DNA from: Clostridiales bacterium
GTDB lineage: Bacteria; Bacillota; Clostridia; Oscillospirales; Acutalibacteraceae
Direction of reading: 5' to 3'
Assembly (NCBI GenBank): GCA_012524025.1
Contig: JAAYSC010000085.1
Location: 1 to 58,400 of the forward strand
DNA length: 58,400 nt
Part shown: one piece after another, positions 1 to 58,400 of the stretch
Layout: each line of letters begins with the position of its first letter
How positions within the stretch are numbered: the stretch's first letter is position 1
The notes under the pieces: model-generated
Database searches by the model: none
What the model was told of the DNA's origin: nothing
What the model saw: the letters and a program-made list of their open reading frames with translations, nothing else
Translations under genes and position numbers: made by a program

Positions 1-2189
1 ATCCCCATGGAAACCGACAAGCCGATGGTGTTTTCTTGGTCCGCTTCCATGGCTTTGGCAATTCGCTCACGAATTGCTTGGCTTTGCTCATGATCTGTTT
101 TGGGAAGCAAGATTACAAACTCGTCGCCTCCCATCCTTATTGCTTGGTCTGAATCACGGCAGTTTTCTTTGAGAATATTGGCAACCTTAACGAGTATTTC
201 GTCCCCCGCCCTATGCCCAAATGCGTCATTGGTCATCTTTAGGCCGTTAACATCTGCCATCAACAAAGACAGGGGCAAATAATCCTCTTGATTGAGCTCA
301 TCTATAACTTCGTCATAGTGTCTTCTGTTTTTAAGGCCGGTCAGCTGGTCATGGTAGCTCAAATACAGTATGGACTCGCTGGCTCCTTTTCGCTCTTCAA
401 TGTTTCTTGTGACACCTATGGCTTCTGCTTCACCGTCCGAATTATATCTGTATCGAACCGATTCTTCCACCCAAACACTTGAGCCGTCTTTTTTGACCTG
501 TTGCAATTCGGTTGTATAGCTATTGAATTTTCTATCGCTGTTTTTGAAGTTTTCAAAGTTTTTTTGCATGGAATAATGGGCAACCGGCAGGGATTCTTTT
601 GTAAATGCCCCTTCATAACCCATTTCAATTGCCTCTTCGGGCGAAAAGCCGCGCAAAACCTTGACCGAAGGACTGATATAGACCATTTCATCTCTGGTAA
701 GGTTGTAAACCCAAATAACATCCGTTGCAAATTCCGCCACCAACCGATATTTTGATTCACTTTCCAACATATCAATTATGGCTTTTTCTCTTTCGGACAC
801 ATCGGATATAAAATTAAGGGTGGCGGGCTTACCTTCCCATTCAATATCCATGGTCTTCATTTCGGCCCACTTTATTTCGGAATTTTTGTTGACAACTCTG
901 AAATTTCTGATGCCGACAGACTTATCGCTTACATCCGTGCCACTTTTTCGCCACATATATTCTTGTATTATCTCACCGTGGTCTTCCGGATAAACAAATT
1001 TTAAGACCGGTAAATTCAAGAGTTCTTCGGGCTTGTAACCGCTCATTTTTTCTATTGCCGGGTTAACCAATTTTATGCGGCCGGCCTGGGCCACCAAGAC
1101 AACTTCAAGCGTGTTTTCAAATAAGAGCCGGTACTGTTCTTGAGCTTTTTTAATTTTTCTTTCATCGGACTCCCTTTGGGTAATGTCACGAAAAACATAT
1201 AAGTCATAGCTGGTCTTTTCCAGGTCCACCCTTTTAGCCGAAAGCAAGACTGTTACTTTCTTGCCTTCTTGTGTCTTCAGGCGGGTTTGAAAATTTTCAA
1301 GAAAACCGGTTTCGTTCAAAATCTCATCAATCTTTTCCCTGTCTTTTACATTTAAGAGCAAGTCCGCTTCTACCAGGCTTTTGCCGATAGTCTCATCTGC
1401 TTCAAAGCCCAAGAGCTTTGAAAAGGCCTCATTTATATTTTCAATTATTTTTTCCGGCAGCGCCACCATAAGAACCGCATCGGGGCCGTCTTTAAAGATC
1501 AGCTCAAACCTTTCGTGTGCTTCCACAATGTTTTGGTTTATTCGGTGATTTAGCATGGAAAAGAATCCAAAAGTCCAAATAATGCTGGCAATCAGAGTCA
1601 CAAAGTAAACCCCCGACTGAGTAACTTCATTTTCAAACATACCAAAAACTCTTTCAAAAACGAGAACCGTCGGGGCACCTAACAGGGCCAACATACCTGC
1701 GAAGACAAAGGTTAAGGTTAAAGCGTTTGCCCAGTTTATATCGGTTTTTTCACGATTCCTAAAACATATGAGACCGCTGGGCATGGCAATCATAGCAACA
1801 CTGATCAACAATACCGTCCTGCGCCCGGGATAGCTGTAGCTGCCCGGGCTGCTGAATATGGCAAATAAGGATATGGTAACCAGTATGAAGGCCGAATGTT
1901 TCCAGACATGCTTTCGCTCTGAAAAAAATGTTCTCAAACCGGTATAAATTGATGCCAGTGCCAAAACAAAGAAGGTGTTGTTGAGAAAAACCGCAATCGA
2001 ATTAAAAGGCGGAGGCGAATTTCTAAAGTCATAAGCGGCAAAAGCCAAGGCAGAGCATAGGGCCCACAGTGTCCACCAACCCGCTCCGCTTTTTCTTTCG
2101 CTTTTGCGGTATTGTGAGAACATTATAAAAACCTGCATTAAATTTGTTATGCTCAATGCAAGGGCCAGGGCATTTATATTTATGTCCAT
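1..2189 (-). CDS. Membrane-anchored multi-PAS diguanylate cyclase (partial, C-terminus off the window edge)
   Basis: My translation from ATG at 2189 (MDININALALALSITNLMQVFIMFSQYRKS...) is open to base 1: N-terminal multi-TM region, PAS-like repeats, then YHDQLTGLKNRRHYDEVI and a GGDEF motif (MGGDEF near 120-135). It is absent from the ORF track because it runs off the edge. Confidence 0.9.
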   Translation of the reverse strand, partial: MDININALALALSITNLMQVFIMFSQYRKSERKSGAGWWTLWALCSALAFAAYDFRNSPPPFNSIAVFLNNTFFVLALASIYTGLRTFFSERKHVWKHSAFILVTISLFAIFSSPGSYSYPGRRTVLLISVAMIAMPSGLICFRNREKTDINWANALTLTFVFAGMLALLGAPTVLVFERVFGMFENEVTQSGVYFVTLIASIIWTFGFFSMLNHRINQNIVEAHERFELIFKDGPDAVLMVALPEKIIENINEAFSKLLGFEADETIGKSLVEADLLLNVKDREKIDEILNETGFLENFQTRLKTQEGKKVTVLLSAKRVDLEKTSYDLYVFRDITQRESDERKIKKAQEQYRLLFENTLEVVLVAQAGRIKLVNPAIEKMSGYKPEELLNLPVLKFVYPEDHGEIIQEYMWRKSGTDVSDKSVGIRNFRVVNKNSEIKWAEMKTMDIEWEGKPATLNFISDVSEREKAIIDMLESESKYRLVAEFATDVIWVYNLTRDEMVYISPSVKVLRGFSPEEAIEMGYEGAFTKESLPVAHYSMQKNFENFKNSDRKFNSYTTELQQVKKDGSSVWVEESVRYRYNSDGEAEAIGVTRNIEERKGASESILYLSYHDQLTGLKNRRHYDEVIDELNQEDYLPLSLLMADVNGLKMTNDAFGHRAGDEILVKVANILKENCRDSDQAIRMGGDEFVILLPKTDHEQSQAIRERIAKAMEADQENTIGLSVSMG

Positions 2190-2220
2190 ACTTGCTCCCC
2201 CCTCTTGATGATTTAAAAAT

Positions 2221-3309
2221 CTAATCCAAGAAGTCGCGTAATTTTTTGCTCCTGCTGGGGTGGCGTAATTTTCTTAAGGCTTTGGCTTCAATTTGCCTGA
2301 TTCTTTCCCTGGTGACATCAAATTCACGGCCAACTTCTTCCAGGGTGTGAGACTGGCCATCCATGAGCCCGAAGCGCATTCTCAATACTTTTGATTCCCT
2401 GGGTGTTAAAGTTTCTAAAACTTCCTCAATTTGTTCTTTGAGCAAAAGCATGGAAGCCGAATCCGCAGGTGCCGGGGCGTCTTCATCCGGTATAAAATCA
2501 CCCAAATGACTGTCTTCTTCTTCACCTATAGGCGTTTCAAGCGAAACCGGCTCTTGGGCAACCCGCAAAATTTCACGCACTTTTTCCGGTGTCATATCTA
2601 AAACTTCACCGATTTCTTCTGCGGTCGGATCACGCCCGTTTTGATGCAAGAGCATGCTGTTGGTCTTCTTAACCTTATTTATGGTTTCAACCATGTGAAC
2701 GGGTATGCGTATTGTGCGTGCTTGGTCGGCAATGGCGCGGGTAATGGCCTGCCTTATCCACCAAGTGGCATAGGTTGAAAACTTAAAGCCTTTTGTGTAG
2801 TCGAATTTTTCAACGGCTTTTATCAGGCCCAAGTTACCTTCCTGAATCAAGTCTAAAAATTGCATTCCGCGCCCGACATATCTTTTTGCTATACTGACAA
2901 CCAAGCGTAAATTTGCTTCGGCAAGCTTTTGTTTGGCATCAGAACCTTCAACATGTATATTTTGGGCAAGTGCTATTTCTTCTTCGGCTGTAAGGAGGTC
3001 TACATTGCCGATTTCCTTCAAATACACCTTGACCGGATCGTCCATGCTGACATTCCTGCTTGCAGCCCTGACTTCTGTTGTTTTGGGTGCATTGGATTCA
3101 ACCGCTTGGCTGCTTAGAGCATCTGTGTCAAAGTCATCCACTATTTCTATGCCCTGGCCTTCTACAATGTCATAGAGTTTGTCAATTTCTTCAACATCGT
3201 ACTCCATTTCAACCAAAACCGCGTCAAGCTCTTGGGTGGTGAGTTTCCCGCTGACTTTCCCCTTTTCAATTAGGGCTTTAACTGCAGAATTCTTTTTCAT
3301 TACTTCCAT
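2221..3309 (-). CDS. rpoD: RNA polymerase primary sigma factor (sigma-70/SigA)
   Basis: Regions 2-4 are classical: [74 protein letters not shown] and [25 protein letters not shown]. Confidence 0.98.
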
Positions 3310-3334
3310 GATATGGTCTCCTTATACAAAATTT

Positions 3335-5110
3335 TTATTCGTTATTAGGTTTTTCAAAAAGCTTTAGAAATTCTTCATTTGACAACTTTCCGGGTTCAAT
3401 GATTGTGGAATCACGCTTGGCCTTTTCCAAGACACTTACGCAATCGCCGTACTGTGCCAAGGTGTTTGAAAGATCTTGCCCCTTAACAAAAAGCGACGAC
3501 AGATCGGTCATTTCTTGGTTGGAAAGCTCTTGCGAGAGTGATGTCAGGTCTATATTTTTATCTGCCTCAATTCTTTCGGCAATTAGGCTATAAATTCGTT
3601 TGTGAAATTCGTCCGAAAAAAGTTCCGCGCCCAATCGGTCTTTAAACTTTCTGTAAAAATCAGGGTTGTGCAGCAAAATTGAAATTATAATCTCTTCAGC
3701 CTTAATTTCTTTGGCTTCACAGTTTGCCGGCAGCCTTGCCCTGCCCCTGCCTGCGGAAGTAAGCCCTTTTTTGGCTGATTTGTAGAGCTCCTTTTCCCTT
3801 TGCTTTTTACGCTCATATTTTTGCCTGCCGCTTTGGCTTTTAACTTGTGCCAAAATTGCCTCTTTGGCAACCGACAGCTCTTTTGAAAGTTCGGATGCAT
3901 ATATATCAAGTTCCACCGGGCTGTTTAAATCAGCCAGAACCTTTACGGCTTCGTTCAAATAACCCAAACGGCCGTCCGGAGTGTTTAAATCGTACTTTAC
4001 CCTGGCCCTGCTAAACCTGTATTCCGTTTCATTGTCTGCTCCGTCCAAAAGGGCCTGTATACGGCCGGGGCCGTACTTGTTTATTATTTCATCCGGGTCT
4101 TTACCGCCGGACAGCTTTAAAACACGAATTTTCAGGCCTGTTTTCCCTAATACCTCAAGTGCCTTTTGAGTTGCTCTTTGGCCTGCCTCATCCGAGTCAT
4201 AGGCTAAAATAATTTCTTTGGCATATCGGGCCAACAAGCGTGCTTGCTCATTGGTAAGAGCAGTACCCAAGCAAGCTACGGAATTTTCAAACCCTCCACG
4301 GTGCAAAGCAATGACATCCATATAACCTTCGGTTAAAATGAGCTTGCCGTCATTTTTGTTTTTGGCTAAATTCAGAGCAAAAACAACATTGCTTTTTTTA
4401 TAAATTAGGGTATCGGAAGTGTTGACATACTTGGGTATTCCTTGGCCTAAAATTCTGCCGCCAAAGGCCACAACATTCCCACGCAGGTCGATTATGGGTA
4501 TCATAATACGATTTTTAAAGCTGTCATAGTAGTGGTCCGAGCCCGACTTTGAGCTTTTTCTTACAAGGTTGGCTTCATGAAGTTCGGAAGCGGAATAGCC
4601 GCGCCCTCGCATGTGGTCAAGCAAGGCGTCCCAACTGTCGGGAGCAAAGCCAAGGCCGAAACGCTTTATGAGCGGCTTTGAAATACCACGGTTTTCCAAA
4701 TATTCCAGGGCCTCTTGCCCAAGGGGGGCGTTTAAGTTAGAGTGAAAAAATTTTGCCGCTTCCCTATTGGCCGATAACATTCTCTGCCTTTTTTTTGACA
4801 GGCTGTCATCATAACCGTCTTCCGGCATTTGCATGCCCGCTTGTTGGGCCAAGAGCTTCACCGCTTCAACAAAATCCAAGTTTTCTATCAGCCTGATGAA
4901 GGTAATTATTTCGCCCCCGGTATTGCAACCGAAACAAAAAAAAGATTCGGTTTCCGGATAGAGTGTAAAAGAGGGCGTTTTTTCATTATGGAAGGGGCAA
5001 AGCCCGACCATTAATCGCCCCCGACGCTTGAGAGTAACATAGGGTGAAACAACACTTTCTATATCTAACCTTTCGCGCAGTTCTTGTAAAAAACTATCAG
5101 CAATTGCCAT
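3335..5110 (-). CDS. dnaG: DNA primase
   Basis: Zinc finger CPFHNEKTPSFTLYPETESFFCFGC, TOPRIM (LTEGYMDVIALHRGGF...AYDSDEAGQRA), immediately upstream of rpoD. Confidence 0.97.
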   Translation of the reverse strand: MAIADSFLQELRERLDIESVVSPYVTLKRRGRLMVGLCPFHNEKTPSFTLYPETESFFCFGCNTGGEIITFIRLIENLDFVEAVKLLAQQAGMQMPEDGYDDSLSKKRQRMLSANREAAKFFHSNLNAPLGQEALEYLENRGISKPLIKRFGLGFAPDSWDALLDHMRGRGYSASELHEANLVRKSSKSGSDHYYDSFKNRIMIPIIDLRGNVVAFGGRILGQGIPKYVNTSDTLIYKKSNVVFALNLAKNKNDGKLILTEGYMDVIALHRGGFENSVACLGTALTNEQARLLARYAKEIILAYDSDEAGQRATQKALEVLGKTGLKIRVLKLSGGKDPDEIINKYGPGRIQALLDGADNETEYRFSRARVKYDLNTPDGRLGYLNEAVKVLADLNSPVELDIYASELSKELSVAKEAILAQVKSQSGRQKYERKKQREKELYKSAKKGLTSAGRGRARLPANCEAKEIKAEEIIISILLHNPDFYRKFKDRLGAELFSDEFHKRIYSLIAERIEADKNIDLTSLSQELSNQEMTDLSSLFVKGQDLSNTLAQYGDCVSVLEKAKRDSTIIEPGKLSNEEFLKLFEKPNNE

Positions 5111-5126
5111 TAAATCACCGCCCTCT

Positions 5127-6182
5127 TCATCGGCGTTCTATCGCCCTTTCTTCATCATCATATGTCCAAGATTTTGGAACAAAAAGTTCCTTGTAAACTT
5201 TCACGGCATATCTGTCGGTCATTCCGGCTATATAATCCCCTGCTGCCCGCGCCACCCCTTCTGCCCCGGCTGCTTCAATAAACATGGGGGATAGTTTGTC
5301 GGGGTTATTCAAATAATAGTTATAAAGCTTTGTTACAAGCTCGACCGCTTTTGGTTCTTCGCTTTTACACTCTTCATTTTTATAGACCGATTGAAACATA
5401 AATTTGTGTAAGGCTTCAAAGGCTGTCTTGACCTCGCCGCCCAGGCCTATATCGTCCCCTGAATTTCTTATAACCGAAATAACCAGTGTGTTTATTCTTT
5501 GCGATTTTGTATGACCCAAAACCTGCCTGATTTCCGGCGCAATGTCATCTTCACATAAAACATTGGCATTTATGGCATCATCAATATCGTGGTTGATATA
5601 GGCAATCTTGTCTGAAATTTTAACCACTCTACCCTCAAGGGTGTCTGCCAGACCGTTTGTGTGCATTTCAATTCCGTTTCTGACTTCATAGGTAAGGTTT
5701 AGCCCGCGCCCGTCATTTTCAAGCACATCCACAACGCGTAAACTTTGTTCATAGTGTTTGAAGCCCGCAAGGCCGGCTTCTTTGAAGGCAAGGTCAAGTG
5801 CGCGTTCACCCGCATGGCCAAAGGGCGTGTGCCCCAGGTCATGCCCCAAGGCTATAGCCTCGGCCAAATCTTCATTCAACCTTAGGGCCTTTGCTATGGT
5901 ACGGGCAATTTGTGAAACTTCCAAGGTATGAGTCAAGCGAGTTCGATAATGATCACCTTCGGGTGACAAAAAAACCTGTGTTTTGTGCTTTAAGCGTCTG
6001 AAGGAGTTGCTGTGGATTATCCTGTCCCTGTCTCTTTGAAAGGCAGTTCTGACATAACATTCTTCCTTTTCAAAGCGCCTCCCCTTGTGAAACTGCGAAA
6101 GAGCAGCCTTTTCAGATAGATGCAGCTTTTCAAGCTCCCAAGTTTGCTCCCTAATGGATTTTGACACATAATCCCCCCTCAA
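5127..6182 (-). CDS. dgt: Deoxyguanosinetriphosphate triphosphohydrolase-like HD protein
   Basis: RDRDRIIHSNSFRRLKHKTQVF...RTRLTHTLEVSQIARTIA...GHDLGHTPFGHAGE HD-domain signature. Confidence 0.93.
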   Translation of the reverse strand: MRGDYVSKSIREQTWELEKLHLSEKAALSQFHKGRRFEKEECYVRTAFQRDRDRIIHSNSFRRLKHKTQVFLSPEGDHYRTRLTHTLEVSQIARTIAKALRLNEDLAEAIALGHDLGHTPFGHAGERALDLAFKEAGLAGFKHYEQSLRVVDVLENDGRGLNLTYEVRNGIEMHTNGLADTLEGRVVKISDKIAYINHDIDDAINANVLCEDDIAPEIRQVLGHTKSQRINTLVISVIRNSGDDIGLGGEVKTAFEALHKFMFQSVYKNEECKSEEPKAVELVTKLYNYYLNNPDKLSPMFIEAAGAEGVARAAGDYIAGMTDRYAVKVYKELFVPKSWTYDDEERAIERR

Positions 6183-6246
6183 TAAAAAAAGGCCCTCTGC
6201 TTATATATACGCAAAGGTCGGGTCAATCCCTTTATTTTATTCCGAA

Positions 6247-6864
6247 TTATATTTTGGCATAAAGTTCTTCTTCGACTTGGCAAGTAAGTTTACCGAAACT
6301 AAGTTCGCTGAGTGCTTTTTGAAATTCTTCAATTTTATCTTTTTTAAGATAAAATTTAAGCCTGACATTCTCGGCAAAGTCACTGTCTTCTATGACACCG
6401 CCCTTGCTTTCAATCAACTGTGCAACCCGTTCATGCAAACCATAGTCGCTTGTAAGCCGACAGCGTACGCACAGGGCCATCTTGGCAAGACCGGCGGCCT
6501 CAAGAGCCAAACTCGCCGAACGCGAATACGCCCGAACCAAGCCGCCTGCCCCCAGTTGTATACCGCCAAAGTAGCGGGTTACAACTATGGCACAATCGGT
6601 AAGAGATTTTTTTTGTATAACATCCAAAACCGGCATCCCGGCCGTACCTTGCGGTTCCCCGTCATCGGAAAACCGCTTTATGCCACCGGTTCTGATGGAA
6701 TAAGCGTAAACATTGTGAGTGGCGTCCCAATATTTACTTTTAATTTCCGCTATAAAAGCTTGGGCTTCCTTTTCACTTTCAAGAGCTCTTACATGACCGA
6801 TAAAGCGGGAGCGTTTTTCATAAAATTCAGCCTGTGCGTTCTTGGCAACCGTCTTATACTCCAT
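6247..6864 (-). CDS. YigZ/IMPACT family protein
   Basis: EKRSRFIGHVRALESEKEAQAFIAEIKSKYWDATHNVYAY...DDGEPQGTAGMPVLDVI...VVTRYFGGIQLGAGGLVRAYS. Confidence 0.93.
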   Translation of the reverse strand: MEYKTVAKNAQAEFYEKRSRFIGHVRALESEKEAQAFIAEIKSKYWDATHNVYAYSIRTGGIKRFSDDGEPQGTAGMPVLDVIQKKSLTDCAIVVTRYFGGIQLGAGGLVRAYSRSASLALEAAGLAKMALCVRCRLTSDYGLHERVAQLIESKGGVIEDSDFAENVRLKFYLKKDKIEEFQKALSELSFGKLTCQVEEELYAKI

Positions 6865-6875
6865 AACCCCACCAT

Positions 6876-6906
6876 CTAAAAAATCAGACGGTGCTTTTGC
6901 ACCGTC
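6876..6906 (-). terminator. Rho-independent terminator downstream of rpmE
   Basis: Perfect 8-bp stem GACGGTGC/GCACCGTC (6887-6894, 6899-6906), 4-nt loop, followed on the minus strand by a T-rich tract. Confidence 0.8.
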
Positions 6907-6914
6907 CGTTTTGC

Positions 6915-7127
6915 TTATTCTTCTTCGTTTTGAATGTTAAAGCGCTTGTTAAATCTGTCAACCCTACCGCCGGTATCTACAAGCTTTTGTTTGCCTGTGA
7001 AAAACGGGTGACATTTTGAGCAAATGTCAACGGTCATATTTTGTTTGGTTGAAGCTGTTTCGATTACTTCACCGCAAGCGCAGCGGATTGTCGTTTCCTC
7101 ATATTTGGGATGTATGCCTTCCTTCAT
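6915..7127 (-). CDS. rpmE: Ribosomal protein L31 (zinc-type)
   Basis: [63 protein letters not shown]; internal Met of the tracked ORF fits the family start. C...C...C..C zinc residues present. Confidence 0.97.
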
Positions 7128-7207
7128 TTTTGTCACCTCTTTTTGGATATAGAAACATAGCAGAGGAATTCTATCATAAGTGGCAAGTTTTTGCAAGCAA
7201 ATTTATT

Positions 7208-10200
7208 TTAATTTGCGGCCGTAATTGCTTGCCCGAGTTCGAAAGAATATATATAGCTTTCGCCAACCTTCAAACCTGTGACCATTTCCAGTGCTTTTTT
7301 GTAAACGGCAAGCTGGGAGGAATACTTTTCAAGAAGCTCCCGGGCGTTTTGCACCTTGTCGGTCTTGTAGTCAAGCAAGACCAATTTACCATCTTCCACA
7401 AAAGCACAATCAACTATACCTTGGACCACCACATTTTCGCCCGAAACTTGAGGCGGTAAATCTAAATCGGGGTAAAGTTCACCTGCCGCAACTCGGATGG
7501 TGAACTTTTTTTCACGCATTACTTTTGAAGACTTAAATAGCCGCTTAGCCAAATCACTTTCAAAGAAAAGACTGATTTTCTTAAGGTCAAGACTTTCCGC
7601 TTCCTTCTTGTTCAAAAAGCCCAGCCCAAGCAATCTTTCTCTTTCGGTTTCTGGGTCTGATTTAGCCAAGTTATAATCAGAAAACTCCATAAACTTATGT
7701 AAAGCGGTCCCCCTTTGAGCCGCCGTCAATCTTTTTTTGCTGATAAAAGCCGGGCGTGATGAGGCAAAGTATGCTTTATGGAGACCCGAATCATCCAAAT
7801 CCGAAGCTGCTCTTTTGGCCACAACCCTGTCAAGTGAAAGGTAGGGATAGCGGTAAGAAAGCCTCCTGTCTATCCTTTCTAACAAGGCCTCGTCTAACTT
7901 TGATTCTTCTTTTTCTATTTCTTTGTCTTCTTCGGGGTTTTCGCAGTAAAGAGCAAGTTTGAGTCTAAAGTCTGCTTGAAGTACAGGTAAATTTTCTACC
8001 TCGGCCATATCGCGTAAGGATTGTGCATCCGGATGGCGCAAGGCCGCCGATAAAATCCAGTCTGAAAAACTGTTCTTGGACAAGACCGAAAAGGGCGCTA
8101 ATTCTTTAGTATCAAGTTCAGCTGCTAAATTTAAAAGCTTACTCTCGGGGTTGGCAAGGTCACTTACCATTATCAAGTGTTCTTTTGCTCTTGTCAGGGC
8201 AACATACAAAACCCTCATTTCTTCGGCCTTGGCATTTTGGCTTGCCGCCAGCTTAACCGCTCTGCTGCTCAAAGTGTCAAAACGCCTGGCAGGCTGCTCA
8301 ATTTTTCTGACAAAGCCCAAGCCGCAACCGAATGCGGAGACCATGCTGCCCCTTGCATCCATCATATTGAAAGAGGTCTCGCAGGCAGCCAAGATACAGA
8401 TGGGGAACTCTAAACCCTTACTTTTATGAACACTCATTATACGCACCACATCCGCAGTTTCGGGGAGTTCAAGAGCGGGTGCCAAGTCTTCTTCACTTTG
8501 GGCCAACTTATCAATAAACCTGATAAAACCCGAAAGGCCGATATGCCCGGCCGCTTCGTATTGCGCGGCGTATTCCAAGAGCAGGTAGAGATTTGCGCGG
8601 CGTTTGGGCCCTTTATCCATGCTTGCCACCAAGGCCATATAACCCGTTTCTTCCATAAGCCTGCGCAAGAGTTCGCTTGCACTTAAGGTTGAAGCCAGAC
8701 GGCGCATTTGTTGAGTTCTTTCCAAAAAATCGGCTGCCTTTTCACTGCCTGCCCCGGCCCATGCCGAAACACTGTTGTAGAGTGGAATTTTCCTGTCTTC
8801 GCTTCGCATGAGAGCAAGTTCATCGGTTGAAAAACCAAATACGGGTGAGAGCATAATACTCAAGAGCGCAACATCTTGCAAAGGATTATCAAGCACCCGA
8901 AGCAAGGACAGCATGAAAGCGATTTCCTGGGCTTCAAAGAAGCCGCCCGATAATTCACTGTAGGCGGGTATTTTTTGTTTTTCCAACTCTTGGGCATACA
9001 GAGATGCTTTGTTTTTAACAGATCTGAGTAAAATGCAAAAATCACGGTAGGTGGCTCGCCTGGTTTGGCCTTTTTCGCTGATTGTTAAACCACTGCTTAT
9101 CATGTCTTTGATAAGCCCGGCTATATAATTTGCTTGAAATTCATCCTTGTCTAAATCTTTTCTTTCATCTTTTGCTTCTTTTGAATTTATTAAATGCAGG
9201 CTGACTTCGGCCTCTTCCAAGGGTGGATAATTTGCGGCCGGGATTAAGGCTTCATCCTCATCATAATCCACATCCCCCGCTTGCCGACTCATCAGTTGAG
9301 AAAAAATAAAGTTTACCATGCCCGTCACGCCCTTGCGTGATCTGAAGTTTTTGCCCAAGACAACTCGTGCCGGGTAGTTTTCATCTTCGTAAAGCGGTAG
9401 CTTTTCCCGCCTTTTTAAAAATATTTCCGGCATGGCATTTCTGAAGCCGTATATGCTCTGTTTAACATCGCCCACGAAGAACAGATTACTTTCCTTGCGG
9501 GAAAGGACGGAGAAAATCATGTCTTGTGCCCTGTTGACATCTTGATATTCATCTACTAATATTTCCTCATATTTTTTTGACAGTTCTTCCGCCAAGGCCG
9601 TTTTTTCGACCCTGCCTTCTTGAGTTTTTACCAAGAGCAAGTTGATGGCAGTATGCATAACATCGGCAAAATCGGCATAGTTGTTTTTGCTCTTAAGTCG
9701 GTCATATTCTTCCGCAAAGTTTTTAACCGTTTCGACATATTTTAAGGCCAGTGGGCTCAAATACTCCATATCCTCAAGATGCTCTTGGCTGTTGGCACAT
9801 ACCAAACTTTCCGCTTCCGAGGCAGTTTTTTTCAAAAGATTTCTTTTAATTTTTGCTCTTTCACGCAAGCTTTCATCTTCGCTCCGGCAGGGTTTCAGCC
9901 TTTCAAAGGTCAGTGCCCTCATCGCTTGGTAAAGATTGTCCCAGGCTGCCGTTTGGGCCGCCTTAAAAAGGCTTGTGTATAATACCAAGTCGGCCTTTAC
10001 GGCTTGTGCGTAACTTTTGTAAACATCTTGGTCAAGGCTGATTTCATCTAAAAGGCTCATAGCTCCCTTGACACAGTAACTGAAAATTTCAAGAACATGA
10101 CGCCTGATAGCCTGCCCCCAAGGGCTTTCATCCACGGTTTTCACATTCAAAAAGGGCTCTAACAAATCTTTATAATAATCTTCGTCAAAGGGGTGGGCCC

Positions 10201-10747
10201 TTGCCTCATCATATGTTTTCAGTATAGCGTTTTTCAGAGCATTTTCACGCCCGCCTCGCTCTATCAAAAGTTCAAGCAGGTTTTTGGCAGCTTCTTCATC
10301 TTTGGAATAGAGGCTTTCAATCACACTGTCACTTGCCTCCGCTTTTAAAACCGCCGCTTCGCTCTGGCTCAAAATAGCAAAATCAGGCCCCATGTCCGTT
10401 AAGTGAAAATTTTCTCTCACAAGTTCATTGCAAAAACTGTCAATGGTACTGATTTTTGCAAAGGGAAGGAGCACTTGTTGCCTTTGTAAATTAAGATCCT
10501 TGGGGTTTTTGCTAATTAAAGCAGCCAGCGCTTGGCCTATTCGTTCACGCATTTGTGCGGCGGCAGCTTTTGTGAATGTAACTATCAGAAGGCTGTCAAT
10601 ATCACAGGGGGATTGGGAGTCGGTAATACGCCTTATCACACGCTCAACCAAAACGGCAGTTTTGCCCGACCCCGCGGCGGCGGAGACAAGCAAGCTGCCT
10701 TTAGTGGCCTCTATTGCCTTTAATTGGTCATCTGTCCAAAGCAACAT
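7208..10747 (-). CDS. addA: ATP-dependent helicase/nuclease subunit A
   Basis: UvrD helicase motifs (TDDQLKAIEATKGSLLVSAAAGSGKTAVLVERVI, ILVDEYQDVNRAQ, SVHKSKGLEFP) and C-terminal nuclease VVQGIVDCAFVEDGKLVLLDYKTD. Confidence 0.97.
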   Translation of the reverse strand: MLLWTDDQLKAIEATKGSLLVSAAAGSGKTAVLVERVIRRITDSQSPCDIDSLLIVTFTKAAAAQMRERIGQALAALISKNPKDLNLQRQQVLLPFAKISTIDSFCNELVRENFHLTDMGPDFAILSQSEAAVLKAEASDSVIESLYSKDEEAAKNLLELLIERGGRENALKNAILKTYDEARAHPFDEDYYKDLLEPFLNVKTVDESPWGQAIRRHVLEIFSYCVKGAMSLLDEISLDQDVYKSYAQAVKADLVLYTSLFKAAQTAAWDNLYQAMRALTFERLKPCRSEDESLRERAKIKRNLLKKTASEAESLVCANSQEHLEDMEYLSPLALKYVETVKNFAEEYDRLKSKNNYADFADVMHTAINLLLVKTQEGRVEKTALAEELSKKYEEILVDEYQDVNRAQDMIFSVLSRKESNLFFVGDVKQSIYGFRNAMPEIFLKRREKLPLYEDENYPARVVLGKNFRSRKGVTGMVNFIFSQLMSRQAGDVDYDEDEALIPAANYPPLEEAEVSLHLINSKEAKDERKDLDKDEFQANYIAGLIKDMISSGLTISEKGQTRRATYRDFCILLRSVKNKASLYAQELEKQKIPAYSELSGGFFEAQEIAFMLSLLRVLDNPLQDVALLSIMLSPVFGFSTDELALMRSEDRKIPLYNSVSAWAGAGSEKAADFLERTQQMRRLASTLSASELLRRLMEETGYMALVASMDKGPKRRANLYLLLEYAAQYEAAGHIGLSGFIRFIDKLAQSEEDLAPALELPETADVVRIMSVHKSKGLEFPICILAACETSFNMMDARGSMVSAFGCGLGFVRKIEQPARRFDTLSSRAVKLAASQNAKAEEMRVLYVALTRAKEHLIMVSDLANPESKLLNLAAELDTKELAPFSVLSKNSFSDWILSAALRHPDAQSLRDMAEVENLPVLQADFRLKLALYCENPEEDKEIEKEESKLDEALLERIDRRLSYRYPYLSLDRVVAKRAASDLDDSGLHKAYFASSRPAFISKKRLTAAQRGTALHKFMEFSDYNLAKSDPETERERLLGLGFLNKKEAESLDLKKISLFFESDLAKRLFKSSKVMREKKFTIRVAAGELYPDLDLPPQVSGENVVVQGIVDCAFVEDGKLVLLDYKTDKVQNARELLEKYSSQLAVYKKALEMVTGLKVGESYIYSFELGQAITAAN

Positions 10748-10748
10748 C

Positions 10749-13700
10749 TCACTCCCCCTCTTCCAAAAGTTGCAAGACTTCTTCGTGTTTCATTTTAGTT
10801 GCGGGCTTGGTTGGCATGCCCTCTTCGAAACCGCATACCGCTCGGTAATCACAAAAATCGCAGGACTTATAACTACCGCTTAATTTAGCCGGCAGGGCTT
10901 CTATTTCACCGGCCTGTAAGGCCTCAACCATTGATGAAAGTATGGTATCTGTCTTTTTATTAAGCTTTATCAGCTGTTCTAAATTTATCAGTTGCCCTTT
11001 TAGCTTTCCTTTGCTGATAGAGGCCGGGATAAAAACACCTGCCGCCTCTTTTTCCATGCCCCTGATAACTTTTTCATCTTCTAACACAAGCCCGTTCATC
11101 TTCTTTGTTTTGTCTTGCTCTTTTTTAAGCTGTGCTTGTGTGGCCTGCCTGCCCAGGCTAACCGCGGGCCGCTCCGTAGCAACATAAAGTATGCCCGCCG
11201 GCACAAGCTCTCCAAAGAGTGACTTTCCGTTTTGCCAAAGGGCAAAAAGGTAGATAAGCATCTGCATATTAATGCCATCCAAGACACGGGCCAGGTCAAA
11301 AGCCTTGCCGGAAGACTTATAATCTATTACTCTTAAAAAGTTTTTACCTTCAAGCTGCATTTTGTCCACCCTGTCAATACTGCCGCAGACTTCCAGCTTT
11401 TTGCCGTGGGGCAAGCTTATTTCATAGGGTTTTATATCACCGTTTTTTGCAATTTCAAGTTCCAAGGCCACCGGTTCAAATTCACAGTTTTCAAGTTCTT
11501 CCAAAAGCCTGTTGACCGTGTCTTCCACAATCAGGGCTATTCGCCTGTATTTGTAAATGAAGCGTGGGGCCTTGTCATCAAATCCCCCCATTTTTTCTAT
11601 AATATAAGAATCCAGGGCCACTTTGATTTCTTCTTTTATTTGCCTTTGGCTCACCGCTTTAATAGAGTTGCCCGGGAATTTTTCCAGCAGTTTTTCAAGA
11701 ACATAGTGGGATGCCGTACCGCTTTGCAGTGGGTCGAATTCCGCTGTTTGGCGCGCCCTTACCCTTAAGCCGTAATCGCAGAAATATTTGAAAGCACATT
11801 GGAAATAGTTTTCGGCCCTTGAAGCCGACATTGTCATGTCTTCACCGAAAAGAGCCCTTGCCGCTTTCTTGTCTTTTATTTTAAAGGGTTCGTTTTTTGC
11901 AATGCGGTCCAGGGCATCCAAATTAGCTGCATAATCCGCTCTTGCGTTGAAATAGGCTCGCAGGGCACTGTACAATTCATCAGCCTCATGCATCTTTTTC
12001 GCCATAGTTTCAAATGCCGGCCTTTCGCCCTCCACAAAAAATAAATCAGGTGTGTCGGTTGTGTCTTTTACACTGCAATTTTGGAAAAGTTGTTTTATAC
12101 CGCTGACAATCTCGGAAGGTGAAAGCGAAGCTCCCGCCATGTCCTTACGGGCATAGGACACCACCAGCTTGTCCGAAGCTGCGGCCAAAGCGCTGTAAGC
12201 TATAAAACGCTCTTCCTTAACGGCGGACGCGCCCGGCTCATCAACATCCAAGCCCAGCTCTAAAAGAGAGCGTCTGTCCTGATCGTTTAAAACCCCGCCG
12301 GAGCTTGGTGTTTTGGGGAATATACCCTCGTTTGCGCCGACAATAAAAACAGCTTTTGGTGAAGAGGTGCGAATTCTGTCTGCGCTGCCGATGGTAATTT
12401 CGTCTATGCCTTGGGGTAGGCTGCCCAGGCTCCTCTTATGAATTATTAAATCAAAAAGTTCGCTTATTCGCCTTGCCGTAACGGGCCTGTCTTGCAAGGT
12501 TTCCGCAAAGCTGTCCAGAAGGTCCATCAGATCGTCCCAAAGGCGTTGCAGCTCTAAGGCCAAAACAGGCTCACCCCTGCCTTCAAGCTCTATAGCCAAT
12601 TCTTTTAGGTTTTCGGGCACTTCCAGGTCCAGTAAAAGATTATAGACAGCCTTGGCGGCTCCTTCCCCGGTCGTGTTTTTTAGTTTTGAGTTGAAGGCTG
12701 CAAAGGCTGTGACCGCTTGTTTTCTCAATTGATTTATATAGGTTAGGTCTTCACGGTCTTTATCGCACATTTCCTTGCCATAGCCTTGGGGATGATTGAC
12801 CCAGTCTTCCAACCATTTTCGCCCTTGAATTTTCCACAAGAGCGCATAATTTTCAAGTATTGAAATTTCTTCCACAGTAAAATTTGAAAGACCGGTCTTG
12901 AGTGCCCTCATAAGTGAATCAATGCTAAAACCGTTGGCGGCAATATCCAGGGCGGCGCGCACTAAAACAATGGGCGGCTGAGTAATAATGCTTTGACGCT
13001 CATCAACAAAAACCGGGACCCCGCATTTTTTTAGGGCTGCAGACATTTGAGCTTCATATGCCTTTGATTCTCTCGCGATTATGGCAATTTCCCTGCACCT
13101 GTAGTTTTCACGGCGCAAAAGTTTTTTTATGCTTGCGGCCACATATTCACATTCAGCCGCCACATCGGCAGCGGACACCAAGGTTAGGGCGTCCGTTTCT
13201 TTTTCATAAGCTTTGGCATAGGGGTTATATATGCCCTGCTCAAGGGCACACAGTGCTTCATTTGAGCAGCGCAAACTGCCGCTGCTTTCGTTGCGGTCCC
13301 CGTCGTCAGGCAATAAGTGAGGTTGAGCAAGTGACACCCCTTGTTTTCCGGCTGCCCTCATAAGTTTTGATGCGGTCTGTTTGGTATGGGCGAAAAGCCC
13401 GTCGTCATCAAGAGGGAAAAGTTTGTCCATACACAAGGTCAAGTATAGGGCATCCGCTTGAGCCAGAATCATTTCAATAATCTTTAGCTCTTGCCCCGTA
13501 AACCAATGAAAGGCATCCATAAGAACCGTTTTGCCTTCAAAGAAAGGGTGTTTTAACAAGGTCTCATAAAGGCCCGTCAACTCGTCGTGGTCATCGAAAT
13601 ATCCGGCACTTACCAAGGCCTCATAAGCGGCCAAAACCAAGGCTATTTCGGAAAGTTTTTGTTTGAGCAAACTTTCTTCCATGCCTTCAAGCGTTTCTTC

Positions 13701-14111
13701 CAATAAGCTTAAACTCACGGCGTTGTGCTTAAATTCATGTGCTACATTTAGCATTTGAGATATAAGAGCCGGTGAACGGGCGTGACGGCCGTACACTTCA
13801 AGTTTGCCTTGCACACTTTCCAGCGCCAGGCTCATCAGTATGGCACGCCCGGCATCATCAAGGCGTGCCCCGCTCTTGCCGCCGTACTTTGCAAAAACCG
13901 TGTGTGCCAAACGGGTAAAGCTTAAAACATCTATTTTGTCCGCAGCCTTTTCACCGAGTTTTTCAAGCACGGCACGCTCTGTGTGGAAGGAGTATTGTTC
14001 GGGCACCAATAAGATGAGTTCATCCTTGCCCGAAGCTATAAATTCTTCAAGTAAATTAAGCACACGGCTTGTTTTACCACTGCCTGCACGGCCCAATATC
14101 AATTGCAGCAT
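10749..14111 (-). CDS. addB: ATP-dependent nuclease subunit B
   Basis: MLQLILGRAGSGKTSRVLNLLEE start at 14111; C-terminal YFQCAFKYFCDYGL and CDFCDYRAVC Fe-S cysteines and RVIDYKSSGK nuclease motif; adjacent to addA. Confidence 0.95.
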   Translation of the reverse strand: MLQLILGRAGSGKTSRVLNLLEEFIASGKDELILLVPEQYSFHTERAVLEKLGEKAADKIDVLSFTRLAHTVFAKYGGKSGARLDDAGRAILMSLALESVQGKLEVYGRHARSPALISQMLNVAHEFKHNAVSLSLLEETLEGMEESLLKQKLSEIALVLAAYEALVSAGYFDDHDELTGLYETLLKHPFFEGKTVLMDAFHWFTGQELKIIEMILAQADALYLTLCMDKLFPLDDDGLFAHTKQTASKLMRAAGKQGVSLAQPHLLPDDGDRNESSGSLRCSNEALCALEQGIYNPYAKAYEKETDALTLVSAADVAAECEYVAASIKKLLRRENYRCREIAIIARESKAYEAQMSAALKKCGVPVFVDERQSIITQPPIVLVRAALDIAANGFSIDSLMRALKTGLSNFTVEEISILENYALLWKIQGRKWLEDWVNHPQGYGKEMCDKDREDLTYINQLRKQAVTAFAAFNSKLKNTTGEGAAKAVYNLLLDLEVPENLKELAIELEGRGEPVLALELQRLWDDLMDLLDSFAETLQDRPVTARRISELFDLIIHKRSLGSLPQGIDEITIGSADRIRTSSPKAVFIVGANEGIFPKTPSSGGVLNDQDRRSLLELGLDVDEPGASAVKEERFIAYSALAAASDKLVVSYARKDMAGASLSPSEIVSGIKQLFQNCSVKDTTDTPDLFFVEGERPAFETMAKKMHEADELYSALRAYFNARADYAANLDALDRIAKNEPFKIKDKKAARALFGEDMTMSASRAENYFQCAFKYFCDYGLRVRARQTAEFDPLQSGTASHYVLEKLLEKFPGNSIKAVSQRQIKEEIKVALDSYIIEKMGGFDDKAPRFIYKYRRIALIVEDTVNRLLEELENCEFEPVALELEIAKNGDIKPYEISLPHGKKLEVCGSIDRVDKMQLEGKNFLRVIDYKSSGKAFDLARVLDGINMQMLIYLFALWQNGKSLFGELVPAGILYVATERPAVSLGRQATQAQLKKEQDKTKKMNGLVLEDEKVIRGMEKEAAGVFIPASISKGKLKGQLINLEQLIKLNKKTDTILSSMVEALQAGEIEALPAKLSGSYKSCDFCDYRAVCGFEEGMPTKPATKMKHEEVLQLLEEGE

Positions 14112-14292
14112 TGCCAAACCCCCTCCCCTGTTTTTCTCGTAAATTATAGCATAAAGGCATATTAAAATCAGCAAATACTCATGTAAATTTTTGAGCTGAA
14201 TGGACCCTATGTTCTTTTGTTTGGGTTTACTTGCAGCCCTATTTATGATACATTTATGTACATGTTGTAAGAGTTTCGAAAGGAATGATTTA

Positions 14293-15711
14293 ATGAAAAT
14301 TGATAAGCTTGCCGAAAGGGCGTCCAAGGTGGTCCCCAGTGAACGCCAACTTAAATGGCAAGAGCTTGAATTTTATGCTTTCGTGCACTTTGGCATGAAC
14401 ACATTCACCAATTCCGAGTGGGGCATGGGTTTTGACCCACCCGAGCTTTTCAACCCCACAAAGCTTGATGCCCGCCAATGGGTTTCCACTTTTAAGGCAG
14501 CCGGTATGCGGGCCGTGATTTTAACAGCCAAGCACCATGACGGCTTCTGCCTCTGGCCCAGTGCCTACACCGATTACAGTTTGAAGTACAGCCCTTGGAA
14601 AGACGGCAAAGGCGATGTTGTCAAAGAAGTTGCCGATGCTTGCCGCGAGTACGGGCTTAAATTCGGTTTTTACCTTTCACCTTGGGACAGGCACGACCCA
14701 CGCTACGGTGAAGGCAAAGCCTATGATATATTTTTCAAAAACCAACTGGCCGAGCTTTTAACGAATTACGGTGATGTTTTTTGCGTTTGGTTTGACGGGG
14801 CTTGCGGTGAGGGTAAGAAGGGCAAGAAGCAAGAATATAACTGGGTTGAATATTTTGAACTTATAAGAAAACTGCAGCCCGATGCGGTAATTTCCATCAT
14901 GGGGCCTGATGTTCGTTGGATTGGCAACGAAGCCGGTATTACCAGAAAATCCGAATGGAGCGTTGTGCCCTACTATTACAGCAACGCCGATTTAATAGCG
15001 GCCCAATCACAAAAAGATGCCGCCAAACCGCCCAAGAACATAAACCATACAAGCCTTGATATAGGCAGCCGCAGAGCCATAAAAAATGTTGAAAACCTTA
15101 TCTGGTACCCGGCCGAAGTTGATGTATCAATCCGCAAAGGCTGGTTTTACCGCCAAAGTGAAGATATTACCGTAAAACCCTTATCAAAACTTTTGGACAT
15201 TTATTACAGCTCCGTAGGTGGCAATGCCGCACTTTTACTGAATGTTCCCCCAAACAAGGAAGGGCTCTTGGCCGAACGGGATGTTGATGTTTTGACCGCC
15301 ATGGGTGCCCAGCTTGCAATTGACTTTAATGAAAACCTGGCTGATGATTCAGTCATGACCGCTTCGTCTTGCTTGGACGAAGAGCATAATGCTCAAAAGG
15401 CCTTGAGTCATAATTCCGGCGACTACTGGCATTCCGGCATGTATCCGGACAAACCCTGGCTTATGATAGACTTGGGCGATGATTATGATATTGACAAGGT
15501 GGTTTTGGGTGAGCATATCCGAACCGGGCAACAGATCGAAAAATTTAAACTCCTGGCCGAAATTGACGGTAAGTGGAAGCTGCTACACGATGGCACTACA
15601 ATCGGCTACAAAAAAATATGCCGCTTTGAAGAAGAGCGTATGCGCTATATAAAATTAGTCATAGAAAAAACACGCTGTTTTGCCACAATTTCAAAATTTG
15701 AAGCCTATTAG
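14293..15711 (+). CDS. GH29 alpha-L-fucosidase with C-terminal F5/8C-like (discoidin) domain
   Basis: FYAFVHFGMNTFTNSEWG, ILTAKHHDGFCLWPSAYTDYS, VCVWFDGACGEGKK; C-terminus KPWLMIDLGDDYDIDKVVLGEHIRTGQQIEKFKLLAEIDGKW...RYIKLVIEKT. Preferred start is 14293 (AAGGAATGATTTAATG); the tracked ORF begins at 14200. Confidence 0.92.
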   Translation: MKIDKLAERASKVVPSERQLKWQELEFYAFVHFGMNTFTNSEWGMGFDPPELFNPTKLDARQWVSTFKAAGMRAVILTAKHHDGFCLWPSAYTDYSLKYSPWKDGKGDVVKEVADACREYGLKFGFYLSPWDRHDPRYGEGKAYDIFFKNQLAELLTNYGDVFCVWFDGACGEGKKGKKQEYNWVEYFELIRKLQPDAVISIMGPDVRWIGNEAGITRKSEWSVVPYYYSNADLIAAQSQKDAAKPPKNINHTSLDIGSRRAIKNVENLIWYPAEVDVSIRKGWFYRQSEDITVKPLSKLLDIYYSSVGGNAALLLNVPPNKEGLLAERDVDVLTAMGAQLAIDFNENLADDSVMTASSCLDEEHNAQKALSHNSGDYWHSGMYPDKPWLMIDLGDDYDIDKVVLGEHIRTGQQIEKFKLLAEIDGKWKLLHDGTTIGYKKICRFEEERMRYIKLVIEKTRCFATISKFEAY

Positions 15712-15761
15712 AAAAAAGCGCCTTTAAGCAAGGCGCTTTCTAATCCCCGGCGGAGGAAGCA

Positions 15762-17102
15762 ATGAAAATAAATCTCCCAAAAGAAGTTAAAAAAGCCATA
15801 GCTCTTTTAGAGGCCAAGGGCTTTGTTGCCTATGTGGTCGGCGGTTGTGTGCGTGACAGCGTGATGGGTAAAGAACCCGCGGATTGGGACATTACCACAA
15901 GTGCCAAACCCGAGCAAACAGCCCAATCTTTTAAAGATTATAGGACAATAGAAACAGGCATCAAGCACGGCACCTTGACCGTATTGATTGACCAAATGCC
16001 GCTTGAAATAACAACCTTTCGCATAGACGGCCGATACTCTGACCAAAGGCGGCCCGACAGTGTCAGTTTTACTCAAGACTTAAAGCTTGATTTGAGCCGC
16101 CGTGACTTTACGGTCAATGCCCTGGCCTATTCACCCCGAACCGGCTTGGTGGATGAGTTTGACGGACTGGGTGACATAAAAAACAAGGTCATCCGCTGCG
16201 TCGGTCAGCCGGATGCCCGCTTTCAAGAGGATGCTTTGAGAATACTGCGCGCTTTGCGCTTTGCTTCGGTCTTGGACTTTGAAATTGAAAAATCAACAGC
16301 CCAAAGTCTTTTTAAAAACCGTGCGTTGCTTGACAAAATTTCAGCCGAACGCATTCAAATCGAACTTATAAAACTTCTTGCCGGGCCCGCGGTTGAGCGA
16401 GTTTTGTTATACTTTCGTCAAGTTTTATTTCAGATTATACCCGAACTTTCGGCAAGCGACGGCTTTGACCAGCAAGACACTGAAAAGCATATATTCACGG
16501 TTTATGAGCATATAGCCCATGCCGTGTCAAGGGTTAAAAATGAGCCTCACTTGCGTATGGCCATGTTGCTGCATGATGTGGGTAAACCGTCCACCTTCAA
16601 GCTTGATGAAAACGGAAGGGGCAGTTTTCCCGACCATGCGGCTGCCGGTGCGGAAATTGCTCTGTCTGTTTTAAAAGGCCTTAAATTCAGCAAACGCTTT
16701 ACAAGCGATGTTGTGAAGTTGGTGCGCTATCATGACCTTAAGGCCTTTGAAGAGCCACACACCCTACACAGGCTTTTGGTCCGGCACGGCCAAGCTTTTA
16801 TGCGTGACTATTTGCAGATAAAAAGGGCCGACCTTCTTTCGCTTTCGCCCCAAATGGCTCAAAAGGCCAAAAAAATCGACGAGCTTGAAGTGGCCCTGAA
16901 TGAGCTTATAGCAAGTGACCCCTGCCTTGAGCTTGCCGATTTAAAGCTTAAGGGCAAAGATCTGTTGACCCTGGGGCTGCCACCGGGTGTAAAGGTGGGC
17001 CAAACCTTGGACTTTTTATTTGAACTGGTTATAGACGGCAAATTAGAAAATGACAAAAAGGCCTTGTTGGAAGAGGCAAAAAAGATTATCAAAGCAAAGT
17101 GA
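15762..17102 (+). CDS. cca: CCA tRNA nucleotidyltransferase with HD domain
   Basis: GFVAYVVGGCVRDSVMGKEPADWDITTSAKPEQ, RRDFTVNALAY, and HD region LRMAMLLHDVGKPSTF. Confidence 0.95.
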   Translation: MKINLPKEVKKAIALLEAKGFVAYVVGGCVRDSVMGKEPADWDITTSAKPEQTAQSFKDYRTIETGIKHGTLTVLIDQMPLEITTFRIDGRYSDQRRPDSVSFTQDLKLDLSRRDFTVNALAYSPRTGLVDEFDGLGDIKNKVIRCVGQPDARFQEDALRILRALRFASVLDFEIEKSTAQSLFKNRALLDKISAERIQIELIKLLAGPAVERVLLYFRQVLFQIIPELSASDGFDQQDTEKHIFTVYEHIAHAVSRVKNEPHLRMAMLLHDVGKPSTFKLDENGRGSFPDHAAAGAEIALSVLKGLKFSKRFTSDVVKLVRYHDLKAFEEPHTLHRLLVRHGQAFMRDYLQIKRADLLSLSPQMAQKAKKIDELEVALNELIASDPCLELADLKLKGKDLLTLGLPPGVKVGQTLDFLFELVIDGKLENDKKALLEEAKKIIKAK

Positions 17103-17109
17103 TCTTCAA

Positions 17110-17150
17110 AAAAGCCCCTTGTGTTCGATTTCCGGACACAAGGGGCTTTT
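17110..17150. terminator. Bidirectional rho-independent terminator between convergent genes
   Basis: Perfect 15-bp inverted repeat AAAAGCCCCTTGTGT (17110-17124) / ACACAAGGGGCTTTT (17136-17150), 11-nt loop, A/T flanks in both directions. Confidence 0.9.
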
Positions 17151-17159
17151 GCCTTAACT

Positions 17160-17876
17160 TCACAGGGTATTTTTAGGCTTTTTACCGCCTTCAATTATAG
17201 TTGCATGCGCTAAAGACTCAAGGGCATCAACAATATTATCTTCCAAAGGGCCGAAGTCGCGCTTTATTATGCTCAGTTCCGTGCATCCTAAAATAACGGC
17301 TTGGCAACCTTTAGCTTTTAAGTGGGTAAGAACTTTTTTTAAATCACTATAATCCGCCTTTTTACCGGCCTTGACCCGGTCATAAATAATTGACATAACC
17401 AAGGCTTGCATTTGGCTGTCGGGTTTTACAAAATCAAAGTCTAACTTTTTGCAAGCCTCCTCATAAACGCCCGCTGTTAAGGCTCCATCCGTGGCAAGTA
17501 TCCCGATTTTTTTTAAGCCCTCTACCCTCTTGCTTGCTTCTTCCAGGGCAAGTTGTGGCATATGTAAGAAGGGTATGCTCACCGCTTTTGAAATGTCTTT
17601 GTAAAAATAATGGGCGGTGTTGCAAGTTAAAACAAGGAAATCACAGCCTGCCTTTTCTAATTTTTGGGCATCGGCTATGAGAACATCCAAGGGCGTCTGT
17701 TCTAAAATCCCCTTAATATAAGCCGTGCGATCAGGCGTGGATGCGCTTGATGTTACTATTAAATCAAGGTGGTCTTGGTCTTTTTGGGCGTCTGTCATCT
17801 TGACCAGCATTTCCATGAAATAAACAGTTGAAAGCGGGCCTAAACCACCTAATACACCTACGGTTTTGTTTTTCAC
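17160..17876 (-). CDS. Aspartate/glutamate racemase family protein (probable aspartate racemase)
   Basis: VGVLGGLGPLSTVYFMEMLVKMTDA, VLTCNTAHYF, ILGCTELSII: catalytic Cys pair of the Asp/Glu racemase family. Confidence 0.92.
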   Translation of the reverse strand: MKNKTVGVLGGLGPLSTVYFMEMLVKMTDAQKDQDHLDLIVTSSASTPDRTAYIKGILEQTPLDVLIADAQKLEKAGCDFLVLTCNTAHYFYKDISKAVSIPFLHMPQLALEEASKRVEGLKKIGILATDGALTAGVYEEACKKLDFDFVKPDSQMQALVMSIIYDRVKAGKKADYSDLKKVLTHLKAKGCQAVILGCTELSIIKRDFGPLEDNIVDALESLAHATIIEGGKKPKNTL

Positions 17877-17888
17877 ACTTTCACCTGC

Positions 17889-19097
17889 TTACATGTATTG
17901 GTCAAACTTTCTTTTTTGATTATAAAAAGCCAGACGCGAAAAAACAAAATGATAAAGACTTTTGTCTTTGGAATAAAACAAGGGATTGCTCCATTTGCCT
18001 TCTTTTATCAGCTTCAAGGCCTTAGCTTTTAGCTTTTCATCCCCTACATGCTTTTTTATTACGCTCTTGGGTACAAAGGTGTAAAGGTGCTCCTTGTCTG
18101 CAATATGGTAGGGAATATCCTTACCGTAAATTAGATCATCCACAATAAGCTTTACCGCATTAAAACCGCTACCGGTTATATAATAATTGCTACGGCCCAG
18201 ACGGATATTTATTTCAAAAAACTTGTATTTGCCGTCTCTGGGGTCGAATTTTACATCAAAATTCGAGTAACCCGTGTAGCCTATATGCTCTAAAAACTTT
18301 GTAGCTTGTGCCACAACCTCTTCATTAACATCATTGATTATACAGCAAGGGTTACCCAGCGCCGTGGGCGTGTGTTCTTCCAACAAAACATGACCGAAAG
18401 CTGCAAAGCGAACCTTGGCATTTTGGTCACTGTAGCAAGTCAAAACCCGCATGTTGGAATCATCACCCGGAATGAAATCTTGGATCAAAAATTTATAGTC
18501 ATAAGAGCTGGTGGCTAAATTAGCCAGCATTTCTTCAAGTTGAGCCTTGCTTTTAAATTTAAAAACCTTCCTTTTGCCGGGAAATTTTGCGTAATGATAA
18601 AGGGCACTGTCGGCCGTTTTGGCTATAATGGGGTAATCAAAATCATAATCCAAGGGGGTCTTTTCTTTGCAGTCATAGACAAATGTTTTGGGGTGAGGGA
18701 TGTCAAGCTCCGCACAGATTTCATAGAATAAGTCCTTCTTCACAATCCTATTCATGAGCCCCTCGTCAATATAGGGTATTACCAAATTAGGGGCCAACTT
18801 ATCTTTGTTTTCAATCAGCATGCGGACATACCAGTCACCGCAGCCCAGAGCTATGAGCTTTTTGTCCTTAAACTTTTGGGCAGTATCATTTAGTGCTTTT
18901 ATAAAAACATCTTCGTCTTCCAAGCTCTCATAAAAAATTATATCACAAAGTTTACTCTTGGCAACTGCCCCGCCTTGGGACATATTTACCACCAAAGATT
19001 TGACTTGATATTCTTCGTGAAAGCTACGGACAAGGCTGTAAGCTGTAATATCCCCGCCCAAAATCAGCGGTCTGAACTCATATTCTTTAAATTCCAT
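17889..19097 (-). CDS. ATP-grasp ligase resembling D-aspartate ligase
   Basis: RPLILGGDITAYSLVRSFHEEY, IALGCGDWYVRMLIENKDKLAPNLVIPYIDEGLMNRIVKKDLFYEICAELDIPHPKTFVYD, FFEINIRLGRSNYYITGSGFN. The pattern resembles D-aspartate ligase (AslFm type); it neighbours an aspartate racemase. Internal Met start at 19097. Confidence 0.8.
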   Translation of the reverse strand: MEFKEYEFRPLILGGDITAYSLVRSFHEEYQVKSLVVNMSQGGAVAKSKLCDIIFYESLEDEDVFIKALNDTAQKFKDKKLIALGCGDWYVRMLIENKDKLAPNLVIPYIDEGLMNRIVKKDLFYEICAELDIPHPKTFVYDCKEKTPLDYDFDYPIIAKTADSALYHYAKFPGKRKVFKFKSKAQLEEMLANLATSSYDYKFLIQDFIPGDDSNMRVLTCYSDQNAKVRFAAFGHVLLEEHTPTALGNPCCIINDVNEEVVAQATKFLEHIGYTGYSNFDVKFDPRDGKYKFFEINIRLGRSNYYITGSGFNAVKLIVDDLIYGKDIPYHIADKEHLYTFVPKSVIKKHVGDEKLKAKALKLIKEGKWSNPLFYSKDKSLYHFVFSRLAFYNQKRKFDQYM

Positions 19098-19181
19098 ACT
19101 AACCCCCAAGGGCAGAAAAGCCCCCCAATTTCTACCGATAAATATTAGCACAAGCCAAAAAACATGTCAACGAAAGGGATA

Positions 19182-19212
19182 GAAAAAGGGGCGCTTTTTA
19201 GGCTGCCCCTTA
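19182..19212 (-). terminator. Rho-independent terminator of the glycan-catabolism block
   Basis: AAGGGGC/GCCCCTT stem (19187-19193 / 19206-19212) with a T-run on the minus strand, just after the stop at 19219. Confidence 0.65.
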
Positions 19213-19218
19213 TCTACC

Positions 19219-19962
19219 CTATATAAAATCAAATAAGTCATTTAGCCATTTAAAACACAAATCAAGCCAGGGTTTTACAAAACGATTGGCGTGCAAGTAC
19301 TCTTCGTCCTTGCTGACAACTTGGTTTGCAATTGAAAACCCGTGCAATCCCTTTTGGAAAACATGAATTTCAAAGGGGACTTTTTCTTTGTCCAAAGCAA
19401 TGGCGAAGGCCAGGGAGTTTTCTATGGGTACCGCCTTGTCTTCGGAGCTTGCAAAAATAAAAGTCGGCGGTGTTTTGCCGTCCACATATTCATCAAGCGA
19501 GGGCACAGGTTCCGCCAAGATAGAGCTTGTCGATTCTAAAATGCAAGGGTAGCCCAAAATAAGCGCATTGGGGCGCACCCTGCCCATGGTGGCCAAGGCT
19601 GCCGCCAAGTGGCCGCCGGCGGAAAAACCTATGGCGGCTATCTTGTCTTTTTTAATCTTCCATTCGTCTGCCCTATTTCTAATGAGTTCCAGGGCCGCCT
19701 CGGCATCCTCCAAGGGCCTTGGGAAGGCCGCCTTGCCGGGGCCGACACTGTAACGCAAGACAAAGGCGTGGTAGCCTTGGGCCAAAAAAGCCATGGCCAC
19801 GGGTTCGGCCTCCCTGTCGGAACAGCCGTGATAGGCACCGCCCGGTAGTACTAATACCGCCGGGCGGGTTTTCATGTTGGGCATTTCATCGGAACTGTCC
19901 AAAAGGTAGGCTGTCAGTGTAATATCCTCACCGTTTGGCAGCGTAAAAACTTCAATTTTCAT
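19219..19962 (-). CDS. Alpha/beta-hydrolase esterase (BD-FAE/acetyl-xylan-esterase-like)
   Basis: VLVLPGGAYHGCSDREAEPVAMAFLAQGYHAFVLRYSVGPG, nucleophile elbow GFSAGGH, C-terminal HGF. Confidence 0.9.
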   Translation of the reverse strand: MKIEVFTLPNGEDITLTAYLLDSSDEMPNMKTRPAVLVLPGGAYHGCSDREAEPVAMAFLAQGYHAFVLRYSVGPGKAAFPRPLEDAEAALELIRNRADEWKIKKDKIAAIGFSAGGHLAAALATMGRVRPNALILGYPCILESTSSILAEPVPSLDEYVDGKTPPTFIFASSEDKAVPIENSLAFAIALDKEKVPFEIHVFQKGLHGFSIANQVVSKDEEYLHANRFVKPWLDLCFKWLNDLFDFI

Positions 19963-19973
19963 ATCTCTACCTG

Positions 19974-22900
19974 CTAATAGCTTATTTTTACAGTCTTAAT
20001 TTCAAAGGGTCTGAATTCCAAACTGATATTTTTGAGATCTTTGACTTCTTCTATGCACTCTTCCAGCATGTTAGTGATTTCAAAGCCACAGGCCTCATCA
20101 AAAAGCTCGATAGCGGCGTGAGTGTGAGCCCCTTCCGCATCATAAAGGCGTGCTATGAAGGCCTTTTGATTGTCTTCACAGGGTTTGATGCTTTCAACTA
20201 TTATATTGTCGGCATCAATGCTTAAAAGTGGCTTCACTTCATAATTGCCCTTGCTGACAAAGCTGGGCATGTTGAGCTCATAGGCCGGCCTAATAACATT
20301 TTCGACCCCGAAGCCGCCCATGTGGGGCAGGAAGGAGTAAACACAACGGTGGAGACCCTTGTCACCGGTGAAGTCCGGGCGGGTACCGCCCTTGTGGAGT
20401 GACAGGCGCATGGCTCCCCCTTCAATAGAAAGGGCATACTTGCAGTCATTGAGCAGGGCCACGCCATAGCGCGCTTCCGAAATATCCGTATATTTATGGT
20501 TTAAAACTTCAAACTTGGCCTTTTCTAAACTGTTGTTGCGGGTGGTGGGGCGTTTGACATAACCAAACTGCACTTCACACCTGGCAAAGTCTTGCATGAT
20601 GCTTGTATCAAAGGCGGTTTTTAAGAAACGGTGGTCATCTTGCCAGTCCATTTCTGTGTCAAAGCGGACTTGCCTGTCGTCGGCAAAGAAAATTACATCT
20701 TGCCTGATTTTGCTTTTTTCGCTTATCTTGTATTCATTTCGCAAGATTAGGGCCAAGCGGCCTTGGCTTACAAGCTCGGAGCTTATGAGTTCGGCCGTTT
20801 CATAAAATTTGCTTTCTATATCTGCGTCAAGGTCCCAACCGTCCCAGGCACTGGGCACATCTTCTGCCATGAGGAAGCTGTTGAGTGGGTATCGGCCGCC
20901 GCAAAGCTCACGCCTTGCTGCCTTATCCACAAAGGATTTCATAAAGAAGCGGTCATCAAATTCAACATCATAAAAGGGTGTGGAAAGTGATTTGCCCTCA
21001 TAGTTAAAGGGGCTTGTTTGGTCGGTTTTACCTTCAACCAACTTAAGGCTCAAAGATGAAAATGCGGGTATTTCAAGGCCGCTCACAATCAAAATGTTTT
21101 CGCCGTAAAGGTTGGTGTAGGCTTGTTGCGGATAGTCACCTTCAACAACCAAACCCGGCTCGCACTTTATGAACACGGGGTCGCGGCGGTCGAAGGAAAG
21201 GGTGTTGGTAAGGCTTATGCAGTCTGCGTCATTTGCCGCAATTTCTTCAATATAGGCTGCCGCTTTTTCAATAACTTCATTGTTTTGCTCAATGGCTTCC
21301 TTATGGGCTCTGGGTATACAGGTCCCCGGTAAAATGTCATGGAATTGGTTCATCAGCACTGTCGCATAAAGCGGGCTTGTCTTATCGCTCTTGGCCTCTT
21401 CTTTTTTAGACACGGCATCGTTTACAATGAAAAATTCCAAATCACGCAGGCCTATTTCGGCCTTACGGTTATTTCTTTTAATCTCATGCTGGTTTGTAAG
21501 GGTTCCTCGGTGGAGCTCCAAATAAAGCTCCCCGCTAAAGGTGTTGGGGTTGACGGCTGTTTCTTCAATCAAGCGCACGGCATCGCTTACCGTCATATGC
21601 TTGGCCTTGACCACGCCTTCCAAATCCTCACAGCGTTTGGCCAGCTCAATCATTTCAAATTGAGGCCCGCCGCCGCCGTCGCCGTAGCCATAGGAACAAA
21701 TGCGCTTATTTGTAACCGTGGTCTGCCTTAAGTTACCGCCGTAACCGTCCTTAACCTGGGAGTAAAGTGTTTTGGCGTCGGGTGGGCAGTGGGTGGTGTT
21801 GAAGTGGGTGAAAACCTTGCTGCCGTCAAGCCCCTGCCAATAAAAGCTGTCGTAAGGGAAGGCATTTGTATCATTCCAACCGATCTTGGTGGTCAAGAAA
21901 TAGTCTACCCCACAGCCTTTCATAATTTGCGGTATGGCGGCCGAATAGCCGAAGGTGTCCGGCAACCAGAAGCAGTCGGAGGTATAATTGAAATGTTTTC
22001 TTGTAAAATTTTGACCCCAGAGGAATTGCCTGACCATGGATTCAGCCCCGGTAACATTGCAGTCACACTCCACCCAGACGGCACCGTTGGGCTCATAACG
22101 CCCCGCAGCCACTTGCTCTTTAATGCGCTCAAAAAGTTCCGGATAGTGCTCCAAAACCATGTTACTGTGGCAGGAAGAGCTTTGGATAAACTTATATTCC
22201 GGGTATTGTTTCATCAAACTTAATTGGTTTGAGTAAGTACGGGCGCATTTTTTAATGGTTTCACCCACATGCCAAAGCCAGGCCGTGTCCATATGAGAAT
22301 GGCCGATAACCGCCGCAAAGGGGGCCGTTTGGGAATTTTTCTTTTCAAGCACGGACTTCATGAGGGGCTGGGCTTCACGCAGGGCCTTCATAAAAATATC
22401 CGGCTCGACATTATCTATGGAATAGTAAAGGATATTGTGCATATCATAAAGGGCGTTAATGACCTCGGCCCTCTTGAAGCTTTCCTTGGGTAAAAATTCC
22501 ACCATTTGGTTGAGGGTTACCAGGTCGAAATAAAACTCTTGGATTTCATGATTTTTTTCACAGATATCAATACCGTTGTAGCTAAAGTCATAATCCAAAA
22601 GGGGCTCTTCTTCCAGGGGCATGCAGCCCTTGTAAGAATGGCCTGCATAGTATTCCAAAACTATATCGTAGCTCTTGCCGGCTTCAACCCCTTGGTCTAA
22701 AAGGTCGCAATAATGGTTGCCGTGGCCGGTGAAGACAATCTTATTGGCAAAGGTGCCGCAGGGCTTGCCGTCAACCCAGAGCATGGCTTCATAGCCCTCT
22801 ATATGGGGGCGGACAAAGAGGTCCTTACCCGCTAAATTTTCGGGCACGGTGAAGGAGGACTTGAACCAGCAATACATGCTTTCGCCGCCCCAGCGCCAAC

Positions 22901-23072
22901 CTTTTTCTACCTTTTCAAAAAGGGAATCATCGGGGATTTCATAAAGGGACTCATAGGTGCAATAGGCCTCACAGTCTATTTGACCCACTTTTTCAAAAAT
23001 CAAAGGTTCCAAGGTCAATTCGAACCTTTTCACTTTCATCAACATGCGCTCAATTTGTTTTTCGGTAAGCAT
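19974..23072 (-). CDS. GH38 alpha-mannosidase
   Basis: AVIGHSHMDTAWLWHVGETIKKCARTYSNQLSLMKQYPEYKFIQSS, VECDCNVTGAESMVRQFLWGQNFTRKHF, WLPDTFGYSAAIPQIMKGCGVDYFLTTKIGWND. Confidence 0.95.
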   Translation of the reverse strand: MLTEKQIERMLMKVKRFELTLEPLIFEKVGQIDCEAYCTYESLYEIPDDSLFEKVEKGWRWGGESMYCWFKSSFTVPENLAGKDLFVRPHIEGYEAMLWVDGKPCGTFANKIVFTGHGNHYCDLLDQGVEAGKSYDIVLEYYAGHSYKGCMPLEEEPLLDYDFSYNGIDICEKNHEIQEFYFDLVTLNQMVEFLPKESFKRAEVINALYDMHNILYYSIDNVEPDIFMKALREAQPLMKSVLEKKNSQTAPFAAVIGHSHMDTAWLWHVGETIKKCARTYSNQLSLMKQYPEYKFIQSSSCHSNMVLEHYPELFERIKEQVAAGRYEPNGAVWVECDCNVTGAESMVRQFLWGQNFTRKHFNYTSDCFWLPDTFGYSAAIPQIMKGCGVDYFLTTKIGWNDTNAFPYDSFYWQGLDGSKVFTHFNTTHCPPDAKTLYSQVKDGYGGNLRQTTVTNKRICSYGYGDGGGGPQFEMIELAKRCEDLEGVVKAKHMTVSDAVRLIEETAVNPNTFSGELYLELHRGTLTNQHEIKRNNRKAEIGLRDLEFFIVNDAVSKKEEAKSDKTSPLYATVLMNQFHDILPGTCIPRAHKEAIEQNNEVIEKAAAYIEEIAANDADCISLTNTLSFDRRDPVFIKCEPGLVVEGDYPQQAYTNLYGENILIVSGLEIPAFSSLSLKLVEGKTDQTSPFNYEGKSLSTPFYDVEFDDRFFMKSFVDKAARRELCGGRYPLNSFLMAEDVPSAWDGWDLDADIESKFYETAELISSELVSQGRLALILRNEYKISEKSKIRQDVIFFADDRQVRFDTEMDWQDDHRFLKTAFDTSIMQDFARCEVQFGYVKRPTTRNNSLEKAKFEVLNHKYTDISEARYGVALLNDCKYALSIEGGAMRLSLHKGGTRPDFTGDKGLHRCVYSFLPHMGGFGVENVIRPAYELNMPSFVSKGNYEVKPLLSIDADNIIVESIKPCEDNQKAFIARLYDAEGAHTHAAIELFDEACGFEITNMLEECIEEVKDLKNISLEFRPFEIKTVKISY

Positions 23073-23092
23073 AGTATCCCCCTACATTTTAT

Positions 23093-24181
23093 TTACAATA
23101 AAACTTCTTTACCCGTTTGGGCGGACTCATAAATTCCCGACAGGATTTTAATCATATCCACGCCCTGTTCAATGGTGAAAACGGGTTCGACACCCTTGGT
23201 GATTACATCAACAAAATGCCTGATATTGGCTTCATGGCCGTTTAAAACCTTGGCAATGCCCGTATCCAATTTTCGAGCATCCACATTATGTTTTATCCTG
23301 GCGCGCTTGGTGTTCCTGCCGCCGTCAAAAACATCTATGATGCCGTCCCTAAATTCCAAACCTTTTTTTGTTCCCCGCAATTGTACAAAACGGGTTTCTC
23401 TTTTTATGTTTGAAGCCCAGCTGAATTCAATTTGCAGGCAGGAGCCGTTGTCAAATTTTACAAAGCCCATTGCTAAATCTTCAACATCATAAATACCGTC
23501 TTCCTTGGCTTGGCCGAAGGTGGCGTGGGAAGAGTCGGCCTTTTCGGTGTTGTCGGCAAACTTGCTGTAAGTGTTGCCCGTTACACTGACGGCCTTGGGG
23601 TTGCCCATCAAATAAATTGCCAGGTCTATCATATGAACGCCAAGGTCAATCAAGGGGCCGCCGCCCGACTGGGCCTTGGTGGTAAACCAGCCGCCCTTGC
23701 CGGGGATACCCCGCTTGCGTATCCAGCCGCAACGGCCCGAATAAATTTCACCCGCTTGGCCGCTTGTGACCAAGTGCTTTAAGTATTGGGAACCGGCCGA
23801 ATAGCGGTTATTTCTGATTGTCATTAAAACCTTGCCCGAAGCTTCTTTTGCCGCCTGCATTTTAAGAGCATCTTCCACGCTGATGGCATCGGGTTTTTCA
23901 CAGATAACATGGGCCCCTTTTTCAAGGGCATAAACGGCTATGGGGCTGTGCAGGTAGTTGGGTGTGCAAATGTCAACAATGTCCGGCTTTTCCTTGTCTA
24001 TCATTTCCTTATAGTCCTCATAGAGGCCTATATTTGAAGAAAAGGCGGACTTGGCCAAGTCAAGCCTTTCCGGGCGGATGTCACAGGCTGCGACTACCTT
24101 TGCGTTTTCAATCTTTTTCCAGGCGGATGTGTGGGGGCCTTTGGCAATACCTCCGTAACCTACGATAGCAACTTTTAACAT
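23093..24181 (-). CDS. Gfo/Idh/MocA family oxidoreductase
   Basis: MLKVAIVGYGGIAKGPHTSAWKKIENAKVVAACDI...DIVDICTPNYLHSPIAVYALEKGAHVICEKP; internal Met at 24181 fits the family. Confidence 0.93.
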   Translation of the reverse strand: MLKVAIVGYGGIAKGPHTSAWKKIENAKVVAACDIRPERLDLAKSAFSSNIGLYEDYKEMIDKEKPDIVDICTPNYLHSPIAVYALEKGAHVICEKPDAISVEDALKMQAAKEASGKVLMTIRNNRYSAGSQYLKHLVTSGQAGEIYSGRCGWIRKRGIPGKGGWFTTKAQSGGGPLIDLGVHMIDLAIYLMGNPKAVSVTGNTYSKFADNTEKADSSHATFGQAKEDGIYDVEDLAMGFVKFDNGSCLQIEFSWASNIKRETRFVQLRGTKKGLEFRDGIIDVFDGGRNTKRARIKHNVDARKLDTGIAKVLNGHEANIRHFVDVITKGVEPVFTIEQGVDMIKILSGIYESAQTGKEVLL

Positions 24182-24225
24182 AGGGGCACCTCCTAATTTA
24201 TTGTGACTGTCGCGCCGGGCGCGTT

Positions 24226-24909
24226 TTAACAAAAACGATCTTTGAAGGGGCAAACAGAAATACAAATGCCGCAAACAGCCCCTCGCCCAATCATCTTGTA
24301 GGCGGTTTTCATGTGTTGGCTGCACTTGGCAGGGTCTATTATGGCTTTTTCCGGCTGCAAGGGGTCCCAGGCTCGGCCGCTTATGGCATGGGCCGGGCAG
24401 GCCTTTACGCAAAGATTACAATCGGCGCAAAAATTCTCTTCAATCTCTTTTTTCGCTTTCAAGTCAAAGGGATAATCGGTAAAAAGAGTGCCCAGACGGA
24501 CACGGGGCCCGTGGGCATGGTGCAAAAACAAACCATTCTTTCCGATGGTCCCCAAGCCTGCCAGGCAGGCGACTTTTTTATGGGAATAGCGGCCCGAGTA
24601 GGTTCGACCGCCCTTATTGATACTTTGTGAGGCCGCCACATGAATATAGCGGTAACCCTTCTTTTCAAGAAAGAGCCCCGCCTTGAGCAGGGCACTGTCT
24701 ATAAAAGCGTTAACCGCCCTGTAATGTGTAAAATATGTATGGGTGGGGCCCGATAAGTCAATCTCATCAACTATAGCGTCTGAAAGCTTTATAACCAGGC
24801 TGACAGCACCGGTAAGGTCGCCAAAATCGCCGTCATGAATGTTGGCAAAGCCTACATCCGTAACACCCATGTCAAACAAATAATTTTCCAAACGGTCTTG
24901 GAATGACAT
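24226..24909 (-). CDS. 2x[4Fe-4S] epoxyqueuosine reductase (QueG)-like protein
   Basis: LAGLGTIGKNGLFLHHAHGPRVRLGTLFTD, CADCNLCVKACPAHAISG, CGICISVCPF; shorter than canonical QueG. Confidence 0.8.
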   Translation of the reverse strand: MSFQDRLENYLFDMGVTDVGFANIHDGDFGDLTGAVSLVIKLSDAIVDEIDLSGPTHTYFTHYRAVNAFIDSALLKAGLFLEKKGYRYIHVAASQSINKGGRTYSGRYSHKKVACLAGLGTIGKNGLFLHHAHGPRVRLGTLFTDYPFDLKAKKEIEENFCADCNLCVKACPAHAISGRAWDPLQPEKAIIDPAKCSQHMKTAYKMIGRGAVCGICISVCPFKDRFC

Positions 24910-24928
24910 TTTACCACCTGTTAAAAGT

Positions 24929-25603
24929 TTAAGTTTCAACGCTTATGTGTAAAAATCCACCTGTTTCGCCGACACGAACCTTGTCGGCCGTGTAGGCCAC
25001 AACCTTGTAGGTACATTCATACTCCCCTTGTTTTAGCCATTTTTGCAGTTTATCCCTATAGATATACTCACCCGGCTTTATCATGGGGGACTTATAAATT
25101 TGTTTGCTGTCGCTTTTGGTGTAAAAACTGAAAACAAGGTTGAACTCACAGCTTTCCGGGTTTTCCAACATAATGTCACCCGAGCCGTAGCGGCTTTCAA
25201 AAACTATGTTTTTATTTATACGGTAGCGCACTTCGCCCTTGGGGACATTTTTAACATCATCATAGCCTTCGCTTATGGGCAGGCTACCCGTGCTGACCTT
25301 GCCGCGGGCAGTAAAAACCCCCTGGACCATATCAAAAAAACCGAGTTTGGCCAAAGCAAATCCCGAAAGCATCAAGGCCAAGCAAAGCACCAGAGCAATT
25401 AAAAGATTTAAAAGTTTTTTCGAATCTTTAAGAACAAACTTTACTTTAGGCTTTTCATAAGATTTTTCAAGCTTTTCCCCTTTGGCCGAGGGATTTTCTT
25501 GTTTTTGCTTATCCGGCCTTGGCATTTGGCGGGCTTGTTTTTTGGCTTTTTTGTTTTTCTTATTCGCTTGTGGCTTCTTGGGTTTGCGCTTGGCCATATT
25601 CAT
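24929..25603 (-). CDS. Single-pass membrane protein: Lys-rich cytosolic N-terminus, TM, extracellular domain related to that of the next gene
   Basis: N-terminus MAKRKPKKPQANKKNKKAKKQ; TM LLNLLIALVLCLALMLSGFALAKLGFF; ectodomain ENPESCEFNLVFSFYTKSDSKQIYKSPMIKPGEYIYRDKLQKWLKQGEYECTYKVVAYTADKVRVGETGGFLHISVE. Confidence 0.75.
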   Translation of the reverse strand: MNMAKRKPKKPQANKKNKKAKKQARQMPRPDKQKQENPSAKGEKLEKSYEKPKVKFVLKDSKKLLNLLIALVLCLALMLSGFALAKLGFFDMVQGVFTARGKVSTGSLPISEGYDDVKNVPKGEVRYRINKNIVFESRYGSGDIMLENPESCEFNLVFSFYTKSDSKQIYKSPMIKPGEYIYRDKLQKWLKQGEYECTYKVVAYTADKVRVGETGGFLHISVET

Positions 25604-27614
25604 TACCTATCTCTAAATTTAATTTCAAATATCTGCCCCCCACATATTCATAAGTTTGGGGGTTATAGGCGGCAACAATAAGCATTAAACTATGATTGCC
25701 GTAATCCATATCCATGGCTAAATTTGACAATTTGATGATCGGCAAATAATAGCCGGGCTTTATGCCTGCCGAGCGGTAGAGCACTTTATTGTCCTTGCCC
25801 ACAACACTTATCAAAAAGTCACAGTCATTGCTTTGGGGGTTACCCAAAATAATGGGCAAGGGGCTGTGCCATTCTTCAACAACAAGGTTAGGATGGGCGA
25901 AAAAGTCGAAGCCCCTGTCACCTTTTGAAGGCGTGTTTCTGACCATTTTTTCTTGCTCTTCGGGCGTGGCTTCAATGGTGTCGACTACCGTGAGGCTTTC
26001 GGTGACACCTCGGTATTGAGGTTTGGTTGTAGCCGGTATTTTATAAGAAAAAAGTTTAATGCCCGCAAAGGCCAAGGCCGCAATCAAGAGCAGGCTTATA
26101 AGTAGCTTAAACACTAACCTTGCCCAACCGGGTATTTTATTAAAACTTTGGCGCGCGCCGCTTGTGAACTTGTTTATGATTAATGCGCCCCCCATTAAAA
26201 GCGATCTTGATTTTTCACGCTTTTCTTTTTTCTTTTTCTTTGACTTCTCTTTTTTAACTTTTTTAGTCTTTTTAGCCTTAAGGGGTTTTTCTTTTATTTG
26301 GGGTTCTTGGTCCGGGGTCTCTTGGACTATGGCGGGTATTTCTTCCGGCATAGCAGGCGCTTCTTGGGCTTGCGCCTCTTCTGCCGGCTCCTGCTCCGGT
26401 TCTTGTTCCGGCTCTTGCTCCGGCTCTTCTTCAGGTTTTAGAATTGGCTCTTCCCGGGATTCGGCCGGGGCTTCTTCTTGCTCTTGGGTTTTCTTGCTTT
26501 GAGGGATTTCTTCCCCATCTTCGGGCAAATCCGCAAGGGCTGCCAGGGGGTCACCCCACAGGCCACGCATTTCTTGTGCTTCTTCCTCTTCAAGCGGCTC
26601 TTCTTGCGCCTGTGTTTTTTTGCCTTTGTAAGCTGCGGCCGTGCTTATGGGTGTTTCTTTGTTAAGGGCACGGTTGACAAGGTCGGCTATGCCGCTGACT
26701 TGCGGGCTCAAGGGGTCCGGCTCATAAGCTTGGGCTGCTTCTTGTTTTTCTTGCGGGACTTCTTGCGCTTGCTTGGCTTTTAGTTCCTCTTCCAGCTTTT
26801 TGGCTATATACTCAAGCTCTTCTTCCAAGCTGACCGGGCTGCCGGTCTCTTCTTCTTGCGCTTGCTCTGCCGCCTCTTGAGGCGGGGGGCTCTCTTGAGC
26901 CGGAAGGCTTTCTTGAATCGGAGGGCTCTCTTGAGGTTTTTCTTCCTCTTGGATTTCTTCTTCTTGAGTTTGCTTTATTTGTGTTTGAATTTCTTTATCG
27001 CTATCGGCCTTGGCCGCTGTTTCATCTTTTTCTTCTTTTATTTCTTCGCCTTGTTGGGAATCACTTTTGACCGAAAGGGGCCGGCTTGCCCTTTCGGTCT
27101 CTTTTTTGCCCTTTTGGGTTTCTTTTTCTTTTTTCTCGGCAGGCGGTTTGGCCTTGCTTTTTTTACGGGCCTGCCTTTTTTCTTCCTTGGCTCGCTCTTT
27201 GGCTTGTTTTTTTTCTTCTTTCTTTTGCTCTTTAGCCTGCTTGCGTTCTTCTTTTTCCCTTATTTTTTCTTCTTCCGCTTCTTGTGCTTCGCGGGCTTGG
27301 CGCTTGCGCTCAAGTTCTAAAAGCCGTTTTTCTTCGCGCGCGGCCTTATCGGCCTGTTTGGCTTTTTTGTCTCGCTCTCTTTTCTTGTCGATTTTAGCCT
27401 GTTTTTTTGCTCTGGCTTTCTCACGCTTTTCTTTTTCTTTCAATGCTTTGGCAGCTGCCCTGTCCTTGGCCGCTTTTTGCTTGGCATCAATCTTTTCTTT
27501 ACCTTGTGCGGCTCTTTTTTGGGCAACTGCCTCTTTGGCCGCCAAGGCGGCCCGCTCTTTATTCTTTTTTATATTTTTCTTTTTAGTTGCGGCTTTTCTT
27601 TTCTTTTTTGCCAT
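25560..27614 (-). CDS. Single-pass membrane protein with a very long charged cytosolic tail (K/R/E block, then Q/E/P block, then Lys block), TM and extracellular domain
   Basis: KREKARAKKQAKIDKKRERDKKAKQADKAAREEK...; EEEPEQEPEQEPEQEPAEE; KKTKKVKKEKSKKKKKEKREKSRS; TM LVFKLLISLLLIAALAFAGIKLF; ectodomain LGNPQSNDCDFLISVVGKDNKVLYRSAGIKPGYYLPIIKLS. ATG at 27614 is preferred over the tracked GTG at 27626. Confidence 0.75.
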   Translation of the reverse strand: MAKKKRKAATKKKNIKKNKERAALAAKEAVAQKRAAQGKEKIDAKQKAAKDRAAAKALKEKEKREKARAKKQAKIDKKRERDKKAKQADKAAREEKRLLELERKRQAREAQEAEEEKIREKEERKQAKEQKKEEKKQAKERAKEEKRQARKKSKAKPPAEKKEKETQKGKKETERASRPLSVKSDSQQGEEIKEEKDETAAKADSDKEIQTQIKQTQEEEIQEEEKPQESPPIQESLPAQESPPPQEAAEQAQEEETGSPVSLEEELEYIAKKLEEELKAKQAQEVPQEKQEAAQAYEPDPLSPQVSGIADLVNRALNKETPISTAAAYKGKKTQAQEEPLEEEEAQEMRGLWGDPLAALADLPEDGEEIPQSKKTQEQEEAPAESREEPILKPEEEPEQEPEQEPEQEPAEEAQAQEAPAMPEEIPAIVQETPDQEPQIKEKPLKAKKTKKVKKEKSKKKKKEKREKSRSLLMGGALIINKFTSGARQSFNKIPGWARLVFKLLISLLLIAALAFAGIKLFSYKIPATTKPQYRGVTESLTVVDTIEATPEEQEKMVRNTPSKGDRGFDFFAHPNLVVEEWHSPLPIILGNPQSNDCDFLISVVGKDNKVLYRSAGIKPGYYLPIIKLSNLAMDMDYGNHSLMLIVAAYNPQTYEYVGGRYLKLNLEIGNEYGQAQTQEATSE

Positions 27615-27631
27615 GGTTCTCCCCACTCCCC

Positions 27632-28288
27632 TTAATTATCTTCCCAGGGTAACTTTTCAATTCCCCAGAACTGCGGGAAGCGGTTAACCTGAACAGCTTC
27701 AACAATAAAGGCAACTTTTAAGCTTACACTGCTATCTTTGGGCCTTACTCCGTCAAAAGCTGCAAAGTCAAAGCCTTCTATAATAAATTCATGCTTGGTA
27801 TAGACTGAATTGCTTGCGGTGAGGCCGCCTAATTTTTGGGCCAGATAAACACTGGAATCTTCCGCCCTGTTGTCAAACCAGGAATTTTCTTGGCCTAAAC
27901 TTGGAATATTATAGGGTATGGCCTTGTTGACATGGAGGACTTTGCCGTTTGAATCCAGCCAACTTTCAACCATCTTAACTCGGATATAATGGGCTCCCCT
28001 GCCTTTTTGGTGAATATCGACTCGCAACTTGTCAATTTTATTTTCGGCGTCCTTGTCGAAATCAATGCTTATGGACCCGTCTGCATTGCGATATTGTTCG
28101 GGGTTTGTAGAACCGTCAAAATAAACTTCGGCATAGGCGTCAAAGTTGGCCAAGAACATGTTGCGGGATAAAATAGGCATATCTTCAACCAAGAGCCAAG
28201 TCAGGGTGCCGGCAACCAAAACGACGGCCAAGGCTGCAAGCACCAAACCTAAAACAAGAGGCCGCTTGCCTGATTTAGTTTTTTTCAT
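27632..28288 (-). CDS. SipW/TasA-type exported protein
   Basis: Signal-like N-terminus KRPLVLGLVLAALAVVLVAGTLTWLLVEDMP; ~218 aa; sits in the SipW gene cluster. Confidence 0.6.
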   Translation of the reverse strand: MKKTKSGKRPLVLGLVLAALAVVLVAGTLTWLLVEDMPILSRNMFLANFDAYAEVYFDGSTNPEQYRNADGSISIDFDKDAENKIDKLRVDIHQKGRGAHYIRVKMVESWLDSNGKVLHVNKAIPYNIPSLGQENSWFDNRAEDSSVYLAQKLGGLTASNSVYTKHEFIIEGFDFAAFDGVRPKDSSVSLKVAFIVEAVQVNRFPQFWGIEKLPWEDN

Positions 28289-28311
28289 GATAGCCGCCTC
28301 CTTTACTCAAA

Positions 28312-29052
28312 TTAGGGTATTACCGGATACCAACCGTCGGAGTCCAAGCCGGCGATGAAGACAATCTCAACACCTTCATAGCTATAGTGGTCATCTACAA
28401 CACTTGTATCTTCAAGTGTTTCGCCGACAATATTATAGTCAACCCAAAAGGCCAGATGGATTTGAAGTTTGGTTTTGGGCGGGACGACAACATAGTTACC
28501 TTGGTCGGCTGCTACGCCGGGGGCCCCGTGGTTATAAATTTCCAAGGCTTCATAAGTAGCGGTGGCGTCACCGTCTGTAATTATATTGGCATCAAGGCCG
28601 GAATATTGGCCCTTGCGGGTTCTGATAATATCCATAACGCTTGTTGAACGGTTGGGGTCTATGGCATCGGCTGCCGCATCATAGTCACTGTCGGAATAGA
28701 GGAAATAATAAAGCTCATCCGCATTGGCCGGCTTTGTGATTTCAACATAAACACGAGCAGGCAGACTACCGGTATTTTCCGCCTCTATGGTTTCAATATG
28801 CAGGGCTCGGTCAAATTCAATTTCTTCCGGGTCTTCAAGCTTGGTGGCTGCCGGGATGACAATATCGGCCTCTTCAATATAAGTATCCGGCTCAAGTTCT
28901 AATGTACCGATAACAAATTTATTTTCGCCCGAATAAAAGCTTACATAAAACCAGGCGGCTGTTGGGGGCAAAACAGCAAAGTAGGAAATGCAAAGCGCAA
29001 AAATCACAGCCGTTACAGCCGTTAGTATTTTTTTAAGCTTGTTTTTTGCCAT
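28312..29052 (-). CDS. SipW-dependent-type exported protein (TasA/camelysin-like)
   Basis: N-terminus ILTAVTAVIFALCISYFAVLPPTAAWFYVSFYSGENKFVIGTLELE; start overlaps the end of the upstream SipW gene by 20 nt. Confidence 0.7.
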   Translation of the reverse strand: MAKNKLKKILTAVTAVIFALCISYFAVLPPTAAWFYVSFYSGENKFVIGTLELEPDTYIEEADIVIPAATKLEDPEEIEFDRALHIETIEAENTGSLPARVYVEITKPANADELYYFLYSDSDYDAAADAIDPNRSTSVMDIIRTRKGQYSGLDANIITDGDATATYEALEIYNHGAPGVAADQGNYVVVPPKTKLQIHLAFWVDYNIVGETLEDTSVVDDHYSYEGVEIVFIAGLDSDGWYPVIP

Positions 29053-29557
29053 TTTTCTTACCCCCTTTTCTGTCCTTATAAAGTGATAGAAGCGAACTGA
29101 TTAATATTAGAGCGGCAACCGAACTTGCCAAAAGGGCAAGAAAAACTTTGCTGCCGATAGTTTCCGAGAGATAACCTAACTTTGGAAGGCTGAAAGCCAC
29201 CTTACCAGCCACTAAACTTATATCCGTGGGCATGGGGTCTTCGCTTTGGTTTTTGTCACCCTTGGTGTAGACCTTGGTTTTTTTACTGTCAAAGCGGGTT
29301 ATTCTGTGGGTGAAGGCCCTGTCCCCTTTGGGGGAGACAACCGTAATTATGTCGCCGACTTGGAGTTCTTCGACCTCGGTAAACCTTATAAAAACCGCGT
29401 CACCTTTTAGGATTTCAGGTTCCATGGAAGGGCTGATTACAGCAAAGCCCTTGAGGCCGCTGAAGTGCAGGTAGCCGACGAAACCGGTTAAGGCCAGGGT
29501 TATAAGTATAAAGATAGCCAGTAAGACATTTAGAAAGCGGTTAAGACTTTTTGACAT
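29033..29557 (-). CDS. SipW-type (ER-like Ser/His) signal peptidase I
   Basis: GFAVISPSMEPEILKGDAVFI, GDIITVVSPKGDRAFTHRITRF, TKGDKNQSEDP. His in the position of the bacterial Lys. Start overlaps the preceding stop (TAATG). Confidence 0.9.
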   Translation of the reverse strand: MSKSLNRFLNVLLAIFILITLALTGFVGYLHFSGLKGFAVISPSMEPEILKGDAVFIRFTEVEELQVGDIITVVSPKGDRAFTHRITRFDSKKTKVYTKGDKNQSEDPMPTDISLVAGKVAFSLPKLGYLSETIGSKVFLALLASSVAALILISSLLSLYKDRKGGKKNGKKQA

Positions 29558-30222
29558 TATGGGTTCTCCGAGGGATTTATATCCTCCCAAGTTCCGTAAT
29601 AGGCCTGCTTGGCTTCGAAGATTATGTTGACTTCAACTTCCTCACCTTCATAAATGTTGCCGGCTTCCAGGTCTTGGCTGTAGCGGATAGACTCAATAAG
29701 TTCTACTTCAAGTTCCGGAGCCCCGGGTTCATAAGCAGAGTCGCTGGGCGGCATGGGATCTCCGCCCGGTCTGTAGTACCAATAACCGTTTTCAAATTCC
29801 CAGTCTAAGGGATTGGTAAAAACTATTTCAAAATCTTCATTTTGTGTGGGGCTGTAAGTAACAAGGGTTTCGTTTTTATTTAAGTCGATATGGGTATAAT
29901 CAAGTTTTATGCGGAGCTCGGTTTCAACCGATGAATGATTGTAGAGGACTATGGGTGACTGGCGCCAAATTTCGTTTTCCGTGTCAATTTCGCTATAGGC
30001 TATATTGGCACCGGGGGCTATGTAATCAATCTCTTGGGTTTCGTCATGGAAGAGGGGGCGAATATCCAAACCGCCTACGATATACATGTCAAAATAGGAG
30101 CCGCTTACCTTTTGGCTCTTATCTTCTCCCTGCTGTGAAAACCAGGCAAGGGACATACTTAAAACAAGGGCAAAGGTAGCTAACACCGCTATGCTTATTA
30201 GAAAAAACTTTCTTTTCTTCAT
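29557..30222 (-). CDS. SipW-dependent-type exported protein (TasA-like)
   Basis: Signal peptide KKRKFFLISIAVLATFALVLSMSLAWFSQQGEDKSQ; directly coupled to the SipW gene. Confidence 0.75.
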   Translation of the reverse strand: MKKRKFFLISIAVLATFALVLSMSLAWFSQQGEDKSQKVSGSYFDMYIVGGLDIRPLFHDETQEIDYIAPGANIAYSEIDTENEIWRQSPIVLYNHSSVETELRIKLDYTHIDLNKNETLVTYSPTQNEDFEIVFTNPLDWEFENGYWYYRPGGDPMPPSDSAYEPGAPELEVELIESIRYSQDLEAGNIYEGEEVEVNIIFEAKQAYYGTWEDINPSENP

Positions 30223-30246
30223 ACAAAACTCCGGACTGATTTAGGC

Positions 30247-30948
30247 TTATTCTTCATCGGGTAATTTGCCGCTTTTAATGGCTTCAATATCTTCCTTGAG
30301 GTCTTCTATCCGCTTTTCTAATTCTGCCTGCCTGAGCCTGGCTTCTTCTTGCCGGGGCGGGTGCTTGGTTTTCTTTTTCTTGCCGGGGGCATCGTCCTCG
30401 TCTTTGGAGTACCAAATTTTTCTGACATTGGCTAATTCGAATACCAGCACTCCCATCAGGGGCAGAATTAAAAGAAAGAAAATAACGGTTCGATTTTTAA
30501 ACTTATCAAAAACAGTGCCCAAGGAAGGGATGCCGGCAACCACCTTTCCGATTATCCTATCTTCATAAACCGGGTGGCGGTCGTCAATGGGGTTGTTGTC
30601 CCCCCTGGTGGTGAAGTAGATTCCCCTTTGCGGGTCTTCCCCTCTTGCCATTATGCGGTGAGTGTTGGGCCGGTCAAAAATCACGGGGTCATCGGAATAA
30701 AAGCTGATTACATCGCCAACCTGCAGTTTAGCGGCATCCGTCTTGAGGGATACAACCACACTGCCAACGGGGTAGACTGGGTCCATACTTTCCGTCGACA
30801 CACTTAAAAAACTGTAACCCATAAAACTGGGTACCCCTTTTCCCCAGTTGAAAATTACCGTGAGAAAAACAATAAGGCTTAAAATAAAAACAGAACCTAT
30901 TATAATGCTGGCGGCTAATGAAGCCGCTTTTTTAATACGAAACAACAA
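30247..30948 (-). CDS. SipW-type signal peptidase I (second)
   Basis: FLSVSTESMDPVYPVGSVVVS, GDVISFYSDDPVIFDRPNTHRIM, TTRGDNNPIDD; N-terminal TM and C-terminal TM plus charged tail. Confidence 0.9.
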   Translation of the reverse strand: MLFRIKKAASLAASIIIGSVFILSLIVFLTVIFNWGKGVPSFMGYSFLSVSTESMDPVYPVGSVVVSLKTDAAKLQVGDVISFYSDDPVIFDRPNTHRIMARGEDPQRGIYFTTRGDNNPIDDRHPVYEDRIIGKVVAGIPSLGTVFDKFKNRTVIFFLLILPLMGVLVFELANVRKIWYSKDEDDAPGKKKKTKHPPRQEEARLRQAELEKRIEDLKEDIEAIKSGKLPDEE

Positions 30949-30968
30949 GCTGAATTTTTTCCCTCAAA

Positions 30969-31646
30969 TTATTCTAATGTGATATTTCCTACAAAAAGCT
31001 CAAAATCTTTTTCATCAAAAGTAGTGTGAGGGCCTTCTGACTTAAGGCCTAAAGTGTAAAACAAATCAATTGAGGTGTTATAGTATTCGCTTAGATCTAA
31101 GCTATAAACCACAATGTTCGATGCAAGGATGGGGTACCCCACAAGCTCGTAAAGATTTGTGTAAAGGGGTGAGGCTATGTCGTCTAATAAATCATTCCCA
31201 TCCTTAACCTCAAGGCTCACACTAAACTTTTCAAGAAAGGCCTTTTCATCTGCCGGAACTCCGTTACCGTTTAGGGTAACATTGCCAAAGAACAATTTTG
31301 CACCACTTAAATTTCCCGTAGTAACTTCGATTTTGAAAAATCGCTTTTGATTTGGAGCTAAATTCGAAAGATCAATCTGATTTTCTACAACAGGTTGCCA
31401 GTCTTCATCTTCCCCATCATCTAAAACACCGTTTCGGTTTAGGTCAATAGCTTCCAGTATCCTGTATCCAAAGCCCGTTTGCTCATCTACATTGCCAAAG
31501 ATTTTATCTACAGTTACCAAGGAACCGACACTAAACCATGCAACGGTAACAAAAACTAAAACAAGGGTAGTGGCAACCAAGGACACGGCAGACTTAATCA
31601 AGCGCAGCTTGGCGGGTGTCATTTGCTTTTTAACTTTTGTGCCCAT
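30969..31646 (-). CDS. SipW-dependent-type exported protein with EF-hand-like Ca2+ loop
   Basis: Signal peptide LRLIKSAVSLVATTLVLVFVTVAWFSVGSLV and DLNRNGVLDDGE loop at 31410-31445. Confidence 0.72.
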   Translation of the reverse strand: MGTKVKKQMTPAKLRLIKSAVSLVATTLVLVFVTVAWFSVGSLVTVDKIFGNVDEQTGFGYRILEAIDLNRNGVLDDGEDEDWQPVVENQIDLSNLAPNQKRFFKIEVTTGNLSGAKLFFGNVTLNGNGVPADEKAFLEKFSVSLEVKDGNDLLDDIASPLYTNLYELVGYPILASNIVVYSLDLSEYYNTSIDLFYTLGLKSEGPHTTFDEKDFELFVGNITLE

Positions 31647-31682
31647 GCGGCCACCTCCTTTCGTCTCGGTAAGAATCTGTTT

Positions 31683-34600
31683 CTATTTTAAGTTATCAAT
31701 TAGGCTGGACCACATTATGTAAACGCCCCAGGGTTCATCTTTAACAATATAGTAGTGGATTACAACTTCTTCGGTAGCTGCTTCAAGCTCAATGTAGGCA
31801 CCGTAGCCGCCTTCGGTTTCTTTGACTTCAACCTTGTCTAAAGCAGAGCCCAAGAGATAGTTGCCGTCTTGGTCTTGAGCCGTGACCATGTACTTATAGC
31901 CGGCCGGTAAGCTGCCTAGGGCGAAGATGCCGCCGGAAGACACTACCGCATCGTCAATTTCGCTTGCCGTGGCATTTGCATTGGTGAAGATGTCGGCCCC
32001 GAAGTTGGCGGGTTTGCCACCGAAGTAGTGGACATTCTTAATTGACACAATTACATTTTCACTGCTCATGCCCATTTCGCCCGTGTCATTGTGCAGAGTG
32101 TAAGAAATTTCTATAACCCTGTTGATTCTGGGTCTGGCGTATCTGTAGGGCTGGTTTTCCAAAGGCAACTCAAGCATTATGTTAACACCGGCATAAATGT
32201 CATCCGGGGCAACGGGGCCGTCAATGATATAGGTAAAGGGGTCTGTGTTAGTCCTGTCTAAATAGATTTCGGTGTTTTGTGGTTCTTCGCTCAAGCCCAA
32301 TTCCTCACCGTTTACCCTTCTGGGGAAGGAAAGTTCAAGGAAGTTGGCTGTGGAACCTGCGGAAGAGCCCAAGGAATAATCAATAAGTGTCGTAGCAAAT
32401 TCAAGACCTGTTATAAACTCATCGCTTGCGCCTTGGTCATCAAAGCCTGTGTCATATAGCCAGTCGTAAGAGAGTTCGGCAGAGAATTTAGCGGCTGCAT
32501 TTTCATCGGATACCAAGCTGATTTGCTTGTCAAACTCACAGTCTTCTATAGTAGCATCTTCACCGACAAAGCCGGCTATGTTGCCGATATTAGTAGCCTC
32601 ATCGGGTCTTCTGCCGCCGTCTGCAAGTTTTTCGTCCACAACCATGCCGGCATAGACGGATTCGTCTATTGTGGCACCGTTGTCAATTATAGCCACCAGG
32701 CCGCCGATTGTAGTTTCATTCACACCTTGAACATAGGCTGTTGAGAAGCCGTCAGTCAGGCTTGCGTCGGCACCTTCAAGTACACCGACCAGGCCGCCTA
32801 TTAGGGCGTTTTCATCACTATTGCTTGATACAAATTTGCCGGAAGTAATTACGGATTCAAGTTTGGTGCCGGGGCCGGCATAGGCCACAAGGCCGCCGAC
32901 AAAGTCCGCATCGGACCGGATTTCACCCACGGCGTAGGAATTGCGAATCTCCGCACCCTCTGCCTTGCCGACCAGGAGGGCCGTGTAGGTCTTGGCATCC
33001 GGGTCGTCTTCTTCACCGTGCATGGTATCCGCCGTATTGTTTTTGGCACCCAAGAGACCAAGGTTTTTAATGACTGCACCCTCACCTGCATAGCCGAAGA
33101 GGGCCGAGTTGTTATCAATGGTCAAATCTTTAATCACATGCTTGCCGCCGTCAAGTTTACCCATGAAGGATTCGATGGCTACCGGTGGTGCCGTGCCTGT
33201 CTCATTATCATGGTCGGCATAGTCTAAATCATCTGTCAAAATATAATTATTATCCTTGCCCGGGCCGTAGTAGGCTAAAGAGTTGAAACTTTCTACCGAA
33301 TCAATTTCATAGGGCCTGTCTTCACTGCCGTCGCCGCCGTCGAAGTTGGGGTTTTGCTTGCCGGTTTCAACTTCAATGTCAAGTAAGAGGTCATCGTGAA
33401 GACCGTCGCCTAAGTCTAAGACCAGTTTGGCGGTAAGGGTGGCTGTGCCGGGGGCGGCGCCGGTCGCACCGGCTGCCGTGATTACGGAAGCATCTGAAGT
33501 ATCCCAGCTAAGGTTATTCAAGTAGGCTTCACCCGTGCTAAAGGCAGAAAGAGGGTTGGCGGATGAAAGGGCCAGGGTATCAACATACTGTGAATATTTT
33601 GTAATTATAGTGGCAGAGCCGAGCCTGGAATAGGCTATGAGGAGCCTGTGTTTGAGGGGTATGTAGTCCCCTGCCATTACATATTCATCGTCTAATTCTA
33701 AAATCGCCTTGAGTTGTGGGTAGGCATCGGGCTGCACAGCGGGGTCGCCGCCGTTGGCCTTGACAAACTTATCCTTGGTCGGGCAGTTTTCATGGAAACA
33801 TTTGAGGCTGATGACATCTTCCGTCAGGGAAGCGTCTGCCAAAATATTATAGGTGTCGGAGCCTGCCAGGTTCTTGTCGGCAAAGGCATCTGAAAGTTCC
33901 CCGCCTTGGTCCTTGGCCACAAAGATGCCTTCTTGGTCTGTAAGGTTGGTGGGTTTTACTCTGCCCGCCGAATAGGCATATTTAATCGAACCCGCATTGG
34001 CGCCGGCAAAACCGCCGATTAAGTCGCCGCCGCTGACCTTGGTGCGGGTGTGGGCGGCTTCAATTTCACCCGTAGCGGTGTTGACTGCTACCAGGCCGCC
34101 GACTGTGTCGGCACCCTCTTGGGCGTCAACCGAACCTAAGCTGAAGGAGTTTTCAATAAAACCTCCGTTTTGGCCAACCAGGCCGCCGGCTATGGCATCT
34201 TCACCCAAATCTTGAGTAGAAACAACAGAGCCGGAAACATAGGCGGAAGTTTCAATTGTGCCGCCCGCCAAGTTCTTGGCTGCAAGCCCGCCCACATATT
34301 GCCTGCCTTCAATGTCGGCTGCAACTGTGGAGTTGATTAGAGTGCCCAAGTTGTTGGCTACCAAGCCTGCAACTAAGTCACCGCCCTTAACAGAGCCGGA
34401 CCTGATCATAATACCGTCAAGCAGGCCGCCGGTATTGTTATGGCGAACAAGGGCAGTGCCATTGTCTTCTTCATCAGTGCCTTGGGAGTTTATGGTTAAA
34501 TTTTCAAAAGCAACATCCATAACTTCCGATTGGTTTGAAATACCGAAGATAAATTCACGGTCGGTGTTGAAGTTCTTGACAGCATAGTCCCTGCCGTCAA

Positions 34601-37600
34601 AGCTGATACCCGCAAAGCTTATGTCCCCGTATTGGGCAGCGGCAATGTTGCCGATATAGTGCCTGTCATTGGTCAGGTCACTGTCACCGTCATAGTTGAC
34701 AGTGGCTCTTAATTGGCCAAATTCATCAAGGGCAAATTCAACATCCAACTGCATATCAATGTCGGCCAAGAGCCTGAAATGAACCTTGCCTTCAATGTTT
34801 TCAAAGTTTTCATCTATGGGTGAATACCAGGTTTTATAGAAATCTTTGAAATCTTCGGAAAGGGCCGTGTTATCATCCGGTATCAAGCCTATATGTTGCA
34901 AGTCCATCTTATGGGAAACCAAGTAGGGCTTTTCTACCGTACCTAACATTTCGGCACAGGCACGGCCGAAGGCTCTGGTTCCGTATTCTTCCTTTTCCTC
35001 AACATAAACGATTAGGTTGAGGAACTGGCTGCGGTTGGAGGTACGCACCGGGATAAGCTTGGAACCGCCTGCGAAATCTTGAAGGATGAAGGCCACCGGG
35101 CTGTCTTCCGCCGCCTTCCATTCAAGGGGATATATAACGCCCAAAACTTCAATTTCATCGGTTGTGGTCAGGGCCATACTGATACCTTGACCGTCTTTTG
35201 CCGACAGGTCACGATCGTCGGGGGTCAGGGCCACAATACTCAAAACTGCCGGATAAAGGATTAGGGGTGTAACATTGGGGTTAACCAATTGGTTAATGGC
35301 GGGGTAGGCCCCCTTGTTGAAGGACCAAAGGTTATCAGAGAGTGTCAAGGGGTTACCTTCTTCCATCCGCTCGGTATAAGATATGGTAAGTTCGGGCGTG
35401 GTCAGGCTCTTAATATTAATTGTATCGGCCTCACCGCCGACTACCAAGAGGTTATCAATACTGTTGTTCCATTTATCAAAATAAAGGTGGGAATGGCTTC
35501 TATTAGAGCTGTTGGCATTGGTGCCGATAACACCGCCTATGGCAGATTCATCAATATTAGCCGTAGCCGGGTTATCCATAAAGTAGGTGAAGGCATTATA
35601 GGTTTGGGGCTGCAAGATATCCCGCAGAACAGAGCCGGATGAGTAGGAGTCAGAAAGCTGGTGGAGGGCAATGCCCACAACGCCGCCCACGCCGGCTGCC
35701 ACAAAGCTGCCCGATGTGCCCAAAACCTCACCCGCGAACTCGGCACTGACGGCTGAGGATGAATAGCAAAGGGTGAAGGAGTTTTTACTGATGCCGGCAA
35801 AGCCGCCGACACCGAAATTAATTATCAAGCCACCGGTATTTTTAATGTTACCTACATTAAGAACATCCACAAGGCCGGAGGAAAAACTGTTTTCAACGCT
35901 GCCGCTTTCTAATATACCGATTGCACCGCCCACACCGTAACTTCTGGGCATGTTTTCTTGAATATTAGCCCCTGTTACACTGACATCGCCTGAAGAGAAG
36001 CAGAAGTTGACCGAGCCGCCCTTCATAAGGCCGATTAGGCCGCCTATGCCGGCACCCGAGTCAGAAAGTTCGTTGCCGTAGTCTATTTCAGCAGTAACCT
36101 TGCCGGTAAAGAAGCTATTGGCAATGTTGGCCGTTGAATCGCCGACCAAGCCGCCCACAATATTGTAGCCGGAAACATTGACGGCCGACCTGGTTTGGGT
36201 ATCTATAACGCCGCCTTCCATCTTGCCGACCAAGCCGCCCACAATTTCTGTACCCTTTACAAAGCTGTCTTCATCGCCGAAAACAGAGCAGCCTAAAATT
36301 CGGGCACCATAGCCGGTGACTCCCTTGGCAAAGCCCACTAAGGCACCGACTTCGCTTTTGCCTTCAACTTGAACATTTTCCAAAATAATGTCGCGCAGCT
36401 CAATATAGCCGGCACCGGTGGTGCTTTCTAAGCTCTTAAACATACCGACCTTAATATCATTAGGCTTATTTATGGTCATATTTTTGACGCTAAAGGAGTT
36501 ACCCCGGAATTCACCCTTGAAGTAAGAGATGGGCTCAAAATCAACTGAGCGCAGGTCAATATCGGCAGAAAGCCAGACCTTGGCGGTGTCGGAGTTTATG
36601 GCTGAGGCAAAGTGGCTAAACTTGCCTGAGTCTCTGTCGGGCGATTCGGTGCTGAGTGCCCTCAATTGGCGTTCTGTAGCTATGAAAATGCCGGTGTCCG
36701 CCTTTCTGAAGGGAAGGAAGATTTGTCGCTTAACATCGACCCCGTCGATTTGAGCACTTAAACCCAAGATGGGGTTATTAAATTTATAGAAGAACCTATG
36801 GTTATTAAGTTCGGGAACATGGAGGAGGCCACCCGCACCTGTAGGATGCTTGTCATTTTTAAAAATATTTCTGTAAATAAGAATCCTATCGGCCTCATCC
36901 TCAAAGAGGATGTCAACCTGCCTGTTGGTGCCGTTGCCGTAGAGGTTCGGGTCATAGCCCTCCGGGTAGGGTTTGGTGTCCGAAAGGTCCAAAACCGAAG
37001 AGGAGAAGGTGATTTCTTGACCGTCAACTTCCTTTAGGACGGAGGGAGTATAGAACATGCCGTTTTCCATTTCGGTGTCTTTTTCGTCAACAAGAAGGGG
37101 CACGGTGGCCAGGGCGCAGTAGGCGTCGGAATAGTCGTCCATCATCTTAAGCCTGGGGTAGGAGCCCGCTTGGGCAGACCAGGTGGGGGCGGAAAAGCCC
37201 GAGGGTAGTTCTTCGCCTGTTAGGGCAGCCGTCGTGGAAGCCGTTTGCCCCGTCAAAGCTGTTTGGTCGGAGCCTAATAGGCTGTTGTCAAAATAAACAT
37301 TGGTGGCATTTGTGGTTGTGCCTTGGGCCACTATGGGTACGGTATTCTTAATATAATCTATGTTGGGGGCGGCAATTATGAGCCTGTCCGCCGTGATTGT
37401 GCCCGATACGCCGACACCGCCTTGGCCGAAGAGGACAGCACGGTTGGCCGCCGTGTATTCGGTGCTGACGGAACCTGTGAAGAAAGAGTCTTCTACAAGA
37501 ATTCCGCCGTTGTTGGTGGGCACATGGCCCACAAAACCACCGGCCTTTTCACGGGTAGAATAGATATTGCCGGCCGCAAAGGAATTTTTAATATGAATTT

Positions 37601-40600
37601 GGCCGGTTGTGGTGTTTTCAAGTTGGCCGTAAAGCCCGCCGGAAAAACCGCGTAAGCCTGTTGAGGCATAGGCGAAAACATCGGTTACGGTGAAGCAGCC
37701 CTCAAGCGAGGCCCTGCCGCCGCCTACCAAACCGCCGACCTTCCATTGGCCGACTACCTGGCTGCCGACAACCGAGCAATTAACAATAGGTTGAGAGGAC
37801 ATGGAATAAGCCACCAGGCCGCCGACAAATTCCTTACCGTAGACTCCGCCTTGATTTTCAATTCCGGCAGCACCCTTGTTTTCCGCTAACTCTAAATGTA
37901 TGTTCTTAAGTTGAGCTTGGCCGGCTATGTAGCCGAACATGCCCACATAGTCAGATGTGCCGTAGACCGAATAGAAGCCCTTTATCTTCTTACCTTGGCC
38001 GTCATAAGTTCCGGTAAAGGGGTTTTCCCGGGTGCCGACAGGCCTGAAGCCGGTAAGACCCTGGATATTCCAGTAAAGTTCACCGTCCCTAAACTCGCCC
38101 GGTTTTTCACCGGGATAGGCATTTTTCATAAAGTGTTCGGGCTCTAAAATAAGATCATTCATCTGCTTATAGTGGACATCGGTTAAGTAGTAGAGAAGGG
38201 AGAGATGAAGGGGTTCTTCAATTTCAAAGGGGTTTGTTGGGCTGCCGTTGCCCTTAATTTCAAAGGCTACCAGGGGCACGGCCAAGGCCAAACCGTAACT
38301 GAGTTCAACCAAGACATAACCCGAGGTGTTTTGATGGGGGGTAACCTCAAAGCGAAGCTCCCTGGCCTGGCCGCTACCGTCAAAGTTATGGTCAAATTCC
38401 GTGCTTGCGGCAGCATTTTGCAGGCGCATGCCGTCAATATTAATTTGATGGTGCTGGGTGAGGTTGAGGGGATAATTCTTAACCAGGTCTTTTACGGACC
38501 CGTCGGAAGTTTTGATGTTAACGGTGCTGATAAAGTGGGTGGTGGTAATGTTGTTTTCATCAAAGGGAGCCATGGCGATAGGCCTGGCCTCGTCACCTTG
38601 GGGCACCCCGTCAACAGTGTTTTGAACCATGAAGCTTTCGATTTCTTGTGAGCCTTCCGGCGTGGTTAGGGTATAGGTAGCAATGTCATGAGCCACCAGG
38701 CCTGCTAAAATACCCTGGTCATCATTTAGGCTGCCTATAGTCGGCCCGCCGAAGAGGGGTAGGTCTTGGGGGAAGGAACTTATTATATTATTTTTGAAAA
38801 GGTTTGGTCTGGAACTTTGAGTCCAACTTACAAGCCCGTCACCCATGTTGCCCACTAACTTGCCCTTGTAGGGGTTGTTAGTGTGGGTGACCAGCTCACC
38901 GCCGGCTATACAGCCCACAATCATTTCGTGAGGAAGAGCGCCGGGCAGCTGAAAGGGTCTGCTTGCATTATCGGACATAATTGTGCCGATAATGCCGCCG
39001 GCAGACACTCTGCTGTAAGTAGTGTTTCTGGTACTTTCAACTCTGAGGGCACCCACAGAATCTTTTATGGTCAGTTTACCGGGGAGGAAATCATCGTCCT
39101 CGCCCCTAAGCGTACCCAAGATACCGCCGGCTTCGATCCTGGCCTTGACATGGGCTTGGCTTACGGACTTATCAATTTCAAGCTTTTGCTTGTTTCGATT
39201 GCTGCCGCCCCTGTAGCTGCCGACAAGACCGCCTGCCGCACCGATATTACCGGTATGAAGGGCTTCAACCCTGACACCCTGGTCAACGGTAGAGCCTGAA
39301 ATTAAAAGATCTGTATTGGCATTGTGGACACCCAAGAGGCCGCCGGCCCCGCCCGTGGTGGCAGTACTATTCACTTCAGAAAGTTTAATAATCGTGGGGG
39401 TGTAGTCTTGGCTTACATGGGAGTTTGTAATTCTGCCGCTGATATTCTTGTCGGATGTGTGTTCAAGGAGGCGACCCACTAAACCGCCGGCCCCTCCACC
39501 TGCGGTGATTAGGGTGGAATCCACAGTGCAGTTAATTACATAGGTGGCTTCGGCCGCTATGCCGCCGGCGAACTTATTCTGATACCTGGCGGCAATAAGG
39601 CCCGTGTGGACGGCTGTTATGGTAAGGCCTTGGACGGAACAATCGTTAATTTCCTTGTCTGTTATTTTACCGGGTGAGCCTGTGATATTGGCAGAGGTCT
39701 TAACTGAACCCGCGATACCGCCTGCAAAGGCCTCCGGAGTGCCGCCGGTACCAAAGTTTAGGCTTTCCACCTGGCCGCCTTTGACATGGCAGTCTTGGAG
39801 GGGGGGCAGGCTGGGTCCGGTACAGTCTGTATCAACAAAGCCGACAATACCGCCCACATATTTGCCGCCCTCAATATCAACATTATTGAGGGTCAGGTTT
39901 ATAATCCTGGCCCTGTTTATGGGGCCGATCAGGCGGGCAAAGAGGCCGGCGCCGCTTTCGTCATTTTCGTCTTGCTTGACCTTTAAATTGTCAATGGAAT
40001 AGCCGCCGCCGTCATAGTGGCCGGAAAAGTATACATTGGCCGCAAAGCCCTTAATGGGGGTGAAGAAGGCGCCGTCGTTATAGTATTCCCCGCCCGGCTC
40101 AAAGTCCGCCTCGGTAAAGGCAATGTCATTAACCTGCTCAAAGTAGGCGGTGGTCATGTAACGCAGAAGGTCAAAGTGGCCGGTTCTGCTAATCTTATAG
40201 GGGGTAGTTTGGCTGCCGTCACCTTCCAAGTCTTCATAGGCTATTAGGTTTATGGCCAAGTCCAGGCCGTTTTCATAGCGGCAGATCAGGTAGCCGATGC
40301 CGTCTTGGTCAATTAGGACGGACCATTTGCCTGTAAGGTCATCATAGGTAGGAATGGCTAAGGACCTGGGGTTCTTGTTGCCGTCTAAGGTAAAGATTTC
40401 TTTAAGCTTAAAGGAAAGGCCTGTTTGGTCTTCAAAGTCGGTAAAGTCACCGCCCGGCTTGATGGAATAGTCACCCGGGATGACCGGTTTTTCAAGGGTG
40501 AGATCTATAGAGCCGCTGCCTAAAATGAGGGTGTTGACGGTTTGTTCACCGGTGTCAAAGAGGAGACCCGCATAGTCCCCGTCATAGTCACCGTCGGTCA

Positions 40601-43600
40601 GGCCCTTATTAAGGTCCTTGATATGTTTGGTTAAAAGGGCAAAGGTTTGATTACTGCCGTCACCTGTAATATTATGGCCGGCCGGCTGGTTGGCATTCGG
40701 TGAATTAGTATGTTCCCCGTCCATGGGGTAAACAAAGGAGGAGAATTTTATATTAACAAAGGGGTCATAATTAAATTGACCGGTGTTTGCAAAAATCTTT
40801 GTGGAATCGCCCATTAGGAGGCCGAACTGCATATTGTTGCTTCTTGTGGGAATAATTTTTGTTCCGATTACGGCATTTTCAACCATGGACTGCCTGGGTC
40901 TTGCAGTATGGAGGTTGTCTAAACGGCCACCCTCGGCAAAGCCCAAAAGGCCGCCTAAATTAAGGCTGGACCTGACTTCGCCGGCTGTGGCAACATTTCT
41001 GATTTTTATAAGTTGAGCATTTTCAACCTGACCCACCAGGCCACCGGCAGAAGAGGGTTTGTTGTCACCACCGTCGGTTTCGGCCGACTTAATGTCGGCG
41101 TTGACCCAAACATCATCAAGGGTCAGTTTAACATAGTTATTGTTTAAAACTGCGTTGCCGGCATAGCCTAAGGCGCCGCCGGCCATGGCACCGCCGATGA
41201 TTTGGGGGCCTTGAACCTTTGAATGCAGTAGGTCTATTGTAACAGTCTCGTCATCGGACTCTGTATAGGCGTCGGAAGATTGCAGGCGGCTGACGCCCAA
41301 GATGCCGCCGGCACCGTGATAAGAATAAGCGGAGCCGTCCTCTAAAGACTGAATCTTACCGCCCTCAAGCCAGGCATGGCTAATAATTAAGGATACTTCT
41401 ATATTTGGGGTCTTTTCGTCATCTTGGCCGATTCTGCCGGCCAGACCTAAGATACCGCCGGCTCCAAAGTTACCGGTAACATTTGTGTCAGAAACTAAAA
41501 TGTCATATTGGTCGGGGGCGGTGGGTTCTTCCCCTATTGCCCCGGAAAAGCGGCCGGCTATGCCGCCGGCATAGCTGAAATCGGAGTTTTTGACGGCAGT
41601 TGCGGTAATTTGCGAGTTAAGAACCCGGGATTCGGTAACGGTAGACCTGTTTGCATAACCTACCAGGCCGCCGGCAGAAAGCTTGCCGTTTTTGACTGTG
41701 GCATTTTCCAGAATAACTTCGTCAAATTCGGTGTTTTCCGCACGGCCGATTAAGCCGCCGACATGGAGGGTATTGGATGTATCCCCTATAACCTCAAGAT
41801 CTTCAAAAATTATATTTCTAAAGGCGGGGGTGGATATGACATGAACTTCTTCTTCGTCTTCGGTGCCTTCAAATTCTAAATAGTCATATTCATAAGGCTC
41901 GGTCTCACGGAAGAAACCCACATATTTTTGGGCGTCTGCCGTGCCGGAAGCCTTAATTCTAAGGCCCTTAATTGTAAAGCCTTGACCGTCAATTATGCCG
42001 GAGAAAATTTCCCCGTTTTCACCGATAATGGGTTCAAAGAGCCGACCTTCGTTATAGAAAGACCCGTCTGAATCGAAGTCTTCCTCGGTAAAGGTCAGGT
42101 TATCCATAAGCAAATAGTGGCCGCCAAAGTATTCTTGAACCACATTGTTTTGCAGGTCTTTAGCCTCGTGCATATGGCTACGGATGGCATAGAGATGGTC
42201 TTTTGAAATAATCTTATAGGGGTTTTCCTCGGTACCCTCGCCCGACCAGTGGAAATCAACATCGGTACACCTTACGGGCACACGGGCGGTGAAGCGGAGT
42301 GGTTCCGGGGCCCCGTCGGAGGTATAAAGCTCAAGTTTAGAAGAGTAGTAATGGGCGAAAACACCGGTGCCGGAAGTGTTGGCCATGGCGCCGACAATAA
42401 CAGTGTATTCACTGCCGGTTATAACTTCGGCATAGGTATCATTTTCCGCCTCCCAGCCCCCTCTACCCAGGCTTGGGTCAAACCAAAAGTCCAAGTTAGC
42501 AAAGTCGAAGGGGGCAAAGTCATAGGGCATCTTTTGCCCGGCCCCGATGCCTATTTCAACAGCTTCTTCCCAATTGTTGGCTTCTTCCAAGTGGACGGCC
42601 TCGTCGGACCCGTGGATGTAAAAGGTGGGGTTGTCTTTATCCGGGTGATTAAAGTCGGCATAAGAGTCAAGAAGCTTGGGTGCATTCATGACAGTGGTGT
42701 TGCCGTAAGGAGCAATATTTTCCGGGTGGGAAGAATAGGTAACTATGGCCGAAACTTCATCAATACGATTGCGAAGATTGGAATGTGTCGCAGCAGTTGC
42801 TGTAATTTGGCCAAAAATCTTACCTTTATATTCACCTGTTGACTTGATAGAGGCCGTGACATAGCTGTCTTTGAAGACGGGGGCTTCCAGTTGGTTGTTG
42901 ACACTGCCTGCTTCGGCCAAAACGCCGATAAGGCCGCCCGCAGAGTTGGTGGCGGTGACAGTGCCGCCGGCCACACAGTCATAAATTTTAGTCTTAACAA
43001 AGCGGCCGCCGCTTTGGCCTATGATACCGCCGGCATTGGAGCCGTCTTTATGGGCGGTTACTGTGGCAAAGCTTTGGCAGTTTAGGAAGTTAACTTCAAG
43101 ATCAGGGTAAGTAGTGCCCGTACTTGTAACGGTGACAGCCACTATACCGCCGGCATAGTGGGCGGCATCAATGCTGACGGACTCATGAACTATGGCGTTC
43201 TTAACCTGTACCCGGCTGTTTTGGCGCTCATTGGCGAGGGCGCCGGCTATGCCGGCTGCCAGATGGTTGACTCCGTCAGAAGTTTCATAATCTATAGTTG
43301 CAATTTTAGTGTCACCCCGAATTAGAGCCTTGGTTATAGAAATATACCTGTTATTCGATGTTTCGTCATTCTTACCCAGGATACCGCCGACCACATTGCC
43401 AAGTATGGTGCAGTCTGAAATAAGGAGGCCTTCTTCTTCCGGCGTGGCCGGGTCGTCGCCCAGGCTACCGGCAAAGACCCCGGCTATGCCCCCGGTTGAA
43501 GCATCAGAAAAGCTTGAGGCAACGACACCGCCAAAGCGGTTGAGGACGGTGTAGTTCGAAAGGGAGGCATCGTAAATATAGGCGTCTGCCGCCCCGGCCA

Positions 43601-46600
43601 AGGAGCGACCCACCAAGCCACCGACATTGCGGTCACCCAAAATTTCAGACCCTTGGGTTTCATGGCCTTGCAGGTGGGCATTTTTGATTTTGAAGGCCAG
43701 GTCAGATGCAGCAACCTCACCGACTATGCCGCCGACTTCACGAACCTTGGCGGTGCCGGTAATATTTAGGTTATAGGCTGAAACATTTTCAATTTCGACC
43801 GGAGCCTTGTCAACAAAGCCTACAAGGCCACCCACCCTGCCGGCAAACAGAGTATCAGAGGAGCCCGACAGAATGATGTCAAAATTTTCTATCTCAATAT
43901 CTTTTATATAGGTGGTATTTATAGCGTCATTTCCCACCATGCCACTAATACCGCCAACATGGGCCCAGGCGTTGTTAATCACAAAGTTTGAGTCCAGCCG
44001 GCAGTCAAGCATCTTAATATTTTCAAAAGTAGTGCTGCGGGAGGCAGCCGTTACCAAACCGGCAAAGCGGTTGGTGGCGGTGACGGACATGTTGACCAGG
44101 GTTAAGTCTTTAATAAGAGCATTTTCCGCCCTGGCTATGAGGGCCGGCCTGTGGAGATTGTCCGCATTTTCACCTATGGAAAGGTTGGATATGGTTTTGC
44201 CGTTGCCGTCAAAAACCCCCCTGAAGGGAAGGGTGCCGGTGCCGTCGATAGATGCTGTGGCCTGCCTGCCCAGGGGCTTGTAGTCAACGCCGGCCATGTC
44301 AATATCATCCATGAGCTTGATTTTAAAGTTTTCATTTTCATAGAGATAGCCTCTTGAACCGGTAAAATATTGGTTGTCACCCAAGTATTTAAGGTCACTC
44401 GGGGTGTAGACTAAATAATAACCGTCTTGGTCTTGACCTATACCGCTGACAACCGGTAGGCGAGCTACCAGGCCGGTAGCCGGGTGAACGGCAATCAGGC
44501 GGGTGTCAATTTCATCGGGCGCCGAGGCATGGCGGGAAAGGGGCACCTGAAGCTTATAATTTGCAAAGCTTGGGGTCCCTATTTCAATGGTATTAGCCGT
44601 TTCAATTGACAGGCTGAAGTCGCCCGGGCCGCCGGAATCGGCCAAGATAACCAATTCTTCATGGGCGGGGAGGTTTACATAGCTAAAACCTGTGGAAACA
44701 TAGCCGGTTTCTTCAAGGAAGGACCATTTTTGGTGGCTGTCGGCCGAGTCCATAGTAGCCGGGTCCATGGGAAGAACCGTGGCCTGGTTTTGGGTGTTTT
44801 CGTCTTTTACACTCCAACAAAGGTTCTCAACCCTGTCTTTTGTGGCTTTTTTACCGATGGCAATGTAACCGCCCCGCTGAACCTTGCCGGCAGCAAAGCA
44901 ATCTTTTACCAAAATGTTCTGAGAAGCAGTTGAAATAGTGCCTATAAGGGAGGCCACACCGGAAAGGGCAGCAGTTGAATAGATGTCTGAATTAGAGCCG
45001 CAGCTTTCAACCGTGGCTTTGGGGGAATTGATGTGGCCGATAAGGCCGGCTATATCACCAACGCCTGTGGCGGTAATATCCACATCTATATCGGTAAAGC
45101 AAGCGTATAAATAAGAATAACCGTTTACATTATTGACTAAGGCTCCCCTTTGGCTGAGGCTGGGGCCGTCTATTATGAGCTTGGCGGAAGAAGAGGCGGA
45201 GGCAGAAACATTTTTAAGGGTTCCGCCGATTAAATTACCAAAGATTCCGCTGTTAAAGTCCGTATTAATGAGAACTTTAAGGTCATAGATATGGCCCCGC
45301 TCTAAATTATCGGCCGAGTCTGCCCCGCCGGAGGCCGGAACCGTATCATCACGCGAGCCGACAATCCTGCTGAAGAGGGGGGTATGGGTGGTCAGGGTGT
45401 GGCCGTCACCGTTTAGGGTGCTTGCAAAGGGAATGGTGGAATAGGAGTTGATGCCCGCGCCGGTGGGGACGGTGATGTCATTGAGGAGTTTAAAGTGGGT
45501 GTTTTCAATGTCCCTCATAAGAAGGGTGTCCGCCGGGCTTGAAAGGCCGATGGGGTTAGAAAGGCTGACAATGGGGCTCTGTGGGTCGGCAGAGGCGGTG
45601 GTTACCAACTTGACAGACATTTGCCGGTAAATATCCGGCTGGCCGGGTGCCCCCACGCCTGTGGGCAGTTCAACTTTAAGGTCGTATTTAAGAAGGGCTA
45701 TGGACCCCAATAAATGCGTGGTGCTAAAAGTTAGAGCCGCATTTGTTTCGTTAAAGAGTATGGCATCAGGATTTTTAATGTACTCAATGGCGAAAACGGA
45801 GCTTGAGCTTCTGAGAGCAGGTATTTCAACCGAGGCGCCTGTAGTGCCGCCCCAGGAATGTTCAAAGTCATTTTTACTGACGGAGATGGCAGACTCATCC
45901 GCCTTGAGGTTTAAAACCCTGATAGACCTTTTAAGGTTGTTGGAGTCCGCCCCTAAATCGCCGGCGTGGCTGGGCATGTTGCTGACATGGGGTGACCAGT
46001 AGTTGGGTTTGGTAGTCGAAAAGCTGTTAAGGCCTGCTCCCCCACCGACTATGGCGCCGCCGCGGGAGTTGCCCGAACCGCCGCCGGACAAATCTTTTAA
46101 GATTGAAAAGAGGGCGTAGTTATTTTCAAGGAAGGCTTGGCCTTGCAGACGACCCACAATACCACCGGCATAATAGAGGGTGGTGGGGAAGCCGCCCAAG
46201 TGCCTGCCGGAGGCAAAGGAGTTTTTGACGACACCCTTACCCGCTTCTTGGCCGTTGGAAGTTCCTGCTATACCACCGAGGTTAACACTATTGTTTACAG
46301 AAACGAAAACACCGATTTCAATAACGGAAGAAAGGTCAATGACCCCTTCATTGAGGCCGACAATACCGCCCATGGAGCCGTCTGCCAATATAAAGTCAAA
46401 GTTTGTGTTAGTCAGGGCAGTTTCGCTAAGATTTTTCCCCTTGACCAAGCATTTTTCAACTTGGCCCTTGTTGACACCGGCAATACCGCCGACATTGGTG
46501 CCCAGCTTAAAGGCATTGGTGCCGTCAGAACCGGGCAGGTTTACCGTGCAGTCTTCAATTGTGCCGCCTGCATTGTTGCGGCCGGCAATAGCGCCGACTT

Positions 46601-47900
46601 CCTTAACCGGGACGGAAACGGAGTGGTTGACAGCTTCAAACTCAAAGCCGTTAATACCGTAAGGAATGGTTTGAGAGCCGTTGATTTGTTTTATGCTACC
46701 GGAGTTTTGGCCGGCCACACCGCCGATAAAGGAGCGGTGGCGAGCCTTGATGCTGATGTCGGTAAAGTCGCAGTTTTCTATTGTGCCTCGGTTGTCGGCC
46801 ACTAAAACGGCAAAACCGACTTTAAGAGGATGGTTGTCGGCCAGGTTGGTTTCTTCCCCTGCGGTACCTGTACCGGCTGTGGTGCCCATATCAAGGGTAA
46901 CTGTTTCGCTGTCACCTATAAAAGTTAGATTCTTTAGTGTGCCCATATTCTGGACAACCACCACGGCCGCCGCGGTAGTGTTCTGGTAGGTAACTGAAAT
47001 GGCACAGTCTTCGAAGATTATGTTTTCTAAAACGGAAGCGGTGCCCAAGTGGCCGAAGAGGCCGAAGTTGGTGGCAAAGTTATTGTTTAAATTAAAGCCT
47101 ATGATTTTAAAACCGTCACCGTCTAACTTGAGGCAGGCCTTGGTGGGGTCACTTGAGGCCAAGGCCGGGTTGATGGTTAGGAGGGAGCCTTCAAAACCCT
47201 TTAGGCTGTTTAGGTCATTTGTGGTGACTGTGGACAGGTCAATATGGTCTGTCAAGCGAAAATACTTGTCAGCACTCTGTGTGTCGTTAATAAGGTCGTG
47301 AATGGCCTTGAAATATTCAAGGTCCGGCACGGCATAGGGGTTGGAGGCCTTACCCATGTTTACGGTTGTGCCGTCAACACCTACCCAGCCGAAAGATTGG
47401 GCCTGGGCACCCGAGGGGGTGAAGCCTTCGGCTTCCACTTCGGGCCCGGTTTGGTCAAGGCTGCCGCCTTCGACGACGACATCGCTTGTTTCGTTTTGTT
47501 GAATGTTAGGCTTTTCTGTGATGGGTTCACTTGTTGTGGGCACCTTTGTGGTGGGCTCGCTTGTAGTAGGCTCGCTTGTGGTGGGCTCACTTGTGGTAGG
47601 CGCCTTTGTGGTGGGCTCACTTGTGGTGGGCTCACTTGTAGTAGGCTCACTTGTGGCAGGCTCACCTGTAGTGGGTTCACTTGTGGCAGGCTCGCTTACA
47701 GGCTCCGTGGAAGGCTCTGTGGAGGGTTCGGTAGTCGATTCTTCCACATCTGTATAGAAGCTGCCTTGGTCTAATGATTGCGAAGTAGTGATTTCGCTAT
47801 CGGCAGCTTGAGCCAACAGGGTCATAAGCCCTGTTGAAGTCAACAAGAGCGAACCTGTTAATATTAAAGTTATAAGCCTGAATCTGATTTGCCTTTTCAA
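31683..47900 (-). CDS. Giant (5405 aa) secreted GLUG-repeat beta-helix surface protein/adhesin
   Basis: Signal peptide MKRQIRFRLITLILTGSLLLTSTGLMTLLAQAA; Thr/Ser/Glu/Pro repeat stalk; many GLUG-like motifs (GGLVGYA, GGIAGVN, GGLVGRS, GGFAGAN) throughout. TTG start with GGAGGT RBS. Confidence 0.92.
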   Translation of the reverse strand: MKRQIRFRLITLILTGSLLLTSTGLMTLLAQAADSEITTSQSLDQGSFYTDVEESTTEPSTEPSTEPVSEPATSEPTTGEPATSEPTTSEPTTSEPTTKAPTTSEPTTSEPTTSEPTTKVPTTSEPITEKPNIQQNETSDVVVEGGSLDQTGPEVEAEGFTPSGAQAQSFGWVGVDGTTVNMGKASNPYAVPDLEYFKAIHDLINDTQSADKYFRLTDHIDLSTVTTNDLNSLKGFEGSLLTINPALASSDPTKACLKLDGDGFKIIGFNLNNNFATNFGLFGHLGTASVLENIIFEDCAISVTYQNTTAAAVVVVQNMGTLKNLTFIGDSETVTLDMGTTAGTGTAGEETNLADNHPLKVGFAVLVADNRGTIENCDFTDISIKARHRSFIGGVAGQNSGSIKQINGSQTIPYGINGFEFEAVNHSVSVPVKEVGAIAGRNNAGGTIEDCTVNLPGSDGTNAFKLGTNVGGIAGVNKGQVEKCLVKGKNLSETALTNTNFDFILADGSMGGIVGLNEGVIDLSSVIEIGVFVSVNNSVNLGGIAGTSNGQEAGKGVVKNSFASGRHLGGFPTTLYYAGGIVGRLQGQAFLENNYALFSILKDLSGGGSGNSRGGAIVGGGAGLNSFSTTKPNYWSPHVSNMPSHAGDLGADSNNLKRSIRVLNLKADESAISVSKNDFEHSWGGTTGASVEIPALRSSSSVFAIEYIKNPDAILFNETNAALTFSTTHLLGSIALLKYDLKVELPTGVGAPGQPDIYRQMSVKLVTTASADPQSPIVSLSNPIGLSSPADTLLMRDIENTHFKLLNDITVPTGAGINSYSTIPFASTLNGDGHTLTTHTPLFSRIVGSRDDTVPASGGADSADNLERGHIYDLKVLINTDFNSGIFGNLIGGTLKNVSASASSSAKLIIDGPSLSQRGALVNNVNGYSYLYACFTDIDVDITATGVGDIAGLIGHINSPKATVESCGSNSDIYSTAALSGVASLIGTISTASQNILVKDCFAAGKVQRGGYIAIGKKATKDRVENLCWSVKDENTQNQATVLPMDPATMDSADSHQKWSFLEETGYVSTGFSYVNLPAHEELVILADSGGPGDFSLSIETANTIEIGTPSFANYKLQVPLSRHASAPDEIDTRLIAVHPATGLVARLPVVSGIGQDQDGYYLVYTPSDLKYLGDNQYFTGSRGYLYENENFKIKLMDDIDMAGVDYKPLGRQATASIDGTGTLPFRGVFDGNGKTISNLSIGENADNLHRPALIARAENALIKDLTLVNMSVTATNRFAGLVTAASRSTTFENIKMLDCRLDSNFVINNAWAHVGGISGMVGNDAINTTYIKDIEIENFDIILSGSSDTLFAGRVGGLVGFVDKAPVEIENVSAYNLNITGTAKVREVGGIVGEVAASDLAFKIKNAHLQGHETQGSEILGDRNVGGLVGRSLAGAADAYIYDASLSNYTVLNRFGGVVASSFSDASTGGIAGVFAGSLGDDPATPEEEGLLISDCTILGNVVGGILGKNDETSNNRYISITKALIRGDTKIATIDYETSDGVNHLAAGIAGALANERQNSRVQVKNAIVHESVSIDAAHYAGGIVAVTVTSTGTTYPDLEVNFLNCQSFATVTAHKDGSNAGGIIGQSGGRFVKTKIYDCVAGGTVTATNSAGGLIGVLAEAGSVNNQLEAPVFKDSYVTASIKSTGEYKGKIFGQITATAATHSNLRNRIDEVSAIVTYSSHPENIAPYGNTTVMNAPKLLDSYADFNHPDKDNPTFYIHGSDEAVHLEEANNWEEAVEIGIGAGQKMPYDFAPFDFANLDFWFDPSLGRGGWEAENDTYAEVITGSEYTVIVGAMANTSGTGVFAHYYSSKLELYTSDGAPEPLRFTARVPVRCTDVDFHWSGEGTEENPYKIISKDHLYAIRSHMHEAKDLQNNVVQEYFGGHYLLMDNLTFTEEDFDSDGSFYNEGRLFEPIIGENGEIFSGIIDGQGFTIKGLRIKASGTADAQKYVGFFRETEPYEYDYLEFEGTEDEEEVHVISTPAFRNIIFEDLEVIGDTSNTLHVGGLIGRAENTEFDEVILENATVKNGKLSAGGLVGYANRSTVTESRVLNSQITATAVKNSDFSYAGGIAGRFSGAIGEEPTAPDQYDILVSDTNVTGNFGAGGILGLAGRIGQDDEKTPNIEVSLIISHAWLEGGKIQSLEDGSAYSYHGAGGILGVSRLQSSDAYTESDDETVTIDLLHSKVQGPQIIGGAMAGGALGYAGNAVLNNNYVKLTLDDVWVNADIKSAETDGGDNKPSSAGGLVGQVENAQLIKIRNVATAGEVRSSLNLGGLLGFAEGGRLDNLHTARPRQSMVENAVIGTKIIPTRSNNMQFGLLMGDSTKIFANTGQFNYDPFVNIKFSSFVYPMDGEHTNSPNANQPAGHNITGDGSNQTFALLTKHIKDLNKGLTDGDYDGDYAGLLFDTGEQTVNTLILGSGSIDLTLEKPVIPGDYSIKPGGDFTDFEDQTGLSFKLKEIFTLDGNKNPRSLAIPTYDDLTGKWSVLIDQDGIGYLICRYENGLDLAINLIAYEDLEGDGSQTTPYKISRTGHFDLLRYMTTAYFEQVNDIAFTEADFEPGGEYYNDGAFFTPIKGFAANVYFSGHYDGGGYSIDNLKVKQDENDESGAGLFARLIGPINRARIINLTLNNVDIEGGKYVGGIVGFVDTDCTGPSLPPLQDCHVKGGQVESLNFGTGGTPEAFAGGIAGSVKTSANITGSPGKITDKEINDCSVQGLTITAVHTGLIAARYQNKFAGGIAAEATYVINCTVDSTLITAGGGAGGLVGRLLEHTSDKNISGRITNSHVSQDYTPTIIKLSEVNSTATTGGAGGLLGVHNANTDLLISGSTVDQGVRVEALHTGNIGAAGGLVGSYRGGSNRNKQKLEIDKSVSQAHVKARIEAGGILGTLRGEDDDFLPGKLTIKDSVGALRVESTRNTTYSRVSAGGIIGTIMSDNASRPFQLPGALPHEMIVGCIAGGELVTHTNNPYKGKLVGNMGDGLVSWTQSSRPNLFKNNIISSFPQDLPLFGGPTIGSLNDDQGILAGLVAHDIATYTLTTPEGSQEIESFMVQNTVDGVPQGDEARPIAMAPFDENNITTTHFISTVNIKTSDGSVKDLVKNYPLNLTQHHQINIDGMRLQNAAASTEFDHNFDGSGQARELRFEVTPHQNTSGYVLVELSYGLALAVPLVAFEIKGNGSPTNPFEIEEPLHLSLLYYLTDVHYKQMNDLILEPEHFMKNAYPGEKPGEFRDGELYWNIQGLTGFRPVGTRENPFTGTYDGQGKKIKGFYSVYGTSDYVGMFGYIAGQAQLKNIHLELAENKGAAGIENQGGVYGKEFVGGLVAYSMSSQPIVNCSVVGSQVVGQWKVGGLVGGGRASLEGCFTVTDVFAYASTGLRGFSGGLYGQLENTTTGQIHIKNSFAAGNIYSTREKAGGFVGHVPTNNGGILVEDSFFTGSVSTEYTAANRAVLFGQGGVGVSGTITADRLIIAAPNIDYIKNTVPIVAQGTTTNATNVYFDNSLLGSDQTALTGQTASTTAALTGEELPSGFSAPTWSAQAGSYPRLKMMDDYSDAYCALATVPLLVDEKDTEMENGMFYTPSVLKEVDGQEITFSSSVLDLSDTKPYPEGYDPNLYGNGTNRQVDILFEDEADRILIYRNIFKNDKHPTGAGGLLHVPELNNHRFFYKFNNPILGLSAQIDGVDVKRQIFLPFRKADTGIFIATERQLRALSTESPDRDSGKFSHFASAINSDTAKVWLSADIDLRSVDFEPISYFKGEFRGNSFSVKNMTINKPNDIKVGMFKSLESTTGAGYIELRDIILENVQVEGKSEVGALVGFAKGVTGYGARILGCSVFGDEDSFVKGTEIVGGLVGKMEGGVIDTQTRSAVNVSGYNIVGGLVGDSTANIANSFFTGKVTAEIDYGNELSDSGAGIGGLIGLMKGGSVNFCFSSGDVSVTGANIQENMPRSYGVGGAIGILESGSVENSFSSGLVDVLNVGNIKNTGGLIINFGVGGFAGISKNSFTLCYSSSAVSAEFAGEVLGTSGSFVAAGVGGVVGIALHQLSDSYSSGSVLRDILQPQTYNAFTYFMDNPATANIDESAIGGVIGTNANSSNRSHSHLYFDKWNNSIDNLLVVGGEADTINIKSLTTPELTISYTERMEEGNPLTLSDNLWSFNKGAYPAINQLVNPNVTPLILYPAVLSIVALTPDDRDLSAKDGQGISMALTTTDEIEVLGVIYPLEWKAAEDSPVAFILQDFAGGSKLIPVRTSNRSQFLNLIVYVEEKEEYGTRAFGRACAEMLGTVEKPYLVSHKMDLQHIGLIPDDNTALSEDFKDFYKTWYSPIDENFENIEGKVHFRLLADIDMQLDVEFALDEFGQLRATVNYDGDSDLTNDRHYIGNIAAAQYGDISFAGISFDGRDYAVKNFNTDREFIFGISNQSEVMDVAFENLTINSQGTDEEDNGTALVRHNNTGGLLDGIMIRSGSVKGGDLVAGLVANNLGTLINSTVAADIEGRQYVGGLAAKNLAGGTIETSAYVSGSVVSTQDLGEDAIAGGLVGQNGGFIENSFSLGSVDAQEGADTVGGLVAVNTATGEIEAAHTRTKVSGGDLIGGFAGANAGSIKYAYSAGRVKPTNLTDQEGIFVAKDQGGELSDAFADKNLAGSDTYNILADASLTEDVISLKCFHENCPTKDKFVKANGGDPAVQPDAYPQLKAILELDDEYVMAGDYIPLKHRLLIAYSRLGSATIITKYSQYVDTLALSSANPLSAFSTGEAYLNNLSWDTSDASVITAAGATGAAPGTATLTAKLVLDLGDGLHDDLLLDIEVETGKQNPNFDGGDGSEDRPYEIDSVESFNSLAYYGPGKDNNYILTDDLDYADHDNETGTAPPVAIESFMGKLDGGKHVIKDLTIDNNSALFGYAGEGAVIKNLGLLGAKNNTADTMHGEEDDPDAKTYTALLVGKAEGAEIRNSYAVGEIRSDADFVGGLVAYAGPGTKLESVITSGKFVSSNSDENALIGGLVGVLEGADASLTDGFSTAYVQGVNETTIGGLVAIIDNGATIDESVYAGMVVDEKLADGGRRPDEATNIGNIAGFVGEDATIEDCEFDKQISLVSDENAAAKFSAELSYDWLYDTGFDDQGASDEFITGLEFATTLIDYSLGSSAGSTANFLELSFPRRVNGEELGLSEEPQNTEIYLDRTNTDPFTYIIDGPVAPDDIYAGVNIMLELPLENQPYRYARPRINRVIEISYTLHNDTGEMGMSSENVIVSIKNVHYFGGKPANFGADIFTNANATASEIDDAVVSSGGIFALGSLPAGYKYMVTAQDQDGNYLLGSALDKVEVKETEGGYGAYIELEAATEEVVIHYYIVKDEPWGVYIMWSSLIDNLK
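47511..47741 (-). repeat. Thr/Glu/Pro-rich short tandem repeats (TTSEP-type) in the GLUG protein N-terminus
   Basis: STEPSTEPVSEPATSEPTTGEPATSEPTTSEPTTSEPTTKAPTTSEPTTSEPTTSEPTTKVPTTSEP; mirrored in the DNA as ggctcacttgtggtg-type 15-nt units. Confidence 0.9.
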
Positions 47901-48030
47901 GTGGTTTACCTCCGGTGGTGTGGGCTTGGCAAGCTTTTGCCTTTTGCTTGTATAATGCTTGGAAATAGGTGTGTAAGGCTTTTTACTTTACAGGGTTTGT
48001 TTGGCCCCCGCAATTAATTACGAGCCTGAA

Positions 48031-50478
48031 TTAACCTTGGTCTTCCTGGTTTGCTTGGTCATTATTTTCTTCGTAAAGTTTAAGTGCTTCTTCTTCCGCT
48101 TGTTTTAGGCGGGCCGCTTCTAACTCTTGCTTGCGCAGCAGCTCTTCTTTTTCACGGCGGATGCGTTCTTCCAATAATTGTTCTTCTTGAAGTTGGCGGG
48201 CTGCCAATTCTTGGCGTTCTTTGGCAAAGCGTTCTTTTTCACGCGCTTTGGCAAGTTGCCTTTGCCGCCTTTCTTCTTGGCGTTGGCGTTCCCGGGCTTC
48301 TTTGGCGGCTTGCGCTTCTTTGGCCTTTTGGGCTGCTATGCGCTCACGCTCTTTTTGCCTTTCGCGGGCCAAGCGTTCCCTTTCAAGCTGCCTTTCTTTT
48401 TCACGAGTTAGGCGCTCTTTTTCACGCTGCCTTTCTCTTATAGCTTTTTGGCGTTGGCGCTCCCTTTCTCTTTCAAGGGCCAGGCGTTGGCGTTCTTTTT
48501 CTTTTTCACGGGCTATGCGCTCTTTTTCGCGCTGCTTTTCTTTTTCACGAGCCAGGCGCTGCTTTTCACGCTCTTTGGCCTTGGCGGCCTTTTCACGCTC
48601 ACGCTCCCTTTCTTTTTCACGGGCTATGCGTTGGCGCTCTTTTTCTTTTTCGCGGGCTATGCGCTCTTTTTCGCGCTGTTTTTCCCTTTCACGGGCCAGG
48701 CGTTGGCGTTCGCGCTCTTTTTCCCTTGCGGCTTTTTCACGCTCACGCTGTTTTTCCCTTTCGCGGGCCTTGCGTTGGCGTTCTTTTTCTTTTTCACGAG
48801 CTATGCGCTCTTTTTCACGCTCTTTGGCTTTTTGCTTGGCTATGCGCTCGCGTTCACGCTGCTTGGCCAAACGCTCTTTTTCACGCTCTTTGGCTTTTTG
48901 CTTGGCTATGCGCTCGCGTTCACGCTGCTTGGCCAAGCGTTCCTTTTCCTGCCGGCGTTTTCTTGCTTCCAACTCACGCCTGCGCTTGGCTTCTTGGCGT
49001 TCTTTTTCAAGCAAGGCGGCCTTATGGGCCTTTTCACGGGCAAGGGCACTGTCAATAAGTGCTTCCATGGCTCGCCTGGCTTTAAGTTCTTTTTCAAGCA
49101 AGGCGGCCTTATGGGCCTTTTCACGGGCAAGGGCACTGTCAATAAGTGCTTCCATGGCTCGCCTGGCTTTAAGTTCTTTTTCACGCTGCTTTTTGCGGGC
49201 TTCCATTTGGCGGCGGCGTTCCCTTTCGCGCTTTTCGCGTTCTTTTTGCTTTTCGCGGGCGATACGGGCGCGTTCGCGCTCTTTTCTGCGCCTTTCCATT
49301 TCGCGGCGGCGCGCTTCTTCCTTACGAATCTTTTCCAAAATGGCGTCTTTGCGGGTCTTTTCACGGGCCAAGGCATTGTCAATAGCCTTGTTGATACGCT
49401 CTTCGCCCTTGATTTTCTTCTTACCGGCACGCTTGAGCTCGTCCACAAAAATCCGCCTGATTTCGACTTCTTCCATGTCATAATCCATGACCAGTTCCTC
49501 GGCCAGGCGCTTGAGCATTTTAGGCTTGAGCTTGCGGGTCCGCCTTTTTCTTTCAACAATTTCTTCGGCTTGGGGGGTATTGTTTTTAAGCAAAACATAA
49601 TTGAGGCCTATCATGCGATAGAGGTCGTTTTTGTATTCTTCGCTGACCATTTCGTCGCTTTCATGGGCCACAATTTCATAGCCGACCTCATTATAGGAAT
49701 TGATAAATTGCCAGAGGTTGAGGCAGGCCCTAAAATTAGGGTCTTTCATGATAACATTTGTGCGCATGATGGGCGGGCGCACAGGGGTGGAGTGCTGCAA
49801 TTCCGACATGAAGGCCGAAGCGGCAAATTCACCTATAACTTGTTTTATGTAACCGATGCGATCGAAGGCGTTGAAGTTTTTGTCCGCATCGTCGCCGACA
49901 GCCAAAGAAGTGGATTGGCTGGAAATTTCAAGCTTGTATTTAATTTTTTCTTCACCGCGGCTAATGTCACTTTCCATCTTAAGCGAAGAGAGGTTTTCGT
50001 CGTCCTTAATTTTAAAGAGAACATTGTAGCGGGTGTCAATAAAATGCATTAACTGCCTTATAAGGGTGAAGATAAAACGGTTTTCATAAATTTCGTAGCT
50101 TTCTTCACGGAAAACATTGAGAATTGAGCTGGGGGTAACATTGTCGTCATCAACCCGGGCTATGAGGTTGGTGTGTTGGGCTAAATGGCGAACCGATTCG
50201 GCCGTGATTTTACGGGCACGCTCAATGGGGACAATCTCTTCTTCCTGAACGATAAATTTACGGGGGTTGCGGACAATATTATCAAGCGGGATGATACATG
50301 CTTCGATGGCATCAACCCAGGCAAGGTCAATTTTCTTTTCCAAATACCTATTGAAAAAGGAAATTTTATTAGAGCCGCGTTCAATTGAGTCAATGAGTTC
50401 TTCATAAAAATCCCCTTGACCCATGAGCCCCAATATATGCTGTTTATAATCTTCGTAGAGGTCGGAGTACTTACTCAT
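48031..50478 (-). CDS. DUF2357/McrC-like N-terminal domain fused to a ~456-residue K/E/R-rich helix
   Basis: N-terminal ~300 aa: ESYEIYENRFIFTLIRQLMHFIDTRYNVLF and STPVRPPIMRTNVIMKDPNFRACLNLWQFIN, resembling DUF2357 partners of McrB-like ATPases. Residues 359-814 contain no Gly or Pro and are nearly all K/R/E/Q/A/L/I. Confidence 0.65.
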   Translation of the reverse strand: MSKYSDLYEDYKQHILGLMGQGDFYEELIDSIERGSNKISFFNRYLEKKIDLAWVDAIEACIIPLDNIVRNPRKFIVQEEEIVPIERARKITAESVRHLAQHTNLIARVDDDNVTPSSILNVFREESYEIYENRFIFTLIRQLMHFIDTRYNVLFKIKDDENLSSLKMESDISRGEEKIKYKLEISSQSTSLAVGDDADKNFNAFDRIGYIKQVIGEFAASAFMSELQHSTPVRPPIMRTNVIMKDPNFRACLNLWQFINSYNEVGYEIVAHESDEMVSEEYKNDLYRMIGLNYVLLKNNTPQAEEIVERKRRTRKLKPKMLKRLAEELVMDYDMEEVEIRRIFVDELKRAGKKKIKGEERINKAIDNALAREKTRKDAILEKIRKEEARRREMERRRKERERARIAREKQKEREKRERERRRQMEARKKQREKELKARRAMEALIDSALAREKAHKAALLEKELKARRAMEALIDSALAREKAHKAALLEKERQEAKRRRELEARKRRQEKERLAKQRERERIAKQKAKEREKERLAKQRERERIAKQKAKEREKERIAREKEKERQRKAREREKQREREKAAREKERERQRLAREREKQREKERIAREKEKERQRIAREKEREREREKAAKAKEREKQRLAREKEKQREKERIAREKEKERQRLALERERERQRQKAIRERQREKERLTREKERQLERERLARERQKERERIAAQKAKEAQAAKEARERQRQEERRQRQLAKAREKERFAKERQELAARQLQEEQLLEERIRREKEELLRKQELEAARLKQAEEEALKLYEENNDQANQEDQG
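48037..49404 (-). repeat. KER-type low-complexity region (predicted single alpha-helix or coiled coil)
   Basis: KEREKERLAKQRERERIAKQKAKEREKERIAREKEKERQRKAREREKQ... with imperfect 6-11-aa periodicity. Confidence 0.9.
48999..49172 (-). repeat. Exact 87-bp tandem duplication (29 aa: ELKARRAMEALIDSALAREKAHKAALLEK x2)
   Basis: Copy 1 48999-49085, copy 2 49086-49172, identical by eye, with a partial third start at 49173. Confidence 0.92.
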
Positions 50479-50507
50479 CTGTATAGTCCCCTTTTAGTCA
50501 CTTAAAA

Positions 50508-52061
50508 TCAGATCAGCTTTTGCAGCCTTTCAAGATATTCTTTGGATTCGCCCATATTGCTTCTGCCGAAATGCCTGTTGAGGTAGGTTATAAGGCCGCC
50601 GATTTCATCACGGATGAAGGAAAGGTTGAGGGCTTCAAACTTACGCAGGATTTTGTGGCAGAGAATAAAGTCCAATCCGTCAATTTCGGTGCCGCCGCAG
50701 CCCACATAGGCCGGAATGAAGTCTTCAAGTTGCTTAACAATACGGTTACCGAAAGCCAGGCGGAAGTGCTCGATAACATAGTCGTCAAGTTCCGCCAATT
50801 TGCGGATGTTTTCTTCACTGACCTTGTGTTTGATTTTGCATTCTTCAAACATGGCTTCAAGGTGTTTGTAGTTTAAGGTTAGGTGGTCGGTCCAGGGGGC
50901 ATCGAAATATTTACCTTTAGTATTAATATCAATTGGAATGGCACGGTCGTAGACCTTGTCCGTCACGGCGAAGGTGGAGTCGTCATTGTTGATGGTGCCT
51001 ATATACCACATGTTTTCAGGCAGCCTTAACTTGCCGTCAAAGAGGTTTTTGGGGTCTGTGGGCCAAACCGAGGGCACCAGGGAGACAACCCATTCATCAC
51101 GGCTGGGCATTTCCAAGATGGAAAGCAGTTCCGCAAAGTAATATTCAACACGAGCTATATTCATTTCGTCCATTATGGTGACGAAAACATCGTCCTTGTA
51201 GGTGGCTTCATACATTTTGCGGAGCAATTCCGTTTCGTTAAAACGCTTGGTAAATTCGTTAAAGTAGCCGAAGAGTTCCGTACGGTCACGCCAGGAAGGT
51301 TGGACGGAGCAGATGGTGGCATCGTTTTGTAAAAATTTACCGAAGGCATAGGGCAGGGATGTTTTACCCGTACCGGAAATACCTTGCAAAATAATAAGTC
51401 GGGTGGTTGAAAAGGCAGCTAAAAAGAGGCGGATTATGCGCGGTTCATAATAAAGACCCATGCGTGAACAGGCAAAGTTGCGGAACATGTCGCAAATTTC
51501 CGGCAGAGTGATGTCGTTATTATAAACGGGCGGCTCATAATCTTCGATTTCAAGGTCGACTTGGGTGAGCTTGTAAAAACGGCTGTAGTCGTCGGCTTCC
51601 ATATCCACATCGTCAGACGACGCTTCGCCCTCTTCCCCTTCTTCCGGAATTTCTTCAAAGGGGCTTTCGCCGGGTTTAAGGCCCAGTTGGGAAACCTTCA
51701 TGGCCAGAATTTTCTCTTTTTCCGTCGTCAGGCGGATAACATCGCGGTTGAGGGTTGCAACTTCATTGAGCAGCTCTTCTTGGTCCACAACTGTTTTCCT
51801 GAAGCGCACATATTTTCGCAGGAGCATGTAGAGAAGTGAGGCAAGGCCTACCAAGACAGTCAGCAAAACAAGTAGGGCCAGGATTGCCACTATCCATTCC
51901 ACGACACCAAAGTCGCCCGACCAAGCTTTAAAAATCGCAATGTACTTGGGGATGTCAAAAATATTCTTAATGCCTATGCCAATCCCTTTAATAATCCCCC
52001 AGACGCCTTTTACAAAGAACTGGGATAGGAATTGTTCCAGAAATTTAATTATTGCTCCCAT
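50508..52061 (-). CDS. Membrane-anchored McrB-like AAA+ ATPase
   Basis: N-terminal TM VVEWIVAILALLVLLTVLVGLASLLYMLLRKYV; Walker A GISGTGKT; Walker B FVTIMDEMN; sensor/arginine region WYIGTINNDDSTFAVTDKVYDRAIPI (McrB-type layout). Confidence 0.88.
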   Translation of the reverse strand: MGAIIKFLEQFLSQFFVKGVWGIIKGIGIGIKNIFDIPKYIAIFKAWSGDFGVVEWIVAILALLVLLTVLVGLASLLYMLLRKYVRFRKTVVDQEELLNEVATLNRDVIRLTTEKEKILAMKVSQLGLKPGESPFEEIPEEGEEGEASSDDVDMEADDYSRFYKLTQVDLEIEDYEPPVYNNDITLPEICDMFRNFACSRMGLYYEPRIIRLFLAAFSTTRLIILQGISGTGKTSLPYAFGKFLQNDATICSVQPSWRDRTELFGYFNEFTKRFNETELLRKMYEATYKDDVFVTIMDEMNIARVEYYFAELLSILEMPSRDEWVVSLVPSVWPTDPKNLFDGKLRLPENMWYIGTINNDDSTFAVTDKVYDRAIPIDINTKGKYFDAPWTDHLTLNYKHLEAMFEECKIKHKVSEENIRKLAELDDYVIEHFRLAFGNRIVKQLEDFIPAYVGCGGTEIDGLDFILCHKILRKFEALNLSFIRDEIGGLITYLNRHFGRSNMGESKEYLERLQKLI

Positions 52062-52156
52062 TGTCTTGCCACCTTTTCGCTGTATTTTGTAGTTTATTCA
52101 AACTTCCCGGGAATCGGATTGCACTGCACTTGGGAAGAACTTGCACATAGTTTATT

Positions 52157-53380
52157 TTAGTCTTCTTGGGCTTCTTCTTCATCGCTTTCGGTTTCTTCGT
52201 CTTCGTTTACTTCAGCCTCTTCGTCGTCACTTTCGGCTTCTTCTTCCTCGATTTCGACTTCTTCGTCGTCAGCTTCGGCCTTTTCGTCGTCGCTTTCGGT
52301 TTCTTCTTCCTCGGTTTCGATTTCTTCGTCGTCAGCTTCGGCTTCTTCAGCCTCTTCTTCGTCGCTTTCGACTTCTTCGTCATCAGCTTCGGTTGCTTCT
52401 TCCTCGGCTTCTATTTCTTCTTTGGCTTCGACTTCTTCCTCGGTTTCGATTTCTTCGTCGTCAGCTTCGGCCTTTTCGTCGTCGGTTTCGGTTTCTACTT
52501 CGTCGGCTTCGGGCTCTTCCTCGTCGGTTTCGGTTTCCACTTCGTCAGCTTCGGTTGCTACCCCGTCTGCTACAGCTTTTTCAGCGATTTCTTCTTCTGC
52601 CGGTGCCGCCGGGGGCTCATTCAGGTTTTTTTTTGCCTCTTCTTCGGCTTCTTCTTTAGCTTTTTGTTGGGCTATATATTCTTCAACAGCCTTTTGTTTT
52701 TCACGCTCCAACTCTTCTGCGGCAAGGGCTGCGGCTTTTTCGGCCTCTTCCTTGGCTTTTTGTTGGGCTATGTATTCTTCAATGGCTTTTTGTTTTTCGG
52801 CTTCAAGGTCTGCTGTGGCTTCTTCAAGGGCTTCTTCTTTCTTGCTTTCACCTAGGAGACCTATGAATTTGATAAGTTGGAAAACGAACATAAGTGCCAA
52901 AGGTAAAATCAAGACAAAGAAGATACCTTTTTGCGTCTTCATAAGGTCCATAAGAGTGCCAAGGTAAGGAACACGCACCCCGTTCCAAACACCGACGACA
53001 TTTGAAAACGAGATTATATCAGGGTCAGGGGCGGGAGAATTGTCACCACGGGTAATGTAATAGTTGTATTCATTATGAGGTTCAACTTCGATTATTCTGT
53101 GAGTGTTATAAGCTTTCTGGTTGCCGATAAGAAAGTAATATGTTACAACTTCGCCAACCTTTAAATCGTTTAAATCTTCAGGTTTGAAGATGATAATCAT
53201 ATCCCCTTTTTTCATCGCCGGTTCCATGGAGTCTGATTGCACTGTGAGAGGACTATAGCCGAAGATGTTTGGAATACCATCGTCTTTCTGAGACAACAAC
53301 ACAAGTGTCATAACAGATAAGGATAAAACAAGAAAAAAGACTATAAAAATGTCCCCAAGTACCCTTAATACCTTTTTCAA
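52157..53380 (-). CDS. SipW-type signal peptidase I (third) with a long acidic cytosolic tail
   Basis: LTVQSDSMEPAMKKGDMIIIF, VTYYFLIGNQKAYNTHRIIEV, TRGDNSPAPDP; TM GIFFVLILPLALMFVFQLIKFIG; then coiled and Glu/Asp tail. TTG start preceded by GGGGGA. Confidence 0.88.
   Translation of the reverse strand: MKKVLRVLGDIFIVFFLVLSLSVMTLVLLSQKDDGIPNIFGYSPLTVQSDSMEPAMKKGDMIIIFKPEDLNDLKVGEVVTYYFLIGNQKAYNTHRIIEVEPHNEYNYYITRGDNSPAPDPDIISFSNVVGVWNGVRVPYLGTLMDLMKTQKGIFFVLILPLALMFVFQLIKFIGLLGESKKEEALEEATADLEAEKQKAIEEYIAQQKAKEEAEKAAALAAEELEREKQKAVEEYIAQQKAKEEAEEEAKKNLNEPPAAPAEEEIAEKAVADGVATEADEVETETDEEEPEADEVETETDDEKAEADDEEIETEEEVEAKEEIEAEEEATEADDEEVESDEEEAEEAEADDEEIETEEEETESDDEKAEADDEEVEIEEEEAESDDEEAEVNEDEETESDEEEAQED
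52160..52624 (-). repeat. Glu/Asp-rich repeat tail (locally ~63-bp/21-aa period)
   Basis: ESDDEKAEADDEEVEIEEEEA-type units; only four Lys and no Arg in the tail. Confidence 0.85.
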
Positions 53381-53521
53381 ATGAATATTCCCCCATCAAG
53401 CAGCATAAAGCCATCTATAGCCGCATCATAATTGTCCAGGATCCGTTTAAATCTTCAGAGCTAAAAGACTTAAACCGAGCCTAAAAAATCAAGTATTAAG
53501 GATTCTTTCCCGGCTTTTCCT

Positions 53522-53554
53522 CCCCTGTGAGCAAATTATAAATGCTCACAGGGG
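53522..53554. other. Perfect 12-bp inverted repeat in the pilin-sipW intergenic region
   Basis: CCCCTGTGAGCA (53522-53533) / TGCTCACAGGGG (53543-53554), 9-nt loop. Confidence 0.85.
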
Positions 53555-53641
53555 GGCTCGCACCGGTCTAAGCCTTAGTGCGAATCTGATTAGCTAACCG
53601 GATTCAAACTTTTGCTTTAAATTAGTGAGGAGATTGGTTTC

Positions 53642-53676
53642 ATTCTGCTTCCGGGTAGCTTGCCCGGAAGCAGAAT
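53642..53676 (-). terminator. Stem-loop immediately downstream of the major pilin-like gene
   Basis: Perfect 14-bp stem ATTCTGCTTCCGGG/CCCGGAAGCAGAAT, 7-nt loop, starting 8 nt past the stop. It lacks a minus-strand U-tract, so it may be an mRNA-stabilising or attenuating hairpin rather than a full terminator. Confidence 0.6.
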
Positions 53677-53684
53677 TTTACTGA

Positions 53685-54443
53685 CTACTGTTTAACAATT
53701 GTTAAAACCAACGAAGAAGTTGAGGGTAAGACAACACCACGGCAGGCAGCGTCTTGGCCTTCAGCCCAGACATAGACATTAATGGGATATACAGTGCCTT
53801 CTGCCATTTCCAGCTGGATTGTGCCCGTTGCCTGTGTGGCAGTCTGGACAGAACCGAGGGCGCCTGCAGTAGCTTCCGAAGCGTCAATGATGTCATTTGT
53901 GTTTCCATCGGTTGCTATGAGTGAAGGGTCATCAATAGGATAGTAGGAACGACCTGCATTGGCGTTCAGAAGCAACCTGTTTGTGTCCTGAACAACACCG
54001 CCGTAAACAAAGGCTACAGTTGAATTAAATGTGGGGGTGATATCTACCGTTGTGGCAGTGGTGGCTTTAATGAAAACTGTGTACTTGACGAAGCCGGAAT
54101 TTGCATCGCCCGTTGCCTTGAAAACCGTGTCGGTTATTGAACCGGCAATAAACTGATTCTTCGAAAGGGTGGCCGACACCGGAATGAGGGTGGTCGGCAA
54201 AAGGTTGGTTGTAACCGCTTCTAAGTCCGCCCGAGAGATTTGAGTTTTCCATGTATCTCCCACTCCGGTTGCGGAAATCAGAATCGAGCCGTCAGAGTTT
54301 GAAACAGTAGCTTCAATCTGGTCAACTCCAACAGCGTTGCCCGATGAAAACCACGCAAATGTTGCCGAAGAGAGCGAAATGGCTGATACAATCAGCATAG
54401 CCAAAGCAGACATCAGCGCGCGTTTTCTACTTGCTTTTTTCAT
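53685..54443 (-). CDS. Major pilin-like/TasA-like SipW-type substrate with EF-hand-like loop
   Basis: Strong RBS (AGGAGGAAAAGCTTATG); MKKASRKRALMSALAMLIVSAISLSSATFAWFSSGNAVGVDQIEA; DGNTNDIIDASE loop; Thr/Ser/Val-rich body. Confidence 0.78.
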   Translation of the reverse strand: MKKASRKRALMSALAMLIVSAISLSSATFAWFSSGNAVGVDQIEATVSNSDGSILISATGVGDTWKTQISRADLEAVTTNLLPTTLIPVSATLSKNQFIAGSITDTVFKATGDANSGFVKYTVFIKATTATTVDITPTFNSTVAFVYGGVVQDTNRLLLNANAGRSYYPIDDPSLIATDGNTNDIIDASEATAGALGSVQTATQATGTIQLEMAEGTVYPINVYVWAEGQDAACRGVVLPSTSSLVLTIVKQ

Positions 54444-54578
54444 AAGCTTTTCCTCCTGTTTTATTTTTGATTTACCAAAATCATGTGTTAAATATATCCA
54501 TAAAATGTCACAAATACCGGGGTTCGCCTGCATTGCCGGAAAGATGATAAAGAACAATCTGCCTCTCCTCTAAGCAGC

Positions 54579-55358
54579 TCATTCTTGATTCATACTTTCT
54601 TGAAGAATTTTGAAGTTCATTGACAAGGTAATTGCTCCCCCCATAATATCGTTGACACATTCAGGATCCCAGCCTTCGAGCCACAGAACTATAGTGTACC
54701 TATCCACCTCCCCTGTTTTAAAGTCTTTATTTCTAATTTCCATAACTTTTGAACTGTCAACAAAAAACTCATCAATGGCGAAAGTAGCCCTATCCGCACG
54801 AGGGTTTTTGGGCGTTTTGCCATAGACGGTATAGACACCGTTACGGAAGACCATAACTCTAACAGCCTCGTCCACACCTTTGACCACAGAGTTGATATCG
54901 ATGCTACCATAGTAACCAACATTCTCCTCGCCGGTGTTTCTGATATAAAATGTGTATGCGATGTAATCTTTTCCGTTGTGCACGCCGTCAACCTTATCCA
55001 ACTCATCGTAAGATTTATATGTCGGGAAGCCTTCGGCATAATATTCCTTGTTATTCGGGTCGTTTAAAAGCCACTCTTGAGTAATATTCCACATGTTTTC
55101 CAAGTGGGTCCCTTGAAGAAATATTGATGGTTCTTCAAAATCTTTGTTTTCCGAAATAGATAAACCATACTTAAAAGCATCGGGATCAAGATTTATGGTA
55201 AAGCGCCCCGCCTTGTTGAGAACAGATGCGCCCACAAAAACAATAGACATAAGTAAAAGCAAGAGTATAATTATTAACAAAATCAGCCGCATGATTCTGC
55301 GGCGCCTGTTAACTCTTCTTGCGTTTATTCTGACTTCGCGAGCTTCGGTTCCGGCCAA
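54579..55358 (-). CDS. Membrane-anchored TasA-like protein
   Basis: REVRINARRVNRRRRIMRLILLIIILLLLLMSIVFVGASVLNKAGRFTINLDPDAFKYGLSISENKDF... ; single N-terminal TM, extracellular beta-rich domain. Confidence 0.65.
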   Translation of the reverse strand: MAGTEAREVRINARRVNRRRRIMRLILLIIILLLLLMSIVFVGASVLNKAGRFTINLDPDAFKYGLSISENKDFEEPSIFLQGTHLENMWNITQEWLLNDPNNKEYYAEGFPTYKSYDELDKVDGVHNGKDYIAYTFYIRNTGEENVGYYGSIDINSVVKGVDEAVRVMVFRNGVYTVYGKTPKNPRADRATFAIDEFFVDSSKVMEIRNKDFKTGEVDRYTIVLWLEGWDPECVNDIMGGAITLSMNFKILQESMNQE

Positions 55359-55390
55359 GCTATAGCCCCCCTTTCTTAAATTTTATGATA

Positions 55391-56251
55391 TTAGCTGACG
55401 CGTATGGAGCGTTCTTTCCTGGGGCCGCCGTAGGCCTTGCCGTACATTTGGTCGACCCCCATTTTTTTGAGAAGTTCCGCAAGCTCTTTGTTGTCAACAC
55501 CGCCTATGCGGGTTTTGGCACCGATCTTTTTGGCAAAGTCGATTATGCCTTGGAGCATGTCTTGCGAGCGTTCATTTTCTTGGATGCCGTCTAACAAAGA
55601 TTTGTTGAGGCTGATATAGTCAACATCGTATTGGCCCAGGTGTGAAAGTGAGGTGTATTCAACACCGAAATCATCAATGGAAATAAGGAAGCCGTCTTCA
55701 CGCAATTGCTTTATGTTTTTGAGAATATTTTCCTTATCTTTTTCAAGGATACTTTCGTTCAAATTAAAGCAAAACTTTTCGGGGCTGACGCCCTTTTCGT
55801 TAACCATTTTTAGCATCTGGCCGGCGAAGTAGTGGCGCGACATATGTTTGACGGCAATGTCAAGTATAAGGCAGTTGATGTCGGCCGAGCGTTTTTCGCA
55901 ACGCAAGATGGCGTCGCAACCTTCTTCGACAGCCCATTTGCCCAGCTCGAAAATACGGTTGGATTTTTGAGCAACGGGGATAAAAGAATGGGGTTGCAAG
56001 ACGCCCATTTTGGGGTCATTAATGCGCAAGCTTGTGTAGTAGTTGATAGCCATGTTGAGGGAAACATCAAAGACGGGGGTGTAGTACATTTCGATAGCAC
56101 GAAGGTTGCTCTTTCTTTTTTTGGCCGCCGGCTTTTTTGCGGCAGGTTTTTTAGCCGTGCTTTGTTGAGCTTGAGCGGCGTCGCCCGCAGGCTGCTCACC
56201 GGGGTTTGCCCCTTGGGCCTTTGTTGCGGTGGTTTTCTTGATATCTTCCAT
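55391..56251 (-). CDS. Degenerate (probably non-catalytic) EAL-domain protein with Lys/Ala/Pro-rich N-terminus
   Basis: MYYTPVFDVSLNMAINYYTSLRINDPKMGVLQPHSFIPVAQKSNRIFELGKWAVEEGC...SIDDFGVEYTSLSHLGQYDVDYISLNKSLL...IGGVDNKELAELLKKMGVDQMYGKAYGGP. The EAL fold is recognisable, but the EAL Glu, the DYxKxD Lys and the EGVE Glu are lost. Confidence 0.82.
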   Translation of the reverse strand: MEDIKKTTATKAQGANPGEQPAGDAAQAQQSTAKKPAAKKPAAKKRKSNLRAIEMYYTPVFDVSLNMAINYYTSLRINDPKMGVLQPHSFIPVAQKSNRIFELGKWAVEEGCDAILRCEKRSADINCLILDIAVKHMSRHYFAGQMLKMVNEKGVSPEKFCFNLNESILEKDKENILKNIKQLREDGFLISIDDFGVEYTSLSHLGQYDVDYISLNKSLLDGIQENERSQDMLQGIIDFAKKIGAKTRIGGVDNKELAELLKKMGVDQMYGKAYGGPRKERSIRVS

Positions 56252-56281
56252 TTAGGTTTCCTCCAATATAGCTGTGTTAAA

Positions 56282-56337
56282 GCGGCAAAATCAGCCGCAA
56301 AATCGGGTAGATTTACAGGGCATTTCACATGCGTGAA
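56282..56337 (-). promoter_or_regulatory. Structured 5' leader of the EAL gene (two small inverted repeats)
   Basis: GCGGC-AAAATCA-GCCGC (56282-56298) and TTCAC-ATGC-GTGAA (56324-56337). Confidence 0.4.
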
Positions 56338-56363
56338 CATAGAACTTGCCATAGTACAAGGAT

Positions 56364-56392
56364 ATATTATCACCTTGTATGTGAAAAGTCAA
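56364..56392 (-). promoter_or_regulatory. Sigma-A-type promoter of the SipW/GLUG locus
   Basis: Minus-strand TTGACT (56387-56392), 17-nt spacer, TAATAT (56364-56369), ~112 nt upstream of the EAL gene start. Confidence 0.75.
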
Positions 56393-56442
56393 CAAAAAGA
56401 CAGCAAATAGTTCTGATTTTTTTACAGCTTTTAAAAGAGATT

Positions 56443-56460
56443 TTTGAAAATTTTTTCAAA
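56443..56460. promoter_or_regulatory. Perfect dyad TTTGAAAA-TT-TTTTCAAA upstream of the promoter
   Basis: 8-bp inverted repeat with 2-nt centre, ~51 bp upstream of the -35 box. Confidence 0.4.
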
Positions 56461-56546
56461 CATTTTTTTGACTCGAAATAAAAATCTTTTTACATGAAAA
56501 GTTAAGTGCTTTTTGACTTGTTTTCATCCCTAAAAAATCAGTCTTT

Positions 56547-56580
56547 TTTAAAAGAAAAAACGGCTCAAAAGAGCCGTTTT
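56547..56580 (-). terminator. Rho-independent terminator downstream of the Gfo/Idh oxidoreductase
   Basis: AAAACGGCTC (56557-56566) AAAA GAGCCGTTTT (56571-56580); T-rich tract on the minus strand. Confidence 0.88.
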
Positions 56581-56604
56581 CTTGCTTTGATTTTCGCCTT
56601 AATT

Positions 56605-57585
56605 TTAAATAAATCTTATGCCCGCGTCTTCCCTGATTGCTTGGCTTACTCGGGCTGTTTGCAAGGATGTTTTTTGGGCTTTTTTGTAGCCTTCGTCGTC
56701 AAAGTTTTTTGAAGAAATCAAGTCATAGAAAGCCCGAGCTTCATGGGCCATGATAAGGTGCTTGGGGCTGCTGCCCGCAAGGCAAGAAGTGCCGCCGCTT
56801 TGGTAATGAATTTCAAGGCCGGTCAGCTGGGAAATTGACTTGATTGTAAGGGTGGCCTTGTCCCCGATTATTTGTGAAACTCCCCTGCTTTGGCCTGTTT
56901 TTGAATAGCTTAAACTTGCCAAAAAATCACCGTAATCCAGCAGGGCCGCACCGTTGGAATCGCAGCCGTTTTCCAAGAAAACCGCAGAGGCTTTAAGTGA
57001 CTTTGGCAGGCCCCAAAAATAAACCGTGGGGCAGATGCAGTAGCAGCCTAAATCCATAAGAGAACCACCGGCCATTTGGGGGTTAAATATGTTGGGATTT
57101 TCGCCCTTTAAATAGGCTTGGTAGCGAGAAGAATGTTGTGAAAAATCAAAGTGGCCGCTGCGAATTTTACCCAGCTCTTTTAAGGCATCCGCCAGGATAA
57201 AACGGTTGGGTGAATAGAGGAACATGAAGGCTTCAAGGTAGACCAATCCGCGCGCTTTTGCAAGGCTTTGAAGGTGCTCGATTTGGGCCGCATTTACCGT
57301 TGCCGGTTTTTCACAAAGCACATGAATCCCCCGCTCTAAAAAGAAGAGGCTTTGCTCATAATGCAGGGAATTTGGCGAGGCTATATATACGGCGTCAATG
57401 CCGCTGTTTGCCAAATCATCAAGGCTTGTAACGACATTTTCGCAAGCGAAAAGACGGGCAAAATCGCGGCCCTTTTCCAAGCTGCGCGAATAGACGCATT
57501 CCAACTTGAGGCCTTCAACTTCTTGCGCGCCTTTTACAAATTCTTGGCTGATCCAACCGGTGCCAATGAGGCCGTATTTAATCAT
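56605..57585 (-). CDS. Gfo/Idh/MocA family oxidoreductase
   Basis: [43 protein letters not shown]...DAVYIASPNSLHYEQSLFFLERGIHVLCEKPATVN. Confidence 0.93.
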   Translation of the reverse strand: MIKYGLIGTGWISQEFVKGAQEVEGLKLECVYSRSLEKGRDFARLFACENVVTSLDDLANSGIDAVYIASPNSLHYEQSLFFLERGIHVLCEKPATVNAAQIEHLQSLAKARGLVYLEAFMFLYSPNRFILADALKELGKIRSGHFDFSQHSSRYQAYLKGENPNIFNPQMAGGSLMDLGCYCICPTVYFWGLPKSLKASAVFLENGCDSNGAALLDYGDFLASLSYSKTGQSRGVSQIIGDKATLTIKSISQLTGLEIHYQSGGTSCLAGSSPKHLIMAHEARAFYDLISSKNFDDEGYKKAQKTSLQTARVSQAIREDAGIRFI

Positions 57586-58150
57586 CGTTAAGGTCTACCC
57601 CCATGGCCACAAATCCAAAGAAATTACTCACTTCTTTAAAGCCGTATTTCTTATAAAAACTTATAGCTTGTTTGTTGCTTTTGCCCACAATCAGGATAAG
57701 GCCCTTGACCTTTTTTTGCCGTAAGTGGTCCAGCAATCGGTCCATAAGTTTTCTGCCCCAGCCTTGGCGTTGGTAGTAGGGTCGGATGTCAATATGCAGG
57801 TGGGCCGGGTATTTTTTGGCGTAAAAAGCCAGGGGAATTATAGCCACGGCTGTGCGCAAGCCGGCATAAAACCCGCCTTGGCGGCGAGCCGCTTTAACAT
57901 ATTTTTTAAGGTAGACTTTTTTAAATTCTTTATAATTTTCGGCACAAATAATATAGCCCATGGCCTCATTGTTTCTGTCGGCCAGAACAAAGCAATTTTC
58001 CGGCTCTTGCTCGATGTAATAATCACAAAATGATGCAAGCAGCCAAGCACGGACTGTTTTATTGTCACGCGCGGCGGCAGGGCCCGTTATTATGCAAGTT
58101 TCGCGAACGCTTTCCTTATAACATTCTTCATAAGGCTTGAGTTCTACCAT
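57578..58150 (-). CDS. GNAT family N-acetyltransferase
   Basis: [57 protein letters not shown]. Confidence 0.9.
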
Positions 58151-58400
58151 GTGAAAACGCCCCCCTTATTTTCATGCACGCCTTTTTCTGTAAAAAAGGC
58201 CGTAATTAAGGACCGGTCGGTAACATCAAAGGCCGGGTTATAAACCCCAACCCCCTGCGGTGCCATGGGCTGATTGTACCACATGTGAGTGACTTCGGAC
58301 GGGTCCCTGTGTTCAATTTTAATGGCTTGGCCATTTGGTGAGTTTAGGTCCAAGGTGGACATGGGTGCCGCCACATAGAAGGGTATACCAAAGTGGCGGG
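58144..58400 (-). CDS. mtnA: S-methyl-5-thioribose-1-phosphate isomerase (C-terminal fragment, continues off the window)
   Basis: [71 protein letters not shown] matches the MtnA/eIF2B-like C-terminus. Confidence 0.85.

Follow-up and report, generated by a model that had tools for sequence, protein, structure and literature searches.

A conserved CoCoPALM-type operon of gut-type Clostridia that joins an McrB-like AAA+/DUF2357 pair to SipW peptidases, TasA-like subunits and a giant adhesin

In the text of Bell et al. 2024 (PMC11090510), homologues of the McrB/DUF2357 pair appear mostly as restriction components, and the association of an AAA/DUF2357 pair with a signal peptidase is given the name CoCoPALM in two sentences, with a separate publication announced. 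Such a follow-up was not found in the literature that we searched, and the CoCoPALMs are thus far named with their mechanism undescribed. The locus analysed here is assigned to the CoCoPALM group by the published traits (PMC11090510), namely an NxD McrB-type GTPase domain with a fused TM segment and coil, a DUF2357 partner that also bears a coil, and linked signal peptidase genes. The first-pass annotation of this DNA had put it forward as a candidate new system; the kind itself was already known under the above name, while the anatomy of the locus, i.e. its part list, was not found described in the literature searched. Its EAL, c-di-GMP, TasA-like and giant-adhesin components, the SipW tail motif and the SipW-less sister clade go beyond what the main text of PMC11090510 says of CoCoPALM. 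The CoCoNuT systems, as presented in the same paper, share with the locus the NxD McrB-like GTPase with a coil and the DUF2357 partner, but they contain RNA-linked domains as well as nuclease domains in an active or inactivated state, whereas the locus has a membrane anchor, envelope genes and no nuclease.

Two other known systems come close to the locus. E. coli McrBC also consists of an McrB-type AAA+ protein (PDB 6ut6, E 1e-7 to ours) and a DUF2357 partner; in contrast to our locus, it has no membrane anchor, its motif is NxxD, and it possesses a DNA-binding domain in addition to a PD-(D/E)XK nuclease. The tapA-sipW-tasA and sipW-calY operons of Bacillus resemble the locus in placing a Ser-His-Asp SipW-type peptidase beside substrates with AWF signals and, though weakly, in the TasA-like fold match, but they lack AAA/DUF2357, EAL and giant-adhesin genes and have one SipW in place of the three present here.

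The window (the whole stretch of 58,400 nucleotides that was analysed) is contig 73 of a 2.1-Mb assembly, 97% complete, of a gut-type Clostridia host. An ORF check placed all 15 genes of the 31-kb operon on the minus strand between 24929 and 56251, in the order and collinearity that had been reported for them. They are listed below from the promoter side, with the evidence for each assignment.

56364..56392, minus strand: promoter-like site TTGACT-17-TAATAT with TG before the -10, upstream of the operon (consensus scan, in which such sites are in no more than modest excess over shuffles)
55391..56251, minus strand: degenerate EAL-domain protein, head gene (PF00563, 157 bits; motif table against relatives)
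54579..55358, minus strand: TM-anchored TasA-like protein (profile match to the pil1 family; AF2 model; match to TasA fibre 8aur)
53685..54557, minus strand: pilin-like exported subunit (pil1) with AWF signal, probably starting at ATG 54443 (alignment A3; low-confidence model)
52157..53380, minus strand: SipW-type signal peptidase whose cytosolic tail is acidic and contains EKQKA(I/V)EEYIAQQKAKEEA twice (NF046067, 117 bits; TIGR02228, 98 bits; S-H-D residues; tail motif)
50508..52061, minus strand: McrB-like AAA+ protein, predicted membrane-anchored GTPase, with N-terminal TM segment and coil and NxD motif (NNDD) (NCBIfam PRK11331; PDB 6ut6)
48031..50478, minus strand: DUF2357 domain (residues ~1-345) followed by a ~470-residue K/E/R coil, without nuclease (PF09823, 39 bits; no PD-(D/E)XK in 26 relatives)
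31683..47900, minus strand: giant exported adhesin of GLUG type, 5405 aa, with C-terminal EPWGVYIMWSSL end (PF07581, 44.8 bits; PF05342, 35.1 bits; conserved C-terminus)
30969..31646, minus strand: exported protein with AWF signal and one EF-hand-type loop (loop not kept in orthologues)
30247..30948, minus strand: SipW-type signal peptidase without the tail motif (TIGR02228, 74.5 bits)
29557..30222, minus strand: exported protein 1 with AWF signal (sequence and synteny)
29033..29590, minus strand: short SipW-type signal peptidase without the tail motif (TIGR02228, 80.8 bits)
28312..29052, minus strand: exported protein 2 with AWF signal (sequence and synteny)
27632..28288, minus strand: exported protein 3 with a single N-terminal TM segment (orthologues in three loci share 38-40% identity with it)
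25560..27626, minus strand: TM protein with a long charged N-terminal extension (orthologue at the same place in five loci)
24929..25603, minus strand: TM protein with a basic N-terminus, last operon gene (orthologues in three loci share 36-40% identity with it; the gene also closes the operon in L164, L166, L167 and L168)

The close spacing of the genes was likewise borne out: 11 of the 14 junctions overlap or measure 36 nt or less, the remaining three being 304, 95 and 130 nt; taking the internal ATG 54443 as the start of pil1 lowers the count to 10 of 14. The labels EAL, SipW (three times), McrB-like AAA+, DUF2357 and GLUG are all backed by Pfam, NCBIfam or PDB matches. Two other labels had to be revised. 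The EF-hand loop DLNRNGVLDDGE of the exported protein at 30969..31646 is genuine in the window, but five orthologues lack it; it is therefore not a defining feature of the gene and was dropped as such. The last two TM proteins had been called charged-tail proteins, but their charged stretch is N-terminal and lies ahead of the TM helix. Metabolic-type genes flank the operon at both ends.

The search with the AAA protein gave 34 loci in named genomes, the relatives being Clostridia MAGs labelled Ruminococcaceae, Oscillospiraceae, Christensenellaceae or Clostridia, and many further genomes also carry the front half. This half, comprising the EAL, TasA-like TM, pilin-like, SipW, AAA+, DUF2357-coil and giant adhesin genes, was found in about 40 Clostridia loci. 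Its recurrent order is EAL, TasA-like TM protein, one or two pilin-like genes, SipW, AAA and DUF2357-coil, the last being followed by a giant adhesin in near relatives; in Christensenellaceae, SipW sits between AAA and DUF2357. The back half is kept gene for gene and in the same order in five genomes (behind L012, L013, L044, L017 and L028), where it reads EF-like exported protein, SipW, a further SipW, exported 1, SipW, exported 2, exported 3 and charged TM protein; the extra SipW before exported 1 is missing from the window. In four of the five relatives the last TM protein closes the back half and unrelated genes come next, so that the left boundary of the operon in the window is a true end of the unit. 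The synteny of both halves rules out a chance neighbourhood of separate operons, and the earlier description of one collinear locus holds well beyond this genome. Counts rest on the strict A1 AAA profile, an iterated profile having taken in outgroup McrB proteins. Non-truncated members of the AAA family score at least 349 bits against 107-116 bits for McrB-like proteins, a clean split among the 391 genomes sampled from the class; among 399 genomes across the phylum, no family member was found except that of the window.

The AAA protein is of the McrB type (NCBIfam PRK11331; PDB 6ut6, E 1e-7). The motif GT(A/I)N-x-D-D, with NxD rather than NxxD followed by D, is present in all 67 members in which it can be read. 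Likewise, 67/67 members have an N-terminal hydrophobic helix, compared with 0 of 19 outgroup McrB-like proteins. A coil-like segment, read from the alignment, comes after this helix. Homology of this region to FtsB, which is among the published traits of CoCoPALM, was not seen with Pfam: residues 1-137 gave no FtsB/DivIC match. The full-length DUF2357-coil (KER) and SipW proteins had no or only sub-threshold Pfam matches because of the compositional bias of their coils and tails; the former was accordingly trimmed and NCBIfam models were used for SipW. With the coil removed, the DUF2357 domain matches PF09823 at 39 bits (cutoff 23.3). A PD-(D/E)XK nuclease was found in none of 26 DUF2357 proteins of the family, and it is present in two outgroup McrC proteins; in the shortest partners, of 360-413 aa, there is hardly space for such a domain. 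At the level of sequence, then, a predicted membrane-anchored NxD P-loop protein and a DUF2357-coil protein without detectable nuclease belong to one conserved operon with SipW peptidases, their likely AWF-signal substrates, a TasA-like protein and a giant adhesin, a linkage that the earlier annotation had seen in this single genome.

As for the candidate fibre parts, the TM protein that had been called TasA-like is homologous to the pilin-like protein (hhalign, 98.8% probability). Its AlphaFold model (pLDDT 87) has the TasA fibre 8aur as its second-ranked match, with a Foldseek probability of 0.99, but the E value of 1.9e-3 and the TM score of 0.3 make the likeness weak; an archaeal bundling pilus stands at rank 17, also with modest scores. 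The pil1 model is poor and of low confidence, and sequence searches of the PDB with the pil1 and TM-protein profiles gave no match. One member of alignment A3 matches the SipW-dependent-signal model TIGR04088 (E 0.009), and the exported proteins with AWF signals are likely SipW substrates. All 13 giant adhesins compared have a WG(V/I/L) C-terminal end in common.

The link with SipW has two sides. The host genome has three SipW genes, every one of them in this locus, and in six further genomes the SipW matches all cluster on the contig of the AAA gene, no more than about 30 kb apart; SipW is present in 9/9 AAA-positive relatives and in 25/51 others (hypergeometric P 0.0035). Alignment columns contain the Ser-His-Asp residues of the SipW-type peptidases. 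In the SipW-linked clade, a SipW on the same strand was seen wherever the flank of the locus was long enough, and it usually adjoins the AAA gene. The expected co-occurrence of SipW with the pair therefore stands for this clade, but not for a supported sister clade (G398 contig 16, G411, G415, G252 and G433), in which the order is AAA, DUF2357-coil, AAA with no SipW nearby, nor for G269, which has AAA and DUF2357 genes and no SipW within 20 kb. No SipW match was obtained in the whole assemblies of G411 and G269, and G398 carries both kinds of locus. The pair is thus not strictly bound to SipW, and the finding that the first-pass annotation had named as one that would refute it, homologues of the pair without SipW/TasA genes, has in part been made. 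In the sister-clade loci that were read, large TM surface proteins, two with a transglutaminase core, come after the three genes, and for this reason an envelope role would still fit.

The SipW that adjoins the AAA gene bears the C-terminal cytosolic tail motif K(R/K)(R/K)AIEEYLAxQ, in a narrower form KRRAIEEYLAxQ. A relaxed version of the pattern occurs in 46 of 51 AAA-adjacent SipW proteins (expectation from shuffled tails, 0.76), in 11 of 51 other SipW proteins of these loci and in 0 of 26 from genomes without the AAA gene. Since the pattern was written after the sequences had been viewed and the comparison of 46/51 with 0/26 ignores phylogeny, the motif is a strong lead, short of proof, to a contact of SipW with the AAA machinery.

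Signs of c-di-GMP control occur in several relatives. The EAL protein of the window has lost its catalytic motifs (YYTSLR stands in place of EALxR, FNLNES in the ExxE region and IGGVDN in place of EGVE), and the same is true of most relatives, while six sister loci contain intact EAL proteins, three of the four scanned having GGDEF too. The operons of L102, L106 and L115 are immediately preceded by a c-di-GMP-I riboswitch, and in L113 one stands ahead of the TasA-like gene; none was found in the leader of the operon in the window, and a riboswitch there was discarded. We count as new here these riboswitches before four relatives' operons together with the degenerate EAL head gene, the cytosolic tail motif of AAA-adjacent SipW, the absence of PD-(D/E)XK from 26/26 DUF2357 partners, the shared WG(V/I/L) end of the giant adhesins, and the SipW-less AAA-DUF2357-AAA sister clade with its large surface proteins.

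Taken together, the gene content suggests that this CoCoPALM operon probably makes a surface fibre or adhesin layer, with the McrB/DUF2357 pair serving as a scaffold or timing device and not as a restriction enzyme; a membrane GTPase scaffold organising SipW-dependent export of surface fibres is the most likely function of the pair. In this reading the McrB-like protein would form a membrane-bound GTPase ring, the activity of which would be set by DUF2357 as that of McrB is by McrC, and the coil rod together with the cytosolic EEYLA tail of SipW would keep the peptidase at the ring. Subunits exported by Sec would be processed at the ring by SipW, and would then polymerise with the TM-anchored TasA-like protein as their base, the adhesin joining through its C-terminal WG end. 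Control by c-di-GMP would be exerted by the riboswitch in some of the relatives; in the window the degenerate EAL protein may serve this purpose. A bolder version, which we offer tentatively and consider rather doubtful, is that the ring and its DUF2357-coil partner physically recruit SipW through the EEYLA tail and in this way drive or time the c-di-GMP-controlled assembly of a TasA-type fibre and the giant adhesin, so that a motor of restriction type would have become a machine for envelope assembly. If the reading is true, an McrB-type GTPase would be building surface structures in gut Clostridia instead of attacking nucleic acid. To our knowledge, the surface fibres of these bacteria are almost unstudied; the locus supplies a list of parts that is almost complete, and it offers three direct handles, namely the SipW tail motif, the WG end of the adhesin and c-di-GMP control.

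The restriction function of most McrB/DUF2357 homologues (PMC11090510) speaks for a defence system, in which the membrane-bound pair would sense infection and the envelope genes would be its output or cargo. The AAA protein also matches the PADLOC candidate model PDC-M26A at 130 bits, but the outgroup McrB proteins score higher on it (156-173 bits); PDC-M26A is therefore a general McrB model, and the defence assignment based on it was dropped. With 26 of 26 DUF2357 partners devoid of a nuclease, riboswitch control by c-di-GMP and neighbours devoted to export and the cell surface, defence appears quite improbable. An unlikely reading, though better placed than the former, is that the AAA/DUF2357 pair acts at the membrane as a chaperone or extraction machine, which would remove or unfold fibre precursors that have been wrongly inserted, and is not a scaffold for SipW. 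The AAA+ fold, the membrane anchoring and the sister clade with large TM surface proteins in place of SipW substrates are in keeping with it, but the conserved tail motif of the SipW beside the AAA gene points to SipW contact, and no protease or substrate-processing partner was seen.

The EAL head gene and the riboswitches could also belong to a purely regulatory unit, the degenerate EAL, AAA and DUF2357 proteins controlling how the fibre genes are expressed or how active they are, but having no part in assembly; a second, regulatory role has been reported for B. subtilis SipW (Terra et al. 2012, cited in PMC13082335). As no DNA-binding domain was found and the membrane anchor is universal in the AAA family, we give this explanation little credence and prefer the scaffold for fibre export. 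The host genome has two GGDEF matches, one of them at the left edge of the window.

The AAA-adjacent SipW gene is split into two ORFs at three related loci (L002, L014 and L056), with the KRRAIEEYLAxQ-type motif of the cytosolic tail on the second ORF; an X base is present in the DNA, and the split is likely to be an assembly fault. At L144, on a 4.5-kb contig (contig 14) of the incomplete genome G032, genes for SipW, a TasA-like protein and a pilin-like protein are found; they probably belong to another copy of the SipW/TasA-like/AAA operon that has been truncated. A single genome, G199, carries two AAA loci (L109 and L107) together with 11 SipW hits.

Elements related to c-di-GMP were found at the following related loci:

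L102, 2438-2512: c-di-GMP-I riboswitch, immediately 5' of the operon
L106, 6371-6456: c-di-GMP-I riboswitch, immediately 5' of the operon
L115, 193-278: c-di-GMP-I riboswitch, immediately 5' of the operon
L113, 14374-14468: c-di-GMP-I riboswitch, immediately 5' of the TasA-like gene

The left edge of the window (33-356) matches a GGDEF domain, the genome having two such matches in total, and GFO/IDH/MocA oxidoreductase genes lie near both operon ends (23093-24412 and 56605-57585).

At its extreme C-terminus (31683-31720) the giant adhesin has the same kind of ending, WG(V/I/L)xxx(W/F), as 12 relatives, and this ending may serve as an anchoring or sorting signal; the lengths of these adhesins differ widely. 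The N-terminal part (35901-47900) is matched by PF05342, the M26 IgA1-protease N-terminal region (35.1 bits), and no peptidase domain was reported.

The tandem order AAA-DUF2357-coil-AAA occurs without SipW at L116, L117, L118, L119 and L120, followed downstream by large TM surface proteins; a transglutaminase core is present at L116 and L118, and a tryptophan/aspartate-rich repeat protein at L117.
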